From the IMG/VR virus record IMGVR_UViG_3300043468_001414, positions 1 to 64,000 of that record: DNA of 64,000 nt. One strand, 5' to 3'. This document shows positions 1 through 64,000 of the stretch, one piece after another. Under the pieces are notes generated by a model. It did not search any database. It saw only the letters and a list, made by a program, of their open reading frames with translations, and was not told where the DNA came from. A program made the translations under genes and the position numbers. Source of the stretch: a virus. Within the stretch, counting starts at the first letter, position 1. Each line of letters begins with the position of its first letter.

Positions 1-126
1 GGATTCGCCGTGACATATTCGCGACTCATTCCCTTTCAATTAACAAGGGGATTCGCCGTGACATATTCGCGACTCATTCCCTTTCAATTAACAAGGGGAT
101 TCGCCGTGACATATTCGCGACTCATT
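1..126. repeat. 48-bp tandem repeat array, left end cut by window
   Basis: Two full copies (1-48 and 49-96) and a 30-base partial copy (97-126) of a 48-bp unit are identical, with no variable spacers. The array runs off the left edge, so its true copy number is unknown. The unit length is a multiple of three and stays open in one frame, but there is no convincing start signal and the frame soon leaves the repeat, so I do not call it a gene. Being next to an AT-rich palindrome, it could be an iteron-like replication or control region. Its function is inferred only. Confidence 0.85.
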
Positions 127-164
127 CAGGCGAGATCAGGAGCAACTATTTTCCCGAGATATAC

Positions 165-182
165 ATACTTATACATAAGTAT
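165..182. promoter_or_regulatory. Perfect AT-rich palindrome (8-bp arms)
   Basis: ATACTTAT and ATAAGTAT are separated by AC, inside a very AT-rich stretch (about 141-190) that contrasts with its GC-richer surroundings. There is no T-run, so it is not a terminator. A dimeric repressor operator or a DNA-unwinding element beside the 48-bp repeats would both fit. Confidence 0.4.
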
Positions 183-210
183 ATATATCCGTCGATTTCA
201 AATGTGTGAG

Positions 211-263
211 GGGGCCGTCCATCTGGAATTGGTGAAAGGGGCCGTCCGTCTCTTGTCGGTGAA
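211..263. repeat. Imperfect 27-bp direct repeat
   Basis: The 10-mer GGGGCCGTCC occurs at 211-220 and 238-247, with partly similar flanks (GGAATTGGTGAA and CTTGTCGGTGAA). It lies between the AT-rich palindrome and the first gene. Role unknown; possibly part of the same control region. Confidence 0.4.
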
Positions 264-287
264 TGGTTGACCATTTCGCGGAATGGC

Positions 288-530
288 ATGAGCAATGATT
301 GGATCGAGATTTACCGCGACTACACGCCTGTGGAGTTGGATGCGGAGATCACGAAATTGAAGCAGGAAGCCACGCTCTACACCGCCCAAAACATTGGGGA
401 CAAGGGATACCAGAAGTCTTTGGAAATGGTGCAGAACCGGCTCCATGCCGCCATCCGTGTGCGGAGCGAGCGGCGGGTGGTCGGCGGGCAAAACCCTTCT
501 TGGGGTGTCCCCGACTTTTCGGGGATGTAG
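288..530 (+). CDS. Small hypothetical phage protein (80 aa)
   Basis: The start is ATG 288, chosen because GTTGAC (266-271) lies 16 nt upstream; the TTG at 267 belongs to that motif. The first 55 residues look alpha-helical (DAEITKLKQEA, then SLEMVQNRLHAAIRVRSERR) and the last 15 look disordered. Size and position ahead of the portal are reminiscent of small helical gpW-like head-tail joining proteins, but I see no diagnostic motif. It is followed after 16 bp by the next small gene. Confidence 0.6.
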   Translation: MSNDWIEIYRDYTPVELDAEITKLKQEATLYTAQNIGDKGYQKSLEMVQNRLHAAIRVRSERRVVGGQNPSWGVPDFSGM

Positions 531-546
531 GTTGGGGAGGCGTGGC

Positions 547-738
547 ATGAGGTGGTCGGAAAAACATCGCGCGACAGGGCGGGAAGTTTTCTTTCAAGAG
601 CTTCGTAAGAAATTCAAGCGTCCCGCGCCGCCTGCCATCGAAGAGCGCGTGGAGTCGAAGCCAGAGCCAAAAGTCCGACAGATGGGGCTGGCGGAATATA
701 TCCAGGCAAACAAGGCGCCGTCCGTGGCGCATTTATAG
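547..738 (+). CDS. Small basic hypothetical protein (63 aa)
   Basis: Starts at ATG 547 behind a purine-rich GGGGAGG. It is rich in Arg, Lys and Pro (RKKFKRPAPPAIEERVE) and ends just before the inverted repeat at 740-778. Not recognised. The good ribosome site and tight packing with its neighbours support a real gene. Confidence 0.45.
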   Translation: MRWSEKHRATGREVFFQELRKKFKRPAPPAIEERVESKPEPKVRQMGLAEYIQANKAPSVAHL

Positions 739-739
739 T

Positions 740-778
740 AAGTTTAGCAAGTTTAGCTAAACCGCGATAAACTTGCTA
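740..778. promoter_or_regulatory. Operator-like repeats: 11-bp inverted repeat plus direct repeats
   Basis: TAGCAAGTTTA (745-755) and TAAACTTGCTA (768-778) form perfect 11-bp arms around a 12-nt loop. AAGTTTAGC also occurs twice in direct orientation (740-748, 750-758). No T-run follows. Three half-sites of one sequence ahead of the exonuclease gene suggest a binding site for a dimeric regulator. Confidence 0.5.
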
Positions 779-813
779 TAAGGTCGGCCCGTTGACCCGT
801 CCGTAAAGGGGCG

Positions 814-1374
814 ATGAAGACTCGAATGGTCGTGGTGGATACGGAGACGGGGGGCTTGCGGGCGGATCGCCATGCGTTGCTCTCGATTGCGGCGGTGGAT
901 TCCTTGGGGGGTGATGCCTTTCATTCCTTGATCCGCCCCTCGGCGGATTGGCTGGTGGATGAGGAGGCTCTTAAGGTGAATGGGTTGTCGTTGGATTTTT
1001 TGCGGGATGCGGGTCGGGCGGAGTCGGTGGTGATGCAGGAATTTGTGATCTGGATGCAGGCGCGCAAGGGGGCGCTTTTTGCAGGGGCGAATCCGGCGTT
1101 TGATGCGGCATTTTTGGAAGCGGCGGGGAAGCGGTGCGGGGTCGCATGGCACGCGGGCCGTTCGCTCGACCTCCGCGCGGCGGCGTGGCTGGCCTACGAG
1201 ACGCAGGGGCTGGAGCTTCAAGTGGACAAGGAGGGGAATCCCAAGCTGTCGCTGGATAGCATCGCGGGGGCGTTGGGTTTGAGCCGTTCGGGGGATAAGC
1301 ATGATGCGCTGGAGGATGCCTTGCTGACGATGGCGTGCTTTAAGATGCTGTGCATGGACGGGGTGAAGGCATGA
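814..1374 (+). CDS. DEDDh 3'-5' exonuclease (DnaQ-like)
   Basis: A 186-residue protein with the RNase T/DnaQ exonuclease motifs: Exo I DTETGG (D9, E11), Exo II NPAFD (D97) and Exo III HDALED (H163, D168). These are the metal-binding residues of the DEDDh class, which removes nucleotides from 3' ends. The length fits a stand-alone exonuclease domain, so it may act in proofreading, recombination or host DNA turnover. GTTGAC at 791-796 precedes ATG 814 by 17 nt. Its stop overlaps the ATG of the RNA ligase gene (ATGA at 1371-1374), so the two are probably translationally coupled. Confidence 0.85.
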   Translation: MKTRMVVVDTETGGLRADRHALLSIAAVDSLGGDAFHSLIRPSADWLVDEEALKVNGLSLDFLRDAGRAESVVMQEFVIWMQARKGALFAGANPAFDAAFLEAAGKRCGVAWHAGRSLDLRAAAWLAYETQGLELQVDKEGNPKLSLDSIAGALGLSRSGDKHDALEDALLTMACFKMLCMDGVKA

Positions 1375-2012
1375 GCGAGTTCCAAGAATTCCCCAAAATG
1401 GCTCGCCTTTCGCGCGAGATGATCGTGACGGAGAAGATCGATGGCACGAATGCCCAGGTGTTTATCGCTGGTCTTGGCACGAGTTTCCCACCCGCCTTTG
1501 TGATTGCCGAGGGAGCTTGCGACGGGAATCCAGCGGTGATGCTGGCGGGGTCGCGCTCGCGGTATCTCACGCCGGAGAATGACAATTTCGGTTTCGCGGC
1601 GTGGGTGAGGGATCACGCGCAGGAGCTTTTCGGGCTGGGGGTTGGCAGGCATTTCGGGGAATGGTGGGGGAGCGGCATTCAGCGGAATTACGGCCAGAAG
1701 CGGAAGCGGTGGAGCCTTTTCAATGTCTCGCGCTGGTGCTTGCGCGGGCAGGAACCGCAGCGCATTCCTTCCGCAGATCCCCGCGTCGAGAAATACCAAG
1801 AGGTATTGCCCGAGTGTTGCGATCTGGTGCCGGTGCTGCATCGGGGGGTGTTTTCGACTCTGCAATGCGAATTGGCGCTGGACGAGTTGCGGATGGGGGG
1901 CAGTAAGGCCGCGCCAGGGTTTATGAATCCCGAAGGCATCGTCGTTTTTCATGTGGCGGGGAATGTGGGATTCAAAAAAACCCTCGGCAATGACGGGGCT
2001 AAATCGGTATGA
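1371..2012 (+). CDS. RNA ligase, Rnl2-like nucleotidyltransferase
   Basis: 213 residues. Motif I is EKIDGTN with the probable adenylated lysine K22. GEWWGSGIQRNYG in mid-protein resembles the motif III region. Motif IV is PEGIVVFH (E188) and motif V is GFKKTL (K202/K203). These are the nucleotidyltransferase motifs of ATP-dependent RNA ligases, which reseal 3'-OH/5'-PO4 ends. In other phages such enzymes repair tRNA nicked by host anticodon nucleases, which is plausible here because the phage carries a tRNA gene. ATG 1371 overlaps the exonuclease stop; an earlier in-frame start is unlikely. Its own stop overlaps the next ATG (2009). Confidence 0.8.
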   Translation: MSEFQEFPKMARLSREMIVTEKIDGTNAQVFIAGLGTSFPPAFVIAEGACDGNPAVMLAGSRSRYLTPENDNFGFAAWVRDHAQELFGLGVGRHFGEWWGSGIQRNYGQKRKRWSLFNVSRWCLRGQEPQRIPSADPRVEKYQEVLPECCDLVPVLHRGVFSTLQCELALDELRMGGSKAAPGFMNPEGIVVFHVAGNVGFKKTLGNDGAKSV

Positions 2013-2188
2013 AAGAGGCTAAGCCCGAGTATCCTAACTGGGTCTGTATGGAGTGCGGCCTCAAGCATGGGCGGCGCGCTCCAGGGGTGGCTACTTGGCA
2101 TGAGGAGGAATGTGATGTGTGCGGGCGGAAAGCCTCGGTGACTGAGCCGAGGGATTTCGGACATTTCCCGCGCTGGGGGGATGAGTGA
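2009..2188 (+). CDS. Zinc-ribbon phage protein (59 aa)
   Basis: A 59-residue protein with two CxxC pairs, CMEC at 13-16 and CDVC at 35-38, spaced like a rubredoxin-type zinc ribbon. TEPRDFG near the C-terminus is typical of a widespread uncharacterised family of small phage proteins. ATG 2009 overlaps the ligase stop (ATGA). It probably binds one zinc ion; partner and function are unknown. Confidence 0.75.
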   Translation: MKEAKPEYPNWVCMECGLKHGRRAPGVATWHEEECDVCGRKASVTEPRDFGHFPRWGDE

Positions 2189-2211
2189 GGTTGACCCTTC
2201 CCTTTAAGGAT

Positions 2212-2367
2212 ATGAAGATCAATAAATCTCAAATCAGACAGATGTATTGGGAGTGGGTGCAAGAGAATGTCGAGGATTATCGTTGGACTACCTATATGAA
2301 CCCGCCCGATATTGTGGATATTATTTGCGACCTCGTTGAGAAGGCAACCTCCGAAACAGCGGAGTGA
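2212..2367 (+). CDS. Small hypothetical protein (51 aa)
   Basis: ATG 2212 is chosen over earlier in-frame starts because GTTGAC (2190-2195) sits 16 nt upstream. The product is aromatic- and acid-rich (MYWEWVQENVEDYRW), probably helical, with no known motif. Its stop overlaps the GTG of the next gene (GTGA), placing it in a coupled chain of small early-type proteins. Confidence 0.55.
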   Translation: MKINKSQIRQMYWEWVQENVEDYRWTTYMNPPDIVDIICDLVEKATSETAE

Positions 2368-2561
2368 TTCACGAATTTCGTAATCCCCTGCCGGTTGTGA
2401 CTCCTGTGGGGGGTGGGTATGCGATTTATGTGCGGGATGGGGGCACTTGGGAAAATGATGTGTGGGCCGTGGCTATGGAAGAAGGCGGGCAGGTGCGACA
2501 TTTTCGGAGCGATCAGATCCGAGTCCACGCAAATGCCACCTTCGATATTTCCAAGGAATGA
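2364..2561 (+). CDS. Small phage protein, beta-rich (65 aa)
   Basis: Starts with GTG 2364, overlapping the previous stop, and ends overlapping ATG 2558. The order NPLPVVTP, YAIYVRDGG, NDVWAVAMEEGG, RHFRSDQI matches a small uncharacterised protein family I recall from many tailed phages, probably one compact beta fold. Function unknown. Confidence 0.6.
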   Translation: MIHEFRNPLPVVTPVGGGYAIYVRDGGTWENDVWAVAMEEGGQVRHFRSDQIRVHANATFDISKE

Positions 2562-2875
2562 ATTGCCCTGTCTGTGGCAAGGCGACAAGGGTGGTGGATA
2601 GTCGATCCCTTGAGGGCGAAGTCAAGCGCCGTCGAAAATGTCCTAAAGGCCATCTCTCCTACACGATGCAGGCTCCCGAGTATTTCGTGGCGGGCCGTGC
2701 GGCGGGCAGGCCCAAAGCGGCAGAAAAAAAACTCCCCAAGCCCAGGAAGAAGATCAAACCGAAGAAGGCCGCTCCCCTCCCCTACCCGCCTGCGATGAAA
2801 GAATGGGGGCTTGCCGTCACCAAGGACTCCCCGCTGTGGCTCAAGAGCATCGCCATGAAGCTGGACGAGCGTTGA
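2558..2875 (+). CDS. NrdR-like zinc-ribbon protein with basic tail
   Basis: 105 residues. The N-terminus (MNCPVCGKATRVVDSR...EGEVKRRRKC) follows the zinc-ribbon head of NrdR-type regulators: CPVC, then VVDSRS, then RRRKC and GH. The C-terminal half is Lys/Pro-rich and lacks the ATP-cone of NrdR, so it is not a true NrdR. It probably binds nucleic acid through the ribbon. ATG 2558 overlaps the previous stop; its own stop TGA is embedded in the GTTGAC motif ahead of the portal gene. Confidence 0.65.
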   Translation: MNCPVCGKATRVVDSRSLEGEVKRRRKCPKGHLSYTMQAPEYFVAGRAAGRPKAAEKKLPKPRKKIKPKKAAPLPYPPAMKEWGLAVTKDSPLWLKSIAMKLDER

Positions 2876-2893
2876 CCGCCCCGCAATGAGCGT

Positions 2894-4618
2894 ATGAACT
2901 TTCTGGATCGCGCGGTTTCGTTTCTCAATCCCCAAGCAGGCGTTCAGCGGGCGTTTGCGCGGGAGAAGCTCAAGGCGTTTGGCTATGATGCGGCGCATCC
3001 TGGCACGGCGCGTGGCGGAAGTGGGGGTAGAAACAAAAATGCCTCGTCCGAGACTTGGCGGATGCAGCGGGATCGGGTGATCTTGATGTGGGATGCGCGG
3101 GATGTGGTGCGGAACTTTGCTCTCCTGCGTGGCATCGTGGCTCGCATCGTGCAGTATGTGGCGGATACCGTGCAGTATGTGTCGCAGACGGGGGATGAGG
3201 AAATCGACTCCCTTTACCAAGACTTCTTCCATCAATGGTGCGAGCGGGCCGACATCACGGGGCGTCACCGGCTCGGCGATCTGGTGAATATGATGGTGTG
3301 GGCGATGATCGTGGATGGCGATCACGGCTGGCATATTGTCTCGGTGGATGAGGATGGCAAGCAAGTGCCTAAAATTCAACCGATCGAAGCGGATCGAATC
3401 GGCGACCCGAACAACCCGATTGCCCCCGGCGAGGAGAGCAATATCGGCGGGATTTTAGTCGATCCTGTGGGCCGCCCGTTGAGCTACAAAATCTTCAAGC
3501 GCGACCGCCGCACGGCGATGTATTCGTTTGACCGCGAGATTCCTGCCGATCAGTTCATTCATATCTTTGACCCTCAAAGAGTGGATCAGTATCGCGGCGT
3601 CACAGCCTTGGCTACGGCGATTGCGCCCGCCCGCGACCTCTACGAGATTTACCAATTTGAAAAAACCGCCGCGAAGTGGCAAGCGGGCTATGCGGGATTC
3701 CTCAAGACGCCCGATCCGACTCGGGGCGATGGCGGCGTGAGTGCGTGGAATGGCACGACCATGGGAAGCAAGTCACAGACGAACATGGGCTTAATGGAAG
3801 TGGCCCCAGGGAAAATCCAAAAGCTCGCGGCAGGCGAAGACATCACTTTTGCGCCCGGCACGAATCGTCCAGGCGGGGCGTTCATGGCGCTGGTGCAGGT
3901 GTTGGTTCGCGAAATTTCGAGCGGGCTGAATATGCCCTACGGCTTCCTTTACGACATGACGGCTTTCAGCGGTCACACAGGGCGCATCGAGATCGCTCAG
4001 GCCATGCGCGGCATCCGCCGCCTGCAAAAGCTCGTCGGCGAGCGGGCGTTGAATCCCGTCCGTGATGCGGTGCTGGGCTATGGGATCGGAATTGGCGAGT
4101 TGCCGCCGCACCCTCAATGGCGCAATGGGCGGTGGGGCTTTGGGCGTTCGCTCACAGGGGACTACGGCCACGATACCACGGCAAATTTGCAGATGCTCCA
4201 AAGCGGGCTCGTCACCGCCTCGGATTTGATTTCCGAGACAGGACAGAGCTTCGAGGAGATAGTGCGCCGCAGCGCCAGCGAGGTGGCCTATATGCAGCGA
4301 GTCGCCACCGAGACAGGTGTGCCGATCGAACTCTTTAATCAACGCATCCCGAATCCGACCCAAGCCCTTGCCGCTATGGCCGAGCCGCCACAGCCGCCGC
4401 CGCCTGGCCTCGTTCCGCAGGGGCTGGATGTGAAGCCGCTCTTGGAGCTTCTGAAAAATGTGGGCGAAGGAATATTGGATCGCGAAAGCGCGATTATCAA
4501 TCTGATGAACCTGTATGGCGTGGAGCGCAATGCGGCGGAGAAGATGATCCCCGATGGGCCGGTGCAGAAGAAGGGATTGACCACGGAGGACACGGAGAAC
4601 ACGGAGGGGAAAAAATGA
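2894..4618 (+). CDS. Portal protein, lambda gpB-like family
   Basis: 574 residues. The middle of the protein (IEADRIGDP, VDPVGRPLSYKIFKRDR, ADQFIHIFDPQRVDQYRG, TAAKWQAGYAGF) matches the lambda-type portal family (Phage_portal_2). Portals form the dodecameric ring at the capsid vertex through which DNA is packed and ejected. GTTGAC (2871-2876) lies 17 nt before ATG 2894, and the previous stop is inside that motif. The C-terminal tail reads TTEDTENTEG and comes from a short 9-bp repeat (4581-4607), unlike a normal portal end. The stop overlaps ATG 4615. No terminase precedes it in this window. Confidence 0.9.
   Translation: MNFLDRAVSFLNPQAGVQRAFAREKLKAFGYDAAHPGTARGGSGGRNKNASSETWRMQRDRVILMWDARDVVRNFALLRGIVARIVQYVADTVQYVSQTGDEEIDSLYQDFFHQWCERADITGRHRLGDLVNMMVWAMIVDGDHGWHIVSVDEDGKQVPKIQPIEADRIGDPNNPIAPGEESNIGGILVDPVGRPLSYKIFKRDRRTAMYSFDREIPADQFIHIFDPQRVDQYRGVTALATAIAPARDLYEIYQFEKTAAKWQAGYAGFLKTPDPTRGDGGVSAWNGTTMGSKSQTNMGLMEVAPGKIQKLAAGEDITFAPGTNRPGGAFMALVQVLVREISSGLNMPYGFLYDMTAFSGHTGRIEIAQAMRGIRRLQKLVGERALNPVRDAVLGYGIGIGELPPHPQWRNGRWGFGRSLTGDYGHDTTANLQMLQSGLVTASDLISETGQSFEEIVRRSASEVAYMQRVATETGVPIELFNQRIPNPTQALAAMAEPPQPPPPGLVPQGLDVKPLLELLKNVGEGILDRESAIINLMNLYGVERNAAEKMIPDGPVQKKGLTTEDTENTEGKK
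4581..4607. repeat. Three 9-bp ACACGGAGR units in the portal 3' end
   Basis: CCACGGAGG, ACACGGAGA and ACACGGAGG run in tandem and are read as TTEDTENTE. The string resembles dispersed intergenic repeats found in several bacterial phyla that give spurious TTEDTENTE peptides. Its presence in frame at the end of a conserved structural gene suggests the portal tail captured a host-type repeat. Confidence 0.55.
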
Positions 4619-5472
4619 AGGAGTTGGCGCGGGGAGATTTTGCGATTCCGGCGCTTGGGAAGTTGCTGAAGGATCGTTCGTTTCTGGAGCAGTTTGCGAC
4701 CGGCAAGCGCGGGCCGAAGTTGGGGGATTTGAGGGCTTTTCGCTGGGGGCGGGTGGGGAAAAACCCAGTTTTTGCGCCGCAGGTAAGTTGGATTGGAACC
4801 GAATCTGTTATTCCCGCGATGAAGCAAAGCGGATTCGATATTCGCGCTGGCGGGAATCGCCAAGAAGCCCGCAATCACATCGCCAAAATGCTCCGCACGG
4901 GGCGTGCGGGCGGGGATGTGTATGAGCATATAGGCCGTTTTTTCTCCGTCAAGCTGCGCTTGCGCGAATTGGCGCGTGGTGACTATGCGATACCGGCGTT
5001 GGGGAAGATGCTCAAGGATCGTTCGTTTTTGGAGCAGTTTCTGACAGGCAAGCGCGGGCCGAAGATGGGGGATTTGTCTGTTGGGAAGATCTACCCAGGG
5101 GGTATGATTTCTGCGAGAAGACCTCCTAAAAAATCAGATTTCCAAATTGCAGGATGGACTAAGGGGCAGATGCTGGGCACTGAGCCGGTGGGGCCGCAGA
5201 ATGCCCGATGGAGAGATGCCCTTATCGAAGAAAGAATTCGCGGGAGAAAAGAAAACTTCAAAAAAAATAGGAGTTCCCTATCTGATGTTGCCAGGAATGT
5301 GCCGTTTCCTCTGGGTCTCACTGCCGAGGAGGCCGCTTGGGCTCAATCTGCTCGAACTGCTGCTCGAAATAATGCTGCCAAGATGTTGCGCAAGGGGCGG
5401 GCTGGCGGCGATGTGTATGAGGACATAGACCGCAAGTTTTTCGCTGTTGACCGCACGCCCTTCGGGGAATGA
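4615..5472 (+). CDS. Internally duplicated LRELA-motif protein
   Basis: 285 residues made of two tandem repeats. ELARGD..IPALGK.LKDRSFLEQF..GKRGPK.GDL occurs at 2-39 and 118-154, and ARN..AKMLR.GRAGGDVYE occurs at 85-104 and 250-269. The second copy is preceded by FSVKLRLREL (110-119), the recurrent peptide of this region; at the very N-terminus the peptide is reduced to MKELA. It is basic, without membrane segments. ATG 4615 overlaps the portal stop. I infer an internal virion protein or a morphogenesis factor because the same peptide marks its neighbours. Function unknown. Confidence 0.65.
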   Translation: MKELARGDFAIPALGKLLKDRSFLEQFATGKRGPKLGDLRAFRWGRVGKNPVFAPQVSWIGTESVIPAMKQSGFDIRAGGNRQEARNHIAKMLRTGRAGGDVYEHIGRFFSVKLRLRELARGDYAIPALGKMLKDRSFLEQFLTGKRGPKMGDLSVGKIYPGGMISARRPPKKSDFQIAGWTKGQMLGTEPVGPQNARWRDALIEERIRGRKENFKKNRSSLSDVARNVPFPLGLTAEEAAWAQSARTAARNNAAKMLRKGRAGGDVYEDIDRKFFAVDRTPFGE

Positions 5473-5732
5473 AGAAAAAGCGTTCTCGCCCCAGTCTGGC
5501 AGGTAAAACTTCTTTGAGAGGCACGGGCTGCCTCTCGGCTAATCAAGCCAAGCAATTCAAGGTGCATCAATCTTCGGAATGGAGGGAGATGAAGTGGGGG
5601 GAGCGTCTCAAGCTCGAAATGGAGCGCGCGGAGGCTTATTTCTGGCGGCAAACAGCAGATCGCCGACAGATTCAAAAAAATTATCTCGCGGCAAAAATTT
5701 GGAAAAGTGGATTTAATTATGGAAAAGCATAA
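5469..5732 (+). CDS. Small basic hypothetical protein (87 aa)
   Basis: ATG 5469 overlaps the previous stop (ATGA). The protein is strongly basic and helical in its second half (EWREMKWGERLKLEMERAEAYF). Its 3' end overlaps the next gene by 14 bp in another frame. Not recognised; the chained start makes it a likely real member of the head operon. Confidence 0.5.
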   Translation: MKKKRSRPSLAGKTSLRGTGCLSANQAKQFKVHQSSEWREMKWGERLKLEMERAEAYFWRQTADRRQIQKNYLAAKIWKSGFNYGKA

Positions 5733-6057
5733 ACAAACCCTGCGCGAGCTGGCGGCTCGCAGTGAACGACTCGTAGAATTTAAAGATCCGCGCCTTGAAC
5801 GCGCGGGCGTTTCGGGATTTAATCAACCCAAGCGCACTCCGAACCATCCTACAAAATCTCATGTAGTCGTGGCGAAGTCCGGCGATCAAGTGAAGACGAT
5901 CCGGTTCGGACAGCAAGGAGTCTCGGGCAGTCCGCGCAAAAAAGGCGAGTCCGATTCCTATCGCAAGCGGCGGGAGTCCTTCAAGGCGCGCCATGCGAAG
6001 AACATCGCCAAGGGTAAGATGAGCGCGGCGTATTGGGCAGACAATGTGAAATGGTGA
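5719..6057 (+). CDS. LRELA-motif protein with basic C-terminal phage domain
   Basis: 112 residues from ATG 5719 (GTG 5707 is possible). Residues 8-21 are LRELAARSERLVEF, a near-consensus copy of the recurrent peptide, placed like an N-terminal targeting signal. The rest is basic. The end, with RKRRESFKARHAKNI and KGKMSAAYWADNVKW, matches an uncharacterised family I recall from phage structural regions. The likely reading is a small virion protein carrying the peptide as a tag. Confidence 0.65.
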   Translation: MEKHKQTLRELAARSERLVEFKDPRLERAGVSGFNQPKRTPNHPTKSHVVVAKSGDQVKTIRFGQQGVSGSPRKKGESDSYRKRRESFKARHAKNIAKGKMSAAYWADNVKW

Positions 6058-6061
6058 TCCT

Positions 6062-9000
6062 ATGAGCGAGTTCATCCGCAAGGCCATCCAGAAGAGTCTC
6101 CTTTTAAAAAAGAAACCGCACTTGGCTCCCAAGGCCACGCCGGTTACTGATCCTGCGAATTGGGAGGATGCGAAGTCCAAATTGCGGGAAATCCTTCGCG
6201 CTAATGGCGGTAAGCCAGGGCCGTGGCTAGATGACAATGGGCAGATGCGGTTGTTGACGCGGCGGTGGGTGGGGATGAAGCGTTTGAAAGAATTTCGATA
6301 TGATGCGCCTACTCCTCAAGAGGAGCGCCGAGGGTTGTTGCGGACGGGGCTTCTGGCTGGGGGCATTGCTGCTGCTGGAGGGCTGGCGGGCTTGGGGTTG
6401 TATAAGTCTGGGTTGTCTTCTTATGCTCGGCGCGCCGATCGTTTGGAAAAGCTTGTAAAGAAAATCCATGGGCAAAGGACGAATCTTGGCCAGAAAGCCA
6501 GGGATGCAGCGGCATCCCGCGGAGCGGCCAAGCAATCGGCTCAAGACGCTTCTATTTTCTCTCAAGGGCTTCGCGAGAAGCGTCAAGCAGCGGCAGCGGC
6601 TGTTGCGGCCAAGGCCGCGCAGGCGAGCGAGGCCGCCAATGTCGCGGCAGCAAAGAAATTTAATAAAACAGCGACTGCTTACTACGATCCCGCAAGTGCC
6701 GCGAATAAGCGGGTGGCTCGTGAGGCGTCTGTCGCCGCAAAGAAAAAGGCGCCAGTTTCCGCGCCCTCAGTTCCTAAAACAGAAATTCCCGAGGAAGTTT
6801 TTTCGGCGGTTCCAGAGGCTCCGATCAAGAAAGCTGCTGCGGCTCCGACTGAAAAATTTTCCAGTTGGGCTCAAGCTAAGGGAGCATTTAATAAAGGGAA
6901 AATCACTAAGGAGCAACTTGACAGCATGAAGTTTTCCTCGGCAGAAGTTCCTAAAGAATTTGATTTTCAGAATGACGAGGGGGGCATTCCCCTCACGGGG
7001 CGCGTGGCTCGAGATCGGTTCGTGAAGAAAATCCGTGATGAGGACTTGGATCGCCGCGATGCGAATATCCTGCGCGCTGGCGGCGCAGGGGCGTTGGCGG
7101 GGTTGATGTTCCGTGGCGGCCTTTCCCGAGGCAAGCGTGCATTGATCGGTGCTGGAGCGGGAGGATTGGGGGTAATTGGCATCCGCGCCCTTACGAATAA
7201 CGATCGAGACATTTACGGCGAGCGCAATCGCGGGAGCAAGCGCGCCGAGTTGATTCCTGCCGTAGGCGGACTCGGTGCGGCGGCATGGCTTGGGATGCGG
7301 CGCTTTAAAGGATTATCATCAAAGCTGCGCGGAACAAAATTTTTCGAGAAGCGGGAGCGCCGTGAGAAACGGGAGTTGAATCCCTATGTGGGGGCGGCTC
7401 TCTCGGGTGGCGTAAGCGGGGCGAGCCTCGGCGCGCTGTCATGGCTCAAGCGTGGCACCTCCGTGGCTTCGGCTGGAGCGACTGCTGCGAAGTTGGGTGC
7501 ACTCAGCGCCGGTATCGTCGGCGGCGGGGCCTTGATCGGTAGCCGCATCGTGGGTGATCCTCGCAAGGAAGAGGGAGCGCCGTTTACGAAGCGCGCGGCC
7601 TTGGGCGGGGCTATAAGCGGAGCCTTGGTAGGTGGCGCGGGTGGGCTTTTGCTTCGCAATACGAAGTTTATGAAGGATGCCGCCAAAACTTGGCGTCCGG
7701 CAAAGTGGATGACAGATGCTCCGGCTCTCGGGGCTGGCGCTCTTGGGGCTCTGGGCGGCGCGGTGATCGGTGGGGCGCAGGGGGCCGACGAGGGGCAGCA
7801 GGTTGATTCGATCCGCAACATCCGAAAGGACATAAAGCAAAAGAATTTTTCTCTTCGTGAGTTTCGCGCGTTGCCAGCGGTTGCCGTGAAGCAAGTTTGG
7901 AAGACTGATCCTGCGCTGCGGGCGGATTTTGCAAAACGGGTTGTCGCTAAAGTGCGGGCGGCTGTGGCTGCGAATAACAAGCAATACGGGGTAAAGGAGT
8001 TCCAAGTCTCTCCGCTCAATGTGGAGTCGATGGCCAAGACGAAAGAGCGTCGCGCCAGCGAGCGGGCTAATTTTTTGAAAGGCATTGGCGTAGCGGCAGC
8101 TGTGGGACTTGCAGGAGTTGGCGGGTATAGGGTGGGCCGTGTGATCAGTAAGGTGGATATCAATGCTGCCAAACGGGCGGCAGAAGCTGCTTCTGAGGAA
8201 GCGGGATGGCAAAAGCGTAGTGCTGAAAGATGGCGTAAAAGTTGGCAAGATGAGGCGTCGAGTGCTTCTCGTGCGCGGCAGGAGGCGTCGAGTGCTTCTC
8301 GTGCGCGGCAGGAGGCCCGTGCGAGTTCGTGGAGAGAAGAGAATCGCAAATGGGAAGAAGATTTTCGGAATAAGTGGGGTAATCCCCAAGGTTCCAGTGG
8401 TGCGAGTTCATCTGGACATGACAGTGATTACGCCAAGCGAAGCGCGGACGCTGCCAAGAAGTGGCGTCAAGAGCAGTCCAGATCCTCGGCTTCCTCCTCC
8501 AGCTATCGTGCTGAAAGCGGAACAGGATCGAAGGATTACACCCCCCCGCCTAGATCCAGGGCGAAGGGAACCGGCGAAGATCGCAACCCTCATGTAGGCA
8601 CTGCTAAGGAGGATGCTTGGGAGAAATGGCGCGCGATGGATCGCATGGCTAAGGAATCTAAAAATGAAGGCGAGCGCGAGACTGCTGCTCGCATGAGAGA
8701 TATGTGGAAAAAGAAACATAATTTGGCAAGAAAGCTGCGGGGGTTGAAGTTGTTTGGACGCGATGATCAGCCTCGTTATCGAGAAAGCAAGGTGTGGGCT
8801 GATCCGGTCATGGGTTGGATCCGAGGGGATGACTTGGTGGATAAGGATGGCAATAAATGGAGTCCTACCTCGCCGCAGCTTGTGAATGCGATGCACAATA
8901 AAGCGCGCGGCATTCGCGTGAATGTGCAGCGCGGGGCGGGGTTGGCGGGCGATACTTCGGCTGTATTGCAGGGTAAGGAGCGCGAGCGCGATGCCAGTGG

Positions 9001-9733
9001 CCGTGTTAAAAAACGCGAGTGGGAGAAGGCATGGTTTCGCAACGCGCTGACGACGGCTGGGCTGACTGCGACAGGGCTGGCTGGCGCGGCAGCGTGGCGC
9101 TATGGCCGCATGAATCCTGGCACGGGCTTTGGAAAATTTGTGGCAAATACGGAGCGAGGTGTCCGCAAGACCAAGGATGATATCAAGTCGGGCTTGGGTC
9201 GCATTATGGGTGCCGCTGATGAGGTTACTGGGCCTGCTAAATTTATAAGAAAATTGTTGTCTGCCAAGTTGAAGTTGCGCGAATTTGATCTCTTTGCCAG
9301 CGCGGCAGGGTGGGATACACGCGACCCACGCGGGAGGTCGGTTCGCGTGTATGCTCCAGGCAGTCGCCCGCGTAATAGGCGTGAGAAATACTGGCATGAA
9401 AAGACTGAGAACCAACGCAAGCTTATGATCGCAGCTGGCGTCGGAGCTGCGGCTATCGGCGGGCTTGGCGGCGTGGCGGCTTATCGGCTCGCCAAGGGGA
9501 AATCGCTTGTGCCGAGTTTTATGCTCAAGAAGCCGCAGCCACAGGTTCAGGCTCCTCTGCCTGCTGCGGCTCGTTGGGAAAAAAATTCCAAAGGCAAATT
9601 CGTTCCAAAACCGAGAGGGGTAGAGGGGAAGGTTAATCCTCATTTCAAGGGAGATGCTCCATTGACTCCAGAAGAAATCGCTCGTCAGCAAAGAAAATGG
9701 AGAGACATGGCAAATCCTAATAACGCCGCCTAA
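6062..9733 (+). CDS. Giant glycine-zipper protein, probable ejection polyprotein (1223 aa)
   Basis: 1223 residues with many glycine/alanine-rich hydrophobic stretches suited to membrane insertion: about 91-113, 341-375, 399-413, 445-500, 513-535, 555-580, 675-690, near 1000 and near 1120. They alternate with basic, charged linkers. Variants of the recurrent peptide occur at KRLKEF (73-78), SLREF (about 597) and SAKLKLREF (1067-1075), each not far from a hydrophobic block. A low-complexity Ser/Ala/Arg/Gln segment contains a perfect 30-bp duplication. No enzymatic motif is seen. I infer an internal capsid protein, perhaps cleaved into several membrane-active ejection proteins; lying between portal and scaffold genes supports a head role. 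Confidence 0.6.
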   Translation: MSEFIRKAIQKSLLLKKKPHLAPKATPVTDPANWEDAKSKLREILRANGGKPGPWLDDNGQMRLLTRRWVGMKRLKEFRYDAPTPQEERRGLLRTGLLAGGIAAAGGLAGLGLYKSGLSSYARRADRLEKLVKKIHGQRTNLGQKARDAAASRGAAKQSAQDASIFSQGLREKRQAAAAAVAAKAAQASEAANVAAAKKFNKTATAYYDPASAANKRVAREASVAAKKKAPVSAPSVPKTEIPEEVFSAVPEAPIKKAAAAPTEKFSSWAQAKGAFNKGKITKEQLDSMKFSSAEVPKEFDFQNDEGGIPLTGRVARDRFVKKIRDEDLDRRDANILRAGGAGALAGLMFRGGLSRGKRALIGAGAGGLGVIGIRALTNNDRDIYGERNRGSKRAELIPAVGGLGAAAWLGMRRFKGLSSKLRGTKFFEKRERREKRELNPYVGAALSGGVSGASLGALSWLKRGTSVASAGATAAKLGALSAGIVGGGALIGSRIVGDPRKEEGAPFTKRAALGGAISGALVGGAGGLLLRNTKFMKDAAKTWRPAKWMTDAPALGAGALGALGGAVIGGAQGADEGQQVDSIRNIRKDIKQKNFSLREFRALPAVAVKQVWKTDPALRADFAKRVVAKVRAAVAANNKQYGVKEFQVSPLNVESMAKTKERRASERANFLKGIGVAAAVGLAGVGGYRVGRVISKVDINAAKRAAEAASEEAGWQKRSAERWRKSWQDEASSASRARQEASSASRARQEARASSWREENRKWEEDFRNKWGNPQGSSGASSSGHDSDYAKRSADAAKKWRQEQSRSSASSSSYRAESGTGSKDYTPPPRSRAKGTGEDRNPHVGTAKEDAWEKWRAMDRMAKESKNEGERETAARMRDMWKKKHNLARKLRGLKLFGRDDQPRYRESKVWADPVMGWIRGDDLVDKDGNKWSPTSPQLVNAMHNKARGIRVNVQRGAGLAGDTSAVLQGKERERDASGRVKKREWEKAWFRNALTTAGLTATGLAGAAAWRYGRMNPGTGFGKFVANTERGVRKTKDDIKSGLGRIMGAADEVTGPAKFIRKLLSAKLKLREFDLFASAAGWDTRDPRGRSVRVYAPGSRPRNRREKYWHEKTENQRKLMIAAGVGAAAIGGLGGVAAYRLAKGKSLVPSFMLKKPQPQVQAPLPAAARWEKNSKGKFVPKPRGVEGKVNPHFKGDAPLTPEEIARQQRKWRDMANPNNAA
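8252..8311 (+). repeat. Perfect 30-bp tandem duplication inside the giant gene
   Basis: 8252-8281 and 8282-8311 are identical and encode EASSASRARQ twice in frame. This looks like a recent slippage or duplication event in a disordered linker. Confidence 0.9.
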
Positions 9734-9739
9734 AAATTT

Positions 9740-12322
9740 ATGAACGATCCAAGACCTCGTAATAACCAAGGCCAATTTGCCTCTCAAAGCATCGATGGCA
9801 TTGATGCCAATACGACTTCCACGGCTTATAATCCCCAAGTCATCGAGCAACGCAAACTCTCGCTGATCGAAAAAATCCGACGGATGCGCGGCGTTCGCAA
9901 TGGCGTGGAGGAGGCGGGGCCTCGACAGCAGCAACTTTCCGCGAAGCTTCGGCTACGCGAGTTGGCGCAGCGGCAGTCTCAAGAAGATCCCGCTTTAGGC
10001 CGCGCCGGAAGTCTGCTTCTTGCGGGTGGGGTTGGAGCCGTGGGGAATCTGGCTGCGGTGACGGTAGCGAAGGAAGTAATGGACGCAAAAAAGCAGCAGG
10101 GGTTGGATTTTTTTGGGCAGCCTCGCGGCTCGGAGATGAAGCCGATGATGGCATGGGGCAGGACGAAAGAAGAAGCCAATGAGAAACTTCGCAAGGCTAC
10201 AGAAGAGGTGAATGGGCGTAACCGCAAGGTGCAGCGCGAGTATCTGCGCTCCAATCCTGATGCCCGCCGTAGTGAGGTGCTTGATAGATTTGCTCGCAGG
10301 AAAGGATATGATATCGCTGTTGGTGATCCCGGCATCGCTCCGAAGGGGGCTATTCCTGGTAAGTCGAGAGGTATATTCCAAAGAGGGCATGCTGACCCTG
10401 ATTTTATAAGGGCGCATGAGGCGGGGCATGTGGCTCAAAATCTCGGCGGCAAAAATCTTCCCTTTAACAAAAGTATCCGGCAGGCCTTTATGTTTGCGCC
10501 TTTGGGGGCGACTTCCGCTCTTGTGAACAAGGACAAGTCGAATGACAAGGTTGCGACGGGAATCGCTGCTGCGGGAACTCTGGCTGCGTTGCCGACATTG
10601 CATAACGAGGTGGATGCTTCTGTGCGTGGCTACAAGATCATGCGCAAGCTCGGCTCAACGCGCCTGCGTGCAGCGGGTGCATTTGTAGGGTTGCCCACCT
10701 ATGCCGCTATCGCCGCCATGCCAGCATTGGGCTGGGGTGCGCGAAAGCTCCGGCAGGCTCGCTCGGAGGAAAAAGATGGCAAGCAGCTCTCTGCGAAGCT
10801 TCGCCTGCGGGAGTTGGCGCGCGTGGCGGCTCAACCCTATCCCGAAGAGGAGCGAAAGGGTGGCATCGGCAAGATCGGTGCATTGGGGCTGGGCCTTGGG
10901 CTGGGTATCGGTGGCGCGATAGGTGGCGCACGGTATCTGCGGCCTATTCTCAAGCGTGGGGTCGGTCGTGCATCGGATAGCTTGGCAAGCGTTGCTGCAT
11001 CGGCAGGGAATGCGATCCCCAAGATGACCAGCGAGGTCGAAAAAACGGCAAGGTCGGCTCAGGCTACAGCCAAGGCAGCACAGACTGCTGTGATTCAAGC
11101 TTCACGAAACATTGACGACGCCACGCTGGTTCCCCGGACGATGGGAAAAATTGCCAGATCGGAGGTTTTCCCGAGGGCTTGGAATATCATGAACCCGCGT
11201 GCGCGTTGGAAGGAAATCAAGAGCGGATTTGATGCTGGGGTGGAAGAGTCTCGCTTGCGTGGTAAATACATAGATCGCGTGCGGCGGCGTGCTGCGGAGC
11301 GAGGGGTGTCGGGATTAGATCAAAAAATGCTAAGGCAGGCGGCAATAGAAAATGTGCCTACTGGCACAGTGCCGATCTTCCAAGCCTGGCGGCCCAGTTG
11401 GGCGCGCGTCACGCCAGAGCGCGTGAAGTTGGCTGGGCCAAAGGCTGGGGCGAAACTTTACTCTGCCAAGCTGCGATTGCGTGAACTCTCTTTTGCGAGT
11501 GATGCGCTGAGGGAATTCGCCGAAGAGAAACGCCCGCTGACCACTAAACAAAAGCTGGGGATAGCGGCTGGGCTGGGCACGGCTGCTGTGGGGGCGACGC
11601 TCATGCCAGCGGCGGGCAAGATGTTTCGTATCGCCACGCGCGATATGGCGCACGATACGCTGACGGGCTGGGCGAAGAAGCGCGGCTTGCGTTCATTTAT
11701 CAAGCCGCCCAAAAGCGATCCGAATCGGGATGGGCGGTTTGTTGCCGATTACATCGACGGCGCGCAATCAATCTTGAACAAGGGAGTGCAGGGTAAGATC
11801 GCGGGTAAGATTCTCCAGCACGCCAAGGCGAACCCGAAGGGTAAGGTGGCTAAAGTAGTGGGTGGCGAATTGGGTGATTATGGAGTGAGCCACTATGCGA
11901 GATTCCGCTCAGGGCCTCGGGAAGCCATGAAGCATTGGGACAGTGAAGTGGGTGATCTCAAAAACCACATCGGCAAGCAACAAGGTATTTTGGATGCAAA
12001 TAACAATTTTGTGCCAGGAGCAAACCCGGCAAAAGTTAAAAAAACCCAAGCGCGGCGTGATGAGATGGCCGCTGGGCGCAAAGCTGTGGATGACGAGATC
12101 AATGAACAGCTTTGGCATCATGGCAAAAGCGAGTCCGAGGCGTTGCGGCATGTGGCGGAAAACACAAAAAATCCTGCTGCCTTGCAATATTTTAAGAACT
12201 TAGCGCACCATAACAGGGGGGCTGCTGCGAAGTATGCCAAGATCTCTTTGGTGGCACCTGGGATGGTGGTTGGTGGTGGAGCCACTGCGGGGCTTTCAAT
12301 GCGGAGAAAGGAAAATCAATGA
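9740..12322 (+). CDS. Modular LRELA protein with HExxH metallopeptidase domain (860 aa)
   Basis: 860 residues carrying three near-identical peptides: LSAKLRLREL at 66-75, LSAKLRLREL at 350-359 and YSAKLRLREL at 574-583. They split the protein into modules of about 220-285 residues. Module 1 contains HEAGH (226-230) and NEVDAS (E290), the arrangement of zinc-dependent gluzincin peptidases (HExxH plus a distal Glu, reminiscent of YugP-like enzymes), embedded between glycine-rich hydrophobic segments. Module 2 opens with a glycine zipper (about 375-398). Module 3 opens with another one (about 605-625). I infer a polyprotein of internal virion proteins, one of which may be a peptidase acting on the cell envelope. 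Confidence 0.6.
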   Translation: MNDPRPRNNQGQFASQSIDGIDANTTSTAYNPQVIEQRKLSLIEKIRRMRGVRNGVEEAGPRQQQLSAKLRLRELAQRQSQEDPALGRAGSLLLAGGVGAVGNLAAVTVAKEVMDAKKQQGLDFFGQPRGSEMKPMMAWGRTKEEANEKLRKATEEVNGRNRKVQREYLRSNPDARRSEVLDRFARRKGYDIAVGDPGIAPKGAIPGKSRGIFQRGHADPDFIRAHEAGHVAQNLGGKNLPFNKSIRQAFMFAPLGATSALVNKDKSNDKVATGIAAAGTLAALPTLHNEVDASVRGYKIMRKLGSTRLRAAGAFVGLPTYAAIAAMPALGWGARKLRQARSEEKDGKQLSAKLRLRELARVAAQPYPEEERKGGIGKIGALGLGLGLGIGGAIGGARYLRPILKRGVGRASDSLASVAASAGNAIPKMTSEVEKTARSAQATAKAAQTAVIQASRNIDDATLVPRTMGKIARSEVFPRAWNIMNPRARWKEIKSGFDAGVEESRLRGKYIDRVRRRAAERGVSGLDQKMLRQAAIENVPTGTVPIFQAWRPSWARVTPERVKLAGPKAGAKLYSAKLRLRELSFASDALREFAEEKRPLTTKQKLGIAAGLGTAAVGATLMPAAGKMFRIATRDMAHDTLTGWAKKRGLRSFIKPPKSDPNRDGRFVADYIDGAQSILNKGVQGKIAGKILQHAKANPKGKVAKVVGGELGDYGVSHYARFRSGPREAMKHWDSEVGDLKNHIGKQQGILDANNNFVPGANPAKVKKTQARRDEMAAGRKAVDDEINEQLWHHGKSESEALRHVAENTKNPAALQYFKNLAHHNRGAAAKYAKISLVAPGMVVGGGATAGLSMRRKENQ

Positions 12323-13455
12323 ACTACTTAATGAGGCTTCATGAATTGGCTTCGCGGAGCCAACGCCAAGTAGATCGGCAAGAAGTGCTGAGTAATGCCA
12401 GCGGAGTCGCTGGAGCGGGATTGGTCGGCGCTGGTGGTGTGGCGGCGTATCGGGCGATCAATCCGACAGTAGGCATCACCTACGGCAAGACAAATGCCTA
12501 TCGCGGGCACCTCAGTCATGCCGAGGATGTGAAGAAAATTTTGGATGGAGCGGGTGTTAAGTCGTCCATGCATAATGCAAATACTCGTGGTTTTTTTGGT
12601 TCTCAGCGGCACGCTGTAATGGTGAATACCGGCTTCGGGCCAAATGTTGTGGGGGCATCACGGGTTAAATTCAAGCCGGATTACACGGCTGTGACGGATT
12701 CGGTATTGCCTGTTATGCCCGACGCCATGAGCAAGCCGATCAAATCCCGCAAGAGGACTGCTGGCGTTTATGGCGGCGGCGGTGGGGTGGATGTAGGTGC
12801 CAAGGTTCCGCACCTCGCCAAGGCGCATGAAGATTTTGACGCGATCCATCTCTACGCAGGGCCGAAATCCAAGAACATTAAGCCGGGGTATGCAGGCGGT
12901 GGCTATGAGGAGGCGCAGGCGGCGGTGGCAGAGTTGGCAAAAACGAACCCTGCGGCGGCTGCGAAATTTAAAGTTCATAGTTCGATGAGTCGCAAAGCGA
13001 TCAAAAATGCGGTCCGCGCTCATTCGGTAAATATCGGAAACGCGGGGGCGGGCACGATGCACGAAGTCGCGGCAAGTCCTAAGCCCGGTGTAATCTGGCA
13101 GGCGAGTCCTTACGCATCGAATCATTTCAAGGTGAATGAGGCGTTGGCGCACCGGTATGGGATGCGTGTGGCGCGAGGGGCAAATGATATTGCCCGGAAC
13201 GAGGATGCGGTGGCTCACTTGAGGCATATCGCTCGTGACAGCACGCGCGCGGTAGAGCGTCAGAAGGAATCAGCGGAGCAGATGATTCGAGATGGGGCTA
13301 AGAGCCGATCTGCCTTTGTCGATGATGTGAAGTCGGCTCTCAATAAGAGTCGTCGGCGGAATGTGATGGCGGCGGCAGGACTTGGGGGCGTCGGCCTTCT
13401 TCTTGGGGCGAACGCTATACGCTCTCGAAATTCCAAAACAAAAAATAAACCATGA
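12319..13455 (+). CDS. LRELA-type protein with terminal membrane segments (378 aa)
   Basis: ATG 12319 overlaps the previous stop. Residues 5-15 (MRLHELASRSQ) are a divergent copy of the recurrent peptide at the extreme N-terminus. A glycine-rich hydrophobic segment follows (about 28-46) and a second lies near the C-terminus (GLGGVGLLLGANAI). The soluble middle, with Gly-rich YGGGGGVDVG and AIHLYAGPKSKN, is not recognised. The stop overlaps ATG 13452. Probably another internal or ejection protein. Confidence 0.5.
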   Translation: MNYLMRLHELASRSQRQVDRQEVLSNASGVAGAGLVGAGGVAAYRAINPTVGITYGKTNAYRGHLSHAEDVKKILDGAGVKSSMHNANTRGFFGSQRHAVMVNTGFGPNVVGASRVKFKPDYTAVTDSVLPVMPDAMSKPIKSRKRTAGVYGGGGGVDVGAKVPHLAKAHEDFDAIHLYAGPKSKNIKPGYAGGGYEEAQAAVAELAKTNPAAAAKFKVHSSMSRKAIKNAVRAHSVNIGNAGAGTMHEVAASPKPGVIWQASPYASNHFKVNEALAHRYGMRVARGANDIARNEDAVAHLRHIARDSTRAVERQKESAEQMIRDGAKSRSAFVDDVKSALNKSRRRNVMAAAGLGGVGLLLGANAIRSRNSKTKNKP

Positions 13456-14450
13456 AAAAAACAACCCAATGGGGAGCTGTAGCGCAAGCCGCGCAGGCGG
13501 CGGATCATAAATCGAAGCTCGACCAAGCTCTGGCCGATCTCGATGCCGAGCGCAAGGCGCACGCGGAGACGGTGCGGGCGCTCGAGCGGGCGCGCACGGG
13601 CACTCGCCCGATCGTGAAGGCGAAGCCGACTTCGCCCAAGTCGGGAGCGGGCGACATTGTGGAAGTGATTTTTTCGGATGTGCACGGGAATAAGCATGAC
13701 CCAGCGGCTTTTTCGGCTTTTCTCGGGGATCTTAAGACTTTGCAGCCCGATCGCATTGTGATCGGCGGGGATTTTATTGATTGCGGCGGGTTTTTGGCGG
13801 AGCACCACACGCTCGGCTATGTGGCTGAGACGGAGGATAGCTACGAGGACGATGTTCGTGTGGCGAATGATTTGCTGGATGCCGTGGCGCACTACTCGAA
13901 CTGCGGCGACATTCATTACATCGAAGGCAATCATGAGTGGCGCGTGGAACGCTGGGCGCTCACCCAACGCCTTGCGCATCACAAGGACATCGACTTGCTG
14001 CGCCGAACTTTTTGCGCCGAGCATGTTCTGAAGCTCGCCGAGCGGGGTATCAAATACTACCACCAGGGCAAGGCGCATGGCGACTGCGATGTGCCGGGCT
14101 GGGTGAAGATGGATAAAATGTATTTTGTCCACAAAATCTCAAACGCCCGCGATGCGGCGGAGGTGGCGATGGCGAAAGCGGGGGGCAATATCTGTTACTT
14201 CGACACGCACCGCGCGAGCTTTAAGCCGAAAAACATCCCAGGGCTGGGCCTCATTTCGGCGTGGAATCCCGGCTGTCTCTGCAAGCGGCAGCCACTCTAT
14301 GCGAATACGCGCCCGACCGAGTGGACGCATGGATATCTCATCCGCTTCATTTCGCGAAAGACGGGCGCGTTTCAGATGATCAATGTCACGATCAATGATG
14401 GCGTGAGCTATGCGGGAATGCTGCTCAAGGGCACGGAAAAAAAACCTTAA
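13452..14450 (+). CDS. Calcineurin-like metallophosphoesterase
   Basis: 332 residues. After a coiled-coil-prone N-terminus (20-50), metal-binding motifs of the calcineurin-like phosphoesterase fold appear in order: FSDVHG (D76, H78), GGDFID (D107), GNHE (N160, H161), then HGD and FVHKISNARD later. This family hydrolyses phosphomono- or diesters with two metal ions. Its place inside the head operon, chained by ATGA to the previous gene, is unusual; substrate could be nucleic acid ends or a small nucleotide. The coiled coil suggests oligomerisation. Confidence 0.8.
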   Translation: MKKTTQWGAVAQAAQAADHKSKLDQALADLDAERKAHAETVRALERARTGTRPIVKAKPTSPKSGAGDIVEVIFSDVHGNKHDPAAFSAFLGDLKTLQPDRIVIGGDFIDCGGFLAEHHTLGYVAETEDSYEDDVRVANDLLDAVAHYSNCGDIHYIEGNHEWRVERWALTQRLAHHKDIDLLRRTFCAEHVLKLAERGIKYYHQGKAHGDCDVPGWVKMDKMYFVHKISNARDAAEVAMAKAGGNICYFDTHRASFKPKNIPGLGLISAWNPGCLCKRQPLYANTRPTEWTHGYLIRFISRKTGAFQMINVTINDGVSYAGMLLKGTEKKP

Positions 14451-14454
14451 AAAT

Positions 14455-14934
14455 ATGGCAAATCTTTGGAAGCGCATCGTCAAGCAACAAATGGTCGAGG
14501 AGCATGAGAGTGATCCGAAATACATGTGGGAGACTTATGCCAAGCAGGGGTGGCAAAAGCGCGAGCATGTGGCCGAGGCCTTGGAGTGCCATGAAGATAA
14601 AGTGCAGTCTCTTTTGAAAAGTGCGATCACTTCCAAGAAGATCGAGCGGCGAGACGTGGTGATCTGGAGCAAGCTCAACAAGGAGCTAATCAAGATCGTG
14701 GCGTATCGCGAGAAAGGAAAGCATCCCGAAGAAAAAGCTCCAAAGCCTGCCAAGAAAGCCAAGCGCAAGGCGCTCAAGCCTGCGGTGGGCATGGCGGTGA
14801 GGTCGCGCCGAGGAAATTCCGGCAAGATCGTTCATGCTGGCAAATCGGTTTTCACGGTGGAGTGGGAGAATGGCTCTGTGACGAATCCCTCCCTCGCCTC
14901 GTTCAAGAAAAGAGACATCATTTTGGAGGGTTAA
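14455..14934 (+). CDS. Hypothetical protein with C-terminal SH3/KOW-like domain
   Basis: 159 residues from ATG 14455. The N-terminal 80 residues look like a small helical, possibly winged-helix, domain (HVAEALECHEDKVQSLLKSA). A Lys-rich linker follows. The C-terminus (GMAVRSRRGNSGKIVHAG, FTVEWENG) has the strand pattern of an SH3/KOW barrel. Probably nucleic-acid or protein binding. Not a recognised family. Confidence 0.5.
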   Translation: MANLWKRIVKQQMVEEHESDPKYMWETYAKQGWQKREHVAEALECHEDKVQSLLKSAITSKKIERRDVVIWSKLNKELIKIVAYREKGKHPEEKAPKPAKKAKRKALKPAVGMAVRSRRGNSGKIVHAGKSVFTVEWENGSVTNPSLASFKKRDIILEG

Positions 14935-14936
14935 AT

Positions 14937-15176
14937 ATGTCGCGGCGCGGCAAGCCTTCCGATCGTAGTGAGGTTGTCGTGCGGTTGCAGGACAAGTTTG
15001 CAGAGCATTTTGATGCTGGTGTCGGCATTTTCTCGTGGGAAGAGGGCGGCGAGACGCATTTCGTGACGCTTAAATTTGGCAATTCTTTCACGGTAGATGC
15101 CATGATCGATCAGTTGCGGGGCTGTATCGAGGGCGGCGGCGAAGAGGAAAACGACGAGGAAGACGAGGAAGAGTAG
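14937..15176 (+). CDS. Small protein with acidic tail (79 aa)
   Basis: ATG 14937 follows a clear Shine-Dalgarno (GGAGG at 14925-14929), one of the few conventional sites in the window. The first 65 residues are mixed alpha/beta and the last 15 are almost all Glu/Asp. Such tails occur in head-assembly chaperones and decoration factors. Not recognised otherwise. Confidence 0.5.
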   Translation: MSRRGKPSDRSEVVVRLQDKFAEHFDAGVGIFSWEEGGETHFVTLKFGNSFTVDAMIDQLRGCIEGGGEEENDEEDEEE

Positions 15177-15206
15177 TCTTTTCGTTGACGCGCCCCGGAA
15201 AGGGGC

Positions 15207-16517
15207 ATGGCAGACCTCAAAGAATTTTTCGCTCCCTTCGTTACCCAGAAGGTCGATCCAGCCAATGGGATTATCTACGGCGTCTCGGTGATCACCTCGG
15301 GCATCAAAGCCCGCGGGCATGATCTCGAAGTCGATAGCACCACCCTATCTCAAATTAAAGAATGTGCCGAAAAGCTCGGCACGGTTCCCGTGAAGTGGAA
15401 TCACCGCACCGGCGCGGATGCCGTGGCGGGGTATCTGGAAAATTTCCGCATCGAGGGCGGCAAACTCCTCGGCGATTGGCACCTTCTCAAAAGCCACTCG
15501 CAATTCGGCCAAGCGATCGAAATGGCCGAGCGCATGCCCCGCAATGTGGGCCTTTCCGCCGCCTTCATGGGCGAGGACGAAATGAGCGGCGGCGTCAAAA
15601 AGGCGCGCTGCTCAGAACTCATTTCCGTGGATCTCGTGGCGCAACCCGCCGCGAATCCTAACGGCCTCTTCGAGGCGAAGATGCCAGAGCAGTCCACGGA
15701 ACTCGCCTCGCAAGTTGACACAATAACCACAAACCGTATGGATCAAAATACCAACACAAACACCAACGCAGTGGCGGATGAGCCCTCCTTGAAGGATGTT
15801 CTCGCGGCCCTGAATCAACTCTCTGAGCAGGTCACTGCCCAGCAAGAGACTATCGCCGCCCTGCAAGGTGCGGAAAACAATGAGGCCGAGGATATCTCGA
15901 TCGAGGAGATCATGGATCTCACCGACGAAGACATCTTTGCGCTTCTCCAAGCCGGTGAAATTTCCGAAGAGGACGCCGCTGGGATCAAAGCCTACCAAGC
16001 CGAAGTCGTTGCCGCCAACGAGGCCGAGCAATCTGAAGGCCAAGGCGAAGACGAGCCAGCCGAAGGCGAACTCGCTGGCATTGGCGCCGGTTCGGATAGC
16101 TCCTCCACAGGATCTTCCGCCGAACTCTCCGCGCTTCAAAAACAAGTCAAGGAACTCAGCGCCCGTTTCGAGCGCGAAGACGCCGCGACTGAAAATGCCG
16201 AGATCGAACACTATTTCGCAACCATCGAGGGCAACCTCACCACCCTCGCCCAGGAGAAAGCTGCGCTCACCGAGTTCAGCGAGAAACTCCAAGCCGAGAA
16301 CGAGGCTCTCCGTCACGCCGTGAAAACTGGCACCCGCCCGCTGGCATTCAGCGCCGAGGGCCGCGCCACCACTGGCAGCCATGGCGAACTCCATGAGTTC
16401 GATAGCCGCGTGAAGAACCACACCGAATCGGGCAAGACCCGCGCACAAGCCGTGATGCTCGCCCACAAAGAAAATCCGGAAGCCCACCAAGATTGGATCC
16501 GGCAGCAAAGCAAATAA
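15207..16517 (+). CDS. Prohead protease with C-terminal scaffold domain
   Basis: 436 residues. The N-terminal 160 follow the prohead serine protease fold: KWNH (H66), GLSAAF (S117), then ELISVDLVAQPAANPNGLF, the usual ending of the protease domain. Residues 178-436 are acidic, Gln/Glu-rich and coiled-coil prone, as expected for scaffolding. Such proteins template the procapsid and then digest the scaffold. GTTGAC (15184-15189) lies 17 nt before ATG 15207. VKELSARFERE (about 314-324) in the scaffold part is similar to the LRELAARSER peptide of the presumed cargo proteins. Confidence 0.8.
   Translation: MADLKEFFAPFVTQKVDPANGIIYGVSVITSGIKARGHDLEVDSTTLSQIKECAEKLGTVPVKWNHRTGADAVAGYLENFRIEGGKLLGDWHLLKSHSQFGQAIEMAERMPRNVGLSAAFMGEDEMSGGVKKARCSELISVDLVAQPAANPNGLFEAKMPEQSTELASQVDTITTNRMDQNTNTNTNAVADEPSLKDVLAALNQLSEQVTAQQETIAALQGAENNEAEDISIEEIMDLTDEDIFALLQAGEISEEDAAGIKAYQAEVVAANEAEQSEGQGEDEPAEGELAGIGAGSDSSSTGSSAELSALQKQVKELSARFEREDAATENAEIEHYFATIEGNLTTLAQEKAALTEFSEKLQAENEALRHAVKTGTRPLAFSAEGRATTGSHGELHEFDSRVKNHTESGKTRAQAVMLAHKENPEAHQDWIRQQSK
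15715..15740 (+). promoter_or_regulatory. Internal GTTGAC motif and in-frame ATG
   Basis: TTGAC at 15715-15719 is followed after 18 nt by ATG 15738, which is in frame with the protease gene (codon 178). The same spacing precedes many true gene starts here, so this probably marks a second initiation site inside the gene. Confidence 0.65.
15738..16517 (+). CDS. Nested scaffold protein (259 aa) within the protease gene
   Basis: In-frame initiation at ATG 15738 would give the C-terminal 259 residues alone: an Asn/Thr-rich start, then an acidic coiled-coil scaffold. The boundary falls just after the protease domain ends. This copies the lambda C/Nu3 arrangement, in which the scaffold is made from an internal start. 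Support is positional (the GTTGAC motif and the domain boundary); expression is not shown. Confidence 0.6.
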   Translation: MDQNTNTNTNAVADEPSLKDVLAALNQLSEQVTAQQETIAALQGAENNEAEDISIEEIMDLTDEDIFALLQAGEISEEDAAGIKAYQAEVVAANEAEQSEGQGEDEPAEGELAGIGAGSDSSSTGSSAELSALQKQVKELSARFEREDAATENAEIEHYFATIEGNLTTLAQEKAALTEFSEKLQAENEALRHAVKTGTRPLAFSAEGRATTGSHGELHEFDSRVKNHTESGKTRAQAVMLAHKENPEAHQDWIRQQSK

Positions 16518-16536
16518 TTACCAAGGATAATAATAT

Positions 16537-16905
16537 ATGAACTTCAATACTGTTGTTTCACTTCCAGCGGCTGCGGATTTTAGCGCCGTCGAAAACGCCT
16601 CCGTCAAATTCACATCTGCGGGCGTCGAGCTTGCGGGAGCTTCTGATCGAGTTATCGGAACCGTCATTCGCGCCGCCGCCCAGCCTTTTGTGGTTGGCAA
16701 GGCCTGCGACGTCTTCCTTCGCGGCAATGGTTTCCATTATGTCCGCGTTGGCAATGCCACAGCGATCGCGATCGGCGACGAGCTGGAGCAAGCCGCCGGC
16801 GGCTTGTATGTCAAGAAAACCACCGGCGCCGCTGCTGCCCTCGCCATCGAGGCGGCTCCCGCCAACAGCAATGGAGGCGGCCAAATCCGCGCCATCCTGC
16901 TCTAA
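16537..16905 (+). CDS. Head decoration protein, DUF2190-like
   Basis: 122 residues, Ala/Gly-rich and beta-rich, lying between the scaffold and major capsid genes, where decoration proteins usually lie. The layout (an N-terminal strand, ASDRVIGTV, KACDVFLRGNGFHYV, IGDELEQA, a C-terminal IRAILL) resembles the DUF2190 capsid decoration family. ATG 16537 follows AAGGA. Likely a trimeric capsid-stabilising protein. Confidence 0.65.
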   Translation: MNFNTVVSLPAAADFSAVENASVKFTSAGVELAGASDRVIGTVIRAAAQPFVVGKACDVFLRGNGFHYVRVGNATAIAIGDELEQAAGGLYVKKTTGAAAALAIEAAPANSNGGGQIRAILL

Positions 16906-16935
16906 AACAAATCACAATTAAATAGATAAACCAAT

Positions 16936-17895
16936 ATGGCTTACAATACCACAGATTCCGTTCCACGGCAGGACATCAGCACTCTCCTGATGGAGGCCGT
17001 GCACCAAGAAAAACACTACATCGCTCCGATGCTTCTGCCGATCTACGGCAGCGAGCGCGAAGTGGGTCGCTATCCGAAATTCACCATCGGCAAGGGCGAA
17101 CTCCTCAAGCGCGAGAGCCAAAAGCGCGGCGCTACCGGCACCTACAACGAGTCCGATGAGGTCTTCGAGTGGGACAACTATCAGACCGTCGAATACGGCC
17201 ACGAGAAGCGCATCGATGATGTCGTCCGCAAGCAAATGCGCGACTTCTTCGACGCCGAAATGGTGACAGCGAAATTCTGCTCAAACAAATTGATGCTGGA
17301 TTACGAGATCGAGGCCGCTAACGCGCTCTTGAATCCGACCACCTTCACAGCTTCGGCTGCGAGCACCGCCTACACCGAGGCAAACCTCGACACGATGGAT
17401 GTGCCTGCGGACATCAACGCCACCATCGAGCAACTCACCCTCTTGGGCGAGGAGCCCAACACGATGGTTTTGAGCCTTCCTCTCTTCAACCGCCTCAAGC
17501 GCTCGAAGAAACTCCAGACCTACCTGTATGGTCACTTGAACACCACCCAAGGCGGCTCCAATATCACCTCGGAGATTATTGCGGCTTCCTTCGGTATCGC
17601 CAATGTGATCGTGGCTAAGAAGAGCTACGACAGCGGCATCAAAGGCAAGACCAGCGTTGGCCCCGTATGGAGCAACAACTACATCTGGATCGGCGATGTC
17701 CAAGGCGGCGACTTCATGAACGGCGGCGCAGGCCGCACGATCATCTGGGATGCCGACTCCGAAGGCGGTCTCTTCACCTCGGATCAATACCGCGACGAAG
17801 CTCGCCGCGGCGACAAGATCCGTGTTCGCTCGAACCGCACCATCAAGGTCATCAACCAAAATTCGGCCCGTCTCATCACGACGAACTGGGCCTAA
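16936..17895 (+). CDS. Major capsid protein
   Basis: 319 residues. The order protease/scaffold, decoration, this gene, terminator is diagnostic for the major capsid protein. The sequence has an N-terminal arm, a central helix with FDAEMVTAKF and a C-terminal segment with FTSDQYRDEARRGDKIRVRS, as in encapsulin/gpE-type HK97-fold shells. No long delta domain is present, in keeping with a separate scaffold. It has no GTTGAC and no strong Shine-Dalgarno; the leader AAATAGATAAACCAAT is AT-rich. Assembles the icosahedral shell. Confidence 0.8.
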   Translation: MAYNTTDSVPRQDISTLLMEAVHQEKHYIAPMLLPIYGSEREVGRYPKFTIGKGELLKRESQKRGATGTYNESDEVFEWDNYQTVEYGHEKRIDDVVRKQMRDFFDAEMVTAKFCSNKLMLDYEIEAANALLNPTTFTASAASTAYTEANLDTMDVPADINATIEQLTLLGEEPNTMVLSLPLFNRLKRSKKLQTYLYGHLNTTQGGSNITSEIIAASFGIANVIVAKKSYDSGIKGKTSVGPVWSNNYIWIGDVQGGDFMNGGAGRTIIWDADSEGGLFTSDQYRDEARRGDKIRVRSNRTIKVINQNSARLITTNWA

Positions 17896-17896
17896 T

Positions 17897-17950
17897 CGGG
17901 AGAGGGGGGCCGTTTAGCCGGGCTGCGGCGGCTCCCCTCCCAACCTTTTT
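17897..17950 (+). terminator. Probable terminator after the capsid gene
   Basis: A GC-rich imperfect stem (GGGAGAGGGGGGCC against GGCTCCCCTCCC) is followed by AACCTTTTT. It separates the capsid gene from the tRNA gene. Confidence 0.55.
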
Positions 17951-17953
17951 GAA

Positions 17954-18027
17954 TGCAGGATAGAGAAACGGTATCTCACGAGGCCCATAACCTTGGGTTC
18001 CGGGTTCAACTCCCGGTCCTGCTACCA
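17954..18027 (+). tRNA. tRNA-Met (CAT), initiator-like, with C33
   Basis: A full cloverleaf of 74 nt with encoded CCA. The acceptor is TGCAGGA/TCCTGCT, with a T1-T72 mismatch and six pairs. The D-stem is GAGA/TCTC with a 7-nt loop holding GG. The anticodon stem is CGAGG/CCTTG, loop CCCATAA, anticodon CAT at 17986-17988. The T-arm is CCGGG-TTCAACT-CCCGG and the discriminator is A. Bacterial initiator hallmarks present: unpaired 1-72, an A11-U24 pair and two of the three G-C pairs of the anticodon stem. Position 33 is C, not the near-universal U; C33 is known from vertebrate initiator tRNA. Elongator Met or lysidine-Ile cannot be ruled out. Confidence 0.85.
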
Positions 18028-18082
18028 TTTACCACCACCACGAACCGCTGGCAGACCGGTCCCAAAGTCTGCCAATTTTTTT

Positions 18083-18871
18083 ATGACTGTTAAACAATCT
18101 GACGCAGATCAGCTGCAGAAGCAAAAAAATGCAAAAATGGCTATGCTTCGTTACCAAGCCAGCAAGTCGATCGATGCCCAAGGAGACAAGATGACGATGC
18201 CTGGTCTGGCTTTGGGGGCTCTGACTGGTGCGGCGATCGGATCTAGAAAGGGTGGAGTGTTGCCGGTGGCTGCTGTGGGTGGCGCGTTGGGAATGCTTGG
18301 GCTCCGCATGGCTGGTAAGGCAGATGAAAGAAATCGACTGAACAACTTGGCTAAAGATATGAAAAAAACAAACCTACAAGCACTTAAACCTGCGCTTCGC
18401 GAACTCGCGGCTCGCTCGGAACAACTCAAGGAATTCGCCATGGTGCGCGACGCCAGTGGCCGTTATGTCGAAGTCGAAGAAGATGGATTTCCCGTCGGCG
18501 CGGCTGTAAAGGCAGGTGCGGGCGCGGCTGCTCTCGGCGGCGCAGGCTACGGAGCTTACAGAGGGCATCAAGCAATCATGGGGAAATTCGGCACTTTCGG
18601 TCCTATGGAGGCGGGTAAAAACCGCTATGTCGAGGCTTACAAAGGTGCTGGAGCCGCTGGGTTCGGGGCCGTTAAAGCTGGTGGCCAAGCTGGCTGGGAC
18701 TCTTTAAAAAATGCTGGACAAGGAGCGATGAACTCCTCTCAGACTGCCGTTCAGAGCGGAGTGAACTCCGCTAAGACGGCTGCTCAATCGGGATTGAATA
18801 CCGCTAAAAAATCCGGATTTGGAAGAAGGCTGCGCGCCGGATTGCTCGGGGCTGCTCGCTGGATGAAATAA
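18083..18871 (+). CDS. LRELA-motif glycine-zipper protein (262 aa)
   Basis: The start is placed at ATG 18083, because the upstream in-frame TTG at 17993 lies inside the tRNA. Two glycine-zipper hydrophobic regions (about 38-78 and 137-160) flank a consensus peptide LRELAARSEQLKEFA (105-119). The C-terminal part has a run of AGQ/SAKTAAQSG-like 11-residue-type amphipathic repeats. It is the same type as the giant proteins upstream but a single module, so it may be their stand-alone paralogue and an internal, membrane-active virion protein. Confidence 0.6.
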   Translation: MTVKQSDADQLQKQKNAKMAMLRYQASKSIDAQGDKMTMPGLALGALTGAAIGSRKGGVLPVAAVGGALGMLGLRMAGKADERNRLNNLAKDMKKTNLQALKPALRELAARSEQLKEFAMVRDASGRYVEVEEDGFPVGAAVKAGAGAAALGGAGYGAYRGHQAIMGKFGTFGPMEAGKNRYVEAYKGAGAAGFGAVKAGGQAGWDSLKNAGQGAMNSSQTAVQSGVNSAKTAAQSGLNTAKKSGFGRRLRAGLLGAARWMK

Positions 18872-18888
18872 TAAGTCTGCCTCTCTTT

Positions 18889-19416
18889 ATGATTAACCAC
18901 AAGCTCGCTTTGGGAATGGGGCGCCTCGGTGACGGCGGCCCTATGGATAAGCTCATGAAGGCGTGGGCTAATTCAAAAATTCGTCCTTCTGCCTCTACAT
19001 TGAAAGCTGCCCAAAAGCTGCCTAATAGTTATCCTCAAAAGAAAGCGGCTTTGAGAGGAGTTATCTCGCGCGACGAGATTGCAGATCTTTTGCGGAACGC
19101 GAGGTCTGAGAAGGATTTCTCAGCCAACCTCAAACTCCAACTCCGTGAACTCGCCGCCCGCTCCGAGCGGGTGGTGGAATTTGCGGGCGGGTATGTGAAT
19201 ACAAGCCAGGGTGTGTTGAACGAATCCGGCGCGGGAGGGCATTTCAATCGAAATGCCGGAGCTTACTACGGCACCCTTTTGTTTCCCGGTGTTGGCACAG
19301 CGATCGGGGCGCTCATCGATCTGAACCGCCGGAAAAAGAATCGCATCTACACCGAAGAGGAAAACCCGATTTCCGATAGAACAGCAGCAAGCTTGGCGCG
19401 GGGATTTTCAAAATGA
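18889..19416 (+). CDS. LRELA-motif protein (175 aa)
   Basis: Residues 77-99 carry the longest copy of the recurrent peptide: FSANLKLQ, then LRELAARSERVVEFA. A short hydrophobic stretch (TLLFPGVGTAIGALI, 129-143) follows. The N-terminus is basic. Its stop overlaps ATG 19413, so it is coupled to another protein with the same peptide. Not recognised otherwise; probably part of the internal-protein set. Confidence 0.55.
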   Translation: MINHKLALGMGRLGDGGPMDKLMKAWANSKIRPSASTLKAAQKLPNSYPQKKAALRGVISRDEIADLLRNARSEKDFSANLKLQLRELAARSERVVEFAGGYVNTSQGVLNESGAGGHFNRNAGAYYGTLLFPGVGTAIGALIDLNRRKKNRIYTEEENPISDRTAASLARGFSK

Positions 19417-19988
19417 GTTCTTTGCGTGAATTTTCCTCGGCAATCATGCAGAAGCATCTCCTTCGGGCCAAGCTTCGCCAATTGGTGAATAAGGCGCGGG
19501 TCTATGGACGCACTCCGGAGAATGTGGGAGAGATTAAAAAGGGCTGGGGCGCATACGATGCCATGAAAGCGCGAGCTTTCGCCGCTCAAGTCGCCGCTCT
19601 TCGTGAACTCGCCGCCCGCTCCGCGCGGGTGGTGGAGCTGGCTCGCGGGGATTATGTAATCAAGCACATGAAGTTGAATCCAGGCGCGTGGCGTGGAGCG
19701 ACCGACACAAAAAGAGCGGCTCAAGGGAAATTTAGCCAGCGGATGACAGAAGCTATTCAAGACGTTTTAGACGACAAGAGAAAGTTACCATTCTCCGTAA
19801 GTAACAATCGGGGCTCGGTTGCTGCTGATTATGCTAAACAGGCCAGAGATGAGATGGCTATGTCAAGAAAGGAGATTGCTTGGTGGCTAAGAAGTCAAAG
19901 AGAGGCCGCTCAAGGTCGATCTTTCCGGCCATTCAGCGATCATCTTTATCACGCGCGAGAGCGCGGCTCGAGGTCGCAAATGTTTTAA
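19413..19988 (+). CDS. LRELA-motif protein (191 aa)
   Basis: ATG 19413 overlaps the previous stop. It has an N-terminal MSSLREFSSA, and the main peptide LRELAARSARVVELARGDYV at 63-82. This copy joins the LRELAARS motif to LARGDY, the motif that opens the duplicated 285-residue protein at 4615, showing that the two motif types belong to one module family. The remainder is basic and unrecognised. Confidence 0.55.
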   Translation: MSSLREFSSAIMQKHLLRAKLRQLVNKARVYGRTPENVGEIKKGWGAYDAMKARAFAAQVAALRELAARSARVVELARGDYVIKHMKLNPGAWRGATDTKRAAQGKFSQRMTEAIQDVLDDKRKLPFSVSNNRGSVAADYAKQARDEMAMSRKEIAWWLRSQREAAQGRSFRPFSDHLYHARERGSRSQMF

Positions 19989-20046
19989 CAAAATTTTAGT
20001 AGGCATGGGCATGGCAGGCAAGCCGTGAGTGCCATGGAGGAGGTTT

Positions 20047-20068
20047 TTTCAAGGATGCGTCCTTGAAA
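20047..20068. other. Perfect 9-bp hairpin in the intergenic region
   Basis: TTTCAAGGA and TCCTTGAAA flank the loop TGCG. No T-run follows on either strand, so it is not an obvious terminator. It lies in the 185-bp gap before ssb, about 60 bp ahead of the terminator at 20127. Confidence 0.5.
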
Positions 20069-20126
20069 TTCATCCTAAGCGCCGCAAACCGCAGCGGCTC
20101 CTCCGAACCACGGGGCGGAATGAAAG

Positions 20127-20152
20127 CGCCATCTCTCAAGGATGGCGTTTTT
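20127..20152 (+). terminator. Rho-independent terminator upstream of ssb
   Basis: CGCCATC/GATGGCG stem, 7-nt loop TCTCAAG, then TTTTT (20148-20152). GTTGAC of the next gene begins directly after the T-run, so ssb would need its own transcription start or read-through. Confidence 0.7.
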
Positions 20153-20173
20153 GTTGACCATGCGATTGGGGGC

Positions 20174-20578
20174 ATGGCGAATGTAAACAAGGTGATTCTC
20201 ATCGGGAATCTCACGCGGAATGTGGAGGTGAAGTTCACCTCCAAGGGAACGGCGGTGGCCTCGGCCTCTCTGGCGATCAACCGCAGCTACAAGACCGACC
20301 AGGGCGAGAAGCGGGAGGAAACGACTTTTGTGGATGTGGACTTCTGGGGGCGCGTGGCCGAGATCGTGGCGGAATACGCGAAGAAGGGCGATCCGCTCTA
20401 TGTCGAGGGGCGGCTCAAGCAGGAAAGCTGGGAGGAAAAAGAAACCGGCAAAAAGCGCACACGCTTGAAGATTGTGGGCGAAAACATTCAACTCTTAGGC
20501 TCTCGCTCGAAAGCCCCCTCCCCTGCCCCACAGGCAGGGGCGGAAGCAGGGCCATCCGAAGAGACGGAGCCATTTTAA
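20174..20578 (+). CDS. ssb: Single-stranded DNA-binding protein
   Basis: 134 residues. The N-terminus (NKVILIGNLTRNVEVKFT, then ASLAINRSY, FVDVDFWGR, VEGRLKQESW) is a classic bacterial SSB OB-fold, and the acidic end EETEPF matches the partner-binding tail of SSB. It coats single-stranded DNA during replication and recombination. The start is ATG 20174 because it fits the SSB N-terminus and has GTTGAC 15 nt upstream; longer in-frame starts would run through the terminator. An ssb gene between capsid and tail genes is out of its usual functional cluster. Confidence 0.9.
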   Translation: MANVNKVILIGNLTRNVEVKFTSKGTAVASASLAINRSYKTDQGEKREETTFVDVDFWGRVAEIVAEYAKKGDPLYVEGRLKQESWEEKETGKKRTRLKIVGENIQLLGSRSKAPSPAPQAGAEAGPSEETEPF

Positions 20579-20579
20579 T

Positions 20580-20834
20580 ATGCCAAGGATCATTTACACG
20601 ATTTATAACACGAAAGACCTGACTCAAAAGAAGGTCTTGAATGCCATGGGGTATGAGCAGGCGTTGGAGGAGGCTTTACTGGGGTTGGGATTCACTCACT
20701 CCGACATCACGAGGCTTGGAACTGGCGTGGGCGATCTGGAGCTGGCGTTGAGCGATCTGGGCTGGGTGGTCGGCAAGGATGTGGATGCGCCGTATCAAGA
20801 CGAGCACATGATGTCGATGCAGTCGCGGGGTTGA
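20580..20834 (+). CDS. Hypothetical protein (84 aa)
   Basis: Starts at ATG 20580 right after the ssb stop. Mixed alpha/beta, with LNAMGYEQALEEALLGLGFT and GTGVGDLELALSDLG. Not recognised. It ends where the next gene's GTTGAC motif begins. Position suggests a head-tail role or an early protein transcribed with ssb. Confidence 0.55.
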   Translation: MPRIIYTIYNTKDLTQKKVLNAMGYEQALEEALLGLGFTHSDITRLGTGVGDLELALSDLGWVVGKDVDAPYQDEHMMSMQSRG

Positions 20835-20851
20835 CCATCGCGCCGGTGGCG

Positions 20852-21178
20852 ATGGGATTCGAGGATTCAATGGCATTGGCAGATGGCGCCCTTTTCGAGG
20901 AAATGGGCGCCTTGATCACGATCGGCGGGCAGACGATCTCGGCAATCCGGCAGCCCAGCGAGGCGACGAGCATGGCGGCGGACGGGGGGTTTGCAAAGGA
21001 TCAGACGGCGAGGTTTGAGATTTCGATGGAGGACTTCGTGGCGAAGGCGGTGAAACTCGGGCAGAAGGTCGCCCAGGGCGCGGAGCAATGGCGAATCGCC
21101 TCCCTGCGTCACAAGGGCGGCACGATGGAACTGGTCTGCATGGCGACAAGCGGCCAGGGCGGGAGGGCGGAATTTTAA
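20852..21178 (+). CDS. Head-tail joining protein candidate (108 aa)
   Basis: The start is ATG 20852; the TTG at 20831 is part of a GTTGAC motif 16 nt before it. The product is beta-rich (ALITIGGQTISAIRQP, ARFEISMEDF, EQWRIASLRHKGG) and its size and place match the FII-like connector proteins that sit between capsid and tail genes. Family assignment rests on context and length, not a motif. Confidence 0.5.
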   Translation: MGFEDSMALADGALFEEMGALITIGGQTISAIRQPSEATSMAADGGFAKDQTARFEISMEDFVAKAVKLGQKVAQGAEQWRIASLRHKGGTMELVCMATSGQGGRAEF

Positions 21179-21181
21179 TTT

Positions 21182-21598
21182 ATGGATGAGGTCACTGGGC
21201 TTTTGGAGTCGGAGTTGGCGGCGTTGTTCACGCAGGATGCCGTGGTGGATTGCGATGTCTTGCCAGGGGCGGCGGTCGGCGAGCGGCCCGATGAGTATGT
21301 GAGCATCGTGGCGGTGGAGAGCGAGTATCGGGCGATGCGATCCTATATTGTGGAGGTGGAATTTCGGTGCGTTGTGCCGCTGGATGATGCGGGGGCGCTT
21401 GGTAGGGCGAAGCAGAGGCTTCGCCAAGTTACGGATTTTCTTGCGGGAAATGCCTTGCGGCAATCTGGGCAGACTGGCCCGGGGCCGGTGACGCTGGCGT
21501 TGGCTGGATTTGTGATGCGATCCCTTTCGAGTCAAACCGGAGAGCGCAGTCGTGCGGAGATTGCGAGAGTGCGGTTCGGCGTTTCTGTGGTGAGTTGA
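21182..21598 (+). CDS. Tail terminator/completion protein candidate (138 aa)
   Basis: Lies directly after the connector candidate and before the tail-tube candidates, the usual place of tail terminator (gpU-like) proteins. It has an N-terminal helix, then strands (SYIVEVEFRCVVPLDD), a helix (GRAKQRLRQVTDFLAG) and more strands, matching the alpha/beta order of that family. Its stop is inside a GTTGAC motif. Confidence 0.5.
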   Translation: MDEVTGLLESELAALFTQDAVVDCDVLPGAAVGERPDEYVSIVAVESEYRAMRSYIVEVEFRCVVPLDDAGALGRAKQRLRQVTDFLAGNALRQSGQTGPGPVTLALAGFVMRSLSSQTGERSRAEIARVRFGVSVVS

Positions 21599-21628
21599 CA
21601 GCGCAGAGATTGGGAAATGCAGTTTTAA
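21595..21628 (+). promoter_or_regulatory. GTTGAC motif leading to a three-codon mini-ORF
   Basis: TTGAC 21595-21599 is followed after 17 nt by ATG 21617, which reads only ATG CAG TTT TAA. The real gene starts downstream at 21643 with its own Shine-Dalgarno. This is either a relic of the motif or a tiny leader cistron that positions ribosomes. Confidence 0.45.
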
Positions 21629-21642
21629 AAATAGGAGAAATT

Positions 21643-21981
21643 ATGGCACTAAAAGCAGTTCACAATCCAGAGTCCTTTGTGTGGGGGCCAACAGCAACTT
21701 CTGCGGCTGGTCAGGCCGGCGTCACTGGTATCATTTCGACTTCTACTCGAAAGTCTTTCAATAGCGAAGTCGAGCTTGTTGGTGGAGACGGAGAGTTGAT
21801 CGATGTGCTATATTCAGGAGCGGAAAATACGATCACAGAAACTAAGTATGGCGACACTTTTGTTCATGCGATAGGCGGCGGCACTTATGATACTGGAATT
21901 ACTGTAAAGCAATCAATTCAGTATTCCAATGAAGACGCGACAAGAGTGACTGTAGAAAAACTTCAAAAAAACACTGATTAA
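21643..21981 (+). CDS. Tail tube-like protein (112 aa)
   Basis: ATG 21643 follows AGGAG at a good distance. It is a beta-rich small protein with STSTRKSFNSEVELVGGDG, then LIDVLYSGAENTITETKYGD. The pattern DGELIDVL.G..NTI is shared with the next gene, suggesting paralogues. Position between the terminator candidate and the tape measure suggests a tail tube subunit. Confidence 0.5.
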   Translation: MALKAVHNPESFVWGPTATSAAGQAGVTGIISTSTRKSFNSEVELVGGDGELIDVLYSGAENTITETKYGDTFVHAIGGGTYDTGITVKQSIQYSNEDATRVTVEKLQKNTD

Positions 21982-21983
21982 TT

Positions 21984-22337
21984 ATGGCATTTAAATATAT
22001 AACCACTGATGGACAGAACAAAATAGGCGTCCCGGACGCGGATGTCACACAAGCAGGAATTACTGCAATTACGCAAGCTTCCGCAGAAGCTTCTGCAGGG
22101 ACCATTGTTCGTGCGAAAAATGGCGCAGGAGAAATTGTGGGTGTCTTGCTTGGCAAGAAGACGATTAGCATGTCCGTGAGCGGCTACTCGTCTGTTAAGG
22201 AAGGCGCAAAATTAGGAGAGGTCTTAAGGGTCGGAGCGGTTGATGGAATTGTTACTTCGTCATCAATTGAGGCTACCTCAGAAGATTTTACTAAATTCAG
22301 CGCCGAGGGTCGGGCTATTAACGGCGGGGTTGCGTAA
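21984..22337 (+). CDS. Tail tube-like protein, paralogue of the previous gene (117 aa)
   Basis: GAGEIVGVLLGKKTISMSVSGY aligns with the matching region of the gene before it. Ala- and Ser-rich, beta-type. It is followed by a strong terminator, which fits a highly expressed structural unit. Which of the two is the main tube protein cannot be decided from sequence. Confidence 0.5.
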   Translation: MAFKYITTDGQNKIGVPDADVTQAGITAITQASAEASAGTIVRAKNGAGEIVGVLLGKKTISMSVSGYSSVKEGAKLGEVLRVGAVDGIVTSSSIEATSEDFTKFSAEGRAINGGVA

Positions 22338-22356
22338 AGCCGATAGTCTTTAAGAG

Positions 22357-22382
22357 GGCCGCCTTCGGGCGGCCTTTTTTTT
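22357..22382 (+). terminator. Strong rho-independent terminator
   Basis: GGCCGCC-TTCG-GGCGGCC stem-loop with a UUCG tetraloop, then eight T. GTTGAC of the next gene follows at once (22383-22388). Confidence 0.95.
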
Positions 22383-22404
22383 GTTGACGCGCGGAGTTTT
22401 GGAA

Positions 22405-22692
22405 ATGGAGAAAACCTACCGCTTTGCCCATGCGGAAACAGCCATTGAGTTGCTGCGGCCGCTTGCCGTGGATTATGTAGCGCAAGGGCAATATACGATG
22501 CAGGGCTTCGCGATCTTGGAGTGGAATGATCCGAGGCCGCAGCCGGAACTCGAAGAAATCCAGATCCTCGTGGTGGCGCTGAGGGCGGCAGAAGATTTGG
22601 CGGTGCCGGTGTATACGGAGGAGCAGCTTGCTGTGATCGGCCCGAGCGAGGAGGTTCAGGAGCCTCTTGATGAGGGCTTGGGTGGCGTATGA
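22405..22692 (+). CDS. Tail assembly chaperone candidate (95 aa)
   Basis: ATG 22405 lies 16 nt after GTTGAC. A small acidic protein with an N-terminal strand/helix (TYRFAHAETAIELLRPLAVDYV) and an acidic C-terminal tail. Immediately upstream of the tape-measure region is where the gpG-type chaperone lies in siphoviruses. Its stop overlaps ATG 22689. I see no clear slippery heptamer near the junction. Confidence 0.5.
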   Translation: MEKTYRFAHAETAIELLRPLAVDYVAQGQYTMQGFAILEWNDPRPQPELEEIQILVVALRAAEDLAVPVYTEEQLAVIGPSEEVQEPLDEGLGGV

Positions 22693-23501
22693 GATTTGTT
22701 TTCGATGAGCGGTTTGCCGCTGGTTTTTTTCATGATCCCTGCAAAAGGTTGTGGGGCAAGAGGCTCCAGCCGTTTTCTTACTGGCATAAGGCTCAGCTTG
22801 AGTATGTGCAGAGTCGATTTTTGACAGGCGAAGTGCCTAAGCTTTGGGATGTTTGGGTGGCAAGAAAGATCTTAGCGACGAGGTATCCCGAGGTGGCTCG
22901 GCTTCGTCCGCGGTATCCGGATTGGTGGTATTTGGGGTGGAAGGCTCTGTATGGCTGGAGAAATCTGTCTCGCGGCGTAAGAGGGATCGTCAAGCATATC
23001 AATAACTTCTCTTCGGGGCCAAAATTTTGGCCGAAGGGCGGGTCTTATCGCCGGTTGGCGGATGCTTACCGGTTGCTGGCGAAAGAAATGGCTGATCCAT
23101 TATTGCTTCAAAAGGCTTACCAGGCCGATTGCGCGGCGGATACGGAAGAGACGGGCAAGCGGGATATGGATGACTCCGTGGAGCAAGTTTCGATTTATAT
23201 GAAATATGCGGGGCGCTCAGCGGTGGAAGCGTGGAATATGCCGATCGGAGAGCTTCTTTGGCATAACGCGTGTTTTCTCAAGATGGAAGGGGCCGATGTG
23301 CCGATCTGGTCGCCTACGGACGAAATGTTCTTCAAGCAGCACAAGGCTCAGCGGCACCAGAAGCTGCTGAAGTTGGGAGAAGAAAAGCAAAGCGAGAACC
23401 CAACATTGACGAGATCTTTGGCTTTTGCTCTGGCGAGCGTGGAGTATTGGGAGGAGATCGTTAGCCAAAAGAAAGGCTCTGTGGGAGGGCGCGGGCGTTG
23501 A
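22689..23501 (+). CDS. Hypothetical protein upstream of tape measure (270 aa)
   Basis: ATG 22689 overlaps the previous stop (ATGA). Rich in Trp and Tyr (KRLWGKRLQPFSYWHKAQLEY, PDWWYLGWKALYGW), helical and basic. Residues about 210-222 (AVEAWNMPIGELL) resemble the short motif seen in tail chaperone extension (gpGT-like) proteins. Its position suggests a tape-measure chaperone made by coupling instead of frameshifting; this is inference. Confidence 0.45.
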   Translation: MRFVFDERFAAGFFHDPCKRLWGKRLQPFSYWHKAQLEYVQSRFLTGEVPKLWDVWVARKILATRYPEVARLRPRYPDWWYLGWKALYGWRNLSRGVRGIVKHINNFSSGPKFWPKGGSYRRLADAYRLLAKEMADPLLLQKAYQADCAADTEETGKRDMDDSVEQVSIYMKYAGRSAVEAWNMPIGELLWHNACFLKMEGADVPIWSPTDEMFFKQHKAQRHQKLLKLGEEKQSENPTLTRSLAFALASVEYWEEIVSQKKGSVGGRGR

Positions 23502-23517
23502 CTGGAGGCTTTCGGGT

Positions 23518-26500
23518 ATGGCATTACCGGGAAATATTACCCCACCAACAGGAGCGTGGAAGTTAGTTAAGGATTTGGTTGCAGACACTGTGGGGCCGAT
23601 GGCGGTTTTGGCGGCTGGAGCCGGGGCGTTTGTGAAGGCCTCCGCTGGCGCGGCTCTCAACGCTCAACAGATGCAACAAGCTCTCGCGGCAAGTGATGGC
23701 GCTGATCGACTAAAAAAGCAATTTGAGACGCTTTTAGGAAGCGCCTCGGCAGCGAAGAGGCAGGTCGAGATGCTGGCGAAGGCGGCTTCGAGCGGAGCAT
23801 TTACTTTTGATTCTCTTGCTCAAGCGAGCAAGAATTTGCAAGTCATGACCAACGGGGCGCTCAACACGGAGCAAGCCCTAAATAAAATCCAAGATGCGGC
23901 GGCGGCGACGGGTGCACCCGTGGATACGATGGCGGCCTCGGTCGCGGATCTTTACTCGACTCTCAAGCAGGGCCAGGGAGTTGAGGGCGCGGCGGATCAG
24001 CTTAAGCAGTTGGGGGCTATTTCTGACGGGACGGCTGAAAAGATAAAAAGTTTGAGCCAGGCTGGGGTCGGCCTTTCTACGACTTGGCAGATCGTCGAGG
24101 CTGATCTCAAAAGGGCCAGCGGAGCGGCCAGTGAACTTGGGGGAACGATTTCCGGGCTTCAACAGCAACTTGCTAATATCCAGCAATCCAGCGACACGAA
24201 GATTGGCGAGATGTTTGCCGAGGGTGAAAAGGCGGGCTTACGGGCGGCGATTGGGTTTCAGAAATTCTCGGCAGCGGTAGCAGAGGCGAATGCTGGCCCT
24301 TGGGCTGCATTCAATGAGGCTATCAATACTGTTAAGGAATCGATCGGAGGGTTCCTTGGCAAGGTGGCTGAGACAGGTGCAGTCAAGGGAGCTTTTCAAG
24401 CTTTGGGCGTGGTGGCGATCGCTGTCCTGGTTGGGATCAATGCGGCCATCTTTGGAGTCCTTGCAAGCATTGGGAAATTTATTGTTGCCACGGGAGCCTT
24501 GAGGGTTGCAATGACTGCTTTGGGAAGTGTTATGGCGGGGTTTGCGGGATTTGTTTCTGTTGCTACGCTTGGCGCTTCGGCGGCGGCGGCGGCTATTATC
24601 GGGATTGGGGTCGCAGCCCTCAATGCAGAAAACAACTTGCGTGGGTTGATTGAGAAGCTGAAGGTCTTTACCTCGGAGTCCGACAAGTCTGCCTCGGCGA
24701 GCGCGGGAGCTTCAACGAATATACGAAGCCCCGAGGAGCAAAAGAAGCAAATAGACATTATCGACCAGCAATTAAAGATGCTGGAGGAGAATAAAAAAGA
24801 AGGCCAGAAAACCATCGAGCAAGGCAGAGAGAATTCGAGTGCCAATCCTGTCTTTAGTCCGATTAAAAGATTTGCTACCGGCCCGGCGCAGGTTGCCGCT
24901 GGAGAGTTCTTAGTGAAAGATGCGGATCGGAGAAAGAAAGAGCTGCTGGATCTAAGAGCTAAGGTCAGCCAGTCCTCTGTCGGCCCCGATAATGCGCGAT
25001 TTGAAAAGGAAGAAGCTCAGAGAAAACAGGAAAAGGAGATTTCAGAAAGAGCCCGCGAGCGAATCCAAGCCAGCGCCTCGCCGAAAGTGGCTAAAGAAAT
25101 GGCGCAGCAGCAGAAAGAAAAAGCTGACAGGGAATTAAATGAGGCTCAAGTTTCTCAAAAGAATGCGTTTAAGGATGAGGGCCGATTAAACAAGGCTTCA
25201 TCAGATTTCTCTACGGGAAGGGATAATATCGCGACCGCCCGCTCGGATTTTTTTACTGCGAAGCAGTCGAATGATGAGGCTATTGAAAAAGAAGTAGATC
25301 GCCTCGCTGGAGGCAAAGGTCTTCGGAAGCGGCAAACGCCTGAGCAGATTAAGCAGTTGCGCGAAATGGCGACGAGCAACTTGATGTCAGACAAAACTTT
25401 TGCCAATAATCAAGCAACCGTCGATGCCGGTCTTCCCACGGAAGTTCTCTCGGTGGAAGGTTTCGATCAGGCGGCCCAAGAGGCGAAGTCTAAAAGCGGA
25501 AAATTACAGGCCGAGCGGGCGAAACGGCAGGCTTTGCTGGAGGAGCGGGAGTCGGCGACTGCGGCGGCAGACCTTGCCAAGCGGCAGGGGGATAGCGTCG
25601 GCGGCGCGGATGCCTTGCGGCGACTGGCTGATGTGGACTTGCAGGCTAGAAATCTCTCTGATCCAGAAACGGGCCAGCAACTTGGGGCGTCCGCTTTAGA
25701 CCCAGAGCAAATGCGCAGTCTGGATTCCCAGATCAGCCAAGCCAAGGACTCGGAGGATGTCGGCAAAAAGCGAGCCGCGAAAGAGGTGGCTGACATTCAA
25801 GTTCAGATGACCTCTGAGGCGGAGGCTGCCGACTCTGCTGCGAATCAAGCGGCAGAGAGAAAACTTAATGCTGAGCGGCAGGTTGCTGCGCTTGGGTCGT
25901 CCGATAGGGCTGCGAAAGCAGAATTGGAACCAGAAATCAAGCAGCTTGAAGAAAAGTTGAGGGCCGTAAAAGCCTTGGAGGCGGCGGAAAGGGCTTATCA
26001 GGCAGCTCAGATGGGTGGGGATTCAAAAGAAATCGCGAAGGCCTCGGCTAATCTCAATGAAAGAAAAATTGAGGCGGCGGGAGCGGGCGTGCAGCAAGGC
26101 GATACTTCGGATTCTGTTACTCAAGAAAAATCGGGAGTGGAGCAGATTTTGAAAATTCGCCAACAACAGTATGCCATCGAGCAGGCGGCGGCGCAGGCTC
26201 GCCGCAACGAAATCATGCAGGAGCTTCGCCTGATGCAGCAGCTCGCGCAGTTGAATCTTTCTAATGCGACAGGAACGACAGGGGGGGGCGAAGGGGTTGG
26301 CGGAGATATAAAAGAGCAAGAAGGGAAGGTGGCGGCTGCTCAGGCTGAGGTGGAGGCGGCCAATAAAAGCGGAGATCAGCAGAAGATCGGCGAAGCGCAA
26401 GCTAAGCTTGAAGCAGAGCAAGCGAAGCTTGGCCAGATGCGGGCCGATGGCGGAGATATAAAAGAGCAAGAAGGGAAGGTGGCGGCTGCTCGGGCTAAGG

Positions 26501-27756
26501 CGGCGGCGCTGGGCGAGGCGTCGAGCGCCGCGCTCGATGCCGAGTTCGGTCCGCGCCATGTGGGACATGTGAAAGAGCGCGATGCGTTGAGCAACCAAAT
26601 AAATGCATCCAAGGAGGTTGCCGAGGCGGAGTCCGCTTTGGAGGCGGCCAATAAAAGCGGAGATCAGCAGAAGATCGGCGAAGCGCAAGCTAATCTTAAC
26701 GCCAAAAAAAATCAGGCCAAAAAAGCCAACGATGTCGCTAGTCAATATAATGTCGATGATCCAGCGGCTCGCGTGAAAGAGCTAGAGGGGTTCATCTTTA
26801 CGAAACAAGGAGCGAACGGCGCTGAGCGCGGGATGACACTTAAGGAGGCCGAGGCCGAGGCTGCGAAGAGCGCTGAGGCAAGTGCGAGTGCTAACGCAAA
26901 GGTTGAAGAGTTGATGCCTGGGCAGATACCTGAAAAGGATTGGAGTTCGCTCAACAATGCGAGGAAGGCCGCCGAAAACGAAGCCAAAGCAGAGCAAGCG
27001 AAGCTTGACAAGATGCAAGAGGGGTCGAGCGAAGTAGGCGCTCGCATCCAGGCCGTGCAGGAGAAAAAAAATCTTTTGACGGGTGGGGACTCGGCGCTAT
27101 GGAGCGACTCGGCAGTGCGGCTGTCTGAGGAACGTGATGTCTTAGCCAAAAAAATGGAAGGCGGCGGCGGCACGGAGGATGATGCAAAGCGGATGGGAGA
27201 GCTGAATGAGCAGCTTTCGGCAAAGGGCATTGGCGAAAAAGAGACGGCTCAAGATGTAAAAAATAAGGTAACGGACTTAACTAACGAGGAGCTTGATCTA
27301 AGGACTCAGCAGGTTGGGGCCAATCGGGACATCGTTCGCAATGCAGAAATTAAAAGCCTTTCCATGCAAGAAAAATACGCTCCGAATCGCGAAGCGGGTG
27401 AAGCGGCCAAGGCTCGGCGCGAGGAATTGGAGGACGAGGCCAAAGTGGAGAGTAAAACGGCGCAATATTCCGAGACTATGGAGTCAGGCAAGGCTAGGGA
27501 GTTGGCTGAAAAAGAGACGGAGCTGGAGAGGGTCGGGATTCGCGCGGAAGAGACTGGGCAGGCCCGGGTGGATAGCTTGACGGCGGTTGGCGGCGGCGCG
27601 ACGGGGTTTATTGGGGCAGACCAAGATCCTGCGAAAAAGACAGCAGACCTTACTGCGCAAATCAAGAGCATTTTAGATTCAGTTACAACAAAATTAGATA
27701 ACCAAACCAGCGAAGCGCAGCGCCTTGCTCAAGAAATGAGAGAAGCTGCTAAATAA
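23518..27756 (+). CDS. Tape measure protein (1412 aa)
   Basis: 1412 residues from ATG 23518, 15 nt after GTTGAC (23497-23502). It is long, Ala/Glu/Lys/Gln-rich and coiled coil over most of its length, with a hydrophobic cluster at about 290-400 (GVVAIAVLVGINAAIFGVL and following), as in tape measures that help DNA cross the membrane. N-terminal DRLKKQFETLLGSASAAKRQ resembles the tape-measure conserved region. The C-terminal half holds near-perfect internal repeats. At 0.15 nm per residue a fully helical ruler implies a tail of roughly 200 nm. No lytic domain seen. Confidence 0.9.
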   Translation: MALPGNITPPTGAWKLVKDLVADTVGPMAVLAAGAGAFVKASAGAALNAQQMQQALAASDGADRLKKQFETLLGSASAAKRQVEMLAKAASSGAFTFDSLAQASKNLQVMTNGALNTEQALNKIQDAAAATGAPVDTMAASVADLYSTLKQGQGVEGAADQLKQLGAISDGTAEKIKSLSQAGVGLSTTWQIVEADLKRASGAASELGGTISGLQQQLANIQQSSDTKIGEMFAEGEKAGLRAAIGFQKFSAAVAEANAGPWAAFNEAINTVKESIGGFLGKVAETGAVKGAFQALGVVAIAVLVGINAAIFGVLASIGKFIVATGALRVAMTALGSVMAGFAGFVSVATLGASAAAAAIIGIGVAALNAENNLRGLIEKLKVFTSESDKSASASAGASTNIRSPEEQKKQIDIIDQQLKMLEENKKEGQKTIEQGRENSSANPVFSPIKRFATGPAQVAAGEFLVKDADRRKKELLDLRAKVSQSSVGPDNARFEKEEAQRKQEKEISERARERIQASASPKVAKEMAQQQKEKADRELNEAQVSQKNAFKDEGRLNKASSDFSTGRDNIATARSDFFTAKQSNDEAIEKEVDRLAGGKGLRKRQTPEQIKQLREMATSNLMSDKTFANNQATVDAGLPTEVLSVEGFDQAAQEAKSKSGKLQAERAKRQALLEERESATAAADLAKRQGDSVGGADALRRLADVDLQARNLSDPETGQQLGASALDPEQMRSLDSQISQAKDSEDVGKKRAAKEVADIQVQMTSEAEAADSAANQAAERKLNAERQVAALGSSDRAAKAELEPEIKQLEEKLRAVKALEAAERAYQAAQMGGDSKEIAKASANLNERKIEAAGAGVQQGDTSDSVTQEKSGVEQILKIRQQQYAIEQAAAQARRNEIMQELRLMQQLAQLNLSNATGTTGGGEGVGGDIKEQEGKVAAAQAEVEAANKSGDQQKIGEAQAKLEAEQAKLGQMRADGGDIKEQEGKVAAARAKAAALGEASSAALDAEFGPRHVGHVKERDALSNQINASKEVAEAESALEAANKSGDQQKIGEAQANLNAKKNQAKKANDVASQYNVDDPAARVKELEGFIFTKQGANGAERGMTLKEAEAEAAKSAEASASANAKVEELMPGQIPEKDWSSLNNARKAAENEAKAEQAKLDKMQEGSSEVGARIQAVQEKKNLLTGGDSALWSDSAVRLSEERDVLAKKMEGGGGTEDDAKRMGELNEQLSAKGIGEKETAQDVKNKVTDLTNEELDLRTQQVGANRDIVRNAEIKSLSMQEKYAPNREAGEAAKARREELEDEAKVESKTAQYSETMESGKARELAEKETELERVGIRAEETGQARVDSLTAVGGGATGFIGADQDPAKKTADLTAQIKSILDSVTTKLDNQTSEAQRLAQEMREAAK
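26299..26692 (+). repeat. Near-identical repeats in the tape-measure gene
   Basis: A 47-bp block at 26299-26345 recurs at 26449-26495 (spacing 150 bp). A 52-bp block at 26353-26404 recurs at 26641-26692 (spacing 288 bp). Both spacings are multiples of three, so each event changed the protein by whole residues and would alter tail length. Confidence 0.85.
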
Positions 27757-27758
27757 TT

Positions 27759-28499
27759 ATGCCAGTCAAAAAAATAACAGGCGCAGCTCATATCCCCTAT
27801 GTGGTGAAGGATGTAAGCAATCTTTATGATGGCCGCACAATCGTGATGAAGCAATTGGTTCCCACGGACGGGAGTGGGGCGATTGGGCTGAGTCAGCTTG
27901 CTCCTCCTGATCCTGGTGTTCCTTGTGGGATAGATAGCATTAATGTTTCTGTTGAGGATGGGGTTGCGGCGATTGAGTGGACTTTTCGGACTCAGTTTGA
28001 TGATCCGAGCGGCGGGGGCGGAGGTGGCGCAGGTGGCGGAACCTCTCCTGTTTATGAATTAGAGGGTTCTACATCCCAAGAGCCGATCACAAGTCATCCG
28101 AATTACGCAGATTTGTTTAATAAATATAACGGGAAAGAACAAGATGGGTCGGTGGTCTGGGCGATGAAAGATCCAGATGGCGGGGCTGGCGCGACAGGGC
28201 TTGCTTCGGGTGGGGGCGAGGCCTTGAGTCCTATGTATGGCGTTACAGATTATATGGCGGCAAATGCCGTTTACAAAGTTACGGAATACTATAGAACCAT
28301 TGGCGCTATCCCTGGGGACTTGGTTTCCATGTGCGGAAAGATTAATGACGCGGAGGGTCTTGATGCGAGTGGAGTAGCGGGAAGGTGGCTTCGAAGTGGG
28401 GCTTCTGTGCGGCAGATGGGCGATTCGTTTCAGGTTACTAAAATGTGGATGGCGAGCCAAAGCGAAAAAAATCTTTGGAAAAGCGAGATTTATGGCTAA
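27759..28499 (+). CDS. Tail-tip protein, family A copy 1 (246 aa)
   Basis: Directly follows the tape measure, where distal tail genes lie. An N-terminal beta domain, a poly-Gly linker (about 89-99), then QEPITSHPNYADL, SPMYGVTDYMA and VYKVTEYYRT. The PITSHPN block, the YG block and the final WL...W region recur in the genes at 28492 and 30019, so this is one of three paralogues. The stop overlaps the next gene by 8 bp. Function unknown; probably a tail-tip structural protein. Confidence 0.55.
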   Translation: MPVKKITGAAHIPYVVKDVSNLYDGRTIVMKQLVPTDGSGAIGLSQLAPPDPGVPCGIDSINVSVEDGVAAIEWTFRTQFDDPSGGGGGGAGGGTSPVYELEGSTSQEPITSHPNYADLFNKYNGKEQDGSVVWAMKDPDGGAGATGLASGGGEALSPMYGVTDYMAANAVYKVTEYYRTIGAIPGDLVSMCGKINDAEGLDASGVAGRWLRSGASVRQMGDSFQVTKMWMASQSEKNLWKSEIYG

Positions 28500-29250
28500 A
28501 AAAATTGGCGACGAGGCGTCCGAGGAGCTGGTTTCCGTAACATGGAAGCGTCCGGGGACTCTCGATGTCTTGGTATGCAAGGTAGGGCAGGCCACAGGGT
28601 CTGTTGATTATTCAAAAGTTTTTTTAGGATTGATTAATCCGAAGTTAATTGAAAGCTACACGGAAAATAAATCGGGAATTCTTTACAGGTATAGCAAATA
28701 TCGGATTGGTTTTCCTTTCGCTTCGCCTACGGCGTTTAACTCAGACGATGAAAAGGAGTCGTGGTCGGCGGATGTTATTTTAAATCAAAGGAAAATTACG
28801 CTGCATCCTAAATTTAAGTCTATTTTGGAGGCCGGTTGGGGTGTCGTGGTCAATGACGAGGTGATTTGGCCTCGTATGATATACAAGAAAAAAGAGGCGA
28901 AAGGAGGGGCTGAATTTAAAGGCGGAAAGGCGAAGGGAGATGAAGAGGAAGATGAGGAAAAAGAGGAGCCTGTTCAGAATCCGTTTTTTGGTTTGAAAAC
29001 TTATTTTGCTCCAGCGCTCCGAGTGACGAGGGAGAGATTCAGCGATCAAAGCGGGATTTCGGCGGAGCTTTTGGATGGGATGGCGCAATTTGACGACTCG
29101 GATGCTGCTCGTCGCATTCCATTTGCAGATGTTCGCGCTGTAAAATCGGGTGTATCCGTGAGCAGTTCCCGAAGTGACAAGGTTGTGAAGACGACTTGGT
29201 TGTTTGATCCAAATATTCCAGAGCCTGTCTACGAGGAGAAGGTGAAATGA
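28492..29250 (+). CDS. Tail-tip protein, family A copy 2 (252 aa)
   Basis: ATG 28492 lies inside the end of the previous gene. It shares with its paralogues VTWKRPGTLDV (compare INWRRPGRIDV at 30019), KITLHPKFKSIL, VIWP, and FGLKTYFAPALRVTRERF. An acidic insert of Glu/Asp/Lys repeats lies near residues 145-162. Coupled by ATGA to the family B gene at 29247, forming the first of two tandem A-B cassettes. Confidence 0.55.
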   Translation: MAKKIGDEASEELVSVTWKRPGTLDVLVCKVGQATGSVDYSKVFLGLINPKLIESYTENKSGILYRYSKYRIGFPFASPTAFNSDDEKESWSADVILNQRKITLHPKFKSILEAGWGVVVNDEVIWPRMIYKKKEAKGGAEFKGGKAKGDEEEDEEKEEPVQNPFFGLKTYFAPALRVTRERFSDQSGISAELLDGMAQFDDSDAARRIPFADVRAVKSGVSVSSSRSDKVVKTTWLFDPNIPEPVYEEKVK

Positions 29251-30002
29251 TATTTCTTATTCCGTTTTTAGAGAAAAGACTCAGTGTGTCTGGCGCGGAT
29301 GGCGTCAAGGTAATCCAACAGGGGAAGAAATCATTTCTCGTGGGGCGGCGGAGGCCAGAGGCTATGGTGGGATCGTGGGATGTTTCGGTGGATATAGTTA
29401 ATAAAAAAGTATTTATCGGAAAGGGGTATGTGGATGAGTTGGAGCCCAAATTAGATGATGAGCCTATCAGTGGGTTTTATCACGACGGAACCGAGAGTGA
29501 TGTGAGGCCCTCCTTGCCTCTGGGGTCTGGAATCCAATGTGTGGCGCTTAAGATCACTCCGAACGCCAAGGGGAGGGTTGCAGGAAAAGATTATCTGGCA
29601 GACAGCTCTTTGATTGTAGAAATGAAAACATTAGATGACATAACGGCGTATTCCGAAGATGAATTTCTGGTGCCGCTGGCGATAGTGGACGATGGCGGTA
29701 AGGTTATGCAAATAGCTTACTTTAATTATAGTTATAAAAAAGATATTATAAAAAAAGAGCACTACCTTTTTTCTGTTGCTGCCTTAACGCGATCGATCAA
29801 TGACAGTAGCGTGGAGGGCTTAAAAAAAGAAGAGTCATTGAATAAGCGCGAAGAATTACGGAAAGAGTTTCTTAAATCCAGCATTTCTGCGGCCAAGATG
29901 GACCCGGATTTCCCGTATCCAGCGGCTGATGGCACAGGCAGCTCAAGCCCTGCGAAATTTATGGCTGATAAATTTCTGGCAAAAATGGTTCGGGTTGGTT
30001 GA
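29247..30002 (+). CDS. Tail-tip protein, family B copy 1 (251 aa)
   Basis: ATG 29247 overlaps the previous stop. NKKVFIGKGYVDELEPKLDD with EPISG parallels GQCAFVISKGFVNGVEPTIN with VPISG in the 30720 gene, so they are paralogues. This copy has a long C-terminal extension, charged then flexible, missing from the second. Beta-rich; a structural role in the tail tip is likely. Confidence 0.5.
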   Translation: MIFLIPFLEKRLSVSGADGVKVIQQGKKSFLVGRRRPEAMVGSWDVSVDIVNKKVFIGKGYVDELEPKLDDEPISGFYHDGTESDVRPSLPLGSGIQCVALKITPNAKGRVAGKDYLADSSLIVEMKTLDDITAYSEDEFLVPLAIVDDGGKVMQIAYFNYSYKKDIIKKEHYLFSVAALTRSINDSSVEGLKKEESLNKREELRKEFLKSSISAAKMDPDFPYPAADGTGSSSPAKFMADKFLAKMVRVG

Positions 30003-30018
30003 CCGTTCGCGTTTTTTT

Positions 30019-30717
30019 ATGCCGACATACGCTCTCAGGTCTATTAATTGGCGCCGCCCAGGACGGATTGATGTCGTTATCTCAGCGGTTGGCAAGAAAG
30101 GTGAGAGTTTCGCTGCGCCTAGCGCGAAGCAGCATGTCCCTGCGTTTGAAGGGCGATTAATACAGACTGAGCGGATAGAAAGAGGGAAGAATATTTCTGA
30201 GCGAGTCTGGACATTTCGGCAGGCTAAAGCCTTGCCTGGTGGCGGCGGCGGTGGCGGCGGTGGCGGTGGCGGTAGCGATATTTTCTGGTCTATGGATGTG
30301 TCGCTGATGCAGGCACCTATTACTTCTCATCCGAATCTTAAGAAAATCCTTGCGGCGGGGGGTGGGACTATAAAAAACGGCGAGGTGGACTGGCCTCAGT
30401 ATATAAACGGGAAAAAAAACCCGTGGTATGGGACGAGTGATTTTTTAATTCCTTCCGTGAGAGTTACAAAGGAGTTCGTCGACGCTGGGGTTGCGGGCGG
30501 GAAGCTTTCTATGAATTCAATCGATGAGGTGGGGTATTCGGAGGCTGCCTTGGCTTCGGGTTTTACTACCGCCGCATCTTTCGGGGCGGGGCGAAAAGCG
30601 TGGTTGCTGGAGTCTCACAGTGCGCGATCAAGTGGGGAAGGGTATCAGGCCTCTCGGGTCTGGCGATATGGGGGCGTCTTGGGTTGGCTCGATGCTGTTT
30701 ATCAAAAAGATTATTAG
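30019..30717 (+). CDS. Tail-tip protein, family A copy 3 (232 aa)
   Basis: ATG 30019 is 15 nt after GTTGAC, whose TGA ends the previous gene. It has the RPGRIDVVIS start, a run of 12 glycines (about residues 74-85), then QAPITSHPNLKKIL, VDWPQYI and WYGTSDFLIPSVRVTKEF. It begins the second A-B cassette. The glycine run in DNA (30238-30273) is a GGN repeat that could slip. Confidence 0.55.
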   Translation: MPTYALRSINWRRPGRIDVVISAVGKKGESFAAPSAKQHVPAFEGRLIQTERIERGKNISERVWTFRQAKALPGGGGGGGGGGGGSDIFWSMDVSLMQAPITSHPNLKKILAAGGGTIKNGEVDWPQYINGKKNPWYGTSDFLIPSVRVTKEFVDAGVAGGKLSMNSIDEVGYSEAALASGFTTAASFGAGRKAWLLESHSARSSGEGYQASRVWRYGGVLGWLDAVYQKDY

Positions 30718-30719
30718 CC

Positions 30720-31163
30720 ATGAGAATGCCTTTTTCCGTTAATGGAGGGATTGTTGATGGCCAGTGCGCTTTTGTGATTTCAAAGGGGTTTGTGAATGGG
30801 GTGGAGCCGACGATCAATGGAGTTCCTATAAGCGGAGTGCCAGGGTCCCCTCCTCCGGAGGTGGTTGGCAAGGTGGAATTTGATAGATACAAGAGGTGTT
30901 ATGTATGTCTTAAAATGGTGGTGGATGATGAGGGGAAGGCGGATGGCAGTAATTATGCAAGCATTGTCATATCGAAGGGGATCAGAAAAGACCACAAGCT
31001 CGGCCCGGAGGCGTGGCTTCATCCCTTGGCGGTGATCGCGCAGTGCGAGGCGGGCTACACAATATGCCAAAATGTTTATTTTAATCTGATTCATTGGGTT
31101 GGGCCTGGCGGAGGGGATAGCCTTAGCGCGGCCTCGTATCATCACTATTTTTCTTCGATATGA
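30720..31163 (+). CDS. Tail-tip protein, family B copy 2 (147 aa)
   Basis: A shorter paralogue of the 29247 product, sharing the KGFVNGVEP and PISG block plus a beta-rich continuation (FDRYKRCYVCLKMVVDDEGK). It starts 3 bp after the family A gene and its stop overlaps ATG 31160. Confidence 0.5.
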   Translation: MRMPFSVNGGIVDGQCAFVISKGFVNGVEPTINGVPISGVPGSPPPEVVGKVEFDRYKRCYVCLKMVVDDEGKADGSNYASIVISKGIRKDHKLGPEAWLHPLAVIAQCEAGYTICQNVYFNLIHWVGPGGGDSLSAASYHHYFSSI

Positions 31164-32251
31164 AGCTTGATTTGCAATGCAGCGGCGGGATTAGCTCAAG
31201 AAAGCTTGGAGCGAGTGTGGTAGCTTACGATCGCGGGGGTAGGTTCGGGCAGGTCAGGGTGGGTAATAAATTAATGATTACCCCGCCCCCGCCGCTGAAG
31301 AGTTTTGCGCATCCGTGGCAGACGAGTGTGAGGTGGTATAAGGACGATGAGGGGTTGAAAAATTTAAAAGGCGAGGCAATAGAGGGGTTCGGCGCGACAA
31401 TCAATCCGGGGCTTGTCGGGGGGCTTGATCCTGTGGCGTTCGGCGCGTGGAGTGATAGTAAATTTTTAGCCGACGTGCCCGCGCAGGGGGAGTATAGTAA
31501 GGCTCCCGGCTTGATGGATAATCCTATCGTTCCGATGTTCCCTCGCGCGTTTCGTATTGTTTCTAGGACTAATCAGCCCTTTGTGAGGTTGCCGGCGGGA
31601 TTGCAGGCGCTTGGGGTGGATTACGAGCAGGGAGAAATTTCCTCAGTTCAAGGCCAGTTTCAGCAGAATGCGGAAAAGGAGCAGCTCTATGCGGGGCATT
31701 GCGGGATCTATCTCAGGGTGGCTCGGCCTCGGGTGGCCGAGAAAGGTGATATTACGGGAGGGTTGTTTGAGGGAACCACTTTTAGGAACAAGTATGACAT
31801 GGCTAATTTATCTAAGTGGGGGAGGAGGGCGCAGGTCATGGTTGGCACGCCGCCGCCCAATCCTCCGCTACCAACAGGACCGGGGGACAAACCTGCCGAT
31901 TTGGGATTTGATTATTTCCCGATCGTGGATGTTTTTATCGTTTCTCCAAAAGTTCCGAGGAAAGATGAACGGGGTAACATGATCCTTGATGGGGGTTGGA
32001 TCCCTTTCGTGAGGCATCGGTGTTTTTGGAATTTGGACTACAGGTATGATCCGAAGCTTTTAGGGCAACCGTTTCAGCTGGGTGGAGAGGTAACTAGGTC
32101 GTTTGCCGGGATATTAGGCGTGCTCGGCGGCGGGTCGGGTTTTTTAGCGGCGGCTTCACAGGCGGCGCTCGAGGGGGAGCTTAACAGGGCTCTCGCTGAT
32201 GCTGCGGCGAGGTCTGCAATCAACAGCATGAAGGGTAATTTTTTTAGTTGA
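31160..32251 (+). CDS. Hypothetical tail protein (363 aa)
   Basis: Coupled by ATGA to the preceding gene. Rich in Pro and Gly (ITPPPPLKSF, PPPNPPLPTGPGDKP) with beta segments, an Ala-rich hydrophobic stretch near the C-terminus (FAGILGVLGGGSGFLAAAS) and an Ala-rich end. Not recognised. Its place at the end of the A-B cassettes and before the large tail proteins suggests a tail-tip part. Confidence 0.45.
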   Translation: MKLDLQCSGGISSRKLGASVVAYDRGGRFGQVRVGNKLMITPPPPLKSFAHPWQTSVRWYKDDEGLKNLKGEAIEGFGATINPGLVGGLDPVAFGAWSDSKFLADVPAQGEYSKAPGLMDNPIVPMFPRAFRIVSRTNQPFVRLPAGLQALGVDYEQGEISSVQGQFQQNAEKEQLYAGHCGIYLRVARPRVAEKGDITGGLFEGTTFRNKYDMANLSKWGRRAQVMVGTPPPNPPLPTGPGDKPADLGFDYFPIVDVFIVSPKVPRKDERGNMILDGGWIPFVRHRCFWNLDYRYDPKLLGQPFQLGGEVTRSFAGILGVLGGGSGFLAAASQAALEGELNRALADAAARSAINSMKGNFFS

Positions 32252-32268
32252 CGCTTGGCTTTTGAACG

Positions 32269-35200
32269 ATGGCGGATTTTGAGTATATTGTCGCAGATTT
32301 AACGAATTCAAGGGTATTGACGCCTGCTGGGCAGGCGGCCTCATTTAGTTGGGTCGCAGGTCAAACCGTAAAATATGCTTTAAAATTCAAGCAGACCAGC
32401 TCCGTGGGGAAGCAGGAGAATGTCGCGATCGACGTAATCAATTTAAGGGCGGCCATCGGTCGGGAAGGGGCTTGGCCGGAAAGCGGATGGTATCAAATTA
32501 AAATTGGAGACGCGCCAATTTCTAAAGCCAATACAACTCCCCGGCTCGATTGGAATGCTGGGGCGCTAGATGTTGAGGCGGCATTAAATACAATAGGGAT
32601 TAGTCCTGGAGATTTTGAGTGCGATCAAGGGAACGGGGCGATTTCGATTAGGAGGGCGACTGGTGAGGACTTCAAGATATCCATCATTTCAGATGGTTTG
32701 ATCCCTGCGTCTTACGCAAGGATTGGGGGCGGGCAGAAAATCACTCCCAGAAGCGCGCGAGTCGATATTGGCGCCATCCGTTTTACAGCGAATTTGAAAG
32801 GAAGTTCTGGGAATTCCATTTCCATTGAATACACGAAAGGGGTTGCGGCGCGGCCTCTTCTTGTTCGGGTTGATGGGTATCGGATTTTCGTGGATCTCGG
32901 GATGGAGGCGGTCTTGTCTGCAGGGGTTGTTGTCGGGCATAAAATTTCAACGACGGAAGCTGATATTTTGGCGGCCGTTAATTCATTTGCCTCTCAGCTT
33001 GTGAGGGCGGAGTCCGTTTTAGATTCCACTTCACTTGTCGGGGCCGTAGGGGAAGTGGGGCAATCTTATCTTACGGGAGGGCTAGATGGTGGAGGGTATG
33101 AGTATTTATTTGAATTAGCTCAAGCTCCTGTTGTTTTTTCTGATTGGGCGGGGGCAGAACTGCCGCCAAAGCCTTTTATTACCAAAATACAAGCTGGTGG
33201 TCAGACGGGTGGTTATCCGCAGGTTAAATGGCCTGACATTCAAGCCCTTCATCTTCCTCCGGATTTTGAGGGAAATTATCAGTTTTATCGCAGATCGAAA
33301 TTTAAGCGCAGCGCATTACTTTCAAAGCTGGATGGCGCGGTTAAAATTCAAAAAGTTATTACTGATTTGATGGTGGATGAGGGGGCTTCCATGAAAGTAA
33401 CGAATCCTTCAAATAATATCGCTCATATTGAGTTTGGCGGGGATTTGCTTGGGTATGATATTGAGAATTTGGAAATCGTGGTCTACTCGGCCCCGCCTCC
33501 TGACATTACTTTTACGCTGGATTTCAGTAATGCCTCTGTGGCTGGAATGCTGCGAGATAGGGATTCTGTAACGCTGCCATTTGAAGTAGATGCAACGGTC
33601 TGGGTAGATTCCAGAGATAAATCAAAGGGGACTCGAACAATAAAGCTATGGAAAACGACTGCCACGATCTCCAAGAATCTTCTTTGGGATGGCATGGCGG
33701 CGCTCCCGCCAATTAATTGGGCGGCTCGCCCCTCGCCGGTGGATTATGTTCCATTTTCAAAAACGCAATATTTAACAGGGCAGCAGGCGGCGTATAGCGC
33801 TGTTGTGGGTAATGGGAGTTCGAAAGTATTTATTGTGAGTCATAATCTCGGTGGGGAAGACGGGACTGGAATTGTTGCTGTATCGCTTCGCGAGAATATT
33901 ACGCGCGGAAGACAGCTTGCTAGTGATGAGTATGTTTTGAGATTTATAGACTCCAACTCCTTAGAGATTACCTTTGAGGAGACTCCTCTCGAGTCGGGGA
34001 TTGCCGTGGTGGTTGTCGGGTATGGGCCTAAAAGTGCTTTTACGATTCACACGCATCCGATTGATCAAGTAAAAACTATTACAGAGGCTGGAGCGACAAG
34101 CGAGTCCTTGCGCGTTATTCTTGATGAATTTAACCTAAGGATCGCTCGGCTCGAGAACTTGTATAGGGGTGACCCGGTTGCTTTGCCTAGCGGTCTCAGC
34201 AAAAAGAAAACAAGCATTCCTGTAATCGGCGAAATTCTTCCGGATATACTCCTTGTGGATTCTGATGGGGAGACCACGATCGCCTCGCAGGTTGTGGCTG
34301 CTCAGAATCCAAAGGTAAATCCCGGATCGCCTCGTGCCGATTCTGCTCCGAAGCCTTTGCCTGGCACGGAAATGGCCGACAAAATGAAAGAGCTTGAGGC
34401 GCAAATTAAGCTTCTTGAGGCGACAAAGGCGGCGGAGACAAAAGCTGCCGCTGAGGCTGCTGTCGCACAAGCGAAGGAAGTGGAGGAGAGGGTAAAGCAA
34501 GAAGAAGCGGAGAAGCCTTCTGAAATTATTACTACTATTACTATCAAGGGAATTTACGAGGCATCTCAGCAAGGCAAAGTTTCAGTGGTCTATCCTGCAA
34601 TGAGGGGCGGCAAGTATCCGATGCTTTTGCCTGCCGTGCATGCGGCAACTCCTGTTAGCACGACGATTGTTCCGAGCGGGTTCACGGCGGGTCTGTTTGT
34701 GAATTCTGGAAGTTCGGCAATCGTCCTGCCTGGCGGAGGAGGGAGGAAGTCGCAGAGCGTTGCTCCTGGGGGTCTCTTCGGCGGTGACGGGCGGGCGTAT
34801 TATTCGGTAAGGCGCAGCGGTAATTCGAACACTTATCATCCTATCGAAATGGAGCGTGATTTGTTCCGTGTCATTATTCGCTCGGGAATGTTCCCTGCTG
34901 ATAGCATATTAAAAATTCCTTTCTCCATTGATTTTAATTTTGCAACAAGCTCCCTGTCTGCTGGGGCTGGTTACTTTTTGAGAATCGAGGCGCAGGAGTT
35001 GCCTGATGCGCTGAATCCTTCGCCGACCTCTGAAAATGTCGGAGGGCTTGGGGCTAATATGCTTCTTGGATCGTCGAGAATATCTCTTTCGGCGGGAGTG
35101 AAGGAGCAGAGGAAATTTTCTCTGATGATGACCAATAACTCGGAGCGAGTCACAGAGTTTACTGATTTCGGTAAAAAATCTGTCGGGCCTCAATTCCCGC

Positions 35201-35322
35201 AAGGGGACTTCTTGCTTTCGGCTCGGTTGGCTCAATGGGATGTGGATGATAGCACCTCATTGCCGACAGGCCAAGTGGGAATACTTGTGCCTGACATGCA
35301 AATCATTATTGAGCAATTATAA
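32269..35322 (+). CDS. Large tail protein with coiled coil (1017 aa)
   Basis: ATG 32269 follows GTTGAC by 16 nt. The first two thirds are beta-rich domains (for example SWVAGQTVKYALKFKQ). A Glu/Ala coiled coil spans about 700-755. The C-terminal part, with FGGDGRAYYSVRRSGNSNTY and then LSARLAQWDVDD, is paralogous to the end of the next gene, so a shared fibre-tip domain is likely. Probably a central or side tail fibre or baseplate hub; no enzymatic motif. Confidence 0.55.
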   Translation: MADFEYIVADLTNSRVLTPAGQAASFSWVAGQTVKYALKFKQTSSVGKQENVAIDVINLRAAIGREGAWPESGWYQIKIGDAPISKANTTPRLDWNAGALDVEAALNTIGISPGDFECDQGNGAISIRRATGEDFKISIISDGLIPASYARIGGGQKITPRSARVDIGAIRFTANLKGSSGNSISIEYTKGVAARPLLVRVDGYRIFVDLGMEAVLSAGVVVGHKISTTEADILAAVNSFASQLVRAESVLDSTSLVGAVGEVGQSYLTGGLDGGGYEYLFELAQAPVVFSDWAGAELPPKPFITKIQAGGQTGGYPQVKWPDIQALHLPPDFEGNYQFYRRSKFKRSALLSKLDGAVKIQKVITDLMVDEGASMKVTNPSNNIAHIEFGGDLLGYDIENLEIVVYSAPPPDITFTLDFSNASVAGMLRDRDSVTLPFEVDATVWVDSRDKSKGTRTIKLWKTTATISKNLLWDGMAALPPINWAARPSPVDYVPFSKTQYLTGQQAAYSAVVGNGSSKVFIVSHNLGGEDGTGIVAVSLRENITRGRQLASDEYVLRFIDSNSLEITFEETPLESGIAVVVVGYGPKSAFTIHTHPIDQVKTITEAGATSESLRVILDEFNLRIARLENLYRGDPVALPSGLSKKKTSIPVIGEILPDILLVDSDGETTIASQVVAAQNPKVNPGSPRADSAPKPLPGTEMADKMKELEAQIKLLEATKAAETKAAAEAAVAQAKEVEERVKQEEAEKPSEIITTITIKGIYEASQQGKVSVVYPAMRGGKYPMLLPAVHAATPVSTTIVPSGFTAGLFVNSGSSAIVLPGGGGRKSQSVAPGGLFGGDGRAYYSVRRSGNSNTYHPIEMERDLFRVIIRSGMFPADSILKIPFSIDFNFATSSLSAGAGYFLRIEAQELPDALNPSPTSENVGGLGANMLLGSSRISLSAGVKEQRKFSLMMTNNSERVTEFTDFGKKSVGPQFPQGDFLLSARLAQWDVDDSTSLPTGQVGILVPDMQIIIEQL

Positions 35323-35323
35323 T

Positions 35324-37006
35324 ATGTTTATTCAGACTCTTGCGGCTATTGATGCGACTCCAGTTCCAGCCTTGGGGCTTCTGCCCGCCATTCATGATGT
35401 GGAAGTTGAGTTGGTTTCTCAATTCAATAATGAAGCCTTGCTTGGAAATATTAAAAATGCAGTAACTCAAGGAGCGGCGGCTTTGGTTACTGCTGAAATA
35501 GTCAGTAAAGAGTTAATTCTTACTGCTAAAAGTGTTGGCGTTTTAAGCATTAGTGCAATTTCTGAAGGCAATGGAGTTTTGAGCGTCGTATCTACTCAGG
35601 CAGGTAAGAATGTCGAGGAGGTGACATTGAGCGTAGCAAATTCAGGGGAAGCGGCTTATGTTATTAATGGAGAAAATAATCCAACTCTTTCGTTTGTCCC
35701 TGGAAATAAATATACAATTAATGTGAACGCGCCTGGGCATCCGTTTTGGATCCAATCGGTGCCGGGTGCTTACAGTTCTGCTGCCATTTATTCCGATGGC
35801 ATTACAGGTAATGGAACGGAGAGCGGGGTTATTGTGTTTGAAGTCCCTGTTAATGCCCCTACGCTTTATTATGCGGGCCAGTATCATTCCTCGATGAGCG
35901 GAAGCATTGGCATGTCAAATCTTGGACTGGGGGCTGGAGTGGCTCAAGTTTCAAAATTAAAGCTTAGCGGAAATGTCAATGAGGAGGATGTATATAAGAT
36001 TACTATTGGAGACAATATATACACTATCACTTACGGGTCATATCAGCTCCCGGGGTTTGTGGCGGCGAAAGGGCGCGTGTTTTTGAATGACACGGGGAAA
36101 TCCGTAGTTTTGCCAGAGTCTGGCAAGTGGCCGTCCAGATCCCTGCCAGACAGTCAGCTTTGCGGCGGTGATGGGCGGTTGCTGTATGAGGTGATTCACA
36201 AGCCTGGCTCGTCATCTTATTACCCGCAAGTATTTGAAAGAAATATTTATACATTTTCTTTTTCAGGCGAAACATTTCCTCGTGGAGAAATTTTCGACTT
36301 CAGCAGGTTTTTTTATTTTCGTTTGATTGGCAATAATACAACGGCTGTATGGAGTGTGATTTTTGAGGCTGGAGAAATTCTTTCGCAGACCGCTCCAAGC
36401 AAATCCATTTCCAGTGGCGCGACATTGACCTCTGGGCAAAAAACAATTTTCGTTACTCCGGCTAAGGCTCTTGAGTTGAGCCAATGGATGGTCGTAACAG
36501 GGGATGGTGTCTTGGGGGCGGCGATAGGTGATCAGAAAACCTATATTTCTGCTATTAACACGGAGACGGGGGCGTTGACTTTGACTCAAGCAGCAACAGC
36601 CTCCGGTCAAAAGACATTGGTTTTCACGGCGCCGGTAGGTCCAAATATTGAGCGTATTAATTGGTTGCCGCCACTGATGGAAGAGAAGGTGCATTTAACG
36701 GATTTGAAGTCTGTCAGTGCGCTCGGGGTGTGGATCAAGAATCATGGGACCCGTGAAATTGTTAGGCCAGATGGGGAAATAGAAATAGACCCTAATCGTA
36801 ATGAGATGGGGTTTGAGGGGTGGCGCTTGGTGTATCAAAAGAGATACCCGATTCCTCATGAATGCCTGCCGACTTCTTCGAATTTTGTTATCCGATTGAG
36901 GATTGGCCAATTTGATACCGAAAATAGCGTTTCTTCTCCCAAAGGATATGCCGCTTATTTGATTAGAGCGGACGAGGAGGATGCGGCATCGGCTGATTCC
37001 GCGTAG
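35324..37006 (+). CDS. Tail fibre protein with cupredoxin-like domain (560 aa)
   Basis: ATG 35324 starts just after the previous stop. Residues about 120-200 (SFVPGNKYTINVNAPGHPFW, then LYYAGQYHSSMSGSI) match a cupredoxin-like beta-sandwich common in viral fibre proteins, keeping a YHSSMSG end but not a full copper site I can confirm. The C-terminal region (CGGDGRLLYEVIHKPGSSSY; FVIRLRIGQFDTENSV) is related to that of the 32269 product. Likely part of the adsorption apparatus. Confidence 0.6.
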   Translation: MFIQTLAAIDATPVPALGLLPAIHDVEVELVSQFNNEALLGNIKNAVTQGAAALVTAEIVSKELILTAKSVGVLSISAISEGNGVLSVVSTQAGKNVEEVTLSVANSGEAAYVINGENNPTLSFVPGNKYTINVNAPGHPFWIQSVPGAYSSAAIYSDGITGNGTESGVIVFEVPVNAPTLYYAGQYHSSMSGSIGMSNLGLGAGVAQVSKLKLSGNVNEEDVYKITIGDNIYTITYGSYQLPGFVAAKGRVFLNDTGKSVVLPESGKWPSRSLPDSQLCGGDGRLLYEVIHKPGSSSYYPQVFERNIYTFSFSGETFPRGEIFDFSRFFYFRLIGNNTTAVWSVIFEAGEILSQTAPSKSISSGATLTSGQKTIFVTPAKALELSQWMVVTGDGVLGAAIGDQKTYISAINTETGALTLTQAATASGQKTLVFTAPVGPNIERINWLPPLMEEKVHLTDLKSVSALGVWIKNHGTREIVRPDGEIEIDPNRNEMGFEGWRLVYQKRYPIPHECLPTSSNFVIRLRIGQFDTENSVSSPKGYAAYLIRADEEDAASADSA

Positions 37007-37029
37007 GCGTTGACGGGCAAGGATTGATT

Positions 37030-39171
37030 ATGTCCGATTGGATACGATTTGGTCAAAAAATAGTAGGCGCTACCAGCAGCCAGGGGCTCGGCCGCAGTGG
37101 GGCGATGAGTGGCAATGGGATGCGGATGGCTGTAAGTAGCGGGGGGCTTGTCAGGGTTTATTCTTACGCTGCGGGTAATTGGACGCAATTGGGCTCAGAT
37201 TTCGGGGGAACGTGGAACGCGACCGCGCGCCCGATGGCGCTCAATTTTTCAGGCGACCGTATAATTTTAGGAAAGCCTTCCTACTACGCGGGTAGTAGTA
37301 TTTGGCTTGGTGGCTCACTTCAGGTTTACATATATAACGGAAATTCCTGGGAGGAGTATGGACAGGAGATTTCTTGGGGTCAGAATCAGAACTCAGGTTT
37401 CGGAAATGCTGTTGCCATTAATGCCTCTGGAAATGTTATTGCCACTGGTGTTCCTGGCGCCGTGACAGGGCAGTTCTCCGCCGGGCTTGTTAAAATTTTT
37501 AAATGGGATGGGGCAAATTGGGCTCTTGAAAAAGATATTCAAGTAGCCGGATTGGATGTTTCTCTGAATGCCGCCGGCGATCGGTTGGCCGCCTCTGCTT
37601 CCAGTTCTACCCGAGTTTTTGACAAAAATACCAACAACTGGGGAGCGATAGGGCAAAACTTGATTTCTTCGAGTGCTCGAGTCCACTTAAGTGCGGATGG
37701 CGCGCGGTGCGCCATTGCAGACAGCGGCGATGTTCGTGTGTTTGGGTTGCTGGATGGGGCTTGGAGCCAATTAGGGTTTGTCATTCCCGTCGCGAATGCC
37801 CGGGCCAGCCTTAATTCTACGGGCGACAGGGTGATGGTGAAAGATGCGACCAAGGCTTCGGTTTACTCTTTCAATGGGGCAACTTGGAATAAGATCAGTC
37901 AAGATTTCCTATTGGATGGAGCAGGTGATCTGGCGTTCGGCGTTGCCATAAACTCTGACGGGGATCGAATTGCTGTTGCTTCGCCGAACTCGGATGTCTC
38001 TGGAGGTGATTTTGTTGCGGTTGATGCTGGAAGTATTGAAACTTATTTTTCAAATACCCCGGTGGCTCCTCCAGTCATTACAATCCCTGCGTCCTCGCTG
38101 ACCTACCCTGTAAATCAGAATTTCACTTACCAACTCGCTGCGACGAACGCGCCTACATCTTGGAGTTTGAATTCCGGGCAAGCGCTTCCTCCAGGCTTAA
38201 CGCTCAATCAAGGGACAGGGGAAATTTCGGGGGCCATTTCGCAGCTCGGCACTTGGCAAGTGGCTTTCTTGGCCAGCAACGCGGGAGGGGGTAGCTCACC
38301 TGGAGCCATTACTTTTATCGCTTATAATCCTGGGTCTAATCCTGGGTCTGGGGTTCCTCAAGGTAATAATCCAGTGATCAGCAAGGCGCAGGGGGTGGTG
38401 GCCTACGGGGTTGGGCAGAACTTTATTTTCCAGCTAACAGCGAGCGGCAACCCGAGAGCGTGGCGATTAGGCGCGGGCCAGTCGTTGCCGCCTGGGGTGG
38501 TTTTTAATCCTATCTCTGGCACGCTTTCTGGCGCTGGGGTGGCTCCTGGGGTGTGGGGGCTTACTTTCATTGCCACGAATAATAATGGCGATAGTGCGCC
38601 GCAGACTTTTACGATCGGGATTTACGATGTGGGTGGCTCGCGGGAATTTTCTAAAAAGGCGCTGATCAATCTCAAGACCCTTGCGGTGACATTTGAGGAT
38701 CCGGCGAGTGAGATCAAGGGGGCGAATAACGCTGTCGCCGCGGCAGCGGGCCAAGTGCGCTATGGGGATGATATTATTTTCAAGTTGGCGTTTACCGATG
38801 GAACGGGCACCGGGCAGGGGGCGAGTTTGATTTACAATGAGGTGGCGGCGCGGGTCGTGATGGCGCGCTTTTCGATGAAGGGTAATGAGACTGAGGCGGC
38901 GTTTTTTGTAACCCCTCCCCCGGCTTTTAAGAAAAGCGCGGAGTATTTGGCGGGGGTTTATTCTACAAATTATTACTTGAGTGCAAAAATTGCAGGAACT
39001 GCATTGCAATCGTATCTTGGGGATTTTGAGAGTGATTCCGGCACATTTGCAAATGCCTTGTGCGAGTTTGAGTTGGAATTTGAGCGTCCTGCTGCTGCCA
39101 GCGGGCCTTTGACGACTCGTGTGACCACGCAACCCTTCCTGCTTCGCGTAAGCAGGGATTTGATCTCGTAG
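37030..39171 (+). CDS. Tail fibre: propeller-like repeats and two putative Ig domains (713 aa)
   Basis: ATG 37030 lies 15 nt after GTTGAC. Residues 1-335 are repeated units of the type SGNGMRMAV / FSGDRIILG / NASGNVIATG / NSDGDRIAVAS with WTQLG or WEEYG strands, suggesting a beta-propeller. Two putative Ig (He_PIG-like) domains follow at about 347-433 and 447-535, with SLNSGQALPPGLTLNQGTG as signature. The C-terminal domain (about 540-713) is unassigned. Such mixes are typical of phage adhesins that contact host glycans or proteins. Confidence 0.6.
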   Translation: MSDWIRFGQKIVGATSSQGLGRSGAMSGNGMRMAVSSGGLVRVYSYAAGNWTQLGSDFGGTWNATARPMALNFSGDRIILGKPSYYAGSSIWLGGSLQVYIYNGNSWEEYGQEISWGQNQNSGFGNAVAINASGNVIATGVPGAVTGQFSAGLVKIFKWDGANWALEKDIQVAGLDVSLNAAGDRLAASASSSTRVFDKNTNNWGAIGQNLISSSARVHLSADGARCAIADSGDVRVFGLLDGAWSQLGFVIPVANARASLNSTGDRVMVKDATKASVYSFNGATWNKISQDFLLDGAGDLAFGVAINSDGDRIAVASPNSDVSGGDFVAVDAGSIETYFSNTPVAPPVITIPASSLTYPVNQNFTYQLAATNAPTSWSLNSGQALPPGLTLNQGTGEISGAISQLGTWQVAFLASNAGGGSSPGAITFIAYNPGSNPGSGVPQGNNPVISKAQGVVAYGVGQNFIFQLTASGNPRAWRLGAGQSLPPGVVFNPISGTLSGAGVAPGVWGLTFIATNNNGDSAPQTFTIGIYDVGGSREFSKKALINLKTLAVTFEDPASEIKGANNAVAAAAGQVRYGDDIIFKLAFTDGTGTGQGASLIYNEVAARVVMARFSMKGNETEAAFFVTPPPAFKKSAEYLAGVYSTNYYLSAKIAGTALQSYLGDFESDSGTFANALCEFELEFERPAAASGPLTTRVTTQPFLLRVSRDLIS

Positions 39172-39172
39172 C

Positions 39173-40243
39173 ATGGGAGTCGAGCCTCCGTCTCGGGATG
39201 TTTTCCTTTATATCCCATCATTTGAGAAAGCTCCGGCGGATCTCAATGATGTGTGGGTGCGGGGCGGCGACTGTGTTTTCGCTCGATGGACGGGGTTGGG
39301 CGCGATTCCTCCGGGGGTGAATTGGGCAGGAACAGAAGAGGGGTTGCATTTCTGGGGGGTGCCAAATCGTGTGGGCACTTGGGAGGCGGAATTTGAGGGG
39401 CCGTATCCAGGGAATTTTGAGAGTTTGCTGACGCGGGGCGGTTCCGATGTGTTGCCGCTTCGGCTTGATGCGGGCGGCGCTCCCGGGGCTGTGCATGTAG
39501 GTAAATTCACCTTGCGGTTTCATGTCTTGAAGCAAGAGGGGTATACTTTGGGGCAGGTGGTGCGGGAGTTGTTTTCGAGCCAAGATGCGGCGCAGACGGC
39601 GCGGCGCGCTTCTTGGCAATGCGCTCGCTGCATCGGAGCACGCCCATTGAGCGAGTTGGTTTCTGAAAGCGGCGTGTTTCCCGAGGTTGATTTGGGTGTG
39701 GCGCAGGGGTTGGATGGGGTGGCGGCAAATTTGGCTGAGCAGATCAACGCTTCGGGCATGGCGACGGCGACAAAGAGCGGGGTGGTAGTGACTGTTACTG
39801 CGTTGGAGGTAGGGTCGCTGACGATCTCGGCGAGTTCCACGAGGCAGGGCTCGATTGCAGCGGTTAATACCACGCCGGGATCAACAACGCAGAAGGCGGT
39901 CTCTACGATTTCCCTTTCGGGAGCTTTTCAGGGTGGAGTGGTTTATGTTGTTGCGGTGGGGGGCGCTTCATTTTCTGTAACGACCTATGCGCCTCCCAAG
40001 TCATTGGCGTTGTGGAGGTATGCGACTCCTGCGGCTTACGCTGACCCGGAGGGGGTCTCTGCGAGGATTTTAGAGTGTGATGACTTGGATCGCGTGGATC
40101 TTGGGGCGAGTGATTGGGTTTTCTCTCGGCCTGCGGGGATTGATCGTTCGCTGGATGGGTGCTTACTTACGGCGGGTGTGCTAGGAAATCCGGAAATCGG
40201 AGCGCGCTCCGAGGTTGCGGTGAGTGCGGTGATCCCTTTGTGA
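39173..40243 (+). CDS. Hypothetical tail protein (356 aa)
   Basis: Starts at ATG 39173, one base after the previous stop. A beta-rich N-terminal region (YIPSFEKAPADLNDVWVRGG) is followed by a CARC motif at about 148-151 and a Ser/Thr/Val-rich middle (VSTISLSGAFQGGVVYVVAV). Not recognised. Probably a fibre-associated or fibre-assembly protein. Confidence 0.45.
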   Translation: MGVEPPSRDVFLYIPSFEKAPADLNDVWVRGGDCVFARWTGLGAIPPGVNWAGTEEGLHFWGVPNRVGTWEAEFEGPYPGNFESLLTRGGSDVLPLRLDAGGAPGAVHVGKFTLRFHVLKQEGYTLGQVVRELFSSQDAAQTARRASWQCARCIGARPLSELVSESGVFPEVDLGVAQGLDGVAANLAEQINASGMATATKSGVVVTVTALEVGSLTISASSTRQGSIAAVNTTPGSTTQKAVSTISLSGAFQGGVVYVVAVGGASFSVTTYAPPKSLALWRYATPAAYADPEGVSARILECDDLDRVDLGASDWVFSRPAGIDRSLDGCLLTAGVLGNPEIGARSEVAVSAVIPL

Positions 40244-40268
40244 TGTTGACAGGTCGGGATTGGTTGAT

Positions 40269-40667
40269 ATGAGCGCATTCTCTGATTACCTTGAAAATAA
40301 AGTGTTGGATCATCTGATGAGCCGCACGACCTATACGGCTCCGGCCTCCGTTTATTTCTCCCTGTATACTTCCGCCCCATCGGATACGGGGGGTGGTGCG
40401 GAAGTCAATGGCGGCGGGTATGCTCGGGTTGGTGTAACGAATGATGTGGCAAACTGGCCACTGGCTACTGGTGGAGTAAAGAAAAACGCCAACACCATCA
40501 CTTTCCCCGAAGCCACTGCGGCTTGGGGGACGGTTGTAGCCATCGGGATTCATGACGCGGCGTCTGGTGGGAATCTTTTATTTTGGACGACGATTACTTC
40601 GCGATCCGTGGTGCAGGGCGATATTCCTCGATTCAATGCCCTGGGCGTCTCGATCAGTTTGAATTAA
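40269..40667 (+). CDS. Small tail-fibre family protein (132 aa)
   Basis: ATG 40269 is 18 nt downstream of GTTGAC. The order FSDYLENKVLDHLM, PASVYFSLYTSAPSD, GGGYARVGV, NTITFPEATAAWGTVVAIGI, GNLLFWTTI matches a well-known compact family of phage tail proteins found near fibre genes in many tailed phages. Its exact place in the virion is unknown. A strong terminator follows, so it may end a transcription unit. Confidence 0.7.
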   Translation: MSAFSDYLENKVLDHLMSRTTYTAPASVYFSLYTSAPSDTGGGAEVNGGGYARVGVTNDVANWPLATGGVKKNANTITFPEATAAWGTVVAIGIHDAASGGNLLFWTTITSRSVVQGDIPRFNALGVSISLN

Positions 40668-40685
40668 AAAAGCTAAAATGATCAG

Positions 40686-40723
40686 GCGCGGGGCATTCGT
40701 GAATGCTCCGCGCTTTTATTTTT
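40686..40723 (+). terminator. Rho-independent terminator after the small fibre gene
   Basis: A 12-bp stem (GCGCGGGGCATT/AATGCTCCGCGC, one G-T pair) with a CGTG loop is followed by TTTTATTTTT. It separates the first tail-tip block from the adhesin block. Confidence 0.9.
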
Positions 40724-40734
40724 AAGTAAACACC

Positions 40735-43700
40735 ATGGAACTAACTCTACCATCCGCGGCATTTGGGGCATACGGTGTTTTAAAGCTTGCGGATGAGCAC
40801 TGGGAGAGGTTTATCAACTTGGGCGGCGGCGCTCCTATTACGCCAAGTTCTTCCCTTCAAATCTTTTTGCAGGGGTGTTCTGGAGAGGTGTATTTCCCTA
40901 AAAGCATCATATCCGGGAACTATATTTATTCATTGAATGGCTCGGGGCAATTGGTTAGATATGTTTTATCAACCTTGTCGTTGGATAATTCTTTTACGCC
41001 TGTCTATGATGTCAAAGACATGCGGGCGGTTTCTGGTTCTGGTGGCGTGATGCTGCTAAGGGGGGATGGGAGTGTTGATTTTGTAGGAGGGGCGTCTGAT
41101 CCATTTGCAAATTCGGCGGTAGGCAAGATCTCTTCAGGGGCGATTGGCATAGTTTCGAATCGTTACACTTCTCAGGTCGGCGTGCTTAAGTCAGACGGGA
41201 CTTTAGTTTTTCAGAACGGATATTCGGATGTTAAAGTCTCCGGAGCCTCCTATAATTTCGTAGCGATTTCCGACGCAAAGGGGAATAATTATGACAGACG
41301 AGGTTTTTTTCATGCGATTACCCAAGGGGGGGAAGTTTACGGGGCTAGTTATCCTGACGGAACTCTTCGTGAGATATCTTTAAATACTACGCTTTCTGCG
41401 GGTGACGACATAGCGACTGCCCAGTTCTTCTCCTACGGCGATTATTCAATTGTTCTTAAAAACGGGAGAATTTATGATCCCGATTTTAACCCAGACGCTG
41501 ATTTCGCGGGCTTGTATTCTCAAGTGTGTTCTGGGAGTGGGTATGTGATTGCGTTAAGGGCAGACGGCGTGGTTGTTTGTAAAGGAGATAGTCCCCCCTC
41601 GATTCCTTTTGGCTACAACCACTCTTTTATTTCTGTGCGGGATGGATGCTTCACCCGCACTGATGGTTCGCAATTTATCTATTCGGCTGCTAAAGGGCAA
41701 AATATCCCGGAAGACTTAAAGATTCCGCTTTTTGCAAGAAAATCATCTCCTTCAATACGATATGCGGGCTCATTTTATGATTTAGCGGAGGCTGCGGAGG
41801 TTTCTTTTGGCCCGGCGGTATCGCCAGGGTTCCGCCCGCAGGCTTTTGCGGTGGCTTCTAACGTCCCTTCTTCGTCCTTGGTCGCCGGGAATTGGTATCA
41901 AATCGCTGTTTCGGGGACTACAAGTTGGACAGGCGCTGGCGCTTCAAGTAATTCCGTTGGAACAATATTCAAGGCAACAACGGCGAGGAGCGGGACTGGC
42001 ACGGCCAATTTATTAAAGTCTGAATTCTCTGATGTTGGGCAATACGAGTTATTGTCCTCAGACTACTCTTATTCGCTGGAAAATGTGGTCTTGACGATTA
42101 CCCCGGGCGTGCCGGTAATCGAGAATCCGACTGCCGCTGGAAAGGTCGGCGTGGCGTTTAGCAAGTCTTTCTTGACAAACGGAACCAACCGCCCTGTGAC
42201 TTCGTGGAGCGCGGCTGGGCTGCCTGCGTGGGCGAGCCTTAACTCCTCGACGGGGGTAATCTCGGGCACCCCGCAGGATGCGGGGGATTATCAATTTCAG
42301 CTCACGGCCAGCAGCTCTGTGGGTAGCGATACCGAGCAGGTAACGATTTCTGTGGCGGTGGGTGCGGCGACCGTTTTGGCGGGTCAGAGCTTCACGGGTA
42401 AGGTCGGCGAGGCTTTCTCTGCTCAAGTGGCAATGGATGATGTGGTGGATCGGCCTGCGACAAGCTGGGCTGCTGGCAGCTTGCCGACCGGGTTGAGCAT
42501 CAATTCTACTACGGGGGAGATTAGCGGCATACCTACCTCAAAGGGGTCGAAGGTCGCCTCCATTTCGGCAAGCGGGCCAGGAGGGAGTTCGCCGCCTGCC
42601 AGTGTTTCTTTTGCGATTGCCGAGGGCGTGCCGATCATTACAGCAGGGCAGGTGCTGCGTGGGTGGGCGGAAGCGGCGTTGGTTAAATCGCCCGCACTCA
42701 CGGACTCGGCAAATCGCCCCGCGACCTCTTGGAGCGCCTTGGGGCTGCCTGAGTGGGCGGCGCTGGATGCTGGCACTGGAGTTATTACTGGATCGCCGCA
42801 GGAATCGGATATTTATTCGATCGTTGTTACCGCTGAAGGTCCTGGCGGACTCGATACCGAGACGGTTCAAATCAAGATCGATCCAGTCTTCGTCGCTAAT
42901 TTCTCGGGGGAATGTTCTTTGGGGGTAGCTTGGGATAGTCGGCTGGTGGTAGTATTTTCCAGCGAGGGGACTCTGGATGCTCATTTATCGGAGGGCCCGC
43001 AGCTGGTGGTAGTATTTTCCGGCGAGGCGACTCTGGATGCTCATTTATTTGGCGCGGATTCGGTTTTTGTGGATTTTCAGAGCGCGGGATTTCTGGAGGC
43101 CGGGGAGTCTTGGTTATTATATCGGGATTTTGAGCCGAGTTTGCAGGGAGTCTCGAGCATGGATGGCAAGTTTATTGCCAGGGATTTGCAGAGGTTTGCA
43201 TGGGGCGAGTTTGATTTGGCCAAGGATTTCCGAGGGGAGATTTATTTGCATTGCTATACCACCAGCCATGGTCGCATGACTCCTGCTCCGCTGATAAAGG
43301 CGGGGGTGAAATTGTTTAATAGCCGAGTGGAGTCGGAAGCGTATCGCGAGGTCGAGGGGGCTGAGGGGAGGCCTTTTGATTTGGAATTGCAAGCGGCGGC
43401 GGGGGTGTTGAATGGAGTGGTGCCAGTGACGCAATCGAGAGTGCGCGCGGTGTATAATATTTGGGCTATGCAAGTCCCGCCGCCCGAGTCGCAGGTTCAT
43501 TTGAGCATTTACTTGAAGAGGCAGGGCTCTGACTGCGCGGCTAAGCTGGAGGAGGTTGCTGATTCCGGGTGGCCAGCAGGAAATGCTCGGGAGGTTAAAT
43601 ATGCGGAGTGGGATTTGTGCGGGGATTTGCCGCCTCGCTGTCAGCCTGCGGCGAGCGGGTGGTCTCCTGCAACGAATGCGGCCCCCTACCCGTTCATGTT

Positions 43701-44496
43701 CCTTCAAACAAACGCCTCCGCGCCGGGATGCTTGCCTGCCAGCCGATTGGAGCGCGGGAATGGAATTGATTCCGAAGACATCAACTTTGCGCGGGGCGAG
43801 ATTGAGCAGGAGATTGTTATTGATGAAAGCCATTGTGTGACTCCTTGGAGCCCGGATCCCGTTACGATTTGCTATGGGGCGGTCTTTACGCAATCCACCT
43901 GCGATTGTTGCTCGGAGGAAGCGGGGTGCGAGACGACGATACGCTCGGCTGTTGGCACTAAGCCGCTCGTGTGGAGCGGGTGGACCCCGAGCGCGGCCAC
44001 GTATTGCCCGTCGGTATCGGTCAATCAGTCGCGATATGAATTGAATGGATGCGCGGAAGATCAGTCGCAGACTGTCCCTGGAACTCAAGCCGTTGGGGCG
44101 TGGGGGGCGTGGGGGCCGCTGGCGGCTTCGGTTTGCCAAGGGGTTTCATTCCAGCAATCCAGGGTGGACGCGAGTGGTTGCTCGGCTCCGCAAACTCAAT
44201 CGGCCACGGGAACAAAGCAGCCTTCATGGGGAGCTTGGCTGCCATTGCCTTCTGATGTGTGTTCTGGAGAAACCTTCCAGCAAACGCGGCAGGACCAAAA
44301 TGGTTGCTTGGCACCGCAAACTCAATCGGCCACAGGAACCAAGGCGTGCCAATGCTCGAATAGCGTCAGCGATGAAACGGTTTATTGCAAGGGGTCAAGA
44401 TTTACCTGCTGCGGCAATGGGTATGTGCATACCAAGCGCGGATGCGTCTATATCGGCCCAGCGGGGTATTGCGGAGATCCAGCTAACCAGAAGTGA
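40735..44496 (+). CDS. Giant adhesin: propeller, three Ig-like and Cys-rich repeats (1253 aa)
   Basis: Residues about 95-330 hold repeats such as MLLRGDGSVDFVGG, VLKSDGTLVFQNG, ALRADGVVVCKGD, typical of RCC1-like propellers. Three putative Ig domains follow (about 457-542, 543-630, 630-718; PATSWAAGSLPTGLSINSTTG). Three 20-residue repeats (LVVVFS.E.TLDAHL type) lie near 736-785. The C-terminus (about 1050-1210) has three 40-45-residue Cys-paired repeats with W.AW.PL and FQQ(S/T)R.D..GC..PQTQSATGTK. I infer a receptor-binding or capsule-contacting tail protein. Confidence 0.65.
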   Translation: MELTLPSAAFGAYGVLKLADEHWERFINLGGGAPITPSSSLQIFLQGCSGEVYFPKSIISGNYIYSLNGSGQLVRYVLSTLSLDNSFTPVYDVKDMRAVSGSGGVMLLRGDGSVDFVGGASDPFANSAVGKISSGAIGIVSNRYTSQVGVLKSDGTLVFQNGYSDVKVSGASYNFVAISDAKGNNYDRRGFFHAITQGGEVYGASYPDGTLREISLNTTLSAGDDIATAQFFSYGDYSIVLKNGRIYDPDFNPDADFAGLYSQVCSGSGYVIALRADGVVVCKGDSPPSIPFGYNHSFISVRDGCFTRTDGSQFIYSAAKGQNIPEDLKIPLFARKSSPSIRYAGSFYDLAEAAEVSFGPAVSPGFRPQAFAVASNVPSSSLVAGNWYQIAVSGTTSWTGAGASSNSVGTIFKATTARSGTGTANLLKSEFSDVGQYELLSSDYSYSLENVVLTITPGVPVIENPTAAGKVGVAFSKSFLTNGTNRPVTSWSAAGLPAWASLNSSTGVISGTPQDAGDYQFQLTASSSVGSDTEQVTISVAVGAATVLAGQSFTGKVGEAFSAQVAMDDVVDRPATSWAAGSLPTGLSINSTTGEISGIPTSKGSKVASISASGPGGSSPPASVSFAIAEGVPIITAGQVLRGWAEAALVKSPALTDSANRPATSWSALGLPEWAALDAGTGVITGSPQESDIYSIVVTAEGPGGLDTETVQIKIDPVFVANFSGECSLGVAWDSRLVVVFSSEGTLDAHLSEGPQLVVVFSGEATLDAHLFGADSVFVDFQSAGFLEAGESWLLYRDFEPSLQGVSSMDGKFIARDLQRFAWGEFDLAKDFRGEIYLHCYTTSHGRMTPAPLIKAGVKLFNSRVESEAYREVEGAEGRPFDLELQAAAGVLNGVVPVTQSRVRAVYNIWAMQVPPPESQVHLSIYLKRQGSDCAAKLEEVADSGWPAGNAREVKYAEWDLCGDLPPRCQPAASGWSPATNAAPYPFMFLQTNASAPGCLPASRLERGNGIDSEDINFARGEIEQEIVIDESHCVTPWSPDPVTICYGAVFTQSTCDCCSEEAGCETTIRSAVGTKPLVWSGWTPSAATYCPSVSVNQSRYELNGCAEDQSQTVPGTQAVGAWGAWGPLAASVCQGVSFQQSRVDASGCSAPQTQSATGTKQPSWGAWLPLPSDVCSGETFQQTRQDQNGCLAPQTQSATGTKACQCSNSVSDETVYCKGSRFTCCGNGYVHTKRGCVYIGPAGYCGDPANQK
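42942..43048 (+). repeat. 60-bp period repeat in the adhesin gene
   Basis: 42942-42988 and 43002-43048 are nearly identical 47-mers, giving 20-residue protein repeats; a third copy is detectable only at protein level. Confidence 0.85.
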
Positions 44497-44498
44497 TT

Positions 44499-44903
44499 AT
44501 GGAATCTGAACAAATCGAGAAAATCATGTATGCGCTGACCGTGAACCGGAAGCCGTCTGCGCGGGCTTTGTGGTTGGCTCGTGGGGCGATAAATAAACTC
44601 TTTAAATTCCAGAGATTTTCTTTACTGGATTACTGGGAAAAAAGAATCCGCGAGGAGCCCAAGACAGCTCAATGGGCACAAGAGACTTACGAAGAATATT
44701 TAGAGGGATTGAATGCGGAATCGCAAGAGGATCAGCCTCCTAGCGAGCCAGCGTATGTGGCTAAACGGGGTGATATTTGTGCTGCCTGCCAGTGGCGCGA
44801 GGAGGGCGGGGTAAATGGCGCGGGGGTCTGCGCGCAGTGCGGGTGCAATATATGGACAAAAATCCGAATCTCGAAGTCGACCTGTCCTGTGCAGAAATGG
44901 TGA
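44499..44903 (+). CDS. Protein with C-terminal zinc ribbon (134 aa)
   Basis: ATG 44499 (GTG 44493, overlapping the previous stop, is an alternative). The first 85 residues are helical and charged. The end has CAAC, then CAQCGCNIWTKIRISKSTCP and QKW, a zinc-ribbon signature (CxxC...CxxCGC...CP..KW) that I recall from small proteins near phage fibre genes. The same signature ends the 45647 product, so two ribbon proteins flank the glycosyltransferase-like gene. Possible protein-protein adaptor; function unknown. Confidence 0.65.
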   Translation: MESEQIEKIMYALTVNRKPSARALWLARGAINKLFKFQRFSLLDYWEKRIREEPKTAQWAQETYEEYLEGLNAESQEDQPPSEPAYVAKRGDICAACQWREEGGVNGAGVCAQCGCNIWTKIRISKSTCPVQKW

Positions 44904-44906
44904 TTT

Positions 44907-45650
44907 ATGCTTGTTGTTATTCCAGTATCGGCTTCGGACAATAAAATTTTGCCAGATTTTTGTGCGGCTGTAAAAAACTTTGCGCCTTATTCGCATGAGG
45001 TGTTGTATGTTGCCAGGCCTTCGGATGTCCCGAACTTGGCGGACGTCTCGGATCGCTTGAAGGGGTGCTTTCGTGAGGAGCGGGCGCATCTTTTTGATGT
45101 GGATGGGCCGCGAGGGTGGCCTGTCGGGCCGAATTTTTATTGGCAGCAGACGATTTTGCATTTGGCTAAAACCGGCAATCAGCAGCCATGGCTTTGGCTG
45201 GAGATGGATTGCACTCCGTTGAGGCAGGGGTGGCTCGATGATTTGGATCAAGAGTATCGCGAGTGCGGCAAGCCGTTCATGGGAATGTTTGGCGAGTCGA
45301 GTGTCGTGGGCAAGACGGGGAAGACTATGTTGCTCTCAGAGCATCTCGTGGGGGTTGCGATTTATCCGCCGCAAATTTCAAATTACTTGGAAATTCATGA
45401 CCATGCGGAATTTAATGTGGCTTTTGATTATCTCTATCAATACGAGATGATTCCGCGGTCGCATGAGTCCCGACTCATGCAGCATGGATTCCGAACAAGG
45501 ATGTTTTACGAGCATGAGGGTATAATTAAGTGCCATGATGCCTCGAACTTGCCAGAGGGAAAGCGGCATGACCAGCCCGTGAAGCCGGGGATCGCGCTGC
45601 ATCATGGGTGCATAGATGGTTCTTTATCTAAACTTATTTGCATAAAATGA
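44907..45650 (+). CDS. Glycosyltransferase-like protein (247 aa)
   Basis: The N-terminus (MLVVIPVSASDNKILPDFC) and WLWLEMDCTPLRQGWLDDL (95-113) resemble GT-A fold glycosyltransferases, where the acidic MDCTP segment would replace the DxD metal site and CGKPFMG follows in the acceptor lobe. It would move a sugar from a nucleotide donor. It lies between two zinc-ribbon genes and just before a glycosyltransferase-sulfotransferase fusion, so the four genes look like one cassette. The donor and acceptor cannot be read from sequence. Confidence 0.6.
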   Translation: MLVVIPVSASDNKILPDFCAAVKNFAPYSHEVLYVARPSDVPNLADVSDRLKGCFREERAHLFDVDGPRGWPVGPNFYWQQTILHLAKTGNQQPWLWLEMDCTPLRQGWLDDLDQEYRECGKPFMGMFGESSVVGKTGKTMLLSEHLVGVAIYPPQISNYLEIHDHAEFNVAFDYLYQYEMIPRSHESRLMQHGFRTRMFYEHEGIIKCHDASNLPEGKRHDQPVKPGIALHHGCIDGSLSKLICIK

Positions 45651-45898
45651 ATACAATTAAATTAGTCGGAATGGCCAAAAGTTTCTTCGATAGTGCCGCG
45701 AAATTCGCGGCCAGCGGATTCCAGATTACGCCGATCGAGATTTTAGAGTCGCGGTTAAAGGCTTGTGAGTCTTGCGAGGATTTGCAGCCGGAAGGCTTCG
45801 CTGGCACGGGGCAATGCGGGCTGTGCGGATGCTCGATCAAGATGAAGACCAGGATGGCGACTATGGAATGCCCTGCTGGGAAATGGAAATCTGTGTGA
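45647..45898 (+). CDS. Small zinc-ribbon protein (83 aa)
   Basis: ATG 45647 overlaps the previous stop. A helical N-terminus is followed by CESC, GQCGLCGCSIKMKTRMA and CPAGKW, the same ribbon type as the 44499 product. Its stop overlaps the GTG start of the sulfotransferase fusion. Confidence 0.7.
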   Translation: MNTIKLVGMAKSFFDSAAKFAASGFQITPIEILESRLKACESCEDLQPEGFAGTGQCGLCGCSIKMKTRMATMECPAGKWKSV

Positions 45899-47436
45899 AG
45901 GTTTATACTTATTATAGTGAAATTAAGTTTTCCGCTCAATCAGACTTAATTTCCGTTTGGAAGCAAAGCTGGGAGAAGCGGGGGTTCGAGCCGGTTGTGC
46001 TGAGTGTCGCGGATGCCAAGCGACACCCTTATTATAAATGCTTCCAAGAAGTTGTTCGTAGCCAGAGTGAGCAAATGGGCTTTGCGCTGAGTGCTTACGG
46101 TGAGGCGTGTTGGATGCGTTGGCTGGCTTATGCTTCGCTGGGGGAGAGTGGGCTATTTATTGTCTGTGATTATGATGTGATGAATCGGAACTTCCCGGTT
46201 CCCGAGAAATTACCGGAGGGCTTGGTTTTTTGGGATGGGGCGTGCCCGAGCGTGGCCTCAGGGAATTCCGAAGATTTTTTGAGGTTTTGTAAATCAGTAG
46301 AATTCATGGATGTAGAGTGTTTTTTGGAAGCTAATAAAAAACCCATATCTCACTTCCACGATCAAGAGTTTTTATGTTGCCCTCAGTGCGCAGGGTTGAA
46401 ACATTCACGGATGCGGCCCGCAGAAGTTGTTTCGTTATATTCCGAGAAAGTGGATGCGCCATTGGTGCATGTGTCTCACAGTTCTATTCCTGGCTTTAAC
46501 GAGGCGAAGCGTTTAGCAGCTGCTTGCGAGGTGCTGCAATATGAGGGGGCGGCATGGGGTGGATGTTTGCAGGGCCTCGCGCGGACGGTGATTCGGATGG
46601 ATCTCCTGGCGAGGCGTCCTGTGCCTATTTTTTTACATATCCCGCGATGTGGTGGGACATTTGTCTTGGCGACAATGATGGCCTCTTCAGTTTTTTTAAA
46701 ACAGAGTGGAGGCGGCGGGGTTATCAAGCAAATTTTAGTGAATGAGGAGGGGGTTATCTTTAGGGTTATTGCGTCTTGCGAGGATATTGGCTCTGATGCT
46801 GATGATAGGCATAAACTCACGGTGGATCTTAGTGGTTTTTTTGAGATTCTCCCGAAGTTGGAATTTGTATTTTCGGTCGTTATCGAACCAGCGGGGGTTT
46901 CTCGATTCGCTGGGGGGCTTTTTCACGAAATTTGCGATCGCATTCAAAGAAAGCCAATGTTTTTTACCTGCCTCCGCGATCCTTTTGAGCGGGAGGCCTC
47001 GAAGTTCGCTTATTTGATAACTAAATTGAGCGAAGATTCATTCTGCATTGAAGGCGAAGAAGAGCGCGTGGCTAATGCATTAACTGGCATGGAGTTTGAA
47101 GAGTATATTCAATCGGACAGGCTTTCGGATAGTTGGCTGATCCGGACATTATTGCCGCAGGCGGCGCATATTTGCGAAAATGAAATTGATGAGGCTTGCC
47201 AGCTTCTTGCGGATTTTAGGATTTGCGGGCTCTCGGGCCTTTCGGAGCATTTGGGCAGAGTTTTAAAGGATTGCTATGGCGAGATCGCTGTGCCGCTGGG
47301 TTTTGAGATCAACAGCAACAGCTCGGGAGGGGTCGCGTTTGATAATATCTCTGAAAAAGCTAGGGCGGCGTTTCTTGAAAAAACGAGGCCGGACTACGAG
47401 TTGTATTGGCGATTGATAGCTCGGGCTGAGTGTTGA
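45895..47436 (+). CDS. Glycosyltransferase-sulfotransferase fusion (513 aa)
   Basis: GTG 45895 overlaps the previous stop (GTGA); ATG 45883 is possible. Residues 1-200 look like a GT-A-type domain (KVYTYYSEI start, CDYDV at 91-95 as a DxD-like site). Residues 240-513 carry a sulfotransferase P-loop, FLHIPRCGGTF (HIPRCGGT 248-255), which binds the 5'-phosphosulfate of PAPS, and LRDPFEREASKFAYL (360-374), the 3'-phosphate site. This fits the membrane/carbohydrate sulfotransferase superfamily. I infer sulfation of a glycan, perhaps one made by the same cassette. A GT-sulfotransferase fusion in a tail region is unusual. Confidence 0.65.
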   Translation: MKVYTYYSEIKFSAQSDLISVWKQSWEKRGFEPVVLSVADAKRHPYYKCFQEVVRSQSEQMGFALSAYGEACWMRWLAYASLGESGLFIVCDYDVMNRNFPVPEKLPEGLVFWDGACPSVASGNSEDFLRFCKSVEFMDVECFLEANKKPISHFHDQEFLCCPQCAGLKHSRMRPAEVVSLYSEKVDAPLVHVSHSSIPGFNEAKRLAAACEVLQYEGAAWGGCLQGLARTVIRMDLLARRPVPIFLHIPRCGGTFVLATMMASSVFLKQSGGGGVIKQILVNEEGVIFRVIASCEDIGSDADDRHKLTVDLSGFFEILPKLEFVFSVVIEPAGVSRFAGGLFHEICDRIQRKPMFFTCLRDPFEREASKFAYLITKLSEDSFCIEGEEERVANALTGMEFEEYIQSDRLSDSWLIRTLLPQAAHICENEIDEACQLLADFRICGLSGLSEHLGRVLKDCYGEIAVPLGFEINSNSSGGVAFDNISEKARAAFLEKTRPDYELYWRLIARAEC

Positions 47437-47455
47437 CGAATGATGGGAGGTGGGT

Positions 47456-48727
47456 ATGCGACTCTATGTAGATCTTGATACTCTGGTTGTTTCGGATTTC
47501 CGAAACTCTGGGGCGGCGGCTGGTTTATCGGCAAAAAGGAGTGATCGGTTTTCTGTAGAAGTTCGGTTTGTAAGTCAAGGTGTCATTAAGGAGTTGCCAT
47601 CAGGGGCTTCCGGGCGGATTACTCTTAAAAAGACTACAGAATTTTCTAGTTACCCGGTGGCATGGTCTCCGGCGTGGCGCAAGGTGGGGCATGGCTTGGG
47701 GGCTTATTATGTTTTCCGCCTTAATCTCCATACTCAACAGGTTGTGGATCAATTTTTGTCTCTGCAAGGCGAATTGGCTGCCGTGACTTTTGCCATGGAG
47801 ATTCAATGGGAATACCGCGGAATGCGGAGATCGAGCCGCGCGGTCACATTTGTGGTGGAAAATGATTATGTGCGCCTTGAAGATCGGGATGAGCCGCCGA
47901 TCGCTATTTTTGCTGGTCCTCCCATTGTGGCCTCGGGTCAAAGCTTTGTCGGTAAGGTCGGGGCTTCGTTTTTTGAGAGAATCGTTCTTGGGGAGACTAT
48001 GGATCGGCCGGTTTCAACATGGTCCGCCTCGGGGCTTCCAGCCGGGTTGAGTCTTAATGTTGCGCAGGGCATCGTGTCGGGAGACCCTTCAGCGATGGGC
48101 AGCTTTACCGCGATGATTTCTGCAAGTGGCGATGGAGGGGCTGGTGTTGCTCAAGGGGTGGCGTTTTCTATTTTGCCGGGCGTTCCTGGCATTACAAATA
48201 CAAGCTTTACGGGCAAGGTGGGCGCGGCATTTTTAGCTGCGCCGACTGTCAATGATCCCGTTAATCGACCTGTTACTGCATGGAGCGCGACCGGCTTGCC
48301 AAGTTGGGCCGGCATTGATGCCACGAGCGGCGTCATAGCCAGTATAACCCCCGTCGGGTATCCCCTACTCACTCCAGAGCATGTCGCTACCTATGATGTT
48401 ACATTAAGGGCCTCTGGGCCTGGCGGTGAGGGCGCTAAGGTTGTTACGATTATAATCGGAGTGGGGGCTCCTAGTATTGATGCAGGGCAAAGTTTTCTTG
48501 GCTATGTCGGGCAGCCGTTTACTGTGACTCCTGCGATTTATGACGCCCTTGATCGGCCTGCGACTTCGTGGAGCGCGGTGGGATTGCCTGCGGGGCTTTC
48601 CATTAATTCTGCAACTGGGCAGATTGCTGGGACGCCGGAGGTTGCTGGGAGCGTGGACGCTGAATTAACGGCGACGGGACCAGGGGGCAGCAATACTCGT
48701 AGTGTTTCCATTTCTATCATGCCTTAA
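47456..48727 (+). CDS. Tail protein: shared N-terminal domain and three Ig-like domains (423 aa)
   Basis: ATG 47456 lies 18 nt after GTTGAC (47432-47437). Residues 1-150 (MRLYVDLDTLVVSDF, FSVEVRFVSQGV, MEIQWEYRG) belong to a family shared with the next two genes. Three putative Ig domains follow at about 155-238, 240-335 and 337-422, with PATSWSAVGLPAGLSINSATG as signature. It looks like a short adhesin whose base domain docks to the tail. Confidence 0.6.
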   Translation: MRLYVDLDTLVVSDFRNSGAAAGLSAKRSDRFSVEVRFVSQGVIKELPSGASGRITLKKTTEFSSYPVAWSPAWRKVGHGLGAYYVFRLNLHTQQVVDQFLSLQGELAAVTFAMEIQWEYRGMRRSSRAVTFVVENDYVRLEDRDEPPIAIFAGPPIVASGQSFVGKVGASFFERIVLGETMDRPVSTWSASGLPAGLSLNVAQGIVSGDPSAMGSFTAMISASGDGGAGVAQGVAFSILPGVPGITNTSFTGKVGAAFLAAPTVNDPVNRPVTAWSATGLPSWAGIDATSGVIASITPVGYPLLTPEHVATYDVTLRASGPGGEGAKVVTIIIGVGAPSIDAGQSFLGYVGQPFTVTPAIYDALDRPATSWSAVGLPAGLSINSATGQIAGTPEVAGSVDAELTATGPGGSNTRSVSISIMP

Positions 48728-48751
48728 AGTTGACGCTCGGGCTTGGGGCGT

Positions 48752-49216
48752 ATGCGGATCGCGATCAATACCGAGACGAGGCAGGTGGTGACTTGGGCGA
48801 ATGAGCCATTGACTTCCATGGAGTTGACTCGCGGCGACAAATTTCCGCTGGAGATCAAGTTTATCGCCGGGGCGGGATATGTGGAGCTTCCGGATGGCGC
48901 GGCGGTGAGGGTGGTTTTCAAGCAGATCGGGCAGTATGGCGGGCAGATTTTAGCGGGAGCAGTGGAGTGGACGAAGGCTGGCGCGGCCTCGAAGGCTGTT
49001 TACACCGTGCTGCTCGATATGAATACGATCCAACTCAATACGGCGCTCGGCGCGGACACTCCCTCGATCGACTTGGCGGTGGAGATCGAGTGGCGGTATA
49101 CGCAAGGCGCTGTCGCGGTGCGCCAGACGGCGACTCCAGTGCCGGTGACGCTTTCCAATGATTACATTCGCGGTGCCGAGGGGAGTCCTGTCGATGCTGT
49201 GGCTTTATTGGCCTGA
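48752..49216 (+). CDS. Tail protein, base-domain family (154 aa)
   Basis: ATG 48752 is 17 nt after GTTGAC. MRIAINTETRQVVTWA, FPLEIKFIAGAGYVELPDGA and AVEIEWRY align with the next gene and, more weakly, with the N-terminus of the previous one. It is a single domain, without fibre extensions; probably a fibre base or adaptor. Confidence 0.6.
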   Translation: MRIAINTETRQVVTWANEPLTSMELTRGDKFPLEIKFIAGAGYVELPDGAAVRVVFKQIGQYGGQILAGAVEWTKAGAASKAVYTVLLDMNTIQLNTALGADTPSIDLAVEIEWRYTQGAVAVRQTATPVPVTLSNDYIRGAEGSPVDAVALLA

Positions 49217-49221
49217 TATCT

Positions 49222-49890
49222 ATGCGTATCGCTATCAATACCGAGACTCGCGGGGTAGTGACATGGGCGGGAGCGGCTATTGAATCTCTCCAAATTACGC
49301 GAGGTGATTCTTTTCCGCTAGAGATCAAGTTTATCCAAGGGAATGGATATGTTGATATGCCGACGAATGCTGAGGCTAGGATAGCATTCAAGGCTGCCGG
49401 GGGATTCGCGAGCGAGATTTTGGCTGGAAGTGTTTTATGGGAAAAGGCGGGTGCGGGCGCAAAAGCCGTTTATTCCATGGCTTTGAATTTCAATACGACG
49501 CCAATCCAAGCGCTTTTTGCCTCCGAGCCGGCGAGCTTGAATCTGGTGATGGAGTTTGAGTGGTCGTATTCTATTAATTCTCAATTTATCAGGCAAACAA
49601 CGATCCCCGTCCCAGTGGTTTTGGCGAACGACTATGCCCGAGACGCGGACGGGATGCCTGTGGAGGCCTTGGACAGGAAAGCGACCCAGCAAGAAGCTGA
49701 GGCCGGGGTCGATAATGCCAAATGGATGACTCCGCTGAGGACGAAGCAGGCGATCGATCTTGCCGCAGAATCCGAACGCCCAACGATTTCATCTGCTCCA
49801 CCAGTGCCCCTTTATGAGGGGCAGCGATGGACGGATACAACTGATCTCACCACCTACGAATTCATCGGAGGCGCGTGGGTCGAAACATAA
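49222..49890 (+). CDS. Tail fibre protein: base domain plus fibre motif (222 aa)
   Basis: Residues 1-150 repeat the base domain of the previous gene (MRIAINTETRGVVTWA, FPLEIKFIQGNGYVDMPTNA). The extension has KATQQEAEAGVDNAKWMTP, a motif well known from repetitive fibre shafts of many phages, and ends EGQRWTDTTDLTTYEFIGG, a tip motif seen again at the end of the next gene. It links the base-domain family to the fibre set. Confidence 0.65.
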   Translation: MRIAINTETRGVVTWAGAAIESLQITRGDSFPLEIKFIQGNGYVDMPTNAEARIAFKAAGGFASEILAGSVLWEKAGAGAKAVYSMALNFNTTPIQALFASEPASLNLVMEFEWSYSINSQFIRQTTIPVPVVLANDYARDADGMPVEALDRKATQQEAEAGVDNAKWMTPLRTKQAIDLAAESERPTISSAPPVPLYEGQRWTDTTDLTTYEFIGGAWVET

Positions 49891-49908
49891 ACAACAATAA
49901 CATAATAT

Positions 49909-50721
49909 ATGGCAGCTATCACATTCCCGGCGTCTCCGACGCTCAATCAAACCCACACGGTCGGAGACCGTAGCTGGAAATTCAACGGCACTGCATGGAA
50001 GCTCGTTCCGCGCACCACAGATGCCATCGTCGAGGGGTCTAGCAACCTTTTCTTCACCGAAAGCCGAGTGCGGGCTACCGTGCTCACAGGCCTAACCCCT
50101 ACGGATGTCGTTATCGATCAGGCGGATTCGGTTTTGGGTGCCGTCGGCAAGGCTCAAGGTCAGATCACCGCCCTCGATAGTCGCATGGATACCGCCGAAA
50201 GCGATATTACTGCCCTTGAAAGCTCCATTACAGCCATTGGTAGTGCTTTCAATTATGTTGGCACGCTGGCAGGTGGAGCTGATGCGGCGAATGCCACGAA
50301 TCTCGCGGCGCTGGCCGAGAATGATCCTGGCGACTACTACAAAGTGGCTACAGCGGGCTATTTTATCCTCGCTCCCGCTTCGGCATTCTATGCCAACGTG
50401 AATGACGGCATCGTTTTTAATAACGCGAGTGGCGTTGATAAGATCGACAGCACCGACAGCACAGTGGCTGGCACATCGAACTATGTCAGTGTCTCTGGAA
50501 GCACAGATACTGGCTACACGGTCGATCTAGATTCGACTTTTAAGACTCGTGTGGATAACGCCGAGGGCGACATTGATGCTCTTGAAACCGGCAAGCAGAT
50601 CAAGGATGTGGTCTCAACCGCCGCGCCTGCGCACTCCGAGGGACTCCGCTGGATCGATTCCGCCGACATGACTGAATATCTTTCATACGGCGGGGTATGG
50701 GTCGAGATTGACAAGCAATAA
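49909..50721 (+). CDS. Tail fibre protein (270 aa)
   Basis: FPASPTLNQTHTVGDRSWKFNG at the N-terminus is the docking motif typical of many phage fibre proteins. A helical shaft with AQGQITALDSRMDTAESDITALESS follows (about 84-110), then beta segments, and a final EGLRWIDSADMTEYLSYGG like the previous product. The stop region includes a TTGAC 17 nt before the next start. Confidence 0.65.
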   Translation: MAAITFPASPTLNQTHTVGDRSWKFNGTAWKLVPRTTDAIVEGSSNLFFTESRVRATVLTGLTPTDVVIDQADSVLGAVGKAQGQITALDSRMDTAESDITALESSITAIGSAFNYVGTLAGGADAANATNLAALAENDPGDYYKVATAGYFILAPASAFYANVNDGIVFNNASGVDKIDSTDSTVAGTSNYVSVSGSTDTGYTVDLDSTFKTRVDNAEGDIDALETGKQIKDVVSTAAPAHSEGLRWIDSADMTEYLSYGGVWVEIDKQ

Positions 50722-50729
50722 TAGTCACG

Positions 50730-52151
50730 ATGCCAGCCATCGCCTTTCCGCAAAACCCGCAGACCAACGATACCTACGCTTCCAGTGGCTACACTTGGAA
50801 GTTCGACGGGGCTCGTTGGCGGCGGCTCCCCGCCGCTGTGCCGCTCTCGAGGCTCTCGGGCGCTGATGCGGAGATTGGCGATGTGCTGGCTTTTGACGGA
50901 GAACAATACTCTCCTGTTCCTCCTACGGGCGGCGGCGGCGGCGCATCTGTAACTGTCAGTAAAGTTGCGGCAGATGGCAGCTATAGCGGGGCTGTAACGA
51001 ATGTAACAGGGCTTAGATTTGATCAAGACTCGGGATTTGATGTAATGGACTTGGGGGGCGGGAATGCCAAGGTCCAAATGAACTCTACGTTTAAGTATTG
51101 GGAGGTAAATGGACAACCCGGGCTTACGGCGCAGGGGTTAGACACCGCAAATTTTATTGCCGGTTCTGGAGTAACAATTGCGGCTGATTCCGTAAACAAC
51201 TCACTTACATTTACTTCCGCTGGCGGCGTTTCTGATGGCGACAAGGGGGATGTATCAGTATCCAACTCAGGAGCTACTTGGGCGATCGACAACGGGGCTG
51301 TGAACACAGCAAAATTAGCTGACGGAGCGGTAACAACAGAAAAAATTGCTGCGGGAGCCGTTGTCACTGAGGATATTGCTGCTGGAGCTGTTACATACGC
51401 CAAGATGCAGAATGTTTCGGCAGCGGATCGGCTCTTGGGAAGATCGACAGCGGGGGCAGGGACAGTAGAAGAGATACCATGCACCTCTTTAGGTAGGTCT
51501 GTTTTAGCTTCTGCTGATGCGGCTGCCGCAAGAACATCTTTGGACGCCGCCGCGACTACGCACGGTCACGCAATTTCTCAAATCACAAATCTTCAGTCGT
51601 CGCTGAACGCGAAAGCTAACAGCACACATTCTCATGTTATCGGGGACACGACAGGGCTACAGGCAGCTTTAGACTCTAAAACTGCTGTAGGCCACACTCA
51701 TGTCATGTCGGAAATTACCGACTTAGCATTCCCAACGGCGTCAGTTTATTACGGAGATACCCCGCCAACAAGCACTACATATAACCTATGGATTCAAACC
51801 AGCACAGCTAGGATTTTTAATAAAATTGATGGTTTTTGGGTAGAGGCTGCTGCGGGGTTTGGGTCTTTGGTAATTGAGAACACTACAGGTGGGGGCGGAG
51901 GCGGCGGCACGGGCGGAGAGGTGGTGAGTGTGAATGGTTTAGTCGGGGCTGTCACTCTCACTCCGACAATACTAGGTGCGGCCAATGCTACGCACTACCA
52001 CGCTATAGCTGATACGACAGGGTTACAGGCTTCCCTCAACTCTTTGAGCATCGGGAAGATCACAAACGGCGGCGGGGTATCAAACATAGCAAGAGTTACA
52101 TCTCTTCCAGCAAATCCTGACCCTAACACACTTTACATAGTTATACCGTAA
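50730..52151 (+). CDS. Tail fibre protein with His-rich shaft motifs (473 aa)
   Basis: FPQNPQTNDTYASSGYTWKFDG is the same N-terminal docking motif as in the previous gene. Mid and C-terminal segments repeat THGHAISQITNLQSSLNAKA, GHTHVMSEITDL and THYHAIADTTGLQASLNSL, typical of metal-stabilised fibre shafts. Gly-rich linkers separate modules. ATG 50730 is preceded by ATTGAC (17 nt); here the base before TTGAC is A, not G. Likely a trimeric receptor-binding fibre. Confidence 0.7.
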   Translation: MPAIAFPQNPQTNDTYASSGYTWKFDGARWRRLPAAVPLSRLSGADAEIGDVLAFDGEQYSPVPPTGGGGGASVTVSKVAADGSYSGAVTNVTGLRFDQDSGFDVMDLGGGNAKVQMNSTFKYWEVNGQPGLTAQGLDTANFIAGSGVTIAADSVNNSLTFTSAGGVSDGDKGDVSVSNSGATWAIDNGAVNTAKLADGAVTTEKIAAGAVVTEDIAAGAVTYAKMQNVSAADRLLGRSTAGAGTVEEIPCTSLGRSVLASADAAAARTSLDAAATTHGHAISQITNLQSSLNAKANSTHSHVIGDTTGLQAALDSKTAVGHTHVMSEITDLAFPTASVYYGDTPPTSTTYNLWIQTSTARIFNKIDGFWVEAAAGFGSLVIENTTGGGGGGGTGGEVVSVNGLVGAVTLTPTILGAANATHYHAIADTTGLQASLNSLSIGKITNGGGVSNIARVTSLPANPDPNTLYIVIP

Positions 52152-53017
52152 TGCCGACTAATGCAGACATAACAGATGTTTATTTAGGCGGTGCTTATGC
52201 CCAAGAGCTGTATCTAGGTAGCACCCGTATCTGGCCCTTAGGAACTTTAGGTCTAGCTTCGGTAAGCGGTTATATTTTAGCTTTACGCTCAAATGGGACG
52301 CCAGTTTGGGATAGACTTCCGGCGAATTACCCTCAGTTGAACACAATACCTGAAATAACTAGAGGCAATACCACAATGGTGTCTATGGGCGAACGCCACG
52401 CTATGGCGCTTCTAAAAAATAAAACCGTTGTGTGTTGGGGCGCAAATACGCAAGGGCAGATCAATACTCCAGCAAATCTTACAAATGTTAGAGAGGTTTT
52501 TGCCGCTGGTTTAGCTTCTTATGCTATACTTGAAAATGGAACCGTGCGGCATTGGGGGACTAATGCACAAGGTGCTGGGAATATCCCGGCAGGGCTTACC
52601 GATGTTGTAGGTTTGGGGTCCTTCGTTGGAGGCGGGAGTGGAACACATGTTGTTGCATGTAAATCTAATGGGACCGTTGTGACTTGGGGCACTAATAATA
52701 CTTACGGGCAACAAAATGTTCCCGCTGGATTGAATCGCGTTATTAAAGTGTCTGCTGTCTTTGAAGGCTCTATTGCTCTACAGGATGATGGAACAGTAGT
52801 TAAGTGGGGCTTCGAAAACACATACACTCCTATCCCATCGAGTGTCAGCCCAGTTGACTTAGTTGATATGGATTTGAAGACCCAGTATGAGCTTTATGTT
52901 TTGAGGCTCAATGGCAATCTTGAAGTTAACAACAATGTTGTAGCTACAGGAGTCGTGGCAATGGCCCGTGGCGGAAGGGCCTATATGAAACAAGACGGAA
53001 CAACGCATCTCATCTAA
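52151..53017 (+). CDS. RCC1-like propeller tail protein (288 aa)
   Basis: ATG 52151 uses the last base of the previous stop. After a short N-terminal piece there are RCC1/ATS1-type repeats: HAMALLKNKTVVCWGANTQG, SYAILENGTVRHWGTNAQG, HVVACKSNGTVVTWGTNNTYG, SIALQDDGTVVKWG. Each has the VA(C/L)..NGTV..WG core of a propeller blade. A fibre-tip beta-propeller that binds a host receptor is the simplest reading. Sequence here is visibly more AT-rich than upstream fibre genes, suggesting separate origin. Confidence 0.75.
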   Translation: MPTNADITDVYLGGAYAQELYLGSTRIWPLGTLGLASVSGYILALRSNGTPVWDRLPANYPQLNTIPEITRGNTTMVSMGERHAMALLKNKTVVCWGANTQGQINTPANLTNVREVFAAGLASYAILENGTVRHWGTNAQGAGNIPAGLTDVVGLGSFVGGGSGTHVVACKSNGTVVTWGTNNTYGQQNVPAGLNRVIKVSAVFEGSIALQDDGTVVKWGFENTYTPIPSSVSPVDLVDMDLKTQYELYVLRLNGNLEVNNNVVATGVVAMARGGRAYMKQDGTTHLI

Positions 53018-53025
53018 TTTAGCTT

Positions 53026-53325
53026 ATGTTAAACTTTCCAGATTCACCAACAAACGGGTATATTTATCCACCAGAAACCGAAGCAGCGATTGAAGGTCGT
53101 CGCTGGAAATGGGACGCCGCTGGCGGCGTGTGGCTAAACTACTCGGCGTCGCAGCCCTACACACTGCAAATCTACAATGTAACAAACCTTCAGTCAGAGC
53201 TTGATAGCAAGATAGAGAAGCAGTCTGCCGATACAACTCCTGTAAATGCCATTCGGTGTCTTACGCAAGCAGAATACGACGGCACAACGAAAGACCCGAA
53301 CACAATTTATTTCATAAAACAATAA
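53026..53325 (+). CDS. Small fibre docking protein (99 aa)
   Basis: NFPDSPTNGYIYPPETEAAIEG and RRWKWDAAGGVWLNY is the same docking module as in the larger fibres, here almost alone, followed by a short helical stretch (NLQSELDSKIEKQ) and LTQAEYDGTTKDPNTIYFI, which also ends many fibre proteins. Possibly an adaptor between tail and the propeller or LRR proteins beside it. Confidence 0.6.
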   Translation: MLNFPDSPTNGYIYPPETEAAIEGRRWKWDAAGGVWLNYSASQPYTLQIYNVTNLQSELDSKIEKQSADTTPVNAIRCLTQAEYDGTTKDPNTIYFIKQ

Positions 53326-53326
53326 C

Positions 53327-55069
53327 ATGCCTACTGTTGTAAAAGCCTATTTAGGAACAACTCCGCTTTTTACGGGAGACTCTGTATGGGTTCGTCCCTC
53401 CGATTGGCTCGCCCTGCCCTCTGCACAAGCTAATTCTGTAAAAATACTACATGCTGTTTTTGACCAAACTGAAAACTATGTAGTGATTAAAATGGTGACT
53501 TCCGACAGTTCTGCCTACATCATAAATTGGGGGGACGGGAATACCACAACAGCGTTAAGCAATACAAATATCACATACAATTACAGCTACAGTTCTTCTG
53601 GATTGGATGGCACTCTCTCTGCTCGCGGATACAAGCAAGCCATAATTACCATAACACCGGTAGGGTCGGCAACATTTACACTTTGCGATTTATCTCAAAA
53701 GATTACCTCCCCGTCAGGTATGCAAATGTATGCTACAGGCTTGCTTGATGTTAATGTAAATCTTCCGAATCTTATAGCTGGGCAAAGGTTGCTTATCGGT
53801 TCGTCAACAGTTCGCCATTCTTACCTTGAAAGGGTTTATATCGCTTCGTGGGGGCTTATCAACAATATCACCGCTTTGTTCCAGCATTGTCCCGCGCTTC
53901 AATCTCTGAATGAGACAGAGTGGAACATGTCGAACATAACCACCGTTTCAAGCCTGTTTTTTGAGTGCAGCGGTATAAAGGTGATCGACGGGTCTAATTG
54001 GGACACGGCAAAAATCACCACTTTTACGGACATGTTTCGTGCTTGTCAAACTATCCAAAAGGTGAGTTGTGCAAACTGGGTCACATCGACAACCACAGGC
54101 ATCGGAAATATGTTTTTCGGTTGCACGGCCCTTACGGATATAGATGTCGGGAACTGGAATACTGCTAACTGCACAACTTTTGCTTATCTTTTTTCGGCAT
54201 GCCGCTCCTTGACCAGTATAAATGTTCGTAATTGGAACACCGCAAAAGTCACCACGATCAACAACATGTTTGAGAACTGCAATGCCGTGCAAGAAGTGGA
54301 TATTTCTCTTTGGAGCCTGCCGTTATGCACTAATGTGCAGGCGGCTTTTATAAACTGCCATACTTTGAGAAAGTTGGGGCCGTGCAACTTTAATGCCGTA
54401 ACAAATCTTACAGCAACATTCAACAACTGTCGCTCTCTCACTTCATGCACTATATCGTGGCTGAGGGCTACCACAGACTTTACGAGTTGCCGATTGCCTA
54501 AAGCTGCGCTGGATACTGTTTTTTCAAATCTAACTGGCGGTGCAGCATCGAGAACTATAACCATTACTGGAAACTACGGCGCGGTTGCTGCGGTCAGCAA
54601 AACTACTTGCGGAACCACAGCAGGATCAAAAACTGTAACGCAGTCAAACACTTCGAGCTTGCAAGTTGGGATGCAAGTTTTGGGGACGGGGGTGACCACT
54701 GCTGTAGCGGTTACTTTTCAAGACGCGGGGGACACCGTTACACGGACAGCCCACGGACTAGACAATGGAACCATTGTTTCATTTTCAACTATAACTAGCA
54801 CGACAGGGATAGCAATATACGCCCAGTATTATGTAATCAACGCCACTGCCGACACATTTCAGTTGTCCGCAACTTCTGGCGGGGCAGCTATCGCCCTAAC
54901 TACGAATGGTAGCGGGAATATGCTTTACCCTGCCTACATTACCGCAATTACCACGAACTCATCTTTCCAGATGAGTGCTCCAGCGTCGGCTACTGGAAGT
55001 GTGACGCTCACGGCTAGAATTTTGAGCACTTTCCCTGCGACATCAAAAGGATGGACTGTAACAGGATAA
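53327..55069 (+). CDS. BspA/DUF285-type leucine-rich-like tail protein (580 aa)
   Basis: Residues about 185-370 contain 22-25-residue repeats of the DUF285/BspA kind: LQSLNETEWNMSNITTVSSL, IKVIDGSNWDTAKITTFTDM, LTDIDVGNWNTANCTTFAYL, LTSINVRNWNTAKVTTINNM. The C-terminal part is Ser/Thr-rich and beta-type. Such repeats are best known from bacterial and protist surface proteins, so in a phage fibre block they probably serve adhesion. Base composition matches the RCC1-like neighbour. Confidence 0.75.
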   Translation: MPTVVKAYLGTTPLFTGDSVWVRPSDWLALPSAQANSVKILHAVFDQTENYVVIKMVTSDSSAYIINWGDGNTTTALSNTNITYNYSYSSSGLDGTLSARGYKQAIITITPVGSATFTLCDLSQKITSPSGMQMYATGLLDVNVNLPNLIAGQRLLIGSSTVRHSYLERVYIASWGLINNITALFQHCPALQSLNETEWNMSNITTVSSLFFECSGIKVIDGSNWDTAKITTFTDMFRACQTIQKVSCANWVTSTTTGIGNMFFGCTALTDIDVGNWNTANCTTFAYLFSACRSLTSINVRNWNTAKVTTINNMFENCNAVQEVDISLWSLPLCTNVQAAFINCHTLRKLGPCNFNAVTNLTATFNNCRSLTSCTISWLRATTDFTSCRLPKAALDTVFSNLTGGAASRTITITGNYGAVAAVSKTTCGTTAGSKTVTQSNTSSLQVGMQVLGTGVTTAVAVTFQDAGDTVTRTAHGLDNGTIVSFSTITSTTGIAIYAQYYVINATADTFQLSATSGGAAIALTTNGSGNMLYPAYITAITTNSSFQMSAPASATGSVTLTARILSTFPATSKGWTVTG

Positions 55070-55073
55070 TTTT

Positions 55074-55274
55074 ATGGATGATACATCAGGATTTTACAAA
55101 TTGGATGAGGGGCAACTTTTATACGCGCCTAACTTCGTAATCAGCGCGCTTTATGAGTTAAGCAAAGAAACAAAAAACGAATACAGCTACCCCGTAGATG
55201 GGTGGAGTTGGTTTGACGGCGAGGAAGAAGCGAGAGTCGCTCTACAGTTGCGGGCTCCATTTAGTGTGGGTTGA
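55074..55274 (+). CDS. Small phage protein following fibre genes (66 aa)
   Basis: The order DDTSGFYKLDEGQLLYAPNF and YPVDGWSWFDGEEEARVALQL belongs to a small uncharacterised family that I recall closing fibre operons in other phages. No metal or catalytic motif. Its stop is within the next GTTGAC motif. Confidence 0.65.
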   Translation: MDDTSGFYKLDEGQLLYAPNFVISALYELSKETKNEYSYPVDGWSWFDGEEEARVALQLRAPFSVG

Positions 55275-55325
55275 CCCGGATTATATTAAGAAATGAAATA
55301 CTATGACACCACAGGGGGCTATTGA
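55271..55325 (+). promoter_or_regulatory. GTTGAC motif with ten-codon mini-ORF overlapping the holin-region start
   Basis: TTGAC 55271-55275 is followed after 17 nt by ATG 55293, which opens a 10-residue frame (MKYYDTTGGY, stop 55323-55325). The larger gene starts at ATG 55303 inside this frame, in another phase. The mini-ORF could set translation of the first lysis gene. Confidence 0.45.
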
Positions 55326-55620
55326 TACGGTAACAACGATCGCGCAGCAGAGTGATCGTTGGATTTTTGTTGCGCTGCTGGCGATTGGGATTTTTGCATG
55401 CTGGGTATTATTTCGGCATTTTACCGCCCGCGAATGTGCGTTGGAGTCCAAGATTGATCGAATTGGCAAGCGCGGCGAGGAGCAGACTCAACAATTTATT
55501 TCCTACCTGCAATCGGCCAATAAAGAGCTGGCTGCCATTCTCACGGAGACCAACTCGACTCTCAATAAAAACGCCGCGCTCATGGAGCGTGTCGAACGAA
55601 AACTCGAAAAATTCACATGA
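55303..55620 (+). CDS. Membrane protein with coiled coil, lysis region (105 aa)
   Basis: One transmembrane helix (WIFVALLAIGIFACWVLF, 20-37) is followed by a charged helical tail (about 40-105). First of six chained genes leading to the endolysin, so a holin, antiholin or i-spanin-like role is likely. Its stop overlaps ATG 55617. It is not recognised as a named family. Confidence 0.55.
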   Translation: MTPQGAIDTVTTIAQQSDRWIFVALLAIGIFACWVLFRHFTARECALESKIDRIGKRGEEQTQQFISYLQSANKELAAILTETNSTLNKNAALMERVERKLEKFT

Positions 55621-55907
55621 AAGCCACCCTCCTGCGAATCCTGGCCCGTCTCTTGGGTCTCAGTAAAGAATATGTCGCTTTCCTTTTGCCGATCCTGCAA
55701 GACAGCGCGGCGAGCTTGATCTCTCAGCTCGCTCCGATCGCGCTTGAGGTCGTCAAGTCACTCGCGGACTCTCCGCACAGCGGAGCGATGAAGCGCGAAG
55801 CGGCGATCCGCCAAGTGCAGTCTCTCGCCGTAGCGGAAGGGATCCGCGCCAGCTCGAATGCCGTGAATGCCGCGATCGAAATCGCGGTCTTGAATTTGAA
55901 AAAATGA
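55617..55907 (+). CDS. Phage holin, LLH-like candidate (96 aa)
   Basis: ATG 55617 overlaps the previous stop. Hydrophobic N-terminal half (LLRILARLLGLSKEYVAFLL...). The C-terminal REAAIRQVQSLAVAEGIRAS, then NAAIEIAVLNLKK resembles the tail of LL-H type holins. The overlap with ATG 55904 couples it to another membrane protein. Probably lets endolysin cross or depolarise the membrane. Confidence 0.55.
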   Translation: MKATLLRILARLLGLSKEYVAFLLPILQDSAASLISQLAPIALEVVKSLADSPHSGAMKREAAIRQVQSLAVAEGIRASSNAVNAAIEIAVLNLKK

Positions 55908-56167
55908 GTGATGCCGAGGCCAAGGCTTGGTGGCAAAGTCGCACGATCATCGGGATCGTGGTGATGCTGCTGGCTCAAGCCTTGAAGCTTCTCAAGGTGG
56001 ATATCGTAAATGACGAGCTGACGCAGATCGTCACGCTCGCCATGGATGCGCTGGGAGCCTCGCTCGCCATCTATGGGCGCATCAATGCGCGCAAGCAAAT
56101 CAAGCGCACCAGGCCAGGTGGGGCATTCAACCCGAACGCAGAGGTTCGCAAGGCGAAACGGCCATGA
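55904..56167 (+). CDS. Holin-like membrane protein (87 aa)
   Basis: WWQSRTIIGIVVMLLAQALKLL (9-30) and a second, weaker hydrophobic stretch ALGASLAIYG (49-58) are followed by a basic tail. This layout (SKTIWG.. start and AIYGRI end) is a common small phage protein next to endolysins. ATGA overlaps on both sides. Confidence 0.55.
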   Translation: MSDAEAKAWWQSRTIIGIVVMLLAQALKLLKVDIVNDELTQIVTLAMDALGASLAIYGRINARKQIKRTRPGGAFNPNAEVRKAKRP

Positions 56168-56382
56168 CTTCTCGGCACGCAGTTTTCAGTGTGGTTGCGG
56201 CGGGATATATCGCAGGGGGCTTTTTTATCGAATCTGAACCTTCGCCGTGGGGGGCTCCTCGCCCGGAGGCGGAGTGGATCAAATTTTCAACTGAAGATCC
56301 GAGGCCTTTTTGGGCGCGCTTGCTGCTCTCTCTGCGCTGGGATTTTCAAAAAAATCAACTGACGGGAGCGGCGGAATTCTGA
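56164..56382 (+). CDS. Small membrane or exported protein (72 aa)
   Basis: An N-terminal hydrophobic segment (AVFSVVAAGYIAGGFFI, 6-22) behind MTSRH suggests a membrane anchor; the remainder (PRPFWARLLLSLRWDF) is soluble or amphipathic. It overlaps both neighbours. Could be a spanin-like partner, but no lipobox is seen. Confidence 0.45.
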   Translation: MTSRHAVFSVVAAGYIAGGFFIESEPSPWGAPRPEAEWIKFSTEDPRPFWARLLLSLRWDFQKNQLTGAAEF

Positions 56383-56465
56383 TGTTGAATCCGCGCCATA
56401 CGCTCGCTGTCTTTATTTTGTTGGCGGGGATTTTTCTTTGGCTGGCATTTTTCTTTAGCCGATGA
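56382..56465 (+). CDS. 27-residue single-pass membrane microprotein
   Basis: ATG 56382 shares one base with the previous stop (TGATG), and its stop overlaps ATG 56462 (ATGA). The product, MLNPRHTLAVFILLAGIFLW then LAFFFSR, is almost one transmembrane helix with positive ends. Exact chaining on both sides makes it a likely real gene. Candidates are an antiholin, a pinholin-like helix or a lysis regulator. Confidence 0.55.
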   Translation: MLNPRHTLAVFILLAGIFLWLAFFFSR

Positions 56466-57040
56466 ATCGCACAAGCACATCTCAAGACCGGCTCGCCATG
56501 ATGTCCTTTATCGCCAACGCGGAGGCGAGGCGCGACAAGCTAGGTAGAATGCGGGTCTACAAGCTTCCTGCCGCAGACGGTGGCGGATCGTATGAAGTGG
56601 CGGGGATCAATGATCGCTACCATCCCGCCCAGGCGGCGGCGCTTAAAAAATTGATCGAGGACGGGCGATTTTCCGAGGCCGAGGATTTGGTTCGAAAATA
56701 TCTGCTCGAATACACAGATGTCGTCAAACGCTGGACAGAGGAGCCTGCGCTCGAGGCGTTCCTGCGCGACTGCGCTTTCAATCGGGGGCCGAAGGGCGCG
56801 CTTCGCATCCTTCAAATCGCACTCCAAGTCCCGGATGATGGCAAGTGGGGGGCGAAGACCAAGGCGGCGCTTGCCTCCACGCTTAAGTCTCCAGGTGTGC
56901 TCCTGCAAAAGCTCCGAGCTGCTCGGGAGACCTACGAGATTCGGATCGCTCCGCCAGTCGGGGCTCGCGCCAAATTTTGGAATGGTCTCGCGAATCGCTG
57001 GGATAAGGCGCTCTCGTTCTCCGAGACGCTGCTGACGTGA
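56462..57040 (+). CDS. Endolysin, GH108-type muramidase with peptidoglycan-binding domain (192 aa)
   Basis: E21 in FIANAEARRDKLG is in the place of the GH108 catalytic glutamate. Residues about 95-140 (EPALEAFLRDCAFNRGPKGA, then LQVPDDGKWGAKT) follow the PG_binding_3 domain that accompanies that family. It would cut peptidoglycan glycan strands at the end of infection. No signal peptide, so it needs the holins upstream. It is the last gene of the rightward late block. Confidence 0.7.
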   Translation: MNRTSTSQDRLAMMSFIANAEARRDKLGRMRVYKLPAADGGGSYEVAGINDRYHPAQAAALKKLIEDGRFSEAEDLVRKYLLEYTDVVKRWTEEPALEAFLRDCAFNRGPKGALRILQIALQVPDDGKWGAKTKAALASTLKSPGVLLQKLRAARETYEIRIAPPVGARAKFWNGLANRWDKALSFSETLLT

Positions 57041-57331
57041 CTACGCGGTTGCTTTCTCTTTAAAAGAAGATGGCTTGAGGGCTCGCTTCATTTCTTCGCG
57101 GACGAGCACTTTTACGACCTCGAGCGTCAGGGCATTTTTGCGGAGTTCGTCGTTCACGATGCCGCGAACGATCTCGGCCGTCATGGGGTCATTGGAGGCT
57201 TGGCGTAAGAGTTCCTCTACGAGCTGAGAGATGCTCAGTCCGCGATTCTCTGCGATTTCGGCTGCTTTGCGCTTGAGCTTAGGGGTGAGTCGGAGCGTGA
57301 TTTTCGGTTCCGAGAAGTTTATCTTTCTCAT
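57041..57331 (-). CDS. Ribbon-helix-helix regulator A (96 aa)
   Basis: The N-terminal KITLRLTPKLKRKAAEIAEN and GLSISQLVEELL is a typical Arc/MetJ ribbon-helix-helix fold: a beta strand for DNA contact, then two helices for dimerisation. The C-terminal half (TAEIVRGIVNDELRK) is helical. Its paralogue lies 90 bp upstream on the same strand. It is transcribed against the lysis operon and abuts the endolysin stop. Probably a transcription repressor linked to lysogeny. Confidence 0.75.
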   Translation of the reverse strand: MRKINFSEPKITLRLTPKLKRKAAEIAENRGLSISQLVEELLRQASNDPMTAEIVRGIVNDELRKNALTLEVVKVLVREEMKRALKPSSFKEKATA

Positions 57332-57390
57332 ATTTTAAAAACGCGCAGGTTTGTTGTTTTTGCAATAAAAAAAATATCTTGACGATTTGA

Positions 57391-57436
57391 GGCGCTCTCC
57401 GGAGCCAGATAAAACCTGGCTCAGCGCCGATTTTTT
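57391..57436 (+). terminator. Probable terminator for the rightward late operon
   Basis: A 7-bp stem GAGCCAG/CTGGCTC (loop ATAAAAC) sits inside an outer GGCGCT/AGCGCC stem, followed by GATTTTTT. It lies about 350 bp beyond the endolysin, at the 3' end of the second RHH gene on the other strand. Confidence 0.7.
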
Positions 57437-57624
57437 AATTCATCTTGCACGATGCCGCGGACGATTTCTGCCGTAATCAAATGGCTCTCGGCATTCCGGA
57501 TTAAGTCTTCGACGAGTTGGCTGACACTGAGGCCGCGGGCTTCCGCAATTTCGGCAGCGCGGCGCTTTAGAACGGGGGTGATTCTTAAAGTGATTTTTGG
57601 GTCTTCGAAATTGATCTTTCGCAT
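57421..57624 (-). CDS. Ribbon-helix-helix regulator B (67 aa)
   Basis: The start is placed at the ATG on the minus strand at 57624, matching MRKINF of the paralogue; longer starts add a hydrophobic run with no support. It shares KITLRITP, KRRAAEIAEARGLSVSQLVE and TAEIVRGIVQDEL with regulator A but ends earlier. Two similar RHH dimers could form heterodimers or compete for the operator repeats at 57745-57863. Confidence 0.75.
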   Translation of the reverse strand: MRKINFEDPKITLRITPVLKRRAAEIAEARGLSVSQLVEDLIRNAESHLITAEIVRGIVQDELKNRR

Positions 57625-57656
57625 GAGTAAAAATAAACCAAAAAACAATCTGCGGA

Positions 57657-57731
57657 TCAGTTGAGCCACTCGGAATCGCTCATGAATTCAGGCGGAGCGG
57701 GTTTCTGGCGGTCTGCAATTATTTTTTTCAT
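57657..57731 (-). CDS. Possible 24-residue leader or microprotein
   Basis: A minus-strand frame, MKKIIADRQKPAPPEFMSDS then EWLN, lies 32 bp upstream of regulator B. Weak evidence: length is close to chance, but position and sense fit a leader cistron or a short antitoxin-like peptide. Confidence 0.25.
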   Translation of the reverse strand: MKKIIADRQKPAPPEFMSDSEWLN

Positions 57732-57744
57732 GTTTTAATTTTAG

Positions 57745-57863
57745 ACGGCAAAAAGCCGCTCTGCAAGTGCCGTGTTTTATACGGCAAAAAGACGACTTTC
57801 GTAAAAAAAGATTGCCGCCGAAAAGGTCCGCGATAAAAATCCAAATCGTCATCTATACGGCAA
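57745..57863. promoter_or_regulatory. Divergent control region with ACGGCAA repeats
   Basis: ACGGCAAAAAG occurs at 57745-57755 and 57781-57791; ACGGCAA again at 57857-57863, just 1 nt before ATG 57865; TTGCCG (near-inverted) at 57812-57817. They lie between RHH genes facing away from each other. RHH proteins bind short tandem operators, so this looks like the phage's regulatory switch. Confidence 0.6.
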
Positions 57864-57864
57864 T

Positions 57865-58092
57865 ATGACCACTAAAAAGAATAAGGACATCACCCCGGCA
57901 AAGCGCAAGTCAGTCAAAGCGCGCGCTGCGCAGGCTAAGAAGACAGGGCGCCCCGTGCGGACGGACAATCCCCAAAAAATCACACTCCACCTCGCGCTGG
58001 AAATAAAGAGGAAGGCCTACGATATCGCCACAGAGCGCAGGTGTAGTATTAGTCGTCTGGTGGAGGATCTGCTGCAAGGCTGCAAGGCTTAA
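57865..58092 (+). CDS. Ribbon-helix-helix regulator C (75 aa)
   Basis: A basic N-terminal extension (MTTKKNKDITPAKRKSVKAR) precedes NPQKITLHLALEIKRKAYDI and CSISRLVEDLL, a third RHH module. It is transcribed rightward, opposite to regulators A and B, across the operator-like repeats. One repeat almost touches its start codon, suggesting autorepression. It leads into the excisionase-like gene one base after its stop. Confidence 0.7.
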   Translation: MTTKKNKDITPAKRKSVKARAAQAKKTGRPVRTDNPQKITLHLALEIKRKAYDIATERRCSISRLVEDLLQGCKA

Positions 58093-58093
58093 T

Positions 58094-58417
58094 ATGAGTG
58101 CTGCAAAGACTGCAACAGAGAAATGGGAGGGGAACCTTCCTCTCAACCTTAAGGAGCTTGCCGCTTCGCAGTGCGTTTCTTACAAGACGGCTGTTCGGTG
58201 GGCTTCGGACGCTTCTTTCCCGCGTGTCGGGAGGCTCGTGAGGCCGAGGGACTTTTTGCGCTGGTGGAAGGATAGAGCGTCACATCCTTCCATGGCATCA
58301 CATCCTCAACAGAAAGCCGGTTGTAAACCTCGTGAACAATCTCAGAGGAGTGATTCACTAACCTCATTGCCGCCGAAAGCGGCACGCCTGCGCGATGCAA
58401 TCGCGTCACATAACTGA
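58094..58417 (+). CDS. Excisionase-like winged-helix protein (107 aa)
   Basis: Residues 17-65 (LNLKELAASQCVSYKTAVRW ... FPRVGRLVRPRDFLRWW) match the AlpA/Xis-type winged-helix used by excisionases to bend attachment-site DNA. The C-terminal 40 residues are basic and Ser/Pro-rich. The gene overlaps the 3' end of the integrase gene on the opposite strand by 269 bp, including codons for the integrase tyrosine, an unusually deep antisense overlap. Confidence 0.65.
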   Translation: MSAAKTATEKWEGNLPLNLKELAASQCVSYKTAVRWASDASFPRVGRLVRPRDFLRWWKDRASHPSMASHPQQKAGCKPREQSQRSDSLTSLPPKAARLRDAIASHN

Positions 58418-59282
58418 CGCGCAAATGATGAAAAGTGACCCCATGAACATGGCATCTTTTAAAAAAGCGGGAAAAGGAGCGGCTCGCGTGAGCTGGCAGC
58501 TCATGGCTGATTTTTCGCCCCGCCAGCGGCTTGAGGACAGGCACAAGCTCTCGCGGAAGAGGTCGAGTGAAGGCTCGCTTTCTTCCACCCTTGGGCTCGG
58601 GGAAGGTGATCGTGCCTCGCTCAAAGTCCACCAGCTTCATAACAAGCACGGACTCTCTCAAGCGGCATCCTGTGTGTTGAGCGATCAAAAACGAGAGGCG
58701 CATCCACTCAGGCTCGAGCGGCAAGGCTTCAAGGCATCTCGCGATTTCCTCGTCCAATATCTCGCGCTTTTCTGCGGGGGGGGTTTTAGCGATGCCGAGG
58801 TTTCTAATCGGGTTGGCTTTTGCCATGCCTCGCTGAACAGCGGCTCCCATGACTTGCCCCAGAAGCTTGGCGTCTTGAAGGGCGGTGTTGCGCCCGCAAA
58901 CGCGGTGCTTGGACTTTCGGCCCTCGCGCCATTGAACGAATTCGCTGCCATGGCGGAATTCAACCATCGAGGGATTGACCAGGCCCTTGAGAGTCAGCCA
59001 ATGCTCAATGTGCTTCCAGCGATTACGGTTTCGGATTGTGCTTCGACTGTTCGCCCAGCGGGTGTCAATCCATCCATCCACCCAGCCCCACCCTCCCTCA
59101 AAGGCTGTCTCCGATTTTCCGGTTTCCGCAAGGCACGCTTCCGCGCACAGAACTTTCGCCTGCGCCGTCTCGATTTCGCTCTCGCAACGCAAGCCGGTCG
59201 AATTGGCAATCCAAGTTCCGTCCGGCCCTTTCCTTTTCAAGAACCAGAACGGGCTATTAGGTCGTGTGTAAAGAGAGGCCAT
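58149..59282 (-). CDS. int: Tyrosine integrase (377 aa)
   Basis: The start is the minus-strand ATG at 59282 (an upstream ATG at 59324 is in frame but adds an odd hydrophobic lead). Catalytic residues: R207 in TGCRLRES, H286 and R288 in FHHLRVS, H311 in LVNHSS and Y320 in VYNRL. About 57 residues, mostly Lys/Arg/Ser-rich, follow the tyrosine. It catalyses site-specific recombination between attP and a host tRNA site. It is oriented toward the excisionase-like gene, with attP about 100 bp upstream of its start. Confidence 0.9.
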   Translation of the reverse strand: MASLYTRPNSPFWFLKRKGPDGTWIANSTGLRCESEIETAQAKVLCAEACLAETGKSETAFEGGWGWVDGWIDTRWANSRSTIRNRNRWKHIEHWLTLKGLVNPSMVEFRHGSEFVQWREGRKSKHRVCGRNTALQDAKLLGQVMGAAVQRGMAKANPIRNLGIAKTPPAEKREILDEEIARCLEALPLEPEWMRLSFLIAQHTGCRLRESVLVMKLVDFERGTITFPEPKGGRKRAFTRPLPRELVPVLKPLAGRKISHELPAHASRSFSRFFKRCHVHGVTFHHLRVSYVTRLHRAGVPLSAAMRLVNHSSEIVHEVYNRLSVEDVMPWKDVTLYPSTSAKSPSASRASRHAGKKRPKPTEQPSCKKRTAKRQAP

Positions 59283-59291
59283 ATCAGCCAG

Positions 59292-59467
59292 TGTAACACT
59301 GTAACAAATCGATGCAATTAACAATGTCCCTCAATAGGCAAAATCGAGCAATAATGACCCTCTGCGAGCATGTATTGCTCATTATAAAGAACCGCGGGTT
59401 CAAATCCCGCCCCTTCCGCTCCTTTAAAAGCAACGACTTACGAAGGAAGTGTAACACGAGTGTAACA
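59292..59467. other. attP region: tRNA-like core with flanking TGTAACA repeats
   Basis: 59394-59418 has a tRNA T-arm (GCGGG-TTCAAAT-CCCGC) followed by CCCTTCC and G, i.e. the 3' acceptor strand and discriminator of a tRNA. This is the usual shape of a phage attachment core in a tRNA gene. TGTAACA repeats flank it: 59292-59298, 59300-59306, 59450-59456, 59461-59467, suiting integrase arm sites or operators. An inverted pair GAGCAATA (59346-59353) / TATTGCTC (59372-59379) lies left of the core. The 202-bp interval 59283-59484 holds no gene. Confidence 0.75.
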
Positions 59468-59487
59468 ATTGGGAGGGTTTCCCAATG
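59468..59487 (+). promoter_or_regulatory. Hairpin over the ribosome site and start of the first early gene
   Basis: ATTGGGA (59468-59474) pairs with TCCCAAT (59480-59486), which includes the first two bases of ATG 59485. The GGGAGGG ribosome site is partly in the stem and partly in the loop, so folding would limit initiation. Confidence 0.5.
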
Positions 59488-60207
59488 AGCGATCAGTCGG
59501 AATACTTCGCTCATGTCAGGCGGCAGGAGCTAGAATACTTGCTGGCTTATGAGGAGTGGGAGCGGTCGCTCTCGTCTTCGGATCGGGCTCTCGTAGGGAA
59601 AATGGCGGCTCCGGATTTGGAAGATTTCCATGCTCGTTCGAGCAAGCGGGAATCGCTGGGGGTCGTAGGGGACGCGGCTGAGAGGTCGCTGGCGAGCTAC
59701 ACGCCGGACTTGGCTTCGGACATTGATGACGAGACTTCGATTCTGGCGGAGCGGGCTGGGCTCAAGGCCTGGCAGGCGCGCGAGATTTATCGCTACATCG
59801 AGGAGCGTGTGGAGCGGCGCGTCACAGAAGCGAAGTGCAATGTGATCGTGCGGGTCTGTGGGGTTTTCCTCAAGGCGGGGTCGAATGTGAAGCTGCTTGT
59901 CGCGGGGCTCGCGTATGCGGCGGATCTGGCTGTGACGAACCAACTCGGGACGATGCAAGATTGGGCGGTTCGAAATGGGTTGAGCCGCGCGGCGGTCTCG
60001 AAGGTTGCAAAATTTTGGCAGCGGGAGTTGGGGCTGCCAGCGAGTTCCCACATGCGTGGGGAAGAGAAGTGTCAAGCCTACAGCGAGGCTCAGACACAAA
60101 AACACTGGAGAAAACAAAAGGTGGGTGGGCTGTCTCGAATCTGGGACGGGCTGCTCTCCAAAAAACGAAAACAAAATCGTCGCGCTGAAGGCGAGGAACA
60201 AAAATAA
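59485..60207 (+). CDS. Early protein with HTH-like segment (240 aa)
   Basis: First rightward gene after attP. Mostly helical. Residues 150-175 (LGTMQDWAVRNGLSRAAVSK) look like a helix-turn-helix as found in phage or plasmid replication and partition proteins. The C-terminal 40 residues are basic. Its ribosome site is held in a hairpin. Candidate replication-initiation or early regulatory protein; family not recognised. Confidence 0.5.
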   Translation: MSDQSEYFAHVRRQELEYLLAYEEWERSLSSSDRALVGKMAAPDLEDFHARSSKRESLGVVGDAAERSLASYTPDLASDIDDETSILAERAGLKAWQAREIYRYIEERVERRVTEAKCNVIVRVCGVFLKAGSNVKLLVAGLAYAADLAVTNQLGTMQDWAVRNGLSRAAVSKVAKFWQRELGLPASSHMRGEEKCQAYSEAQTQKHWRKQKVGGLSRIWDGLLSKKRKQNRRAEGEEQK

Positions 60208-60208
60208 A

Positions 60209-60412
60209 ATGAATACAGGAACTGGTGGATGGAAGGCTTTCGCCGTGGTGGCGGGGGTATTGGCAGCGCTCAAGATTTTGGGCGTGATTTCGTGGAGTTG
60301 GCTGTGGGTCTTGTGCCCGCTGTGGATTCCGGTCGCATTGCTTGTGGCTTTGATGCTGGGTGCATTGGTCTATGTGCTCGCCTTGGGAGTTGGGAAGGGG
60401 GCAAAGGAATGA
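60209..60412 (+). CDS. Small two-helix membrane protein (67 aa)
   Basis: Two transmembrane helices (AFAVVAGVLAALKILGVI and WIPVALLVALMLGALVYVLA) with ISWSWLWVLCPLWIP between. This belongs to a common small phage membrane protein family annotated as transmembrane Fragile-X-F-associated-like. ATG 60209 is chosen because the longer frame upstream is a shadow of the previous gene. The stop overlaps ATG 60409. Function unknown. Confidence 0.65.
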   Translation: MNTGTGGWKAFAVVAGVLAALKILGVISWSWLWVLCPLWIPVALLVALMLGALVYVLALGVGKGAKE

Positions 60413-61098
60413 GCGCGAAGGATGCATTGGAATTGTGGGAATTCACGCTGAGCGTGGATTCGCAGGGGGACGGAGACGGCTTGGATCGCGCGAGGGCGCG
60501 GTGGACGCCGACTGGCTTGGACATTCCAGAGACGACGACTCTGGAGAATGTCAAGGAGATTTTGCGGGCCTTTAAGGCCTTTGAAACAACGGGCACTTTG
60601 GCTCTCGCGGACTTGCTGACTTTTGTGAGTTCTCGGGGATGGGAGAGCGAAGTTGAACAATACTTGGCTCAGCTCGAATTCGATTTGCACTCGGTTCGCA
60701 AGGCTCAAGTGGTCGGAGATATTCCTCGGGCTTTGCGGCATCCGAAACTGACGGCAGAGCATTATTGGGTGGTCTCGAAGCTGGATCGCGAGGGGCAGAC
60801 GAAGTGGCTTGGCTTGGCGGTGAAGCATGGGTTGTCGGGCTTCGAGTTAAAGCGTTCGATCGAGGCTGGGAAGCCGCTGCACAAGGAACAGATCGAAATG
60901 CTCTCGGGTGCTGGTTCGGGAATTCTGACCTACCAAGGCATCTTGACGGACTGGCAGCGTTGGGAGGCGAAGATTGGCGGGGATGATGGAATCCTCGCGT
61001 GGCCTGCTCACTTGCAGGATCGCTGGCTGGAAGACACGCGCCCGATCGCGGAGCTGCGGGAGCGGGTGGTGGCGCGGCGTGAAGGAGGTGCGAAATGA
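60409..61098 (+). CDS. Early protein with ParB-like helical segment (229 aa)
   Basis: ATGA-coupled on both sides. Residues about 104-150 (LTAEHYWVVSKLDREGQTKW, then VKHGLSGFELKRSI) resemble the helical region seen in some phage and plasmid ParB/DUF-type DNA-binding proteins. N- and C-termini are charged and unassigned. Likely DNA-binding, exact role unknown. Confidence 0.5.
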   Translation: MSAKDALELWEFTLSVDSQGDGDGLDRARARWTPTGLDIPETTTLENVKEILRAFKAFETTGTLALADLLTFVSSRGWESEVEQYLAQLEFDLHSVRKAQVVGDIPRALRHPKLTAEHYWVVSKLDREGQTKWLGLAVKHGLSGFELKRSIEAGKPLHKEQIEMLSGAGSGILTYQGILTDWQRWEAKIGGDDGILAWPAHLQDRWLEDTRPIAELRERVVARREGGAK

Positions 61099-61559
61099 TT
61101 TCCAGTTTCGCGAACGATAGCGGCTACCCGTGGCCAGGATGCTCGATTGGCTCAGAGGATTTTGATAAGCTGGATGCGGCTCTCGATTTTGAGAGCACGG
61201 GTCGCCGGGCGACGGCGCAAAAGGCTCTGCACTTGATGGTGCGGGGGTCGCATGTCTCGGGCTTTATATTGCGGCCCGATGACGGGCTCTCGGATGTGGC
61301 GATCGTGTGCAATGGCGCTGTGCGCTGGCTGTCTCCTGCGGAGTTTCAGTGGTTGATGCATGAGAGTCGCTCGCCGATCACCATAGATGCGGAGACTGAA
61401 AAGCTGCGTGCCGAAAATGCGAAGCTGCGCGAGGCGGCTCAAGAAGTGGTCTGGAGTTGGGCTGAGGCCACGGGGCACGAGGATTTGCCGCAATGTCTGA
61501 TGGTGAGTCGTTCGGCGCTGGAGAGTTCGATGGGGGGATTGGAGGAGGCATTGACATGA
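61095..61559 (+). CDS. Hypothetical early protein (154 aa)
   Basis: ATGA-coupled to both neighbours. An alpha/beta N-terminal part (VRGSHVSGFILRPDDGLSDV) is followed by a short coiled coil (AETEKLRAENAKLREAAQEV, about 99-118). Not recognised. Confidence 0.55.
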   Translation: MISSFANDSGYPWPGCSIGSEDFDKLDAALDFESTGRRATAQKALHLMVRGSHVSGFILRPDDGLSDVAIVCNGAVRWLSPAEFQWLMHESRSPITIDAETEKLRAENAKLREAAQEVVWSWAEATGHEDLPQCLMVSRSALESSMGGLEEALT

Positions 61560-61705
61560 GCGCGACGGAGAAGACCTACCAGACCTGCCTGCCCCCCGAG
61601 GCCTACATGCGCATCGCCAAGGCATGCGCTTCTTCGAAGGGGCCGAGATTGAGATCTTCGGTTTATCCGAAGACGGCTCAAAAAGCCCAGAAGCCCTCAA
61701 AATGA
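61556..61705 (+). CDS. Small hypothetical early protein (49 aa)
   Basis: ATG 61556 overlaps the previous stop, and its stop overlaps ATG 61702. Basic C-terminus. The exact chaining on both sides is the only support. A TTGAC directly abuts the start (61551-61555) but lacks the usual spacing. Confidence 0.4.
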   Translation: MSATEKTYQTCLPPEAYMRIAKACASSKGPRLRSSVYPKTAQKAQKPSK

Positions 61706-62010
61706 AAAGATCAGACTTAATTAAAAATCTCCGCGCCTACAATAAATGGAGGCGCGGAGATGAGGCGGCGGTGATGCCAGAGCCTGCGGATATCGGGCGA
61801 TGGATTGACCAGGCGTGTGATGAGTTGGGCTTTCTCGATGCGGTTCTGGCTGGCGGGGTGGAGGGCTGGAAAAAGAAGTGGGAATGCGCGGTCACAATGG
61901 CTGCCAAGGCAGAAAATCACTGTGAGCGAGTGAAGCGGGAGCGCGACGACTTGCGGGATAGACTTAATGACATCCTAAACCAACCGGCGCTGAAATCGTG
62001 TAAAAAATAG
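61702..62010 (+). CDS. Early phage protein with coiled-coil end (102 aa)
   Basis: MKRSDLIKNLRAYNKWRRGD and MPEPADIGRWIDQACDEL match a widespread uncharacterised early phage protein (LRAFNxWRRG type). The C-terminus (AENHCERVKRERDDLRDRLN) is a coiled coil. It ends 12 bp before the primase gene. Confidence 0.65.
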   Translation: MKRSDLIKNLRAYNKWRRGDEAAVMPEPADIGRWIDQACDELGFLDAVLAGGVEGWKKKWECAVTMAAKAENHCERVKRERDDLRDRLNDILNQPALKSCKK

Positions 62011-62022
62011 GGGGGTAAAATC

Positions 62023-63342
62023 GTGGTGGATTCGACTGAAATAAAACAGAGGGTATCTTTGCGCTCATTACTTGAGCGTGACAATGTGGATGTGCGGCGG
62101 GCGGGGGCGAGCTGGGTGGCTTGCTGTCCGATCCATAATGAGGATACGCCTTCCTTTCATTTGCATGAATCGGCTGGGGGCGATTGGTTTAAGTGCTTTG
62201 GCTGTGATGCGAAGGGGGATATCTTCGAATATTGGCAGCAGACTCGGGGCGGAGATTTTAAAAAGGCTCTGGAGGATTTGGCGGCGATTGCGGGGCTGGG
62301 CGGGAAGATTTCGGATTCGGCGAAGCCGCTGCCGAAGCGTGAGGTGCGGGAGGAGGAGGCTCCTGTGGAGATCGCTCCGCTGGATGCCGAGGCGTTGCTG
62401 AAATGGGAGCGGGCGGCGGCGGAGCTTTACACGGATTCTGAGGAAGTGGCGCGGTGGGCGGCATGGCGGGGATTGCGGCCTGCGGTGATCGAGTGGGCGG
62501 GGCGGCGGGGGTTGTGCGGACGGGCGATGATGTATGGGGAGTGGCGGGAGGCGTTTTTGATCCGTGATGTGCGGGACGGGGTGGTGCGGGATATGGGATT
62601 CCATGTGCGGATCGCTCCGCGCAAGGCAGAGAAGGCGAGCTGGCGCTACTCGAATCGATGGGTGCAGGGGGAGCGGTTGGAGTGCGAGACTTCGAGGGGG
62701 CTGGGGGCATGGCCGTTTGTGATTCTGCCCGAGGGCGGTATCCAAGAGGCGCGTTATATTTTTTGCTGCGAGGGGCAGTGGGATGCGCTGGCGCTGGTGG
62801 ATGTGATGGGTTGGGAGGCAAAGTGGCCAGGCGTGGCGGTCTTCGGGATGCGGGGCGCGACGAGTTGGAAAAAATTTATGGAATATGATCTGAGGAAGGA
62901 TGCGGTGGCTTTCTTGATGGCAGATAACGACGATGCGGGGCGTGGGTGGTTTGTGGGCGAGCAGAATTTCGCTGATGAGCTGCGCAAGCGGGTGAGGTCG
63001 GTGCACGGGTATTCTCCGGAGGCGAAGGATTTGAATGACGAGGTGCGGGGGATGGATGAGGGGAAACGGGAAATTTTCCGTGCCTTTTTAAGAACTCGCA
63101 TCGCCAAGCAAAAGGGGAAGGTGAAGGTGAAGCCGACTTTCCTGCGGTGGCTGGCGGGGGAGAAGAAAAAGGAGCGCACGGACGGGGTGGTGGAATTCGC
63201 GAAGGTGGCGACTCGGCGGGGGGCGGTAGTGCCGAAGGGTAGGCCGAGGAAGCGGGTATGGGTGAAGTTTGTGCAAGGGGTTTGGCCTGAGCATGAGGCG
63301 GCGTTTTTGAAGGCTTGGGGTGAGTGGGAGGCGATCAAGTGA
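62023..63342 (+). CDS. DNA primase: CHC2 zinc finger and Toprim (439 aa)
   Basis: Starts at GTG 62023 behind GGGGGT. A zinc finger CCPIH...CFGC (C35, H38, C58, C61) with FHLH and GDIFEYWQQ matches DnaG-type CHC2 domains. The Toprim domain follows: CCEGQWDAL (E250) and MADNDDAGR (D301, D303). The primase makes RNA primers for phage DNA replication. The C-terminal basic region lacks a helicase domain. The stop overlaps GTG 63339, so the next gene may supply a partner. Confidence 0.85.
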   Translation: MVDSTEIKQRVSLRSLLERDNVDVRRAGASWVACCPIHNEDTPSFHLHESAGGDWFKCFGCDAKGDIFEYWQQTRGGDFKKALEDLAAIAGLGGKISDSAKPLPKREVREEEAPVEIAPLDAEALLKWERAAAELYTDSEEVARWAAWRGLRPAVIEWAGRRGLCGRAMMYGEWREAFLIRDVRDGVVRDMGFHVRIAPRKAEKASWRYSNRWVQGERLECETSRGLGAWPFVILPEGGIQEARYIFCCEGQWDALALVDVMGWEAKWPGVAVFGMRGATSWKKFMEYDLRKDAVAFLMADNDDAGRGWFVGEQNFADELRKRVRSVHGYSPEAKDLNDEVRGMDEGKREIFRAFLRTRIAKQKGKVKVKPTFLRWLAGEKKKERTDGVVEFAKVATRRGAVVPKGRPRKRVWVKFVQGVWPEHEAAFLKAWGEWEAIK

Positions 63343-63842
63343 GCGCGGCGGCGAATGCGATAGTGCAAGCTGGTGCACAGGGTCTTGGCTTGCATGAGGT
63401 GCTGACGGGGGCGATGGCGGCGGAGTTTGGTCCTTTGCCGTTGATTTCGTTGCCGCAGGAGGAGGCGTTGCTCGTAAAATTCGTAAGGCAGATGGGGATC
63501 GTGCTTTCTAATAAGGGGATATATCGCCGTGATTCTGTGGTGGTGATGCCGGATTGGGAGGCTCATCGCTTGAATATCCTCGAGGCAAAGACCTTTTGCT
63601 CTTGGGCGCAGCGCCATGTGGTGAACTACAAACTGCGCTATGATAAGAATGGGGAGCCTTTTACGACTTACAAGGATATGCCGACTGAGATCGCGGAGAA
63701 GACTCTGACATCGGTTGATTTCCTCCCGCATATACCGGCTATCAAGAAGGTTTTGCCTATTCCGATGCCAGTGCTGGCTGGCGATGATTTTTCTTTACTG
63801 AAATCCGGGTTTGATGCTGGGCGATATACTTTTAAGTTTTAA
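63339..63842 (+). CDS. Primase-linked hypothetical protein (167 aa)
   Basis: GTG 63339 overlaps the primase stop. The sequence (QEEALLVKFVRQMGIVLSNK, PDWEAHRLNILEAKTFCSWA, TLTSVDFLPHIPAIKKVLPI) recalls the linker region ahead of the helicase in phage primase-helicases, but it stops after GRYTFKF with no ATPase motifs. Either a stand-alone replication factor or a truncated relic; I found no continuation in the next 160 bp. Confidence 0.5.
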   Translation: MSAAANAIVQAGAQGLGLHEVLTGAMAAEFGPLPLISLPQEEALLVKFVRQMGIVLSNKGIYRRDSVVVMPDWEAHRLNILEAKTFCSWAQRHVVNYKLRYDKNGEPFTTYKDMPTEIAEKTLTSVDFLPHIPAIKKVLPIPMPVLAGDDFSLLKSGFDAGRYTFKF

Positions 63843-63848
63843 TAATTT

Positions 63849-63899
63849 ATGAAAAATACAGAGGCGCAGAAACAAAACAAAAAACGAAAAAATAAATGA
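63849..63899 (+). CDS. Possible 16-residue Lys/Asn-rich micro-ORF
   Basis: MKNTEAQKQNKKRKNK, whose stop overlaps ATG 63896 (ATGA), the coupling style of this phage. Probably a leader cistron; short enough to be chance. Confidence 0.3.
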   Translation: MKNTEAQKQNKKRKNK

Positions 63900-64000
63900 A
63901 AACGATAAAAGTTAAATGGAGTGGCATTCGCCCTCTTGTCATGCACAACGGATTGATGGCTGATCCTACCAACCCATTGGTGCGCAGAATTAAAGAAATC
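63896..64000 (+). CDS. Early phage protein, N-terminus only (cut by window)
   Basis: The first 35 residues are visible (KVKWSGIRPLVMHNGLMADP and following). G-x-x-PL-MHNG-L-ADP is a signature start of an uncharacterised protein found in replication regions of several phages. Function unknown; the remainder lies beyond the right edge. Confidence 0.65.
   Translation, partial: MKTIKVKWSGIRPLVMHNGLMADPTNPLVRRIKEI

Follow-up and report, generated by a model that had tools for sequence, protein, structure and literature searches.

A recurrent peptide with putative prohead protease sites in head-region proteins of an uncultured phage lineage

The analysed window comprises 64,000 nt of a 96.7-kb virus record and contains a head gene block with a portal protein, a fused protease-scaffold and a major capsid protein (Table 1; genes are named by their first position in the window). 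From the portal to the head-tail genes, the translations of eight proteins share the peptide SAKLRLRELAARSERVVEFA and variants thereof. All copies originally predicted in 4615, 5719, 6062, 9740 (three copies), 12319, 18083, 18889 and 19413 were present and in frame, while the start called at 18083 is an internal ATG of an ORF that opens at 17993. With the exception of one cargo protein assigned to phrog_7595, neither Pfam nor PHROGs provided anything usable to name the cargo of the long motif proteins, either here or in relatives. Protein 9740 contains an HEAGH motif. For the capsid protein, no match was found in 50,697 phage records.

Table 1. Coordinates of the head-region features, in window positions; the fourth column gives the L of the L-x-E core.
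Feature	Position	Strand	Core L	Evidence or remark
Portal protein, lambda type	2894..4618	+		PF05136 5.6e-50
Truncated copy, N-terminus of 285-aa ORF (MKELARGDFAIP)	4615..4650	+		translation
Motif copy SVKLRLRELAR in ORF 4615	4945..4977	+	4960	held-out HMM 12.4 bits, 0/1000 shuffles
N-terminal leader MEKHKQTLRELAARSERLVEF	5719..5781	+	5740	held-out HMM 20.4 bits; nearly all homologues of the following protein lack a leader
Cargo protein KDPRLERAGVSGF..., phrog_7595, function unknown	5782..6057	+		hmmscan 1.1e-41 to phrog_7595
Motif copy LLSAKLKLREF in 1223-aa protein 6062	9254..9286	+	9275	held-out p 0.004
Motif copy 1 in 860-aa protein 9740 (SAKLRLRELA), border of modules F3/F8	9938..9967	+	9953	
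Motif copy 2 in 860-aa protein 9740, border of modules F8/F9	10790..10819	+	10805	
Motif copy 3 in 860-aa protein 9740 (SAKLRLRELSFASDALREFA), border of modules F9/F10	11462..11521	+	11477	
N-terminal motif copy MNYLMRLHELASRSQR, 378-aa protein	12319..12366	+	12337	held-out p 0.006
Fused prohead protease (~residues 1-160) and coiled-coil scaffold	15207..16517	+		tblastn, hhalign
L-K-E-F at protease N-terminus (MADLKEF), candidate self-cleavage site	15207..15227	+		(L/M)KEF kept in most aligned homologues
Scaffold motif SALQKQVKELSARFERE	16128..16178	+		V-x-E-L-S-A-x-F-E invariant, 9 homologues
Scaffold site L-T-E-F	16266..16277	+		
Scaffold site L-H-E-F	16389..16400	+		
Major capsid protein	16936..17895	+		phrog_1005 1.7e-31
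Motif copy LKPALRELAARSEQLKEFA in ORF 17993 (18083)	18383..18439	+	18395	held-out 17.4 bits
Motif copy SANLKLQLRELAARSERVVEFA in protein 18889	19120..19185	+	19141	held-out 27.7 bits
N-terminal MSSLREF of gene 19413, L-x-E-F site	19413..19433	+		
Motif copy AALRELAARSARVVELA in protein 19413	19593..19643	+	19599	held-out 17.3 bits

Each protein was removed in turn from the motif HMM and compared with 1000 shuffles. Every one of the eight motif proteins was recovered by the others (p 0.001-0.006): six of them scored 12-28 bits, which none of the 1000 shuffles reached, while lower values were obtained for 6062, with 3.5 bits (p 0.004), and for 12319, with 2.2 bits (p 0.006). This confirms that the recurrence of the peptide across eight otherwise unrelated head-region proteins is real. 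Over 122 ORFs of the record, the motif HMM found no additional place above 2 bits. Shuffled genomes gave up to 9.2 bits and the true copies at least 22.9 bits, but the latter are the training copies. The genes used for the shuffles were greedy long ORFs without curated annotation, and gene 5719 is missing from the set of 122 due to an overlapping antisense ORF. A further candidate copy outside the block, MEFRARLLRLIEFALKLS at L002:17740, was not significant (p 0.065).

The peptide had been described as often N-terminal or located at module borders. The first part of this description holds only in part, since two of the ten main copies (5719 and 12319) lie within the first 12 residues, whereas many internal copies are indeed found at module borders. 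The remaining eight main copies are internal, unlike the leaders of T4. Judged from the aligned sequences, the modules delimited by the motif are exchanged, rearranged, joined together or divided in relatives. The order of F8 and F9 is flipped in contig L103 relative to the window, and F10, which is fused in the window, is a separate gene in L103 with its own N-terminal leader MIDRLKELAAFTGRLIEF. The modules F16, F17 and F5 are distributed over two genes in the window and form a single gene in L102, while F11 was relocated between two different proteins (82% identical, with ends 2-5 residues from the sites). Since the sites themselves served to delimit the modules, only the test of alignment ends is independent; here, 40% of the ends of internal alignments were no more than 25 aa away from a site compared to 17% expected. 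That internal copies border exchangeable modules had been missed in the original prediction.

The coincidence of copies and module borders could also be explained by short repeats at which crossovers shuffle the modules and which play no part in packaging. Contig L098 offers an example in favour of this, with a half-copy identical over 30 bases flanking an inserted module. Against it stands the codon usage: the same codon was used in 125 of 364 shared-residue comparisons, compared to 112.8 expected under random codon choice, in agreement with the earlier statement that the codons differ. Since this agreement is barely above chance, most copies are old and maintained at the protein level, and the near saturation of synonymous sites between most of them indicates that selection at the protein level preserves the peptide. 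Spread as a DNA repeat or via a single recent duplication is rejected on the near-random codon agreement. The pair 18889/19413 is the only one that clearly resembles a recent duplication (same codon at 11 of 14 positions), and confinement to one such event, which would have refuted the original prediction, does not apply. Furthermore, genes that stand alone (5719, 12319 and genes in L099 and L103) retain the peptide at their N-termini. A mere recombination linker is consequently regarded as very unlikely.

A search of 2.9 million viral contigs for the exact nine-residue core yielded 15 stretches, of which 13 fall in this phage clade. By this measure, the exact core appears almost restricted to the clade, bearing in mind that the search pattern was exact and copies with other codons were missed. 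A broad viral occurrence of the exact core was rejected; the non-clade contigs L201 and L208 resemble chance single hits.

Within the 24 long copies, two tetrads can be distinguished. The first site reads L-[RKH]-E-L in all 24, while the second shows I/L/V at P3 in 20, E at P1 in 20 and F/L at P1' in 19 copies, with P2 varying over seven residues. The second site is missing in several copies, namely 9740 copies 1 and 2, 4615 and 6062. Prohead protease sites are characterized by Glu at P1, any residue at P2 and a fixed class at P3, as in the A-X-E of SPN3US (PMC10052503), and by analogy the second-site pattern has the form of such known sites. In the nine motif ORFs, 26 tetrads of the type [LIVM]-x-E-[LF] were counted compared to 4.6 expected, and in the rest of the genome 24 compared to 19.8. 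Since the nine ORFs were picked for holding the motif, the count with the main long copies masked is the fairer one, which still amounts to 12 tetrads compared to 3.5 expected. ORF 6062 alone comprises five sites (1.1 expected). Tetrads of the motif ORFs in which K, R, Q, N, S or T replaces E were not in excess, while [LIVM]xD[LF] and [LIVM]xA[LF] were also somewhat raised. The excess of L-x-E-L can partly come from amphipathic helices; short extra tetrads without a long helix, such as GGVKEF, are likewise in excess.

A separable leader is seen on the widespread phage protein phrog_7595, which also showed a weak likeness to the minor head/DNA pilot family phrog_220 (hmmscan 3e-5). In unrelated phages, phrog_7595 proteins nearly always start with M(A)KDPRLERAG. 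The window protein 5719 consists of MEKHKQTLRELAARSERLVEF followed by KDPRLERAG, so that a leader of 21 residues, ending in LVE/F (the slash marks the putative cut or leader end), precedes a known protein, and the last Glu of this leader lies one residue ahead of the native N-terminal KDPRL. Among 136 distinct phrog_7595 N-termini, leaders were found in two by a strict pattern, and inspection added L006, from the same clade, and L124. The protein of contig L083 starts with MIKFRDFINE/EKDSRLKQAG, and a T4-type leader is also present on four further genes of the same contig. In L124, the protein carries the T4-type leader MLTFKEYLKE/TEAQLKAAG, and the contig also encodes a T4-type major head protein and a head maturation protease. 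In the window, no convincing match to the T4-type leader MxxFxxF[IL]xE was found; it was recurrent only in L083, with one case in L124. The fusion of a leader to a complete protein that is leaderless elsewhere, together with the T4-type leaders at the same place in two contigs, supports a role in targeting or processing.

A candidate for the processing enzyme is encoded in the same cluster by 15207. Direct sequence searches with its protease part against Pfam, PHROGs and PDB gave no usable match, and the relation was found via the head maturation protease of Andromedavirus (tblastn E 2e-4), which belongs to phrog_976. An hhalign comparison gave 94% and an E of 1.8e-8 with His and Ser aligned. 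On these alignments, the protease is related in sequence to known head maturation proteases and shares their His and Ser, and His66 and Ser117 are likely the catalytic pair. The structure models of the protease were poor, with a pLDDT below 50 for this domain in the whole-protein model and of 48 in a second model. A low-confidence Foldseek search with the latter gave T4 gp21 with the highest probability among the matches listed (0.72, E 0.13). T4 gp21 cuts after L/I-x-E. Due to the low pLDDT of both models, the fold is not taken as proof, and a gp21-like fold remains suggestive only.

In the scaffold part, the whole-protein model shows a long helix at residues 304-374. The likeness of its stretch VKELSARFERE to the peptide, already pointed out in the original prediction, holds insofar as the stretch is present and its pattern V-x-E-L-S-A-x-F-E is invariant in nine homologues, but taken by itself it reaches only a weak HMM score (p 0.037). 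Together with the resemblance of the peptide to an amphipathic helix and the lack of the second tetrad in some copies, this stretch would fit a helix that only docks to scaffold or portal, holds the internal proteins there and stays uncut. Such a helix alone would not account for a fixed P3 and P1 with variable P2, for the position of the final leader Glu one residue before the native phrog_7595 start, for modules found both fused and split, or for the excess of short tetrads outside long helices, and is therefore considered unlikely.

Altogether, it is assumed with a probability of roughly 70% that the peptide is a clade-specific propeptide that directs internal head proteins into the prohead and serves as a substrate of the 15207 protease, with virion location and cleavage being inferred. 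This reading draws on the leader of 5719, on the surplus of tetrads in the motif proteins and on the module exchange at motif borders in relatives. The earlier inference of capsid targeting and/or processing as in T4 gains indirect support from comparative evidence, namely the leader fusion, the excess of L-x-E-[LF] and the protease in the cluster. The amphipathic first half (SAKLRLRELAARSER) would bind the growing scaffold core and pull the attached protein into the prohead, where the tag peptide LRELAARSERLVEF would be a substrate of the protease. Cleavage would take place after the Glu of [LIV]-x-E-[FL] tetrads, first at LRE/L and ten residues further at VVE/F, LKE/F or ITE/F, and would free the cargo from the tag. 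Long genes with internal copies would represent polyproteins of modules that are cut apart by the protease, and such tetrads also occur in the protease-scaffold itself, both at the N-terminus and within the coiled coil. The sequences themselves establish the recurrence, the pattern of the sites, the addition of a leader to a known protein, the exchange of modules at these borders and the kinship of the protease with known head maturation proteases, while packaging, binding partner, cleavage and a later ejection of the cargo are all inferred. If the peptide instead acted after infection, as an amphipathic helix through which ejected proteins contact membrane or DNA, its richness in arginine and the glycine-rich hydrophobic helices predicted in 4 of the 8 motif proteins would be accounted for; the fixed Glu with hydrophobic flanks, the same tetrads in the protease-scaffold and the clean leader on phrog_7595 would remain unexplained, which leaves this explanation only a marginal chance.

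The propeptide reading allows the proteins packed into the head and each cut position to be predicted from sequence alone for an uncultured lineage with a capsid protein that found no relative in the sequenced phage isolates searched. By this reading, a cleavable tag for capsid targeting, of the kind known from T4, would also exist elsewhere in an unrelated-looking form that can be used for cargo of swappable modules. A wider proposal, for which the odds appear about even, is that the internal head cargo of this siphophage-like lineage is made in the form of polyproteins, whose exchangeable cassettes are each bounded by a targeting-and-cleavage peptide, with new cargo gained by insertion of a module between two tags and a single protease both maturing the head and cutting the cargo. 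As one cargo family with different leaders in different phages, phrog_7595 provides a simple handle, and a short portable packaging tag would serve as a tool to load proteins into phage shells.

Several known systems resemble parts of this arrangement. Ejection and head proteins of SPN3US and phiKZ shed propeptides by cuts after glutamate, with multiple sites per propeptide (PMC10052503, PMC5694885). The Glu sites with a fixed P3 are shared, whereas P3 is aliphatic in the window phage, and its recurrent tag of ~20 residues differs from most SPN3US propeptides, which exceed 100 residues. In P1, an N-terminal signal brings the internal protein DarB into the capsid, comparable to the packaging signal proposed here, but no consensus common to the Dar proteins was found (PMC9024508), while the window phage has one. 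The polyvalent proteins of phages and conjugative elements are large, multidomain and virion-delivered, often with metallopeptidase domains (PMC5512222). Size, multidomain structure and the HEAGH motif of 9740 are reminiscent of these, whereas in the window a recurring candidate site for the prohead protease sits at the domain borders, and no domain from Pfam or PHROGs reached usable significance in the long motif proteins. Among the T-even internal proteins, only the capsid targeting sequence (CTS) is conserved (PMC3012670; PMC9026906), and a site LIE-9 fitting the T4 gp21 logo has been cited (PMC9026906). The window peptide differs from it in sequence, is mostly internal and is repeated within one protein, and the phage itself has a lambda-type portal and a GpA terminase, while its capsid protein belongs to a different PHROG (phrog_1005). 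Homology is not shown, and the best reading is by analogy that the peptide works like the T4 CTS: as on IPI-IPIII and Alt, a short conserved peptide with targeting and processing parts would be carried by diverse head-internal proteins, it ends in an aliphatic-x-Glu site, and the same phrog_7595 cargo family bears T4-type leaders in L083 and L124.

The recurrent amphipathic peptide (SAKLRLREL-like core) was present in all places named by the original prediction. In a held-out test, in which the motif model was built without one protein and scored on that protein against shuffles, it was recovered by the remaining proteins in eight of eight cases. The scores reached 12-28 bits in six proteins, with no shuffle as high, and were weaker for the products of 6062 and 12319. 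In its own genome, no further gene scored above 2 bits with this model. In relatives, the peptide was found again in the same block with differing copy numbers (in viral contig L102, for example, a 974-aa ORF has four and a 678-aa ORF three), and in distant relatives (L011, L013, L015) the frame was kept with different residues (RLTELS, RLKELS, FDRLIELS). Two checks speak against spread of the peptide as a DNA repeat: codon agreement between copies was little above chance, consistent with the predicted difference in codons, and the core occurs almost only in this phage clade. Outside the head block, a HEYGH-containing protein starts with MKMMEFRARLLRLIEFALKLSQAKSLLREI, possibly a degenerate extra copy (p 0.065). 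In several proteins, the E-L/F site is followed by a second recurrent peptide, ELARGDY/EFARGDYAIPAL.

Tetrads of the form [LIVM]-x-E-[LF], the putative cleavage sites, occurred 26 times in the nine motif ORFs compared to 4.6 in shuffles, and 24 times in the rest of the genome compared to 19.8 expected. After masking of the main copies, 12 remained in the motif ORFs (3.5 expected). The excess disappeared with K, R, Q, N, S or T in place of E, and was mild with D or A. The second site in 24 long copies comprised mostly I/L/V, a variable residue, E and F/L.

When the long proteins from nine phages were divided at these sites, the fragments fell into 22 recurring module families, whose order and grouping vary between phages (F3-F8-F9-F10 in the window, F3-F8-F6-F9-F10 in L102, F3-F9-F8 in L103). 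F10 is a separate gene in L103, starting with MIDRLKELAAFTGRLIEF, and F3 is a gene of its own in L011, ending just after the motif. L099 carries F11 (~127 residues) in its 6062-type protein; L100, L101 and L104 carry it in the 9740-type protein, and at either end the match between copies extends as far as the sites. The phrog_7595 gene of L098 has gained a new module after its leader, with a DNA-identical half-copy in front of the original protein. Since the fragments were themselves cut at sites, the independent test is given by alignments of uncut proteins, where 40% of internal ends lay within 25 residues of a site compared to 17% expected. Module F8 carries a zincin-like HEAGH with NEVDAS downstream, conserved in L103 and L013 (HEVGH, HEIGH), and appears to be a peptidase-like cargo without Pfam match.

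The protein encoded at 5719 belongs to phrog_7595, whose members in other phages start with M(A)KDPRLERAGVSGYNKPKRTP or close to that; in the window protein, MEKHKQTLRELAARSERLVEF precedes this start. A strict pattern applied to the 136 distinct N-termini identified leaders in only two (window protein; L083/L119), and those of L006 (same clade) and L124 were recognised by eye afterwards. The L083 protein starts with MIKFRDFINE-EKDSRLKQAG, that of L124 with MLTFKEYLKE-TEAQLKAAG. Each leader has aliphatic-x-Glu as its last residues, at most about one residue away from the native start. One cargo family has thus acquired unlike leaders in the same place in the window, L083 and L124. Four further L083 proteins show same-style starts (MQSFKSFISE, MENFESFITE, MITFKSYLKE, MIGSFKQYLVE), so that this 57,814-base contig has a T4-type capsid targeting leader common to five proteins, one of them cytidylyltransferase-like. 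L124 also encodes a major head protein (phrog_138, 1.9e-158) and a head maturation protease (phrog_207, 5e-77), which we read as T4 gp23 and gp21 types.

The window covers bases 1-64,000 of the uncultured virus record (96,663 bases), which encodes a GpA-type terminase. No relative of the capsid protein was found among 50,697 phage records. The capsid protein led to twelve related loci and the protease profile to twenty; many of them lie on the same contigs. A protease homologue was also present in two metagenome bins, one of Spartobacteria and one of Planctomycetia, a weak hint at hosts.

Coordinates of features in the window and in compared loci (L-handles; L002 is part of the same record)
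Feature	Position	Match or remark
Short ORF at very start of record	10-270	direct repeat of TYSRLIPFQLTRGFAV
RNase T-type exonuclease, RNA ligase-like protein, NrdR-like zinc ribbon	814-2875	just upstream of portal
Portal, lambda-type	2894	PF05136
Second recurrent peptide	4615-5472; 19413-19988; L102:13694-15727	
Protein with module F8	9740-12322	
Major capsid protein	16936	phrog_1005
Long ORF, probably tape measure	23425	judged by length and place
HEYGH-containing protein	L002:17740-18528	genome 77.7-78.5 kb
Two tandem paralogous genes	L003:10964-12103 (- strand)	182 and 187 aa; N-terminal 70 residues nearly identical

Residues 1-160 of the protease-scaffold fusion (15207) match Andromedavirus head maturation proteases (phrog_976). 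The profile-profile comparison showed 94% probability, E 1.8e-8 and a score of 45 with His66 and Ser117 aligned, and the best of 30 column-shuffled controls scored 10. The fold model was poor; T4 gp21 ranked first by probability among the listed matches to solved structures, without reaching significance. The scaffold part contains VKEL, LTEF and LHEF, and the protease start LKEF; T4 gp21 also has a site near its N-terminus.

A protease cut at the tag would make free-standing and fused forms of one module equivalent, and such cutting is the simplest account of the observed module fission and fusion. Packaging, scaffold binding and cleavage of the tagged proteins are inferences. In the T4 capsid targeting sequence, the N-terminal part targets and the last residues form the processing site (PMC9026906). 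The L083 and L124 leaders look like this sequence; the window peptide would work likewise, but neither its sequence nor its position makes it a member of that family.
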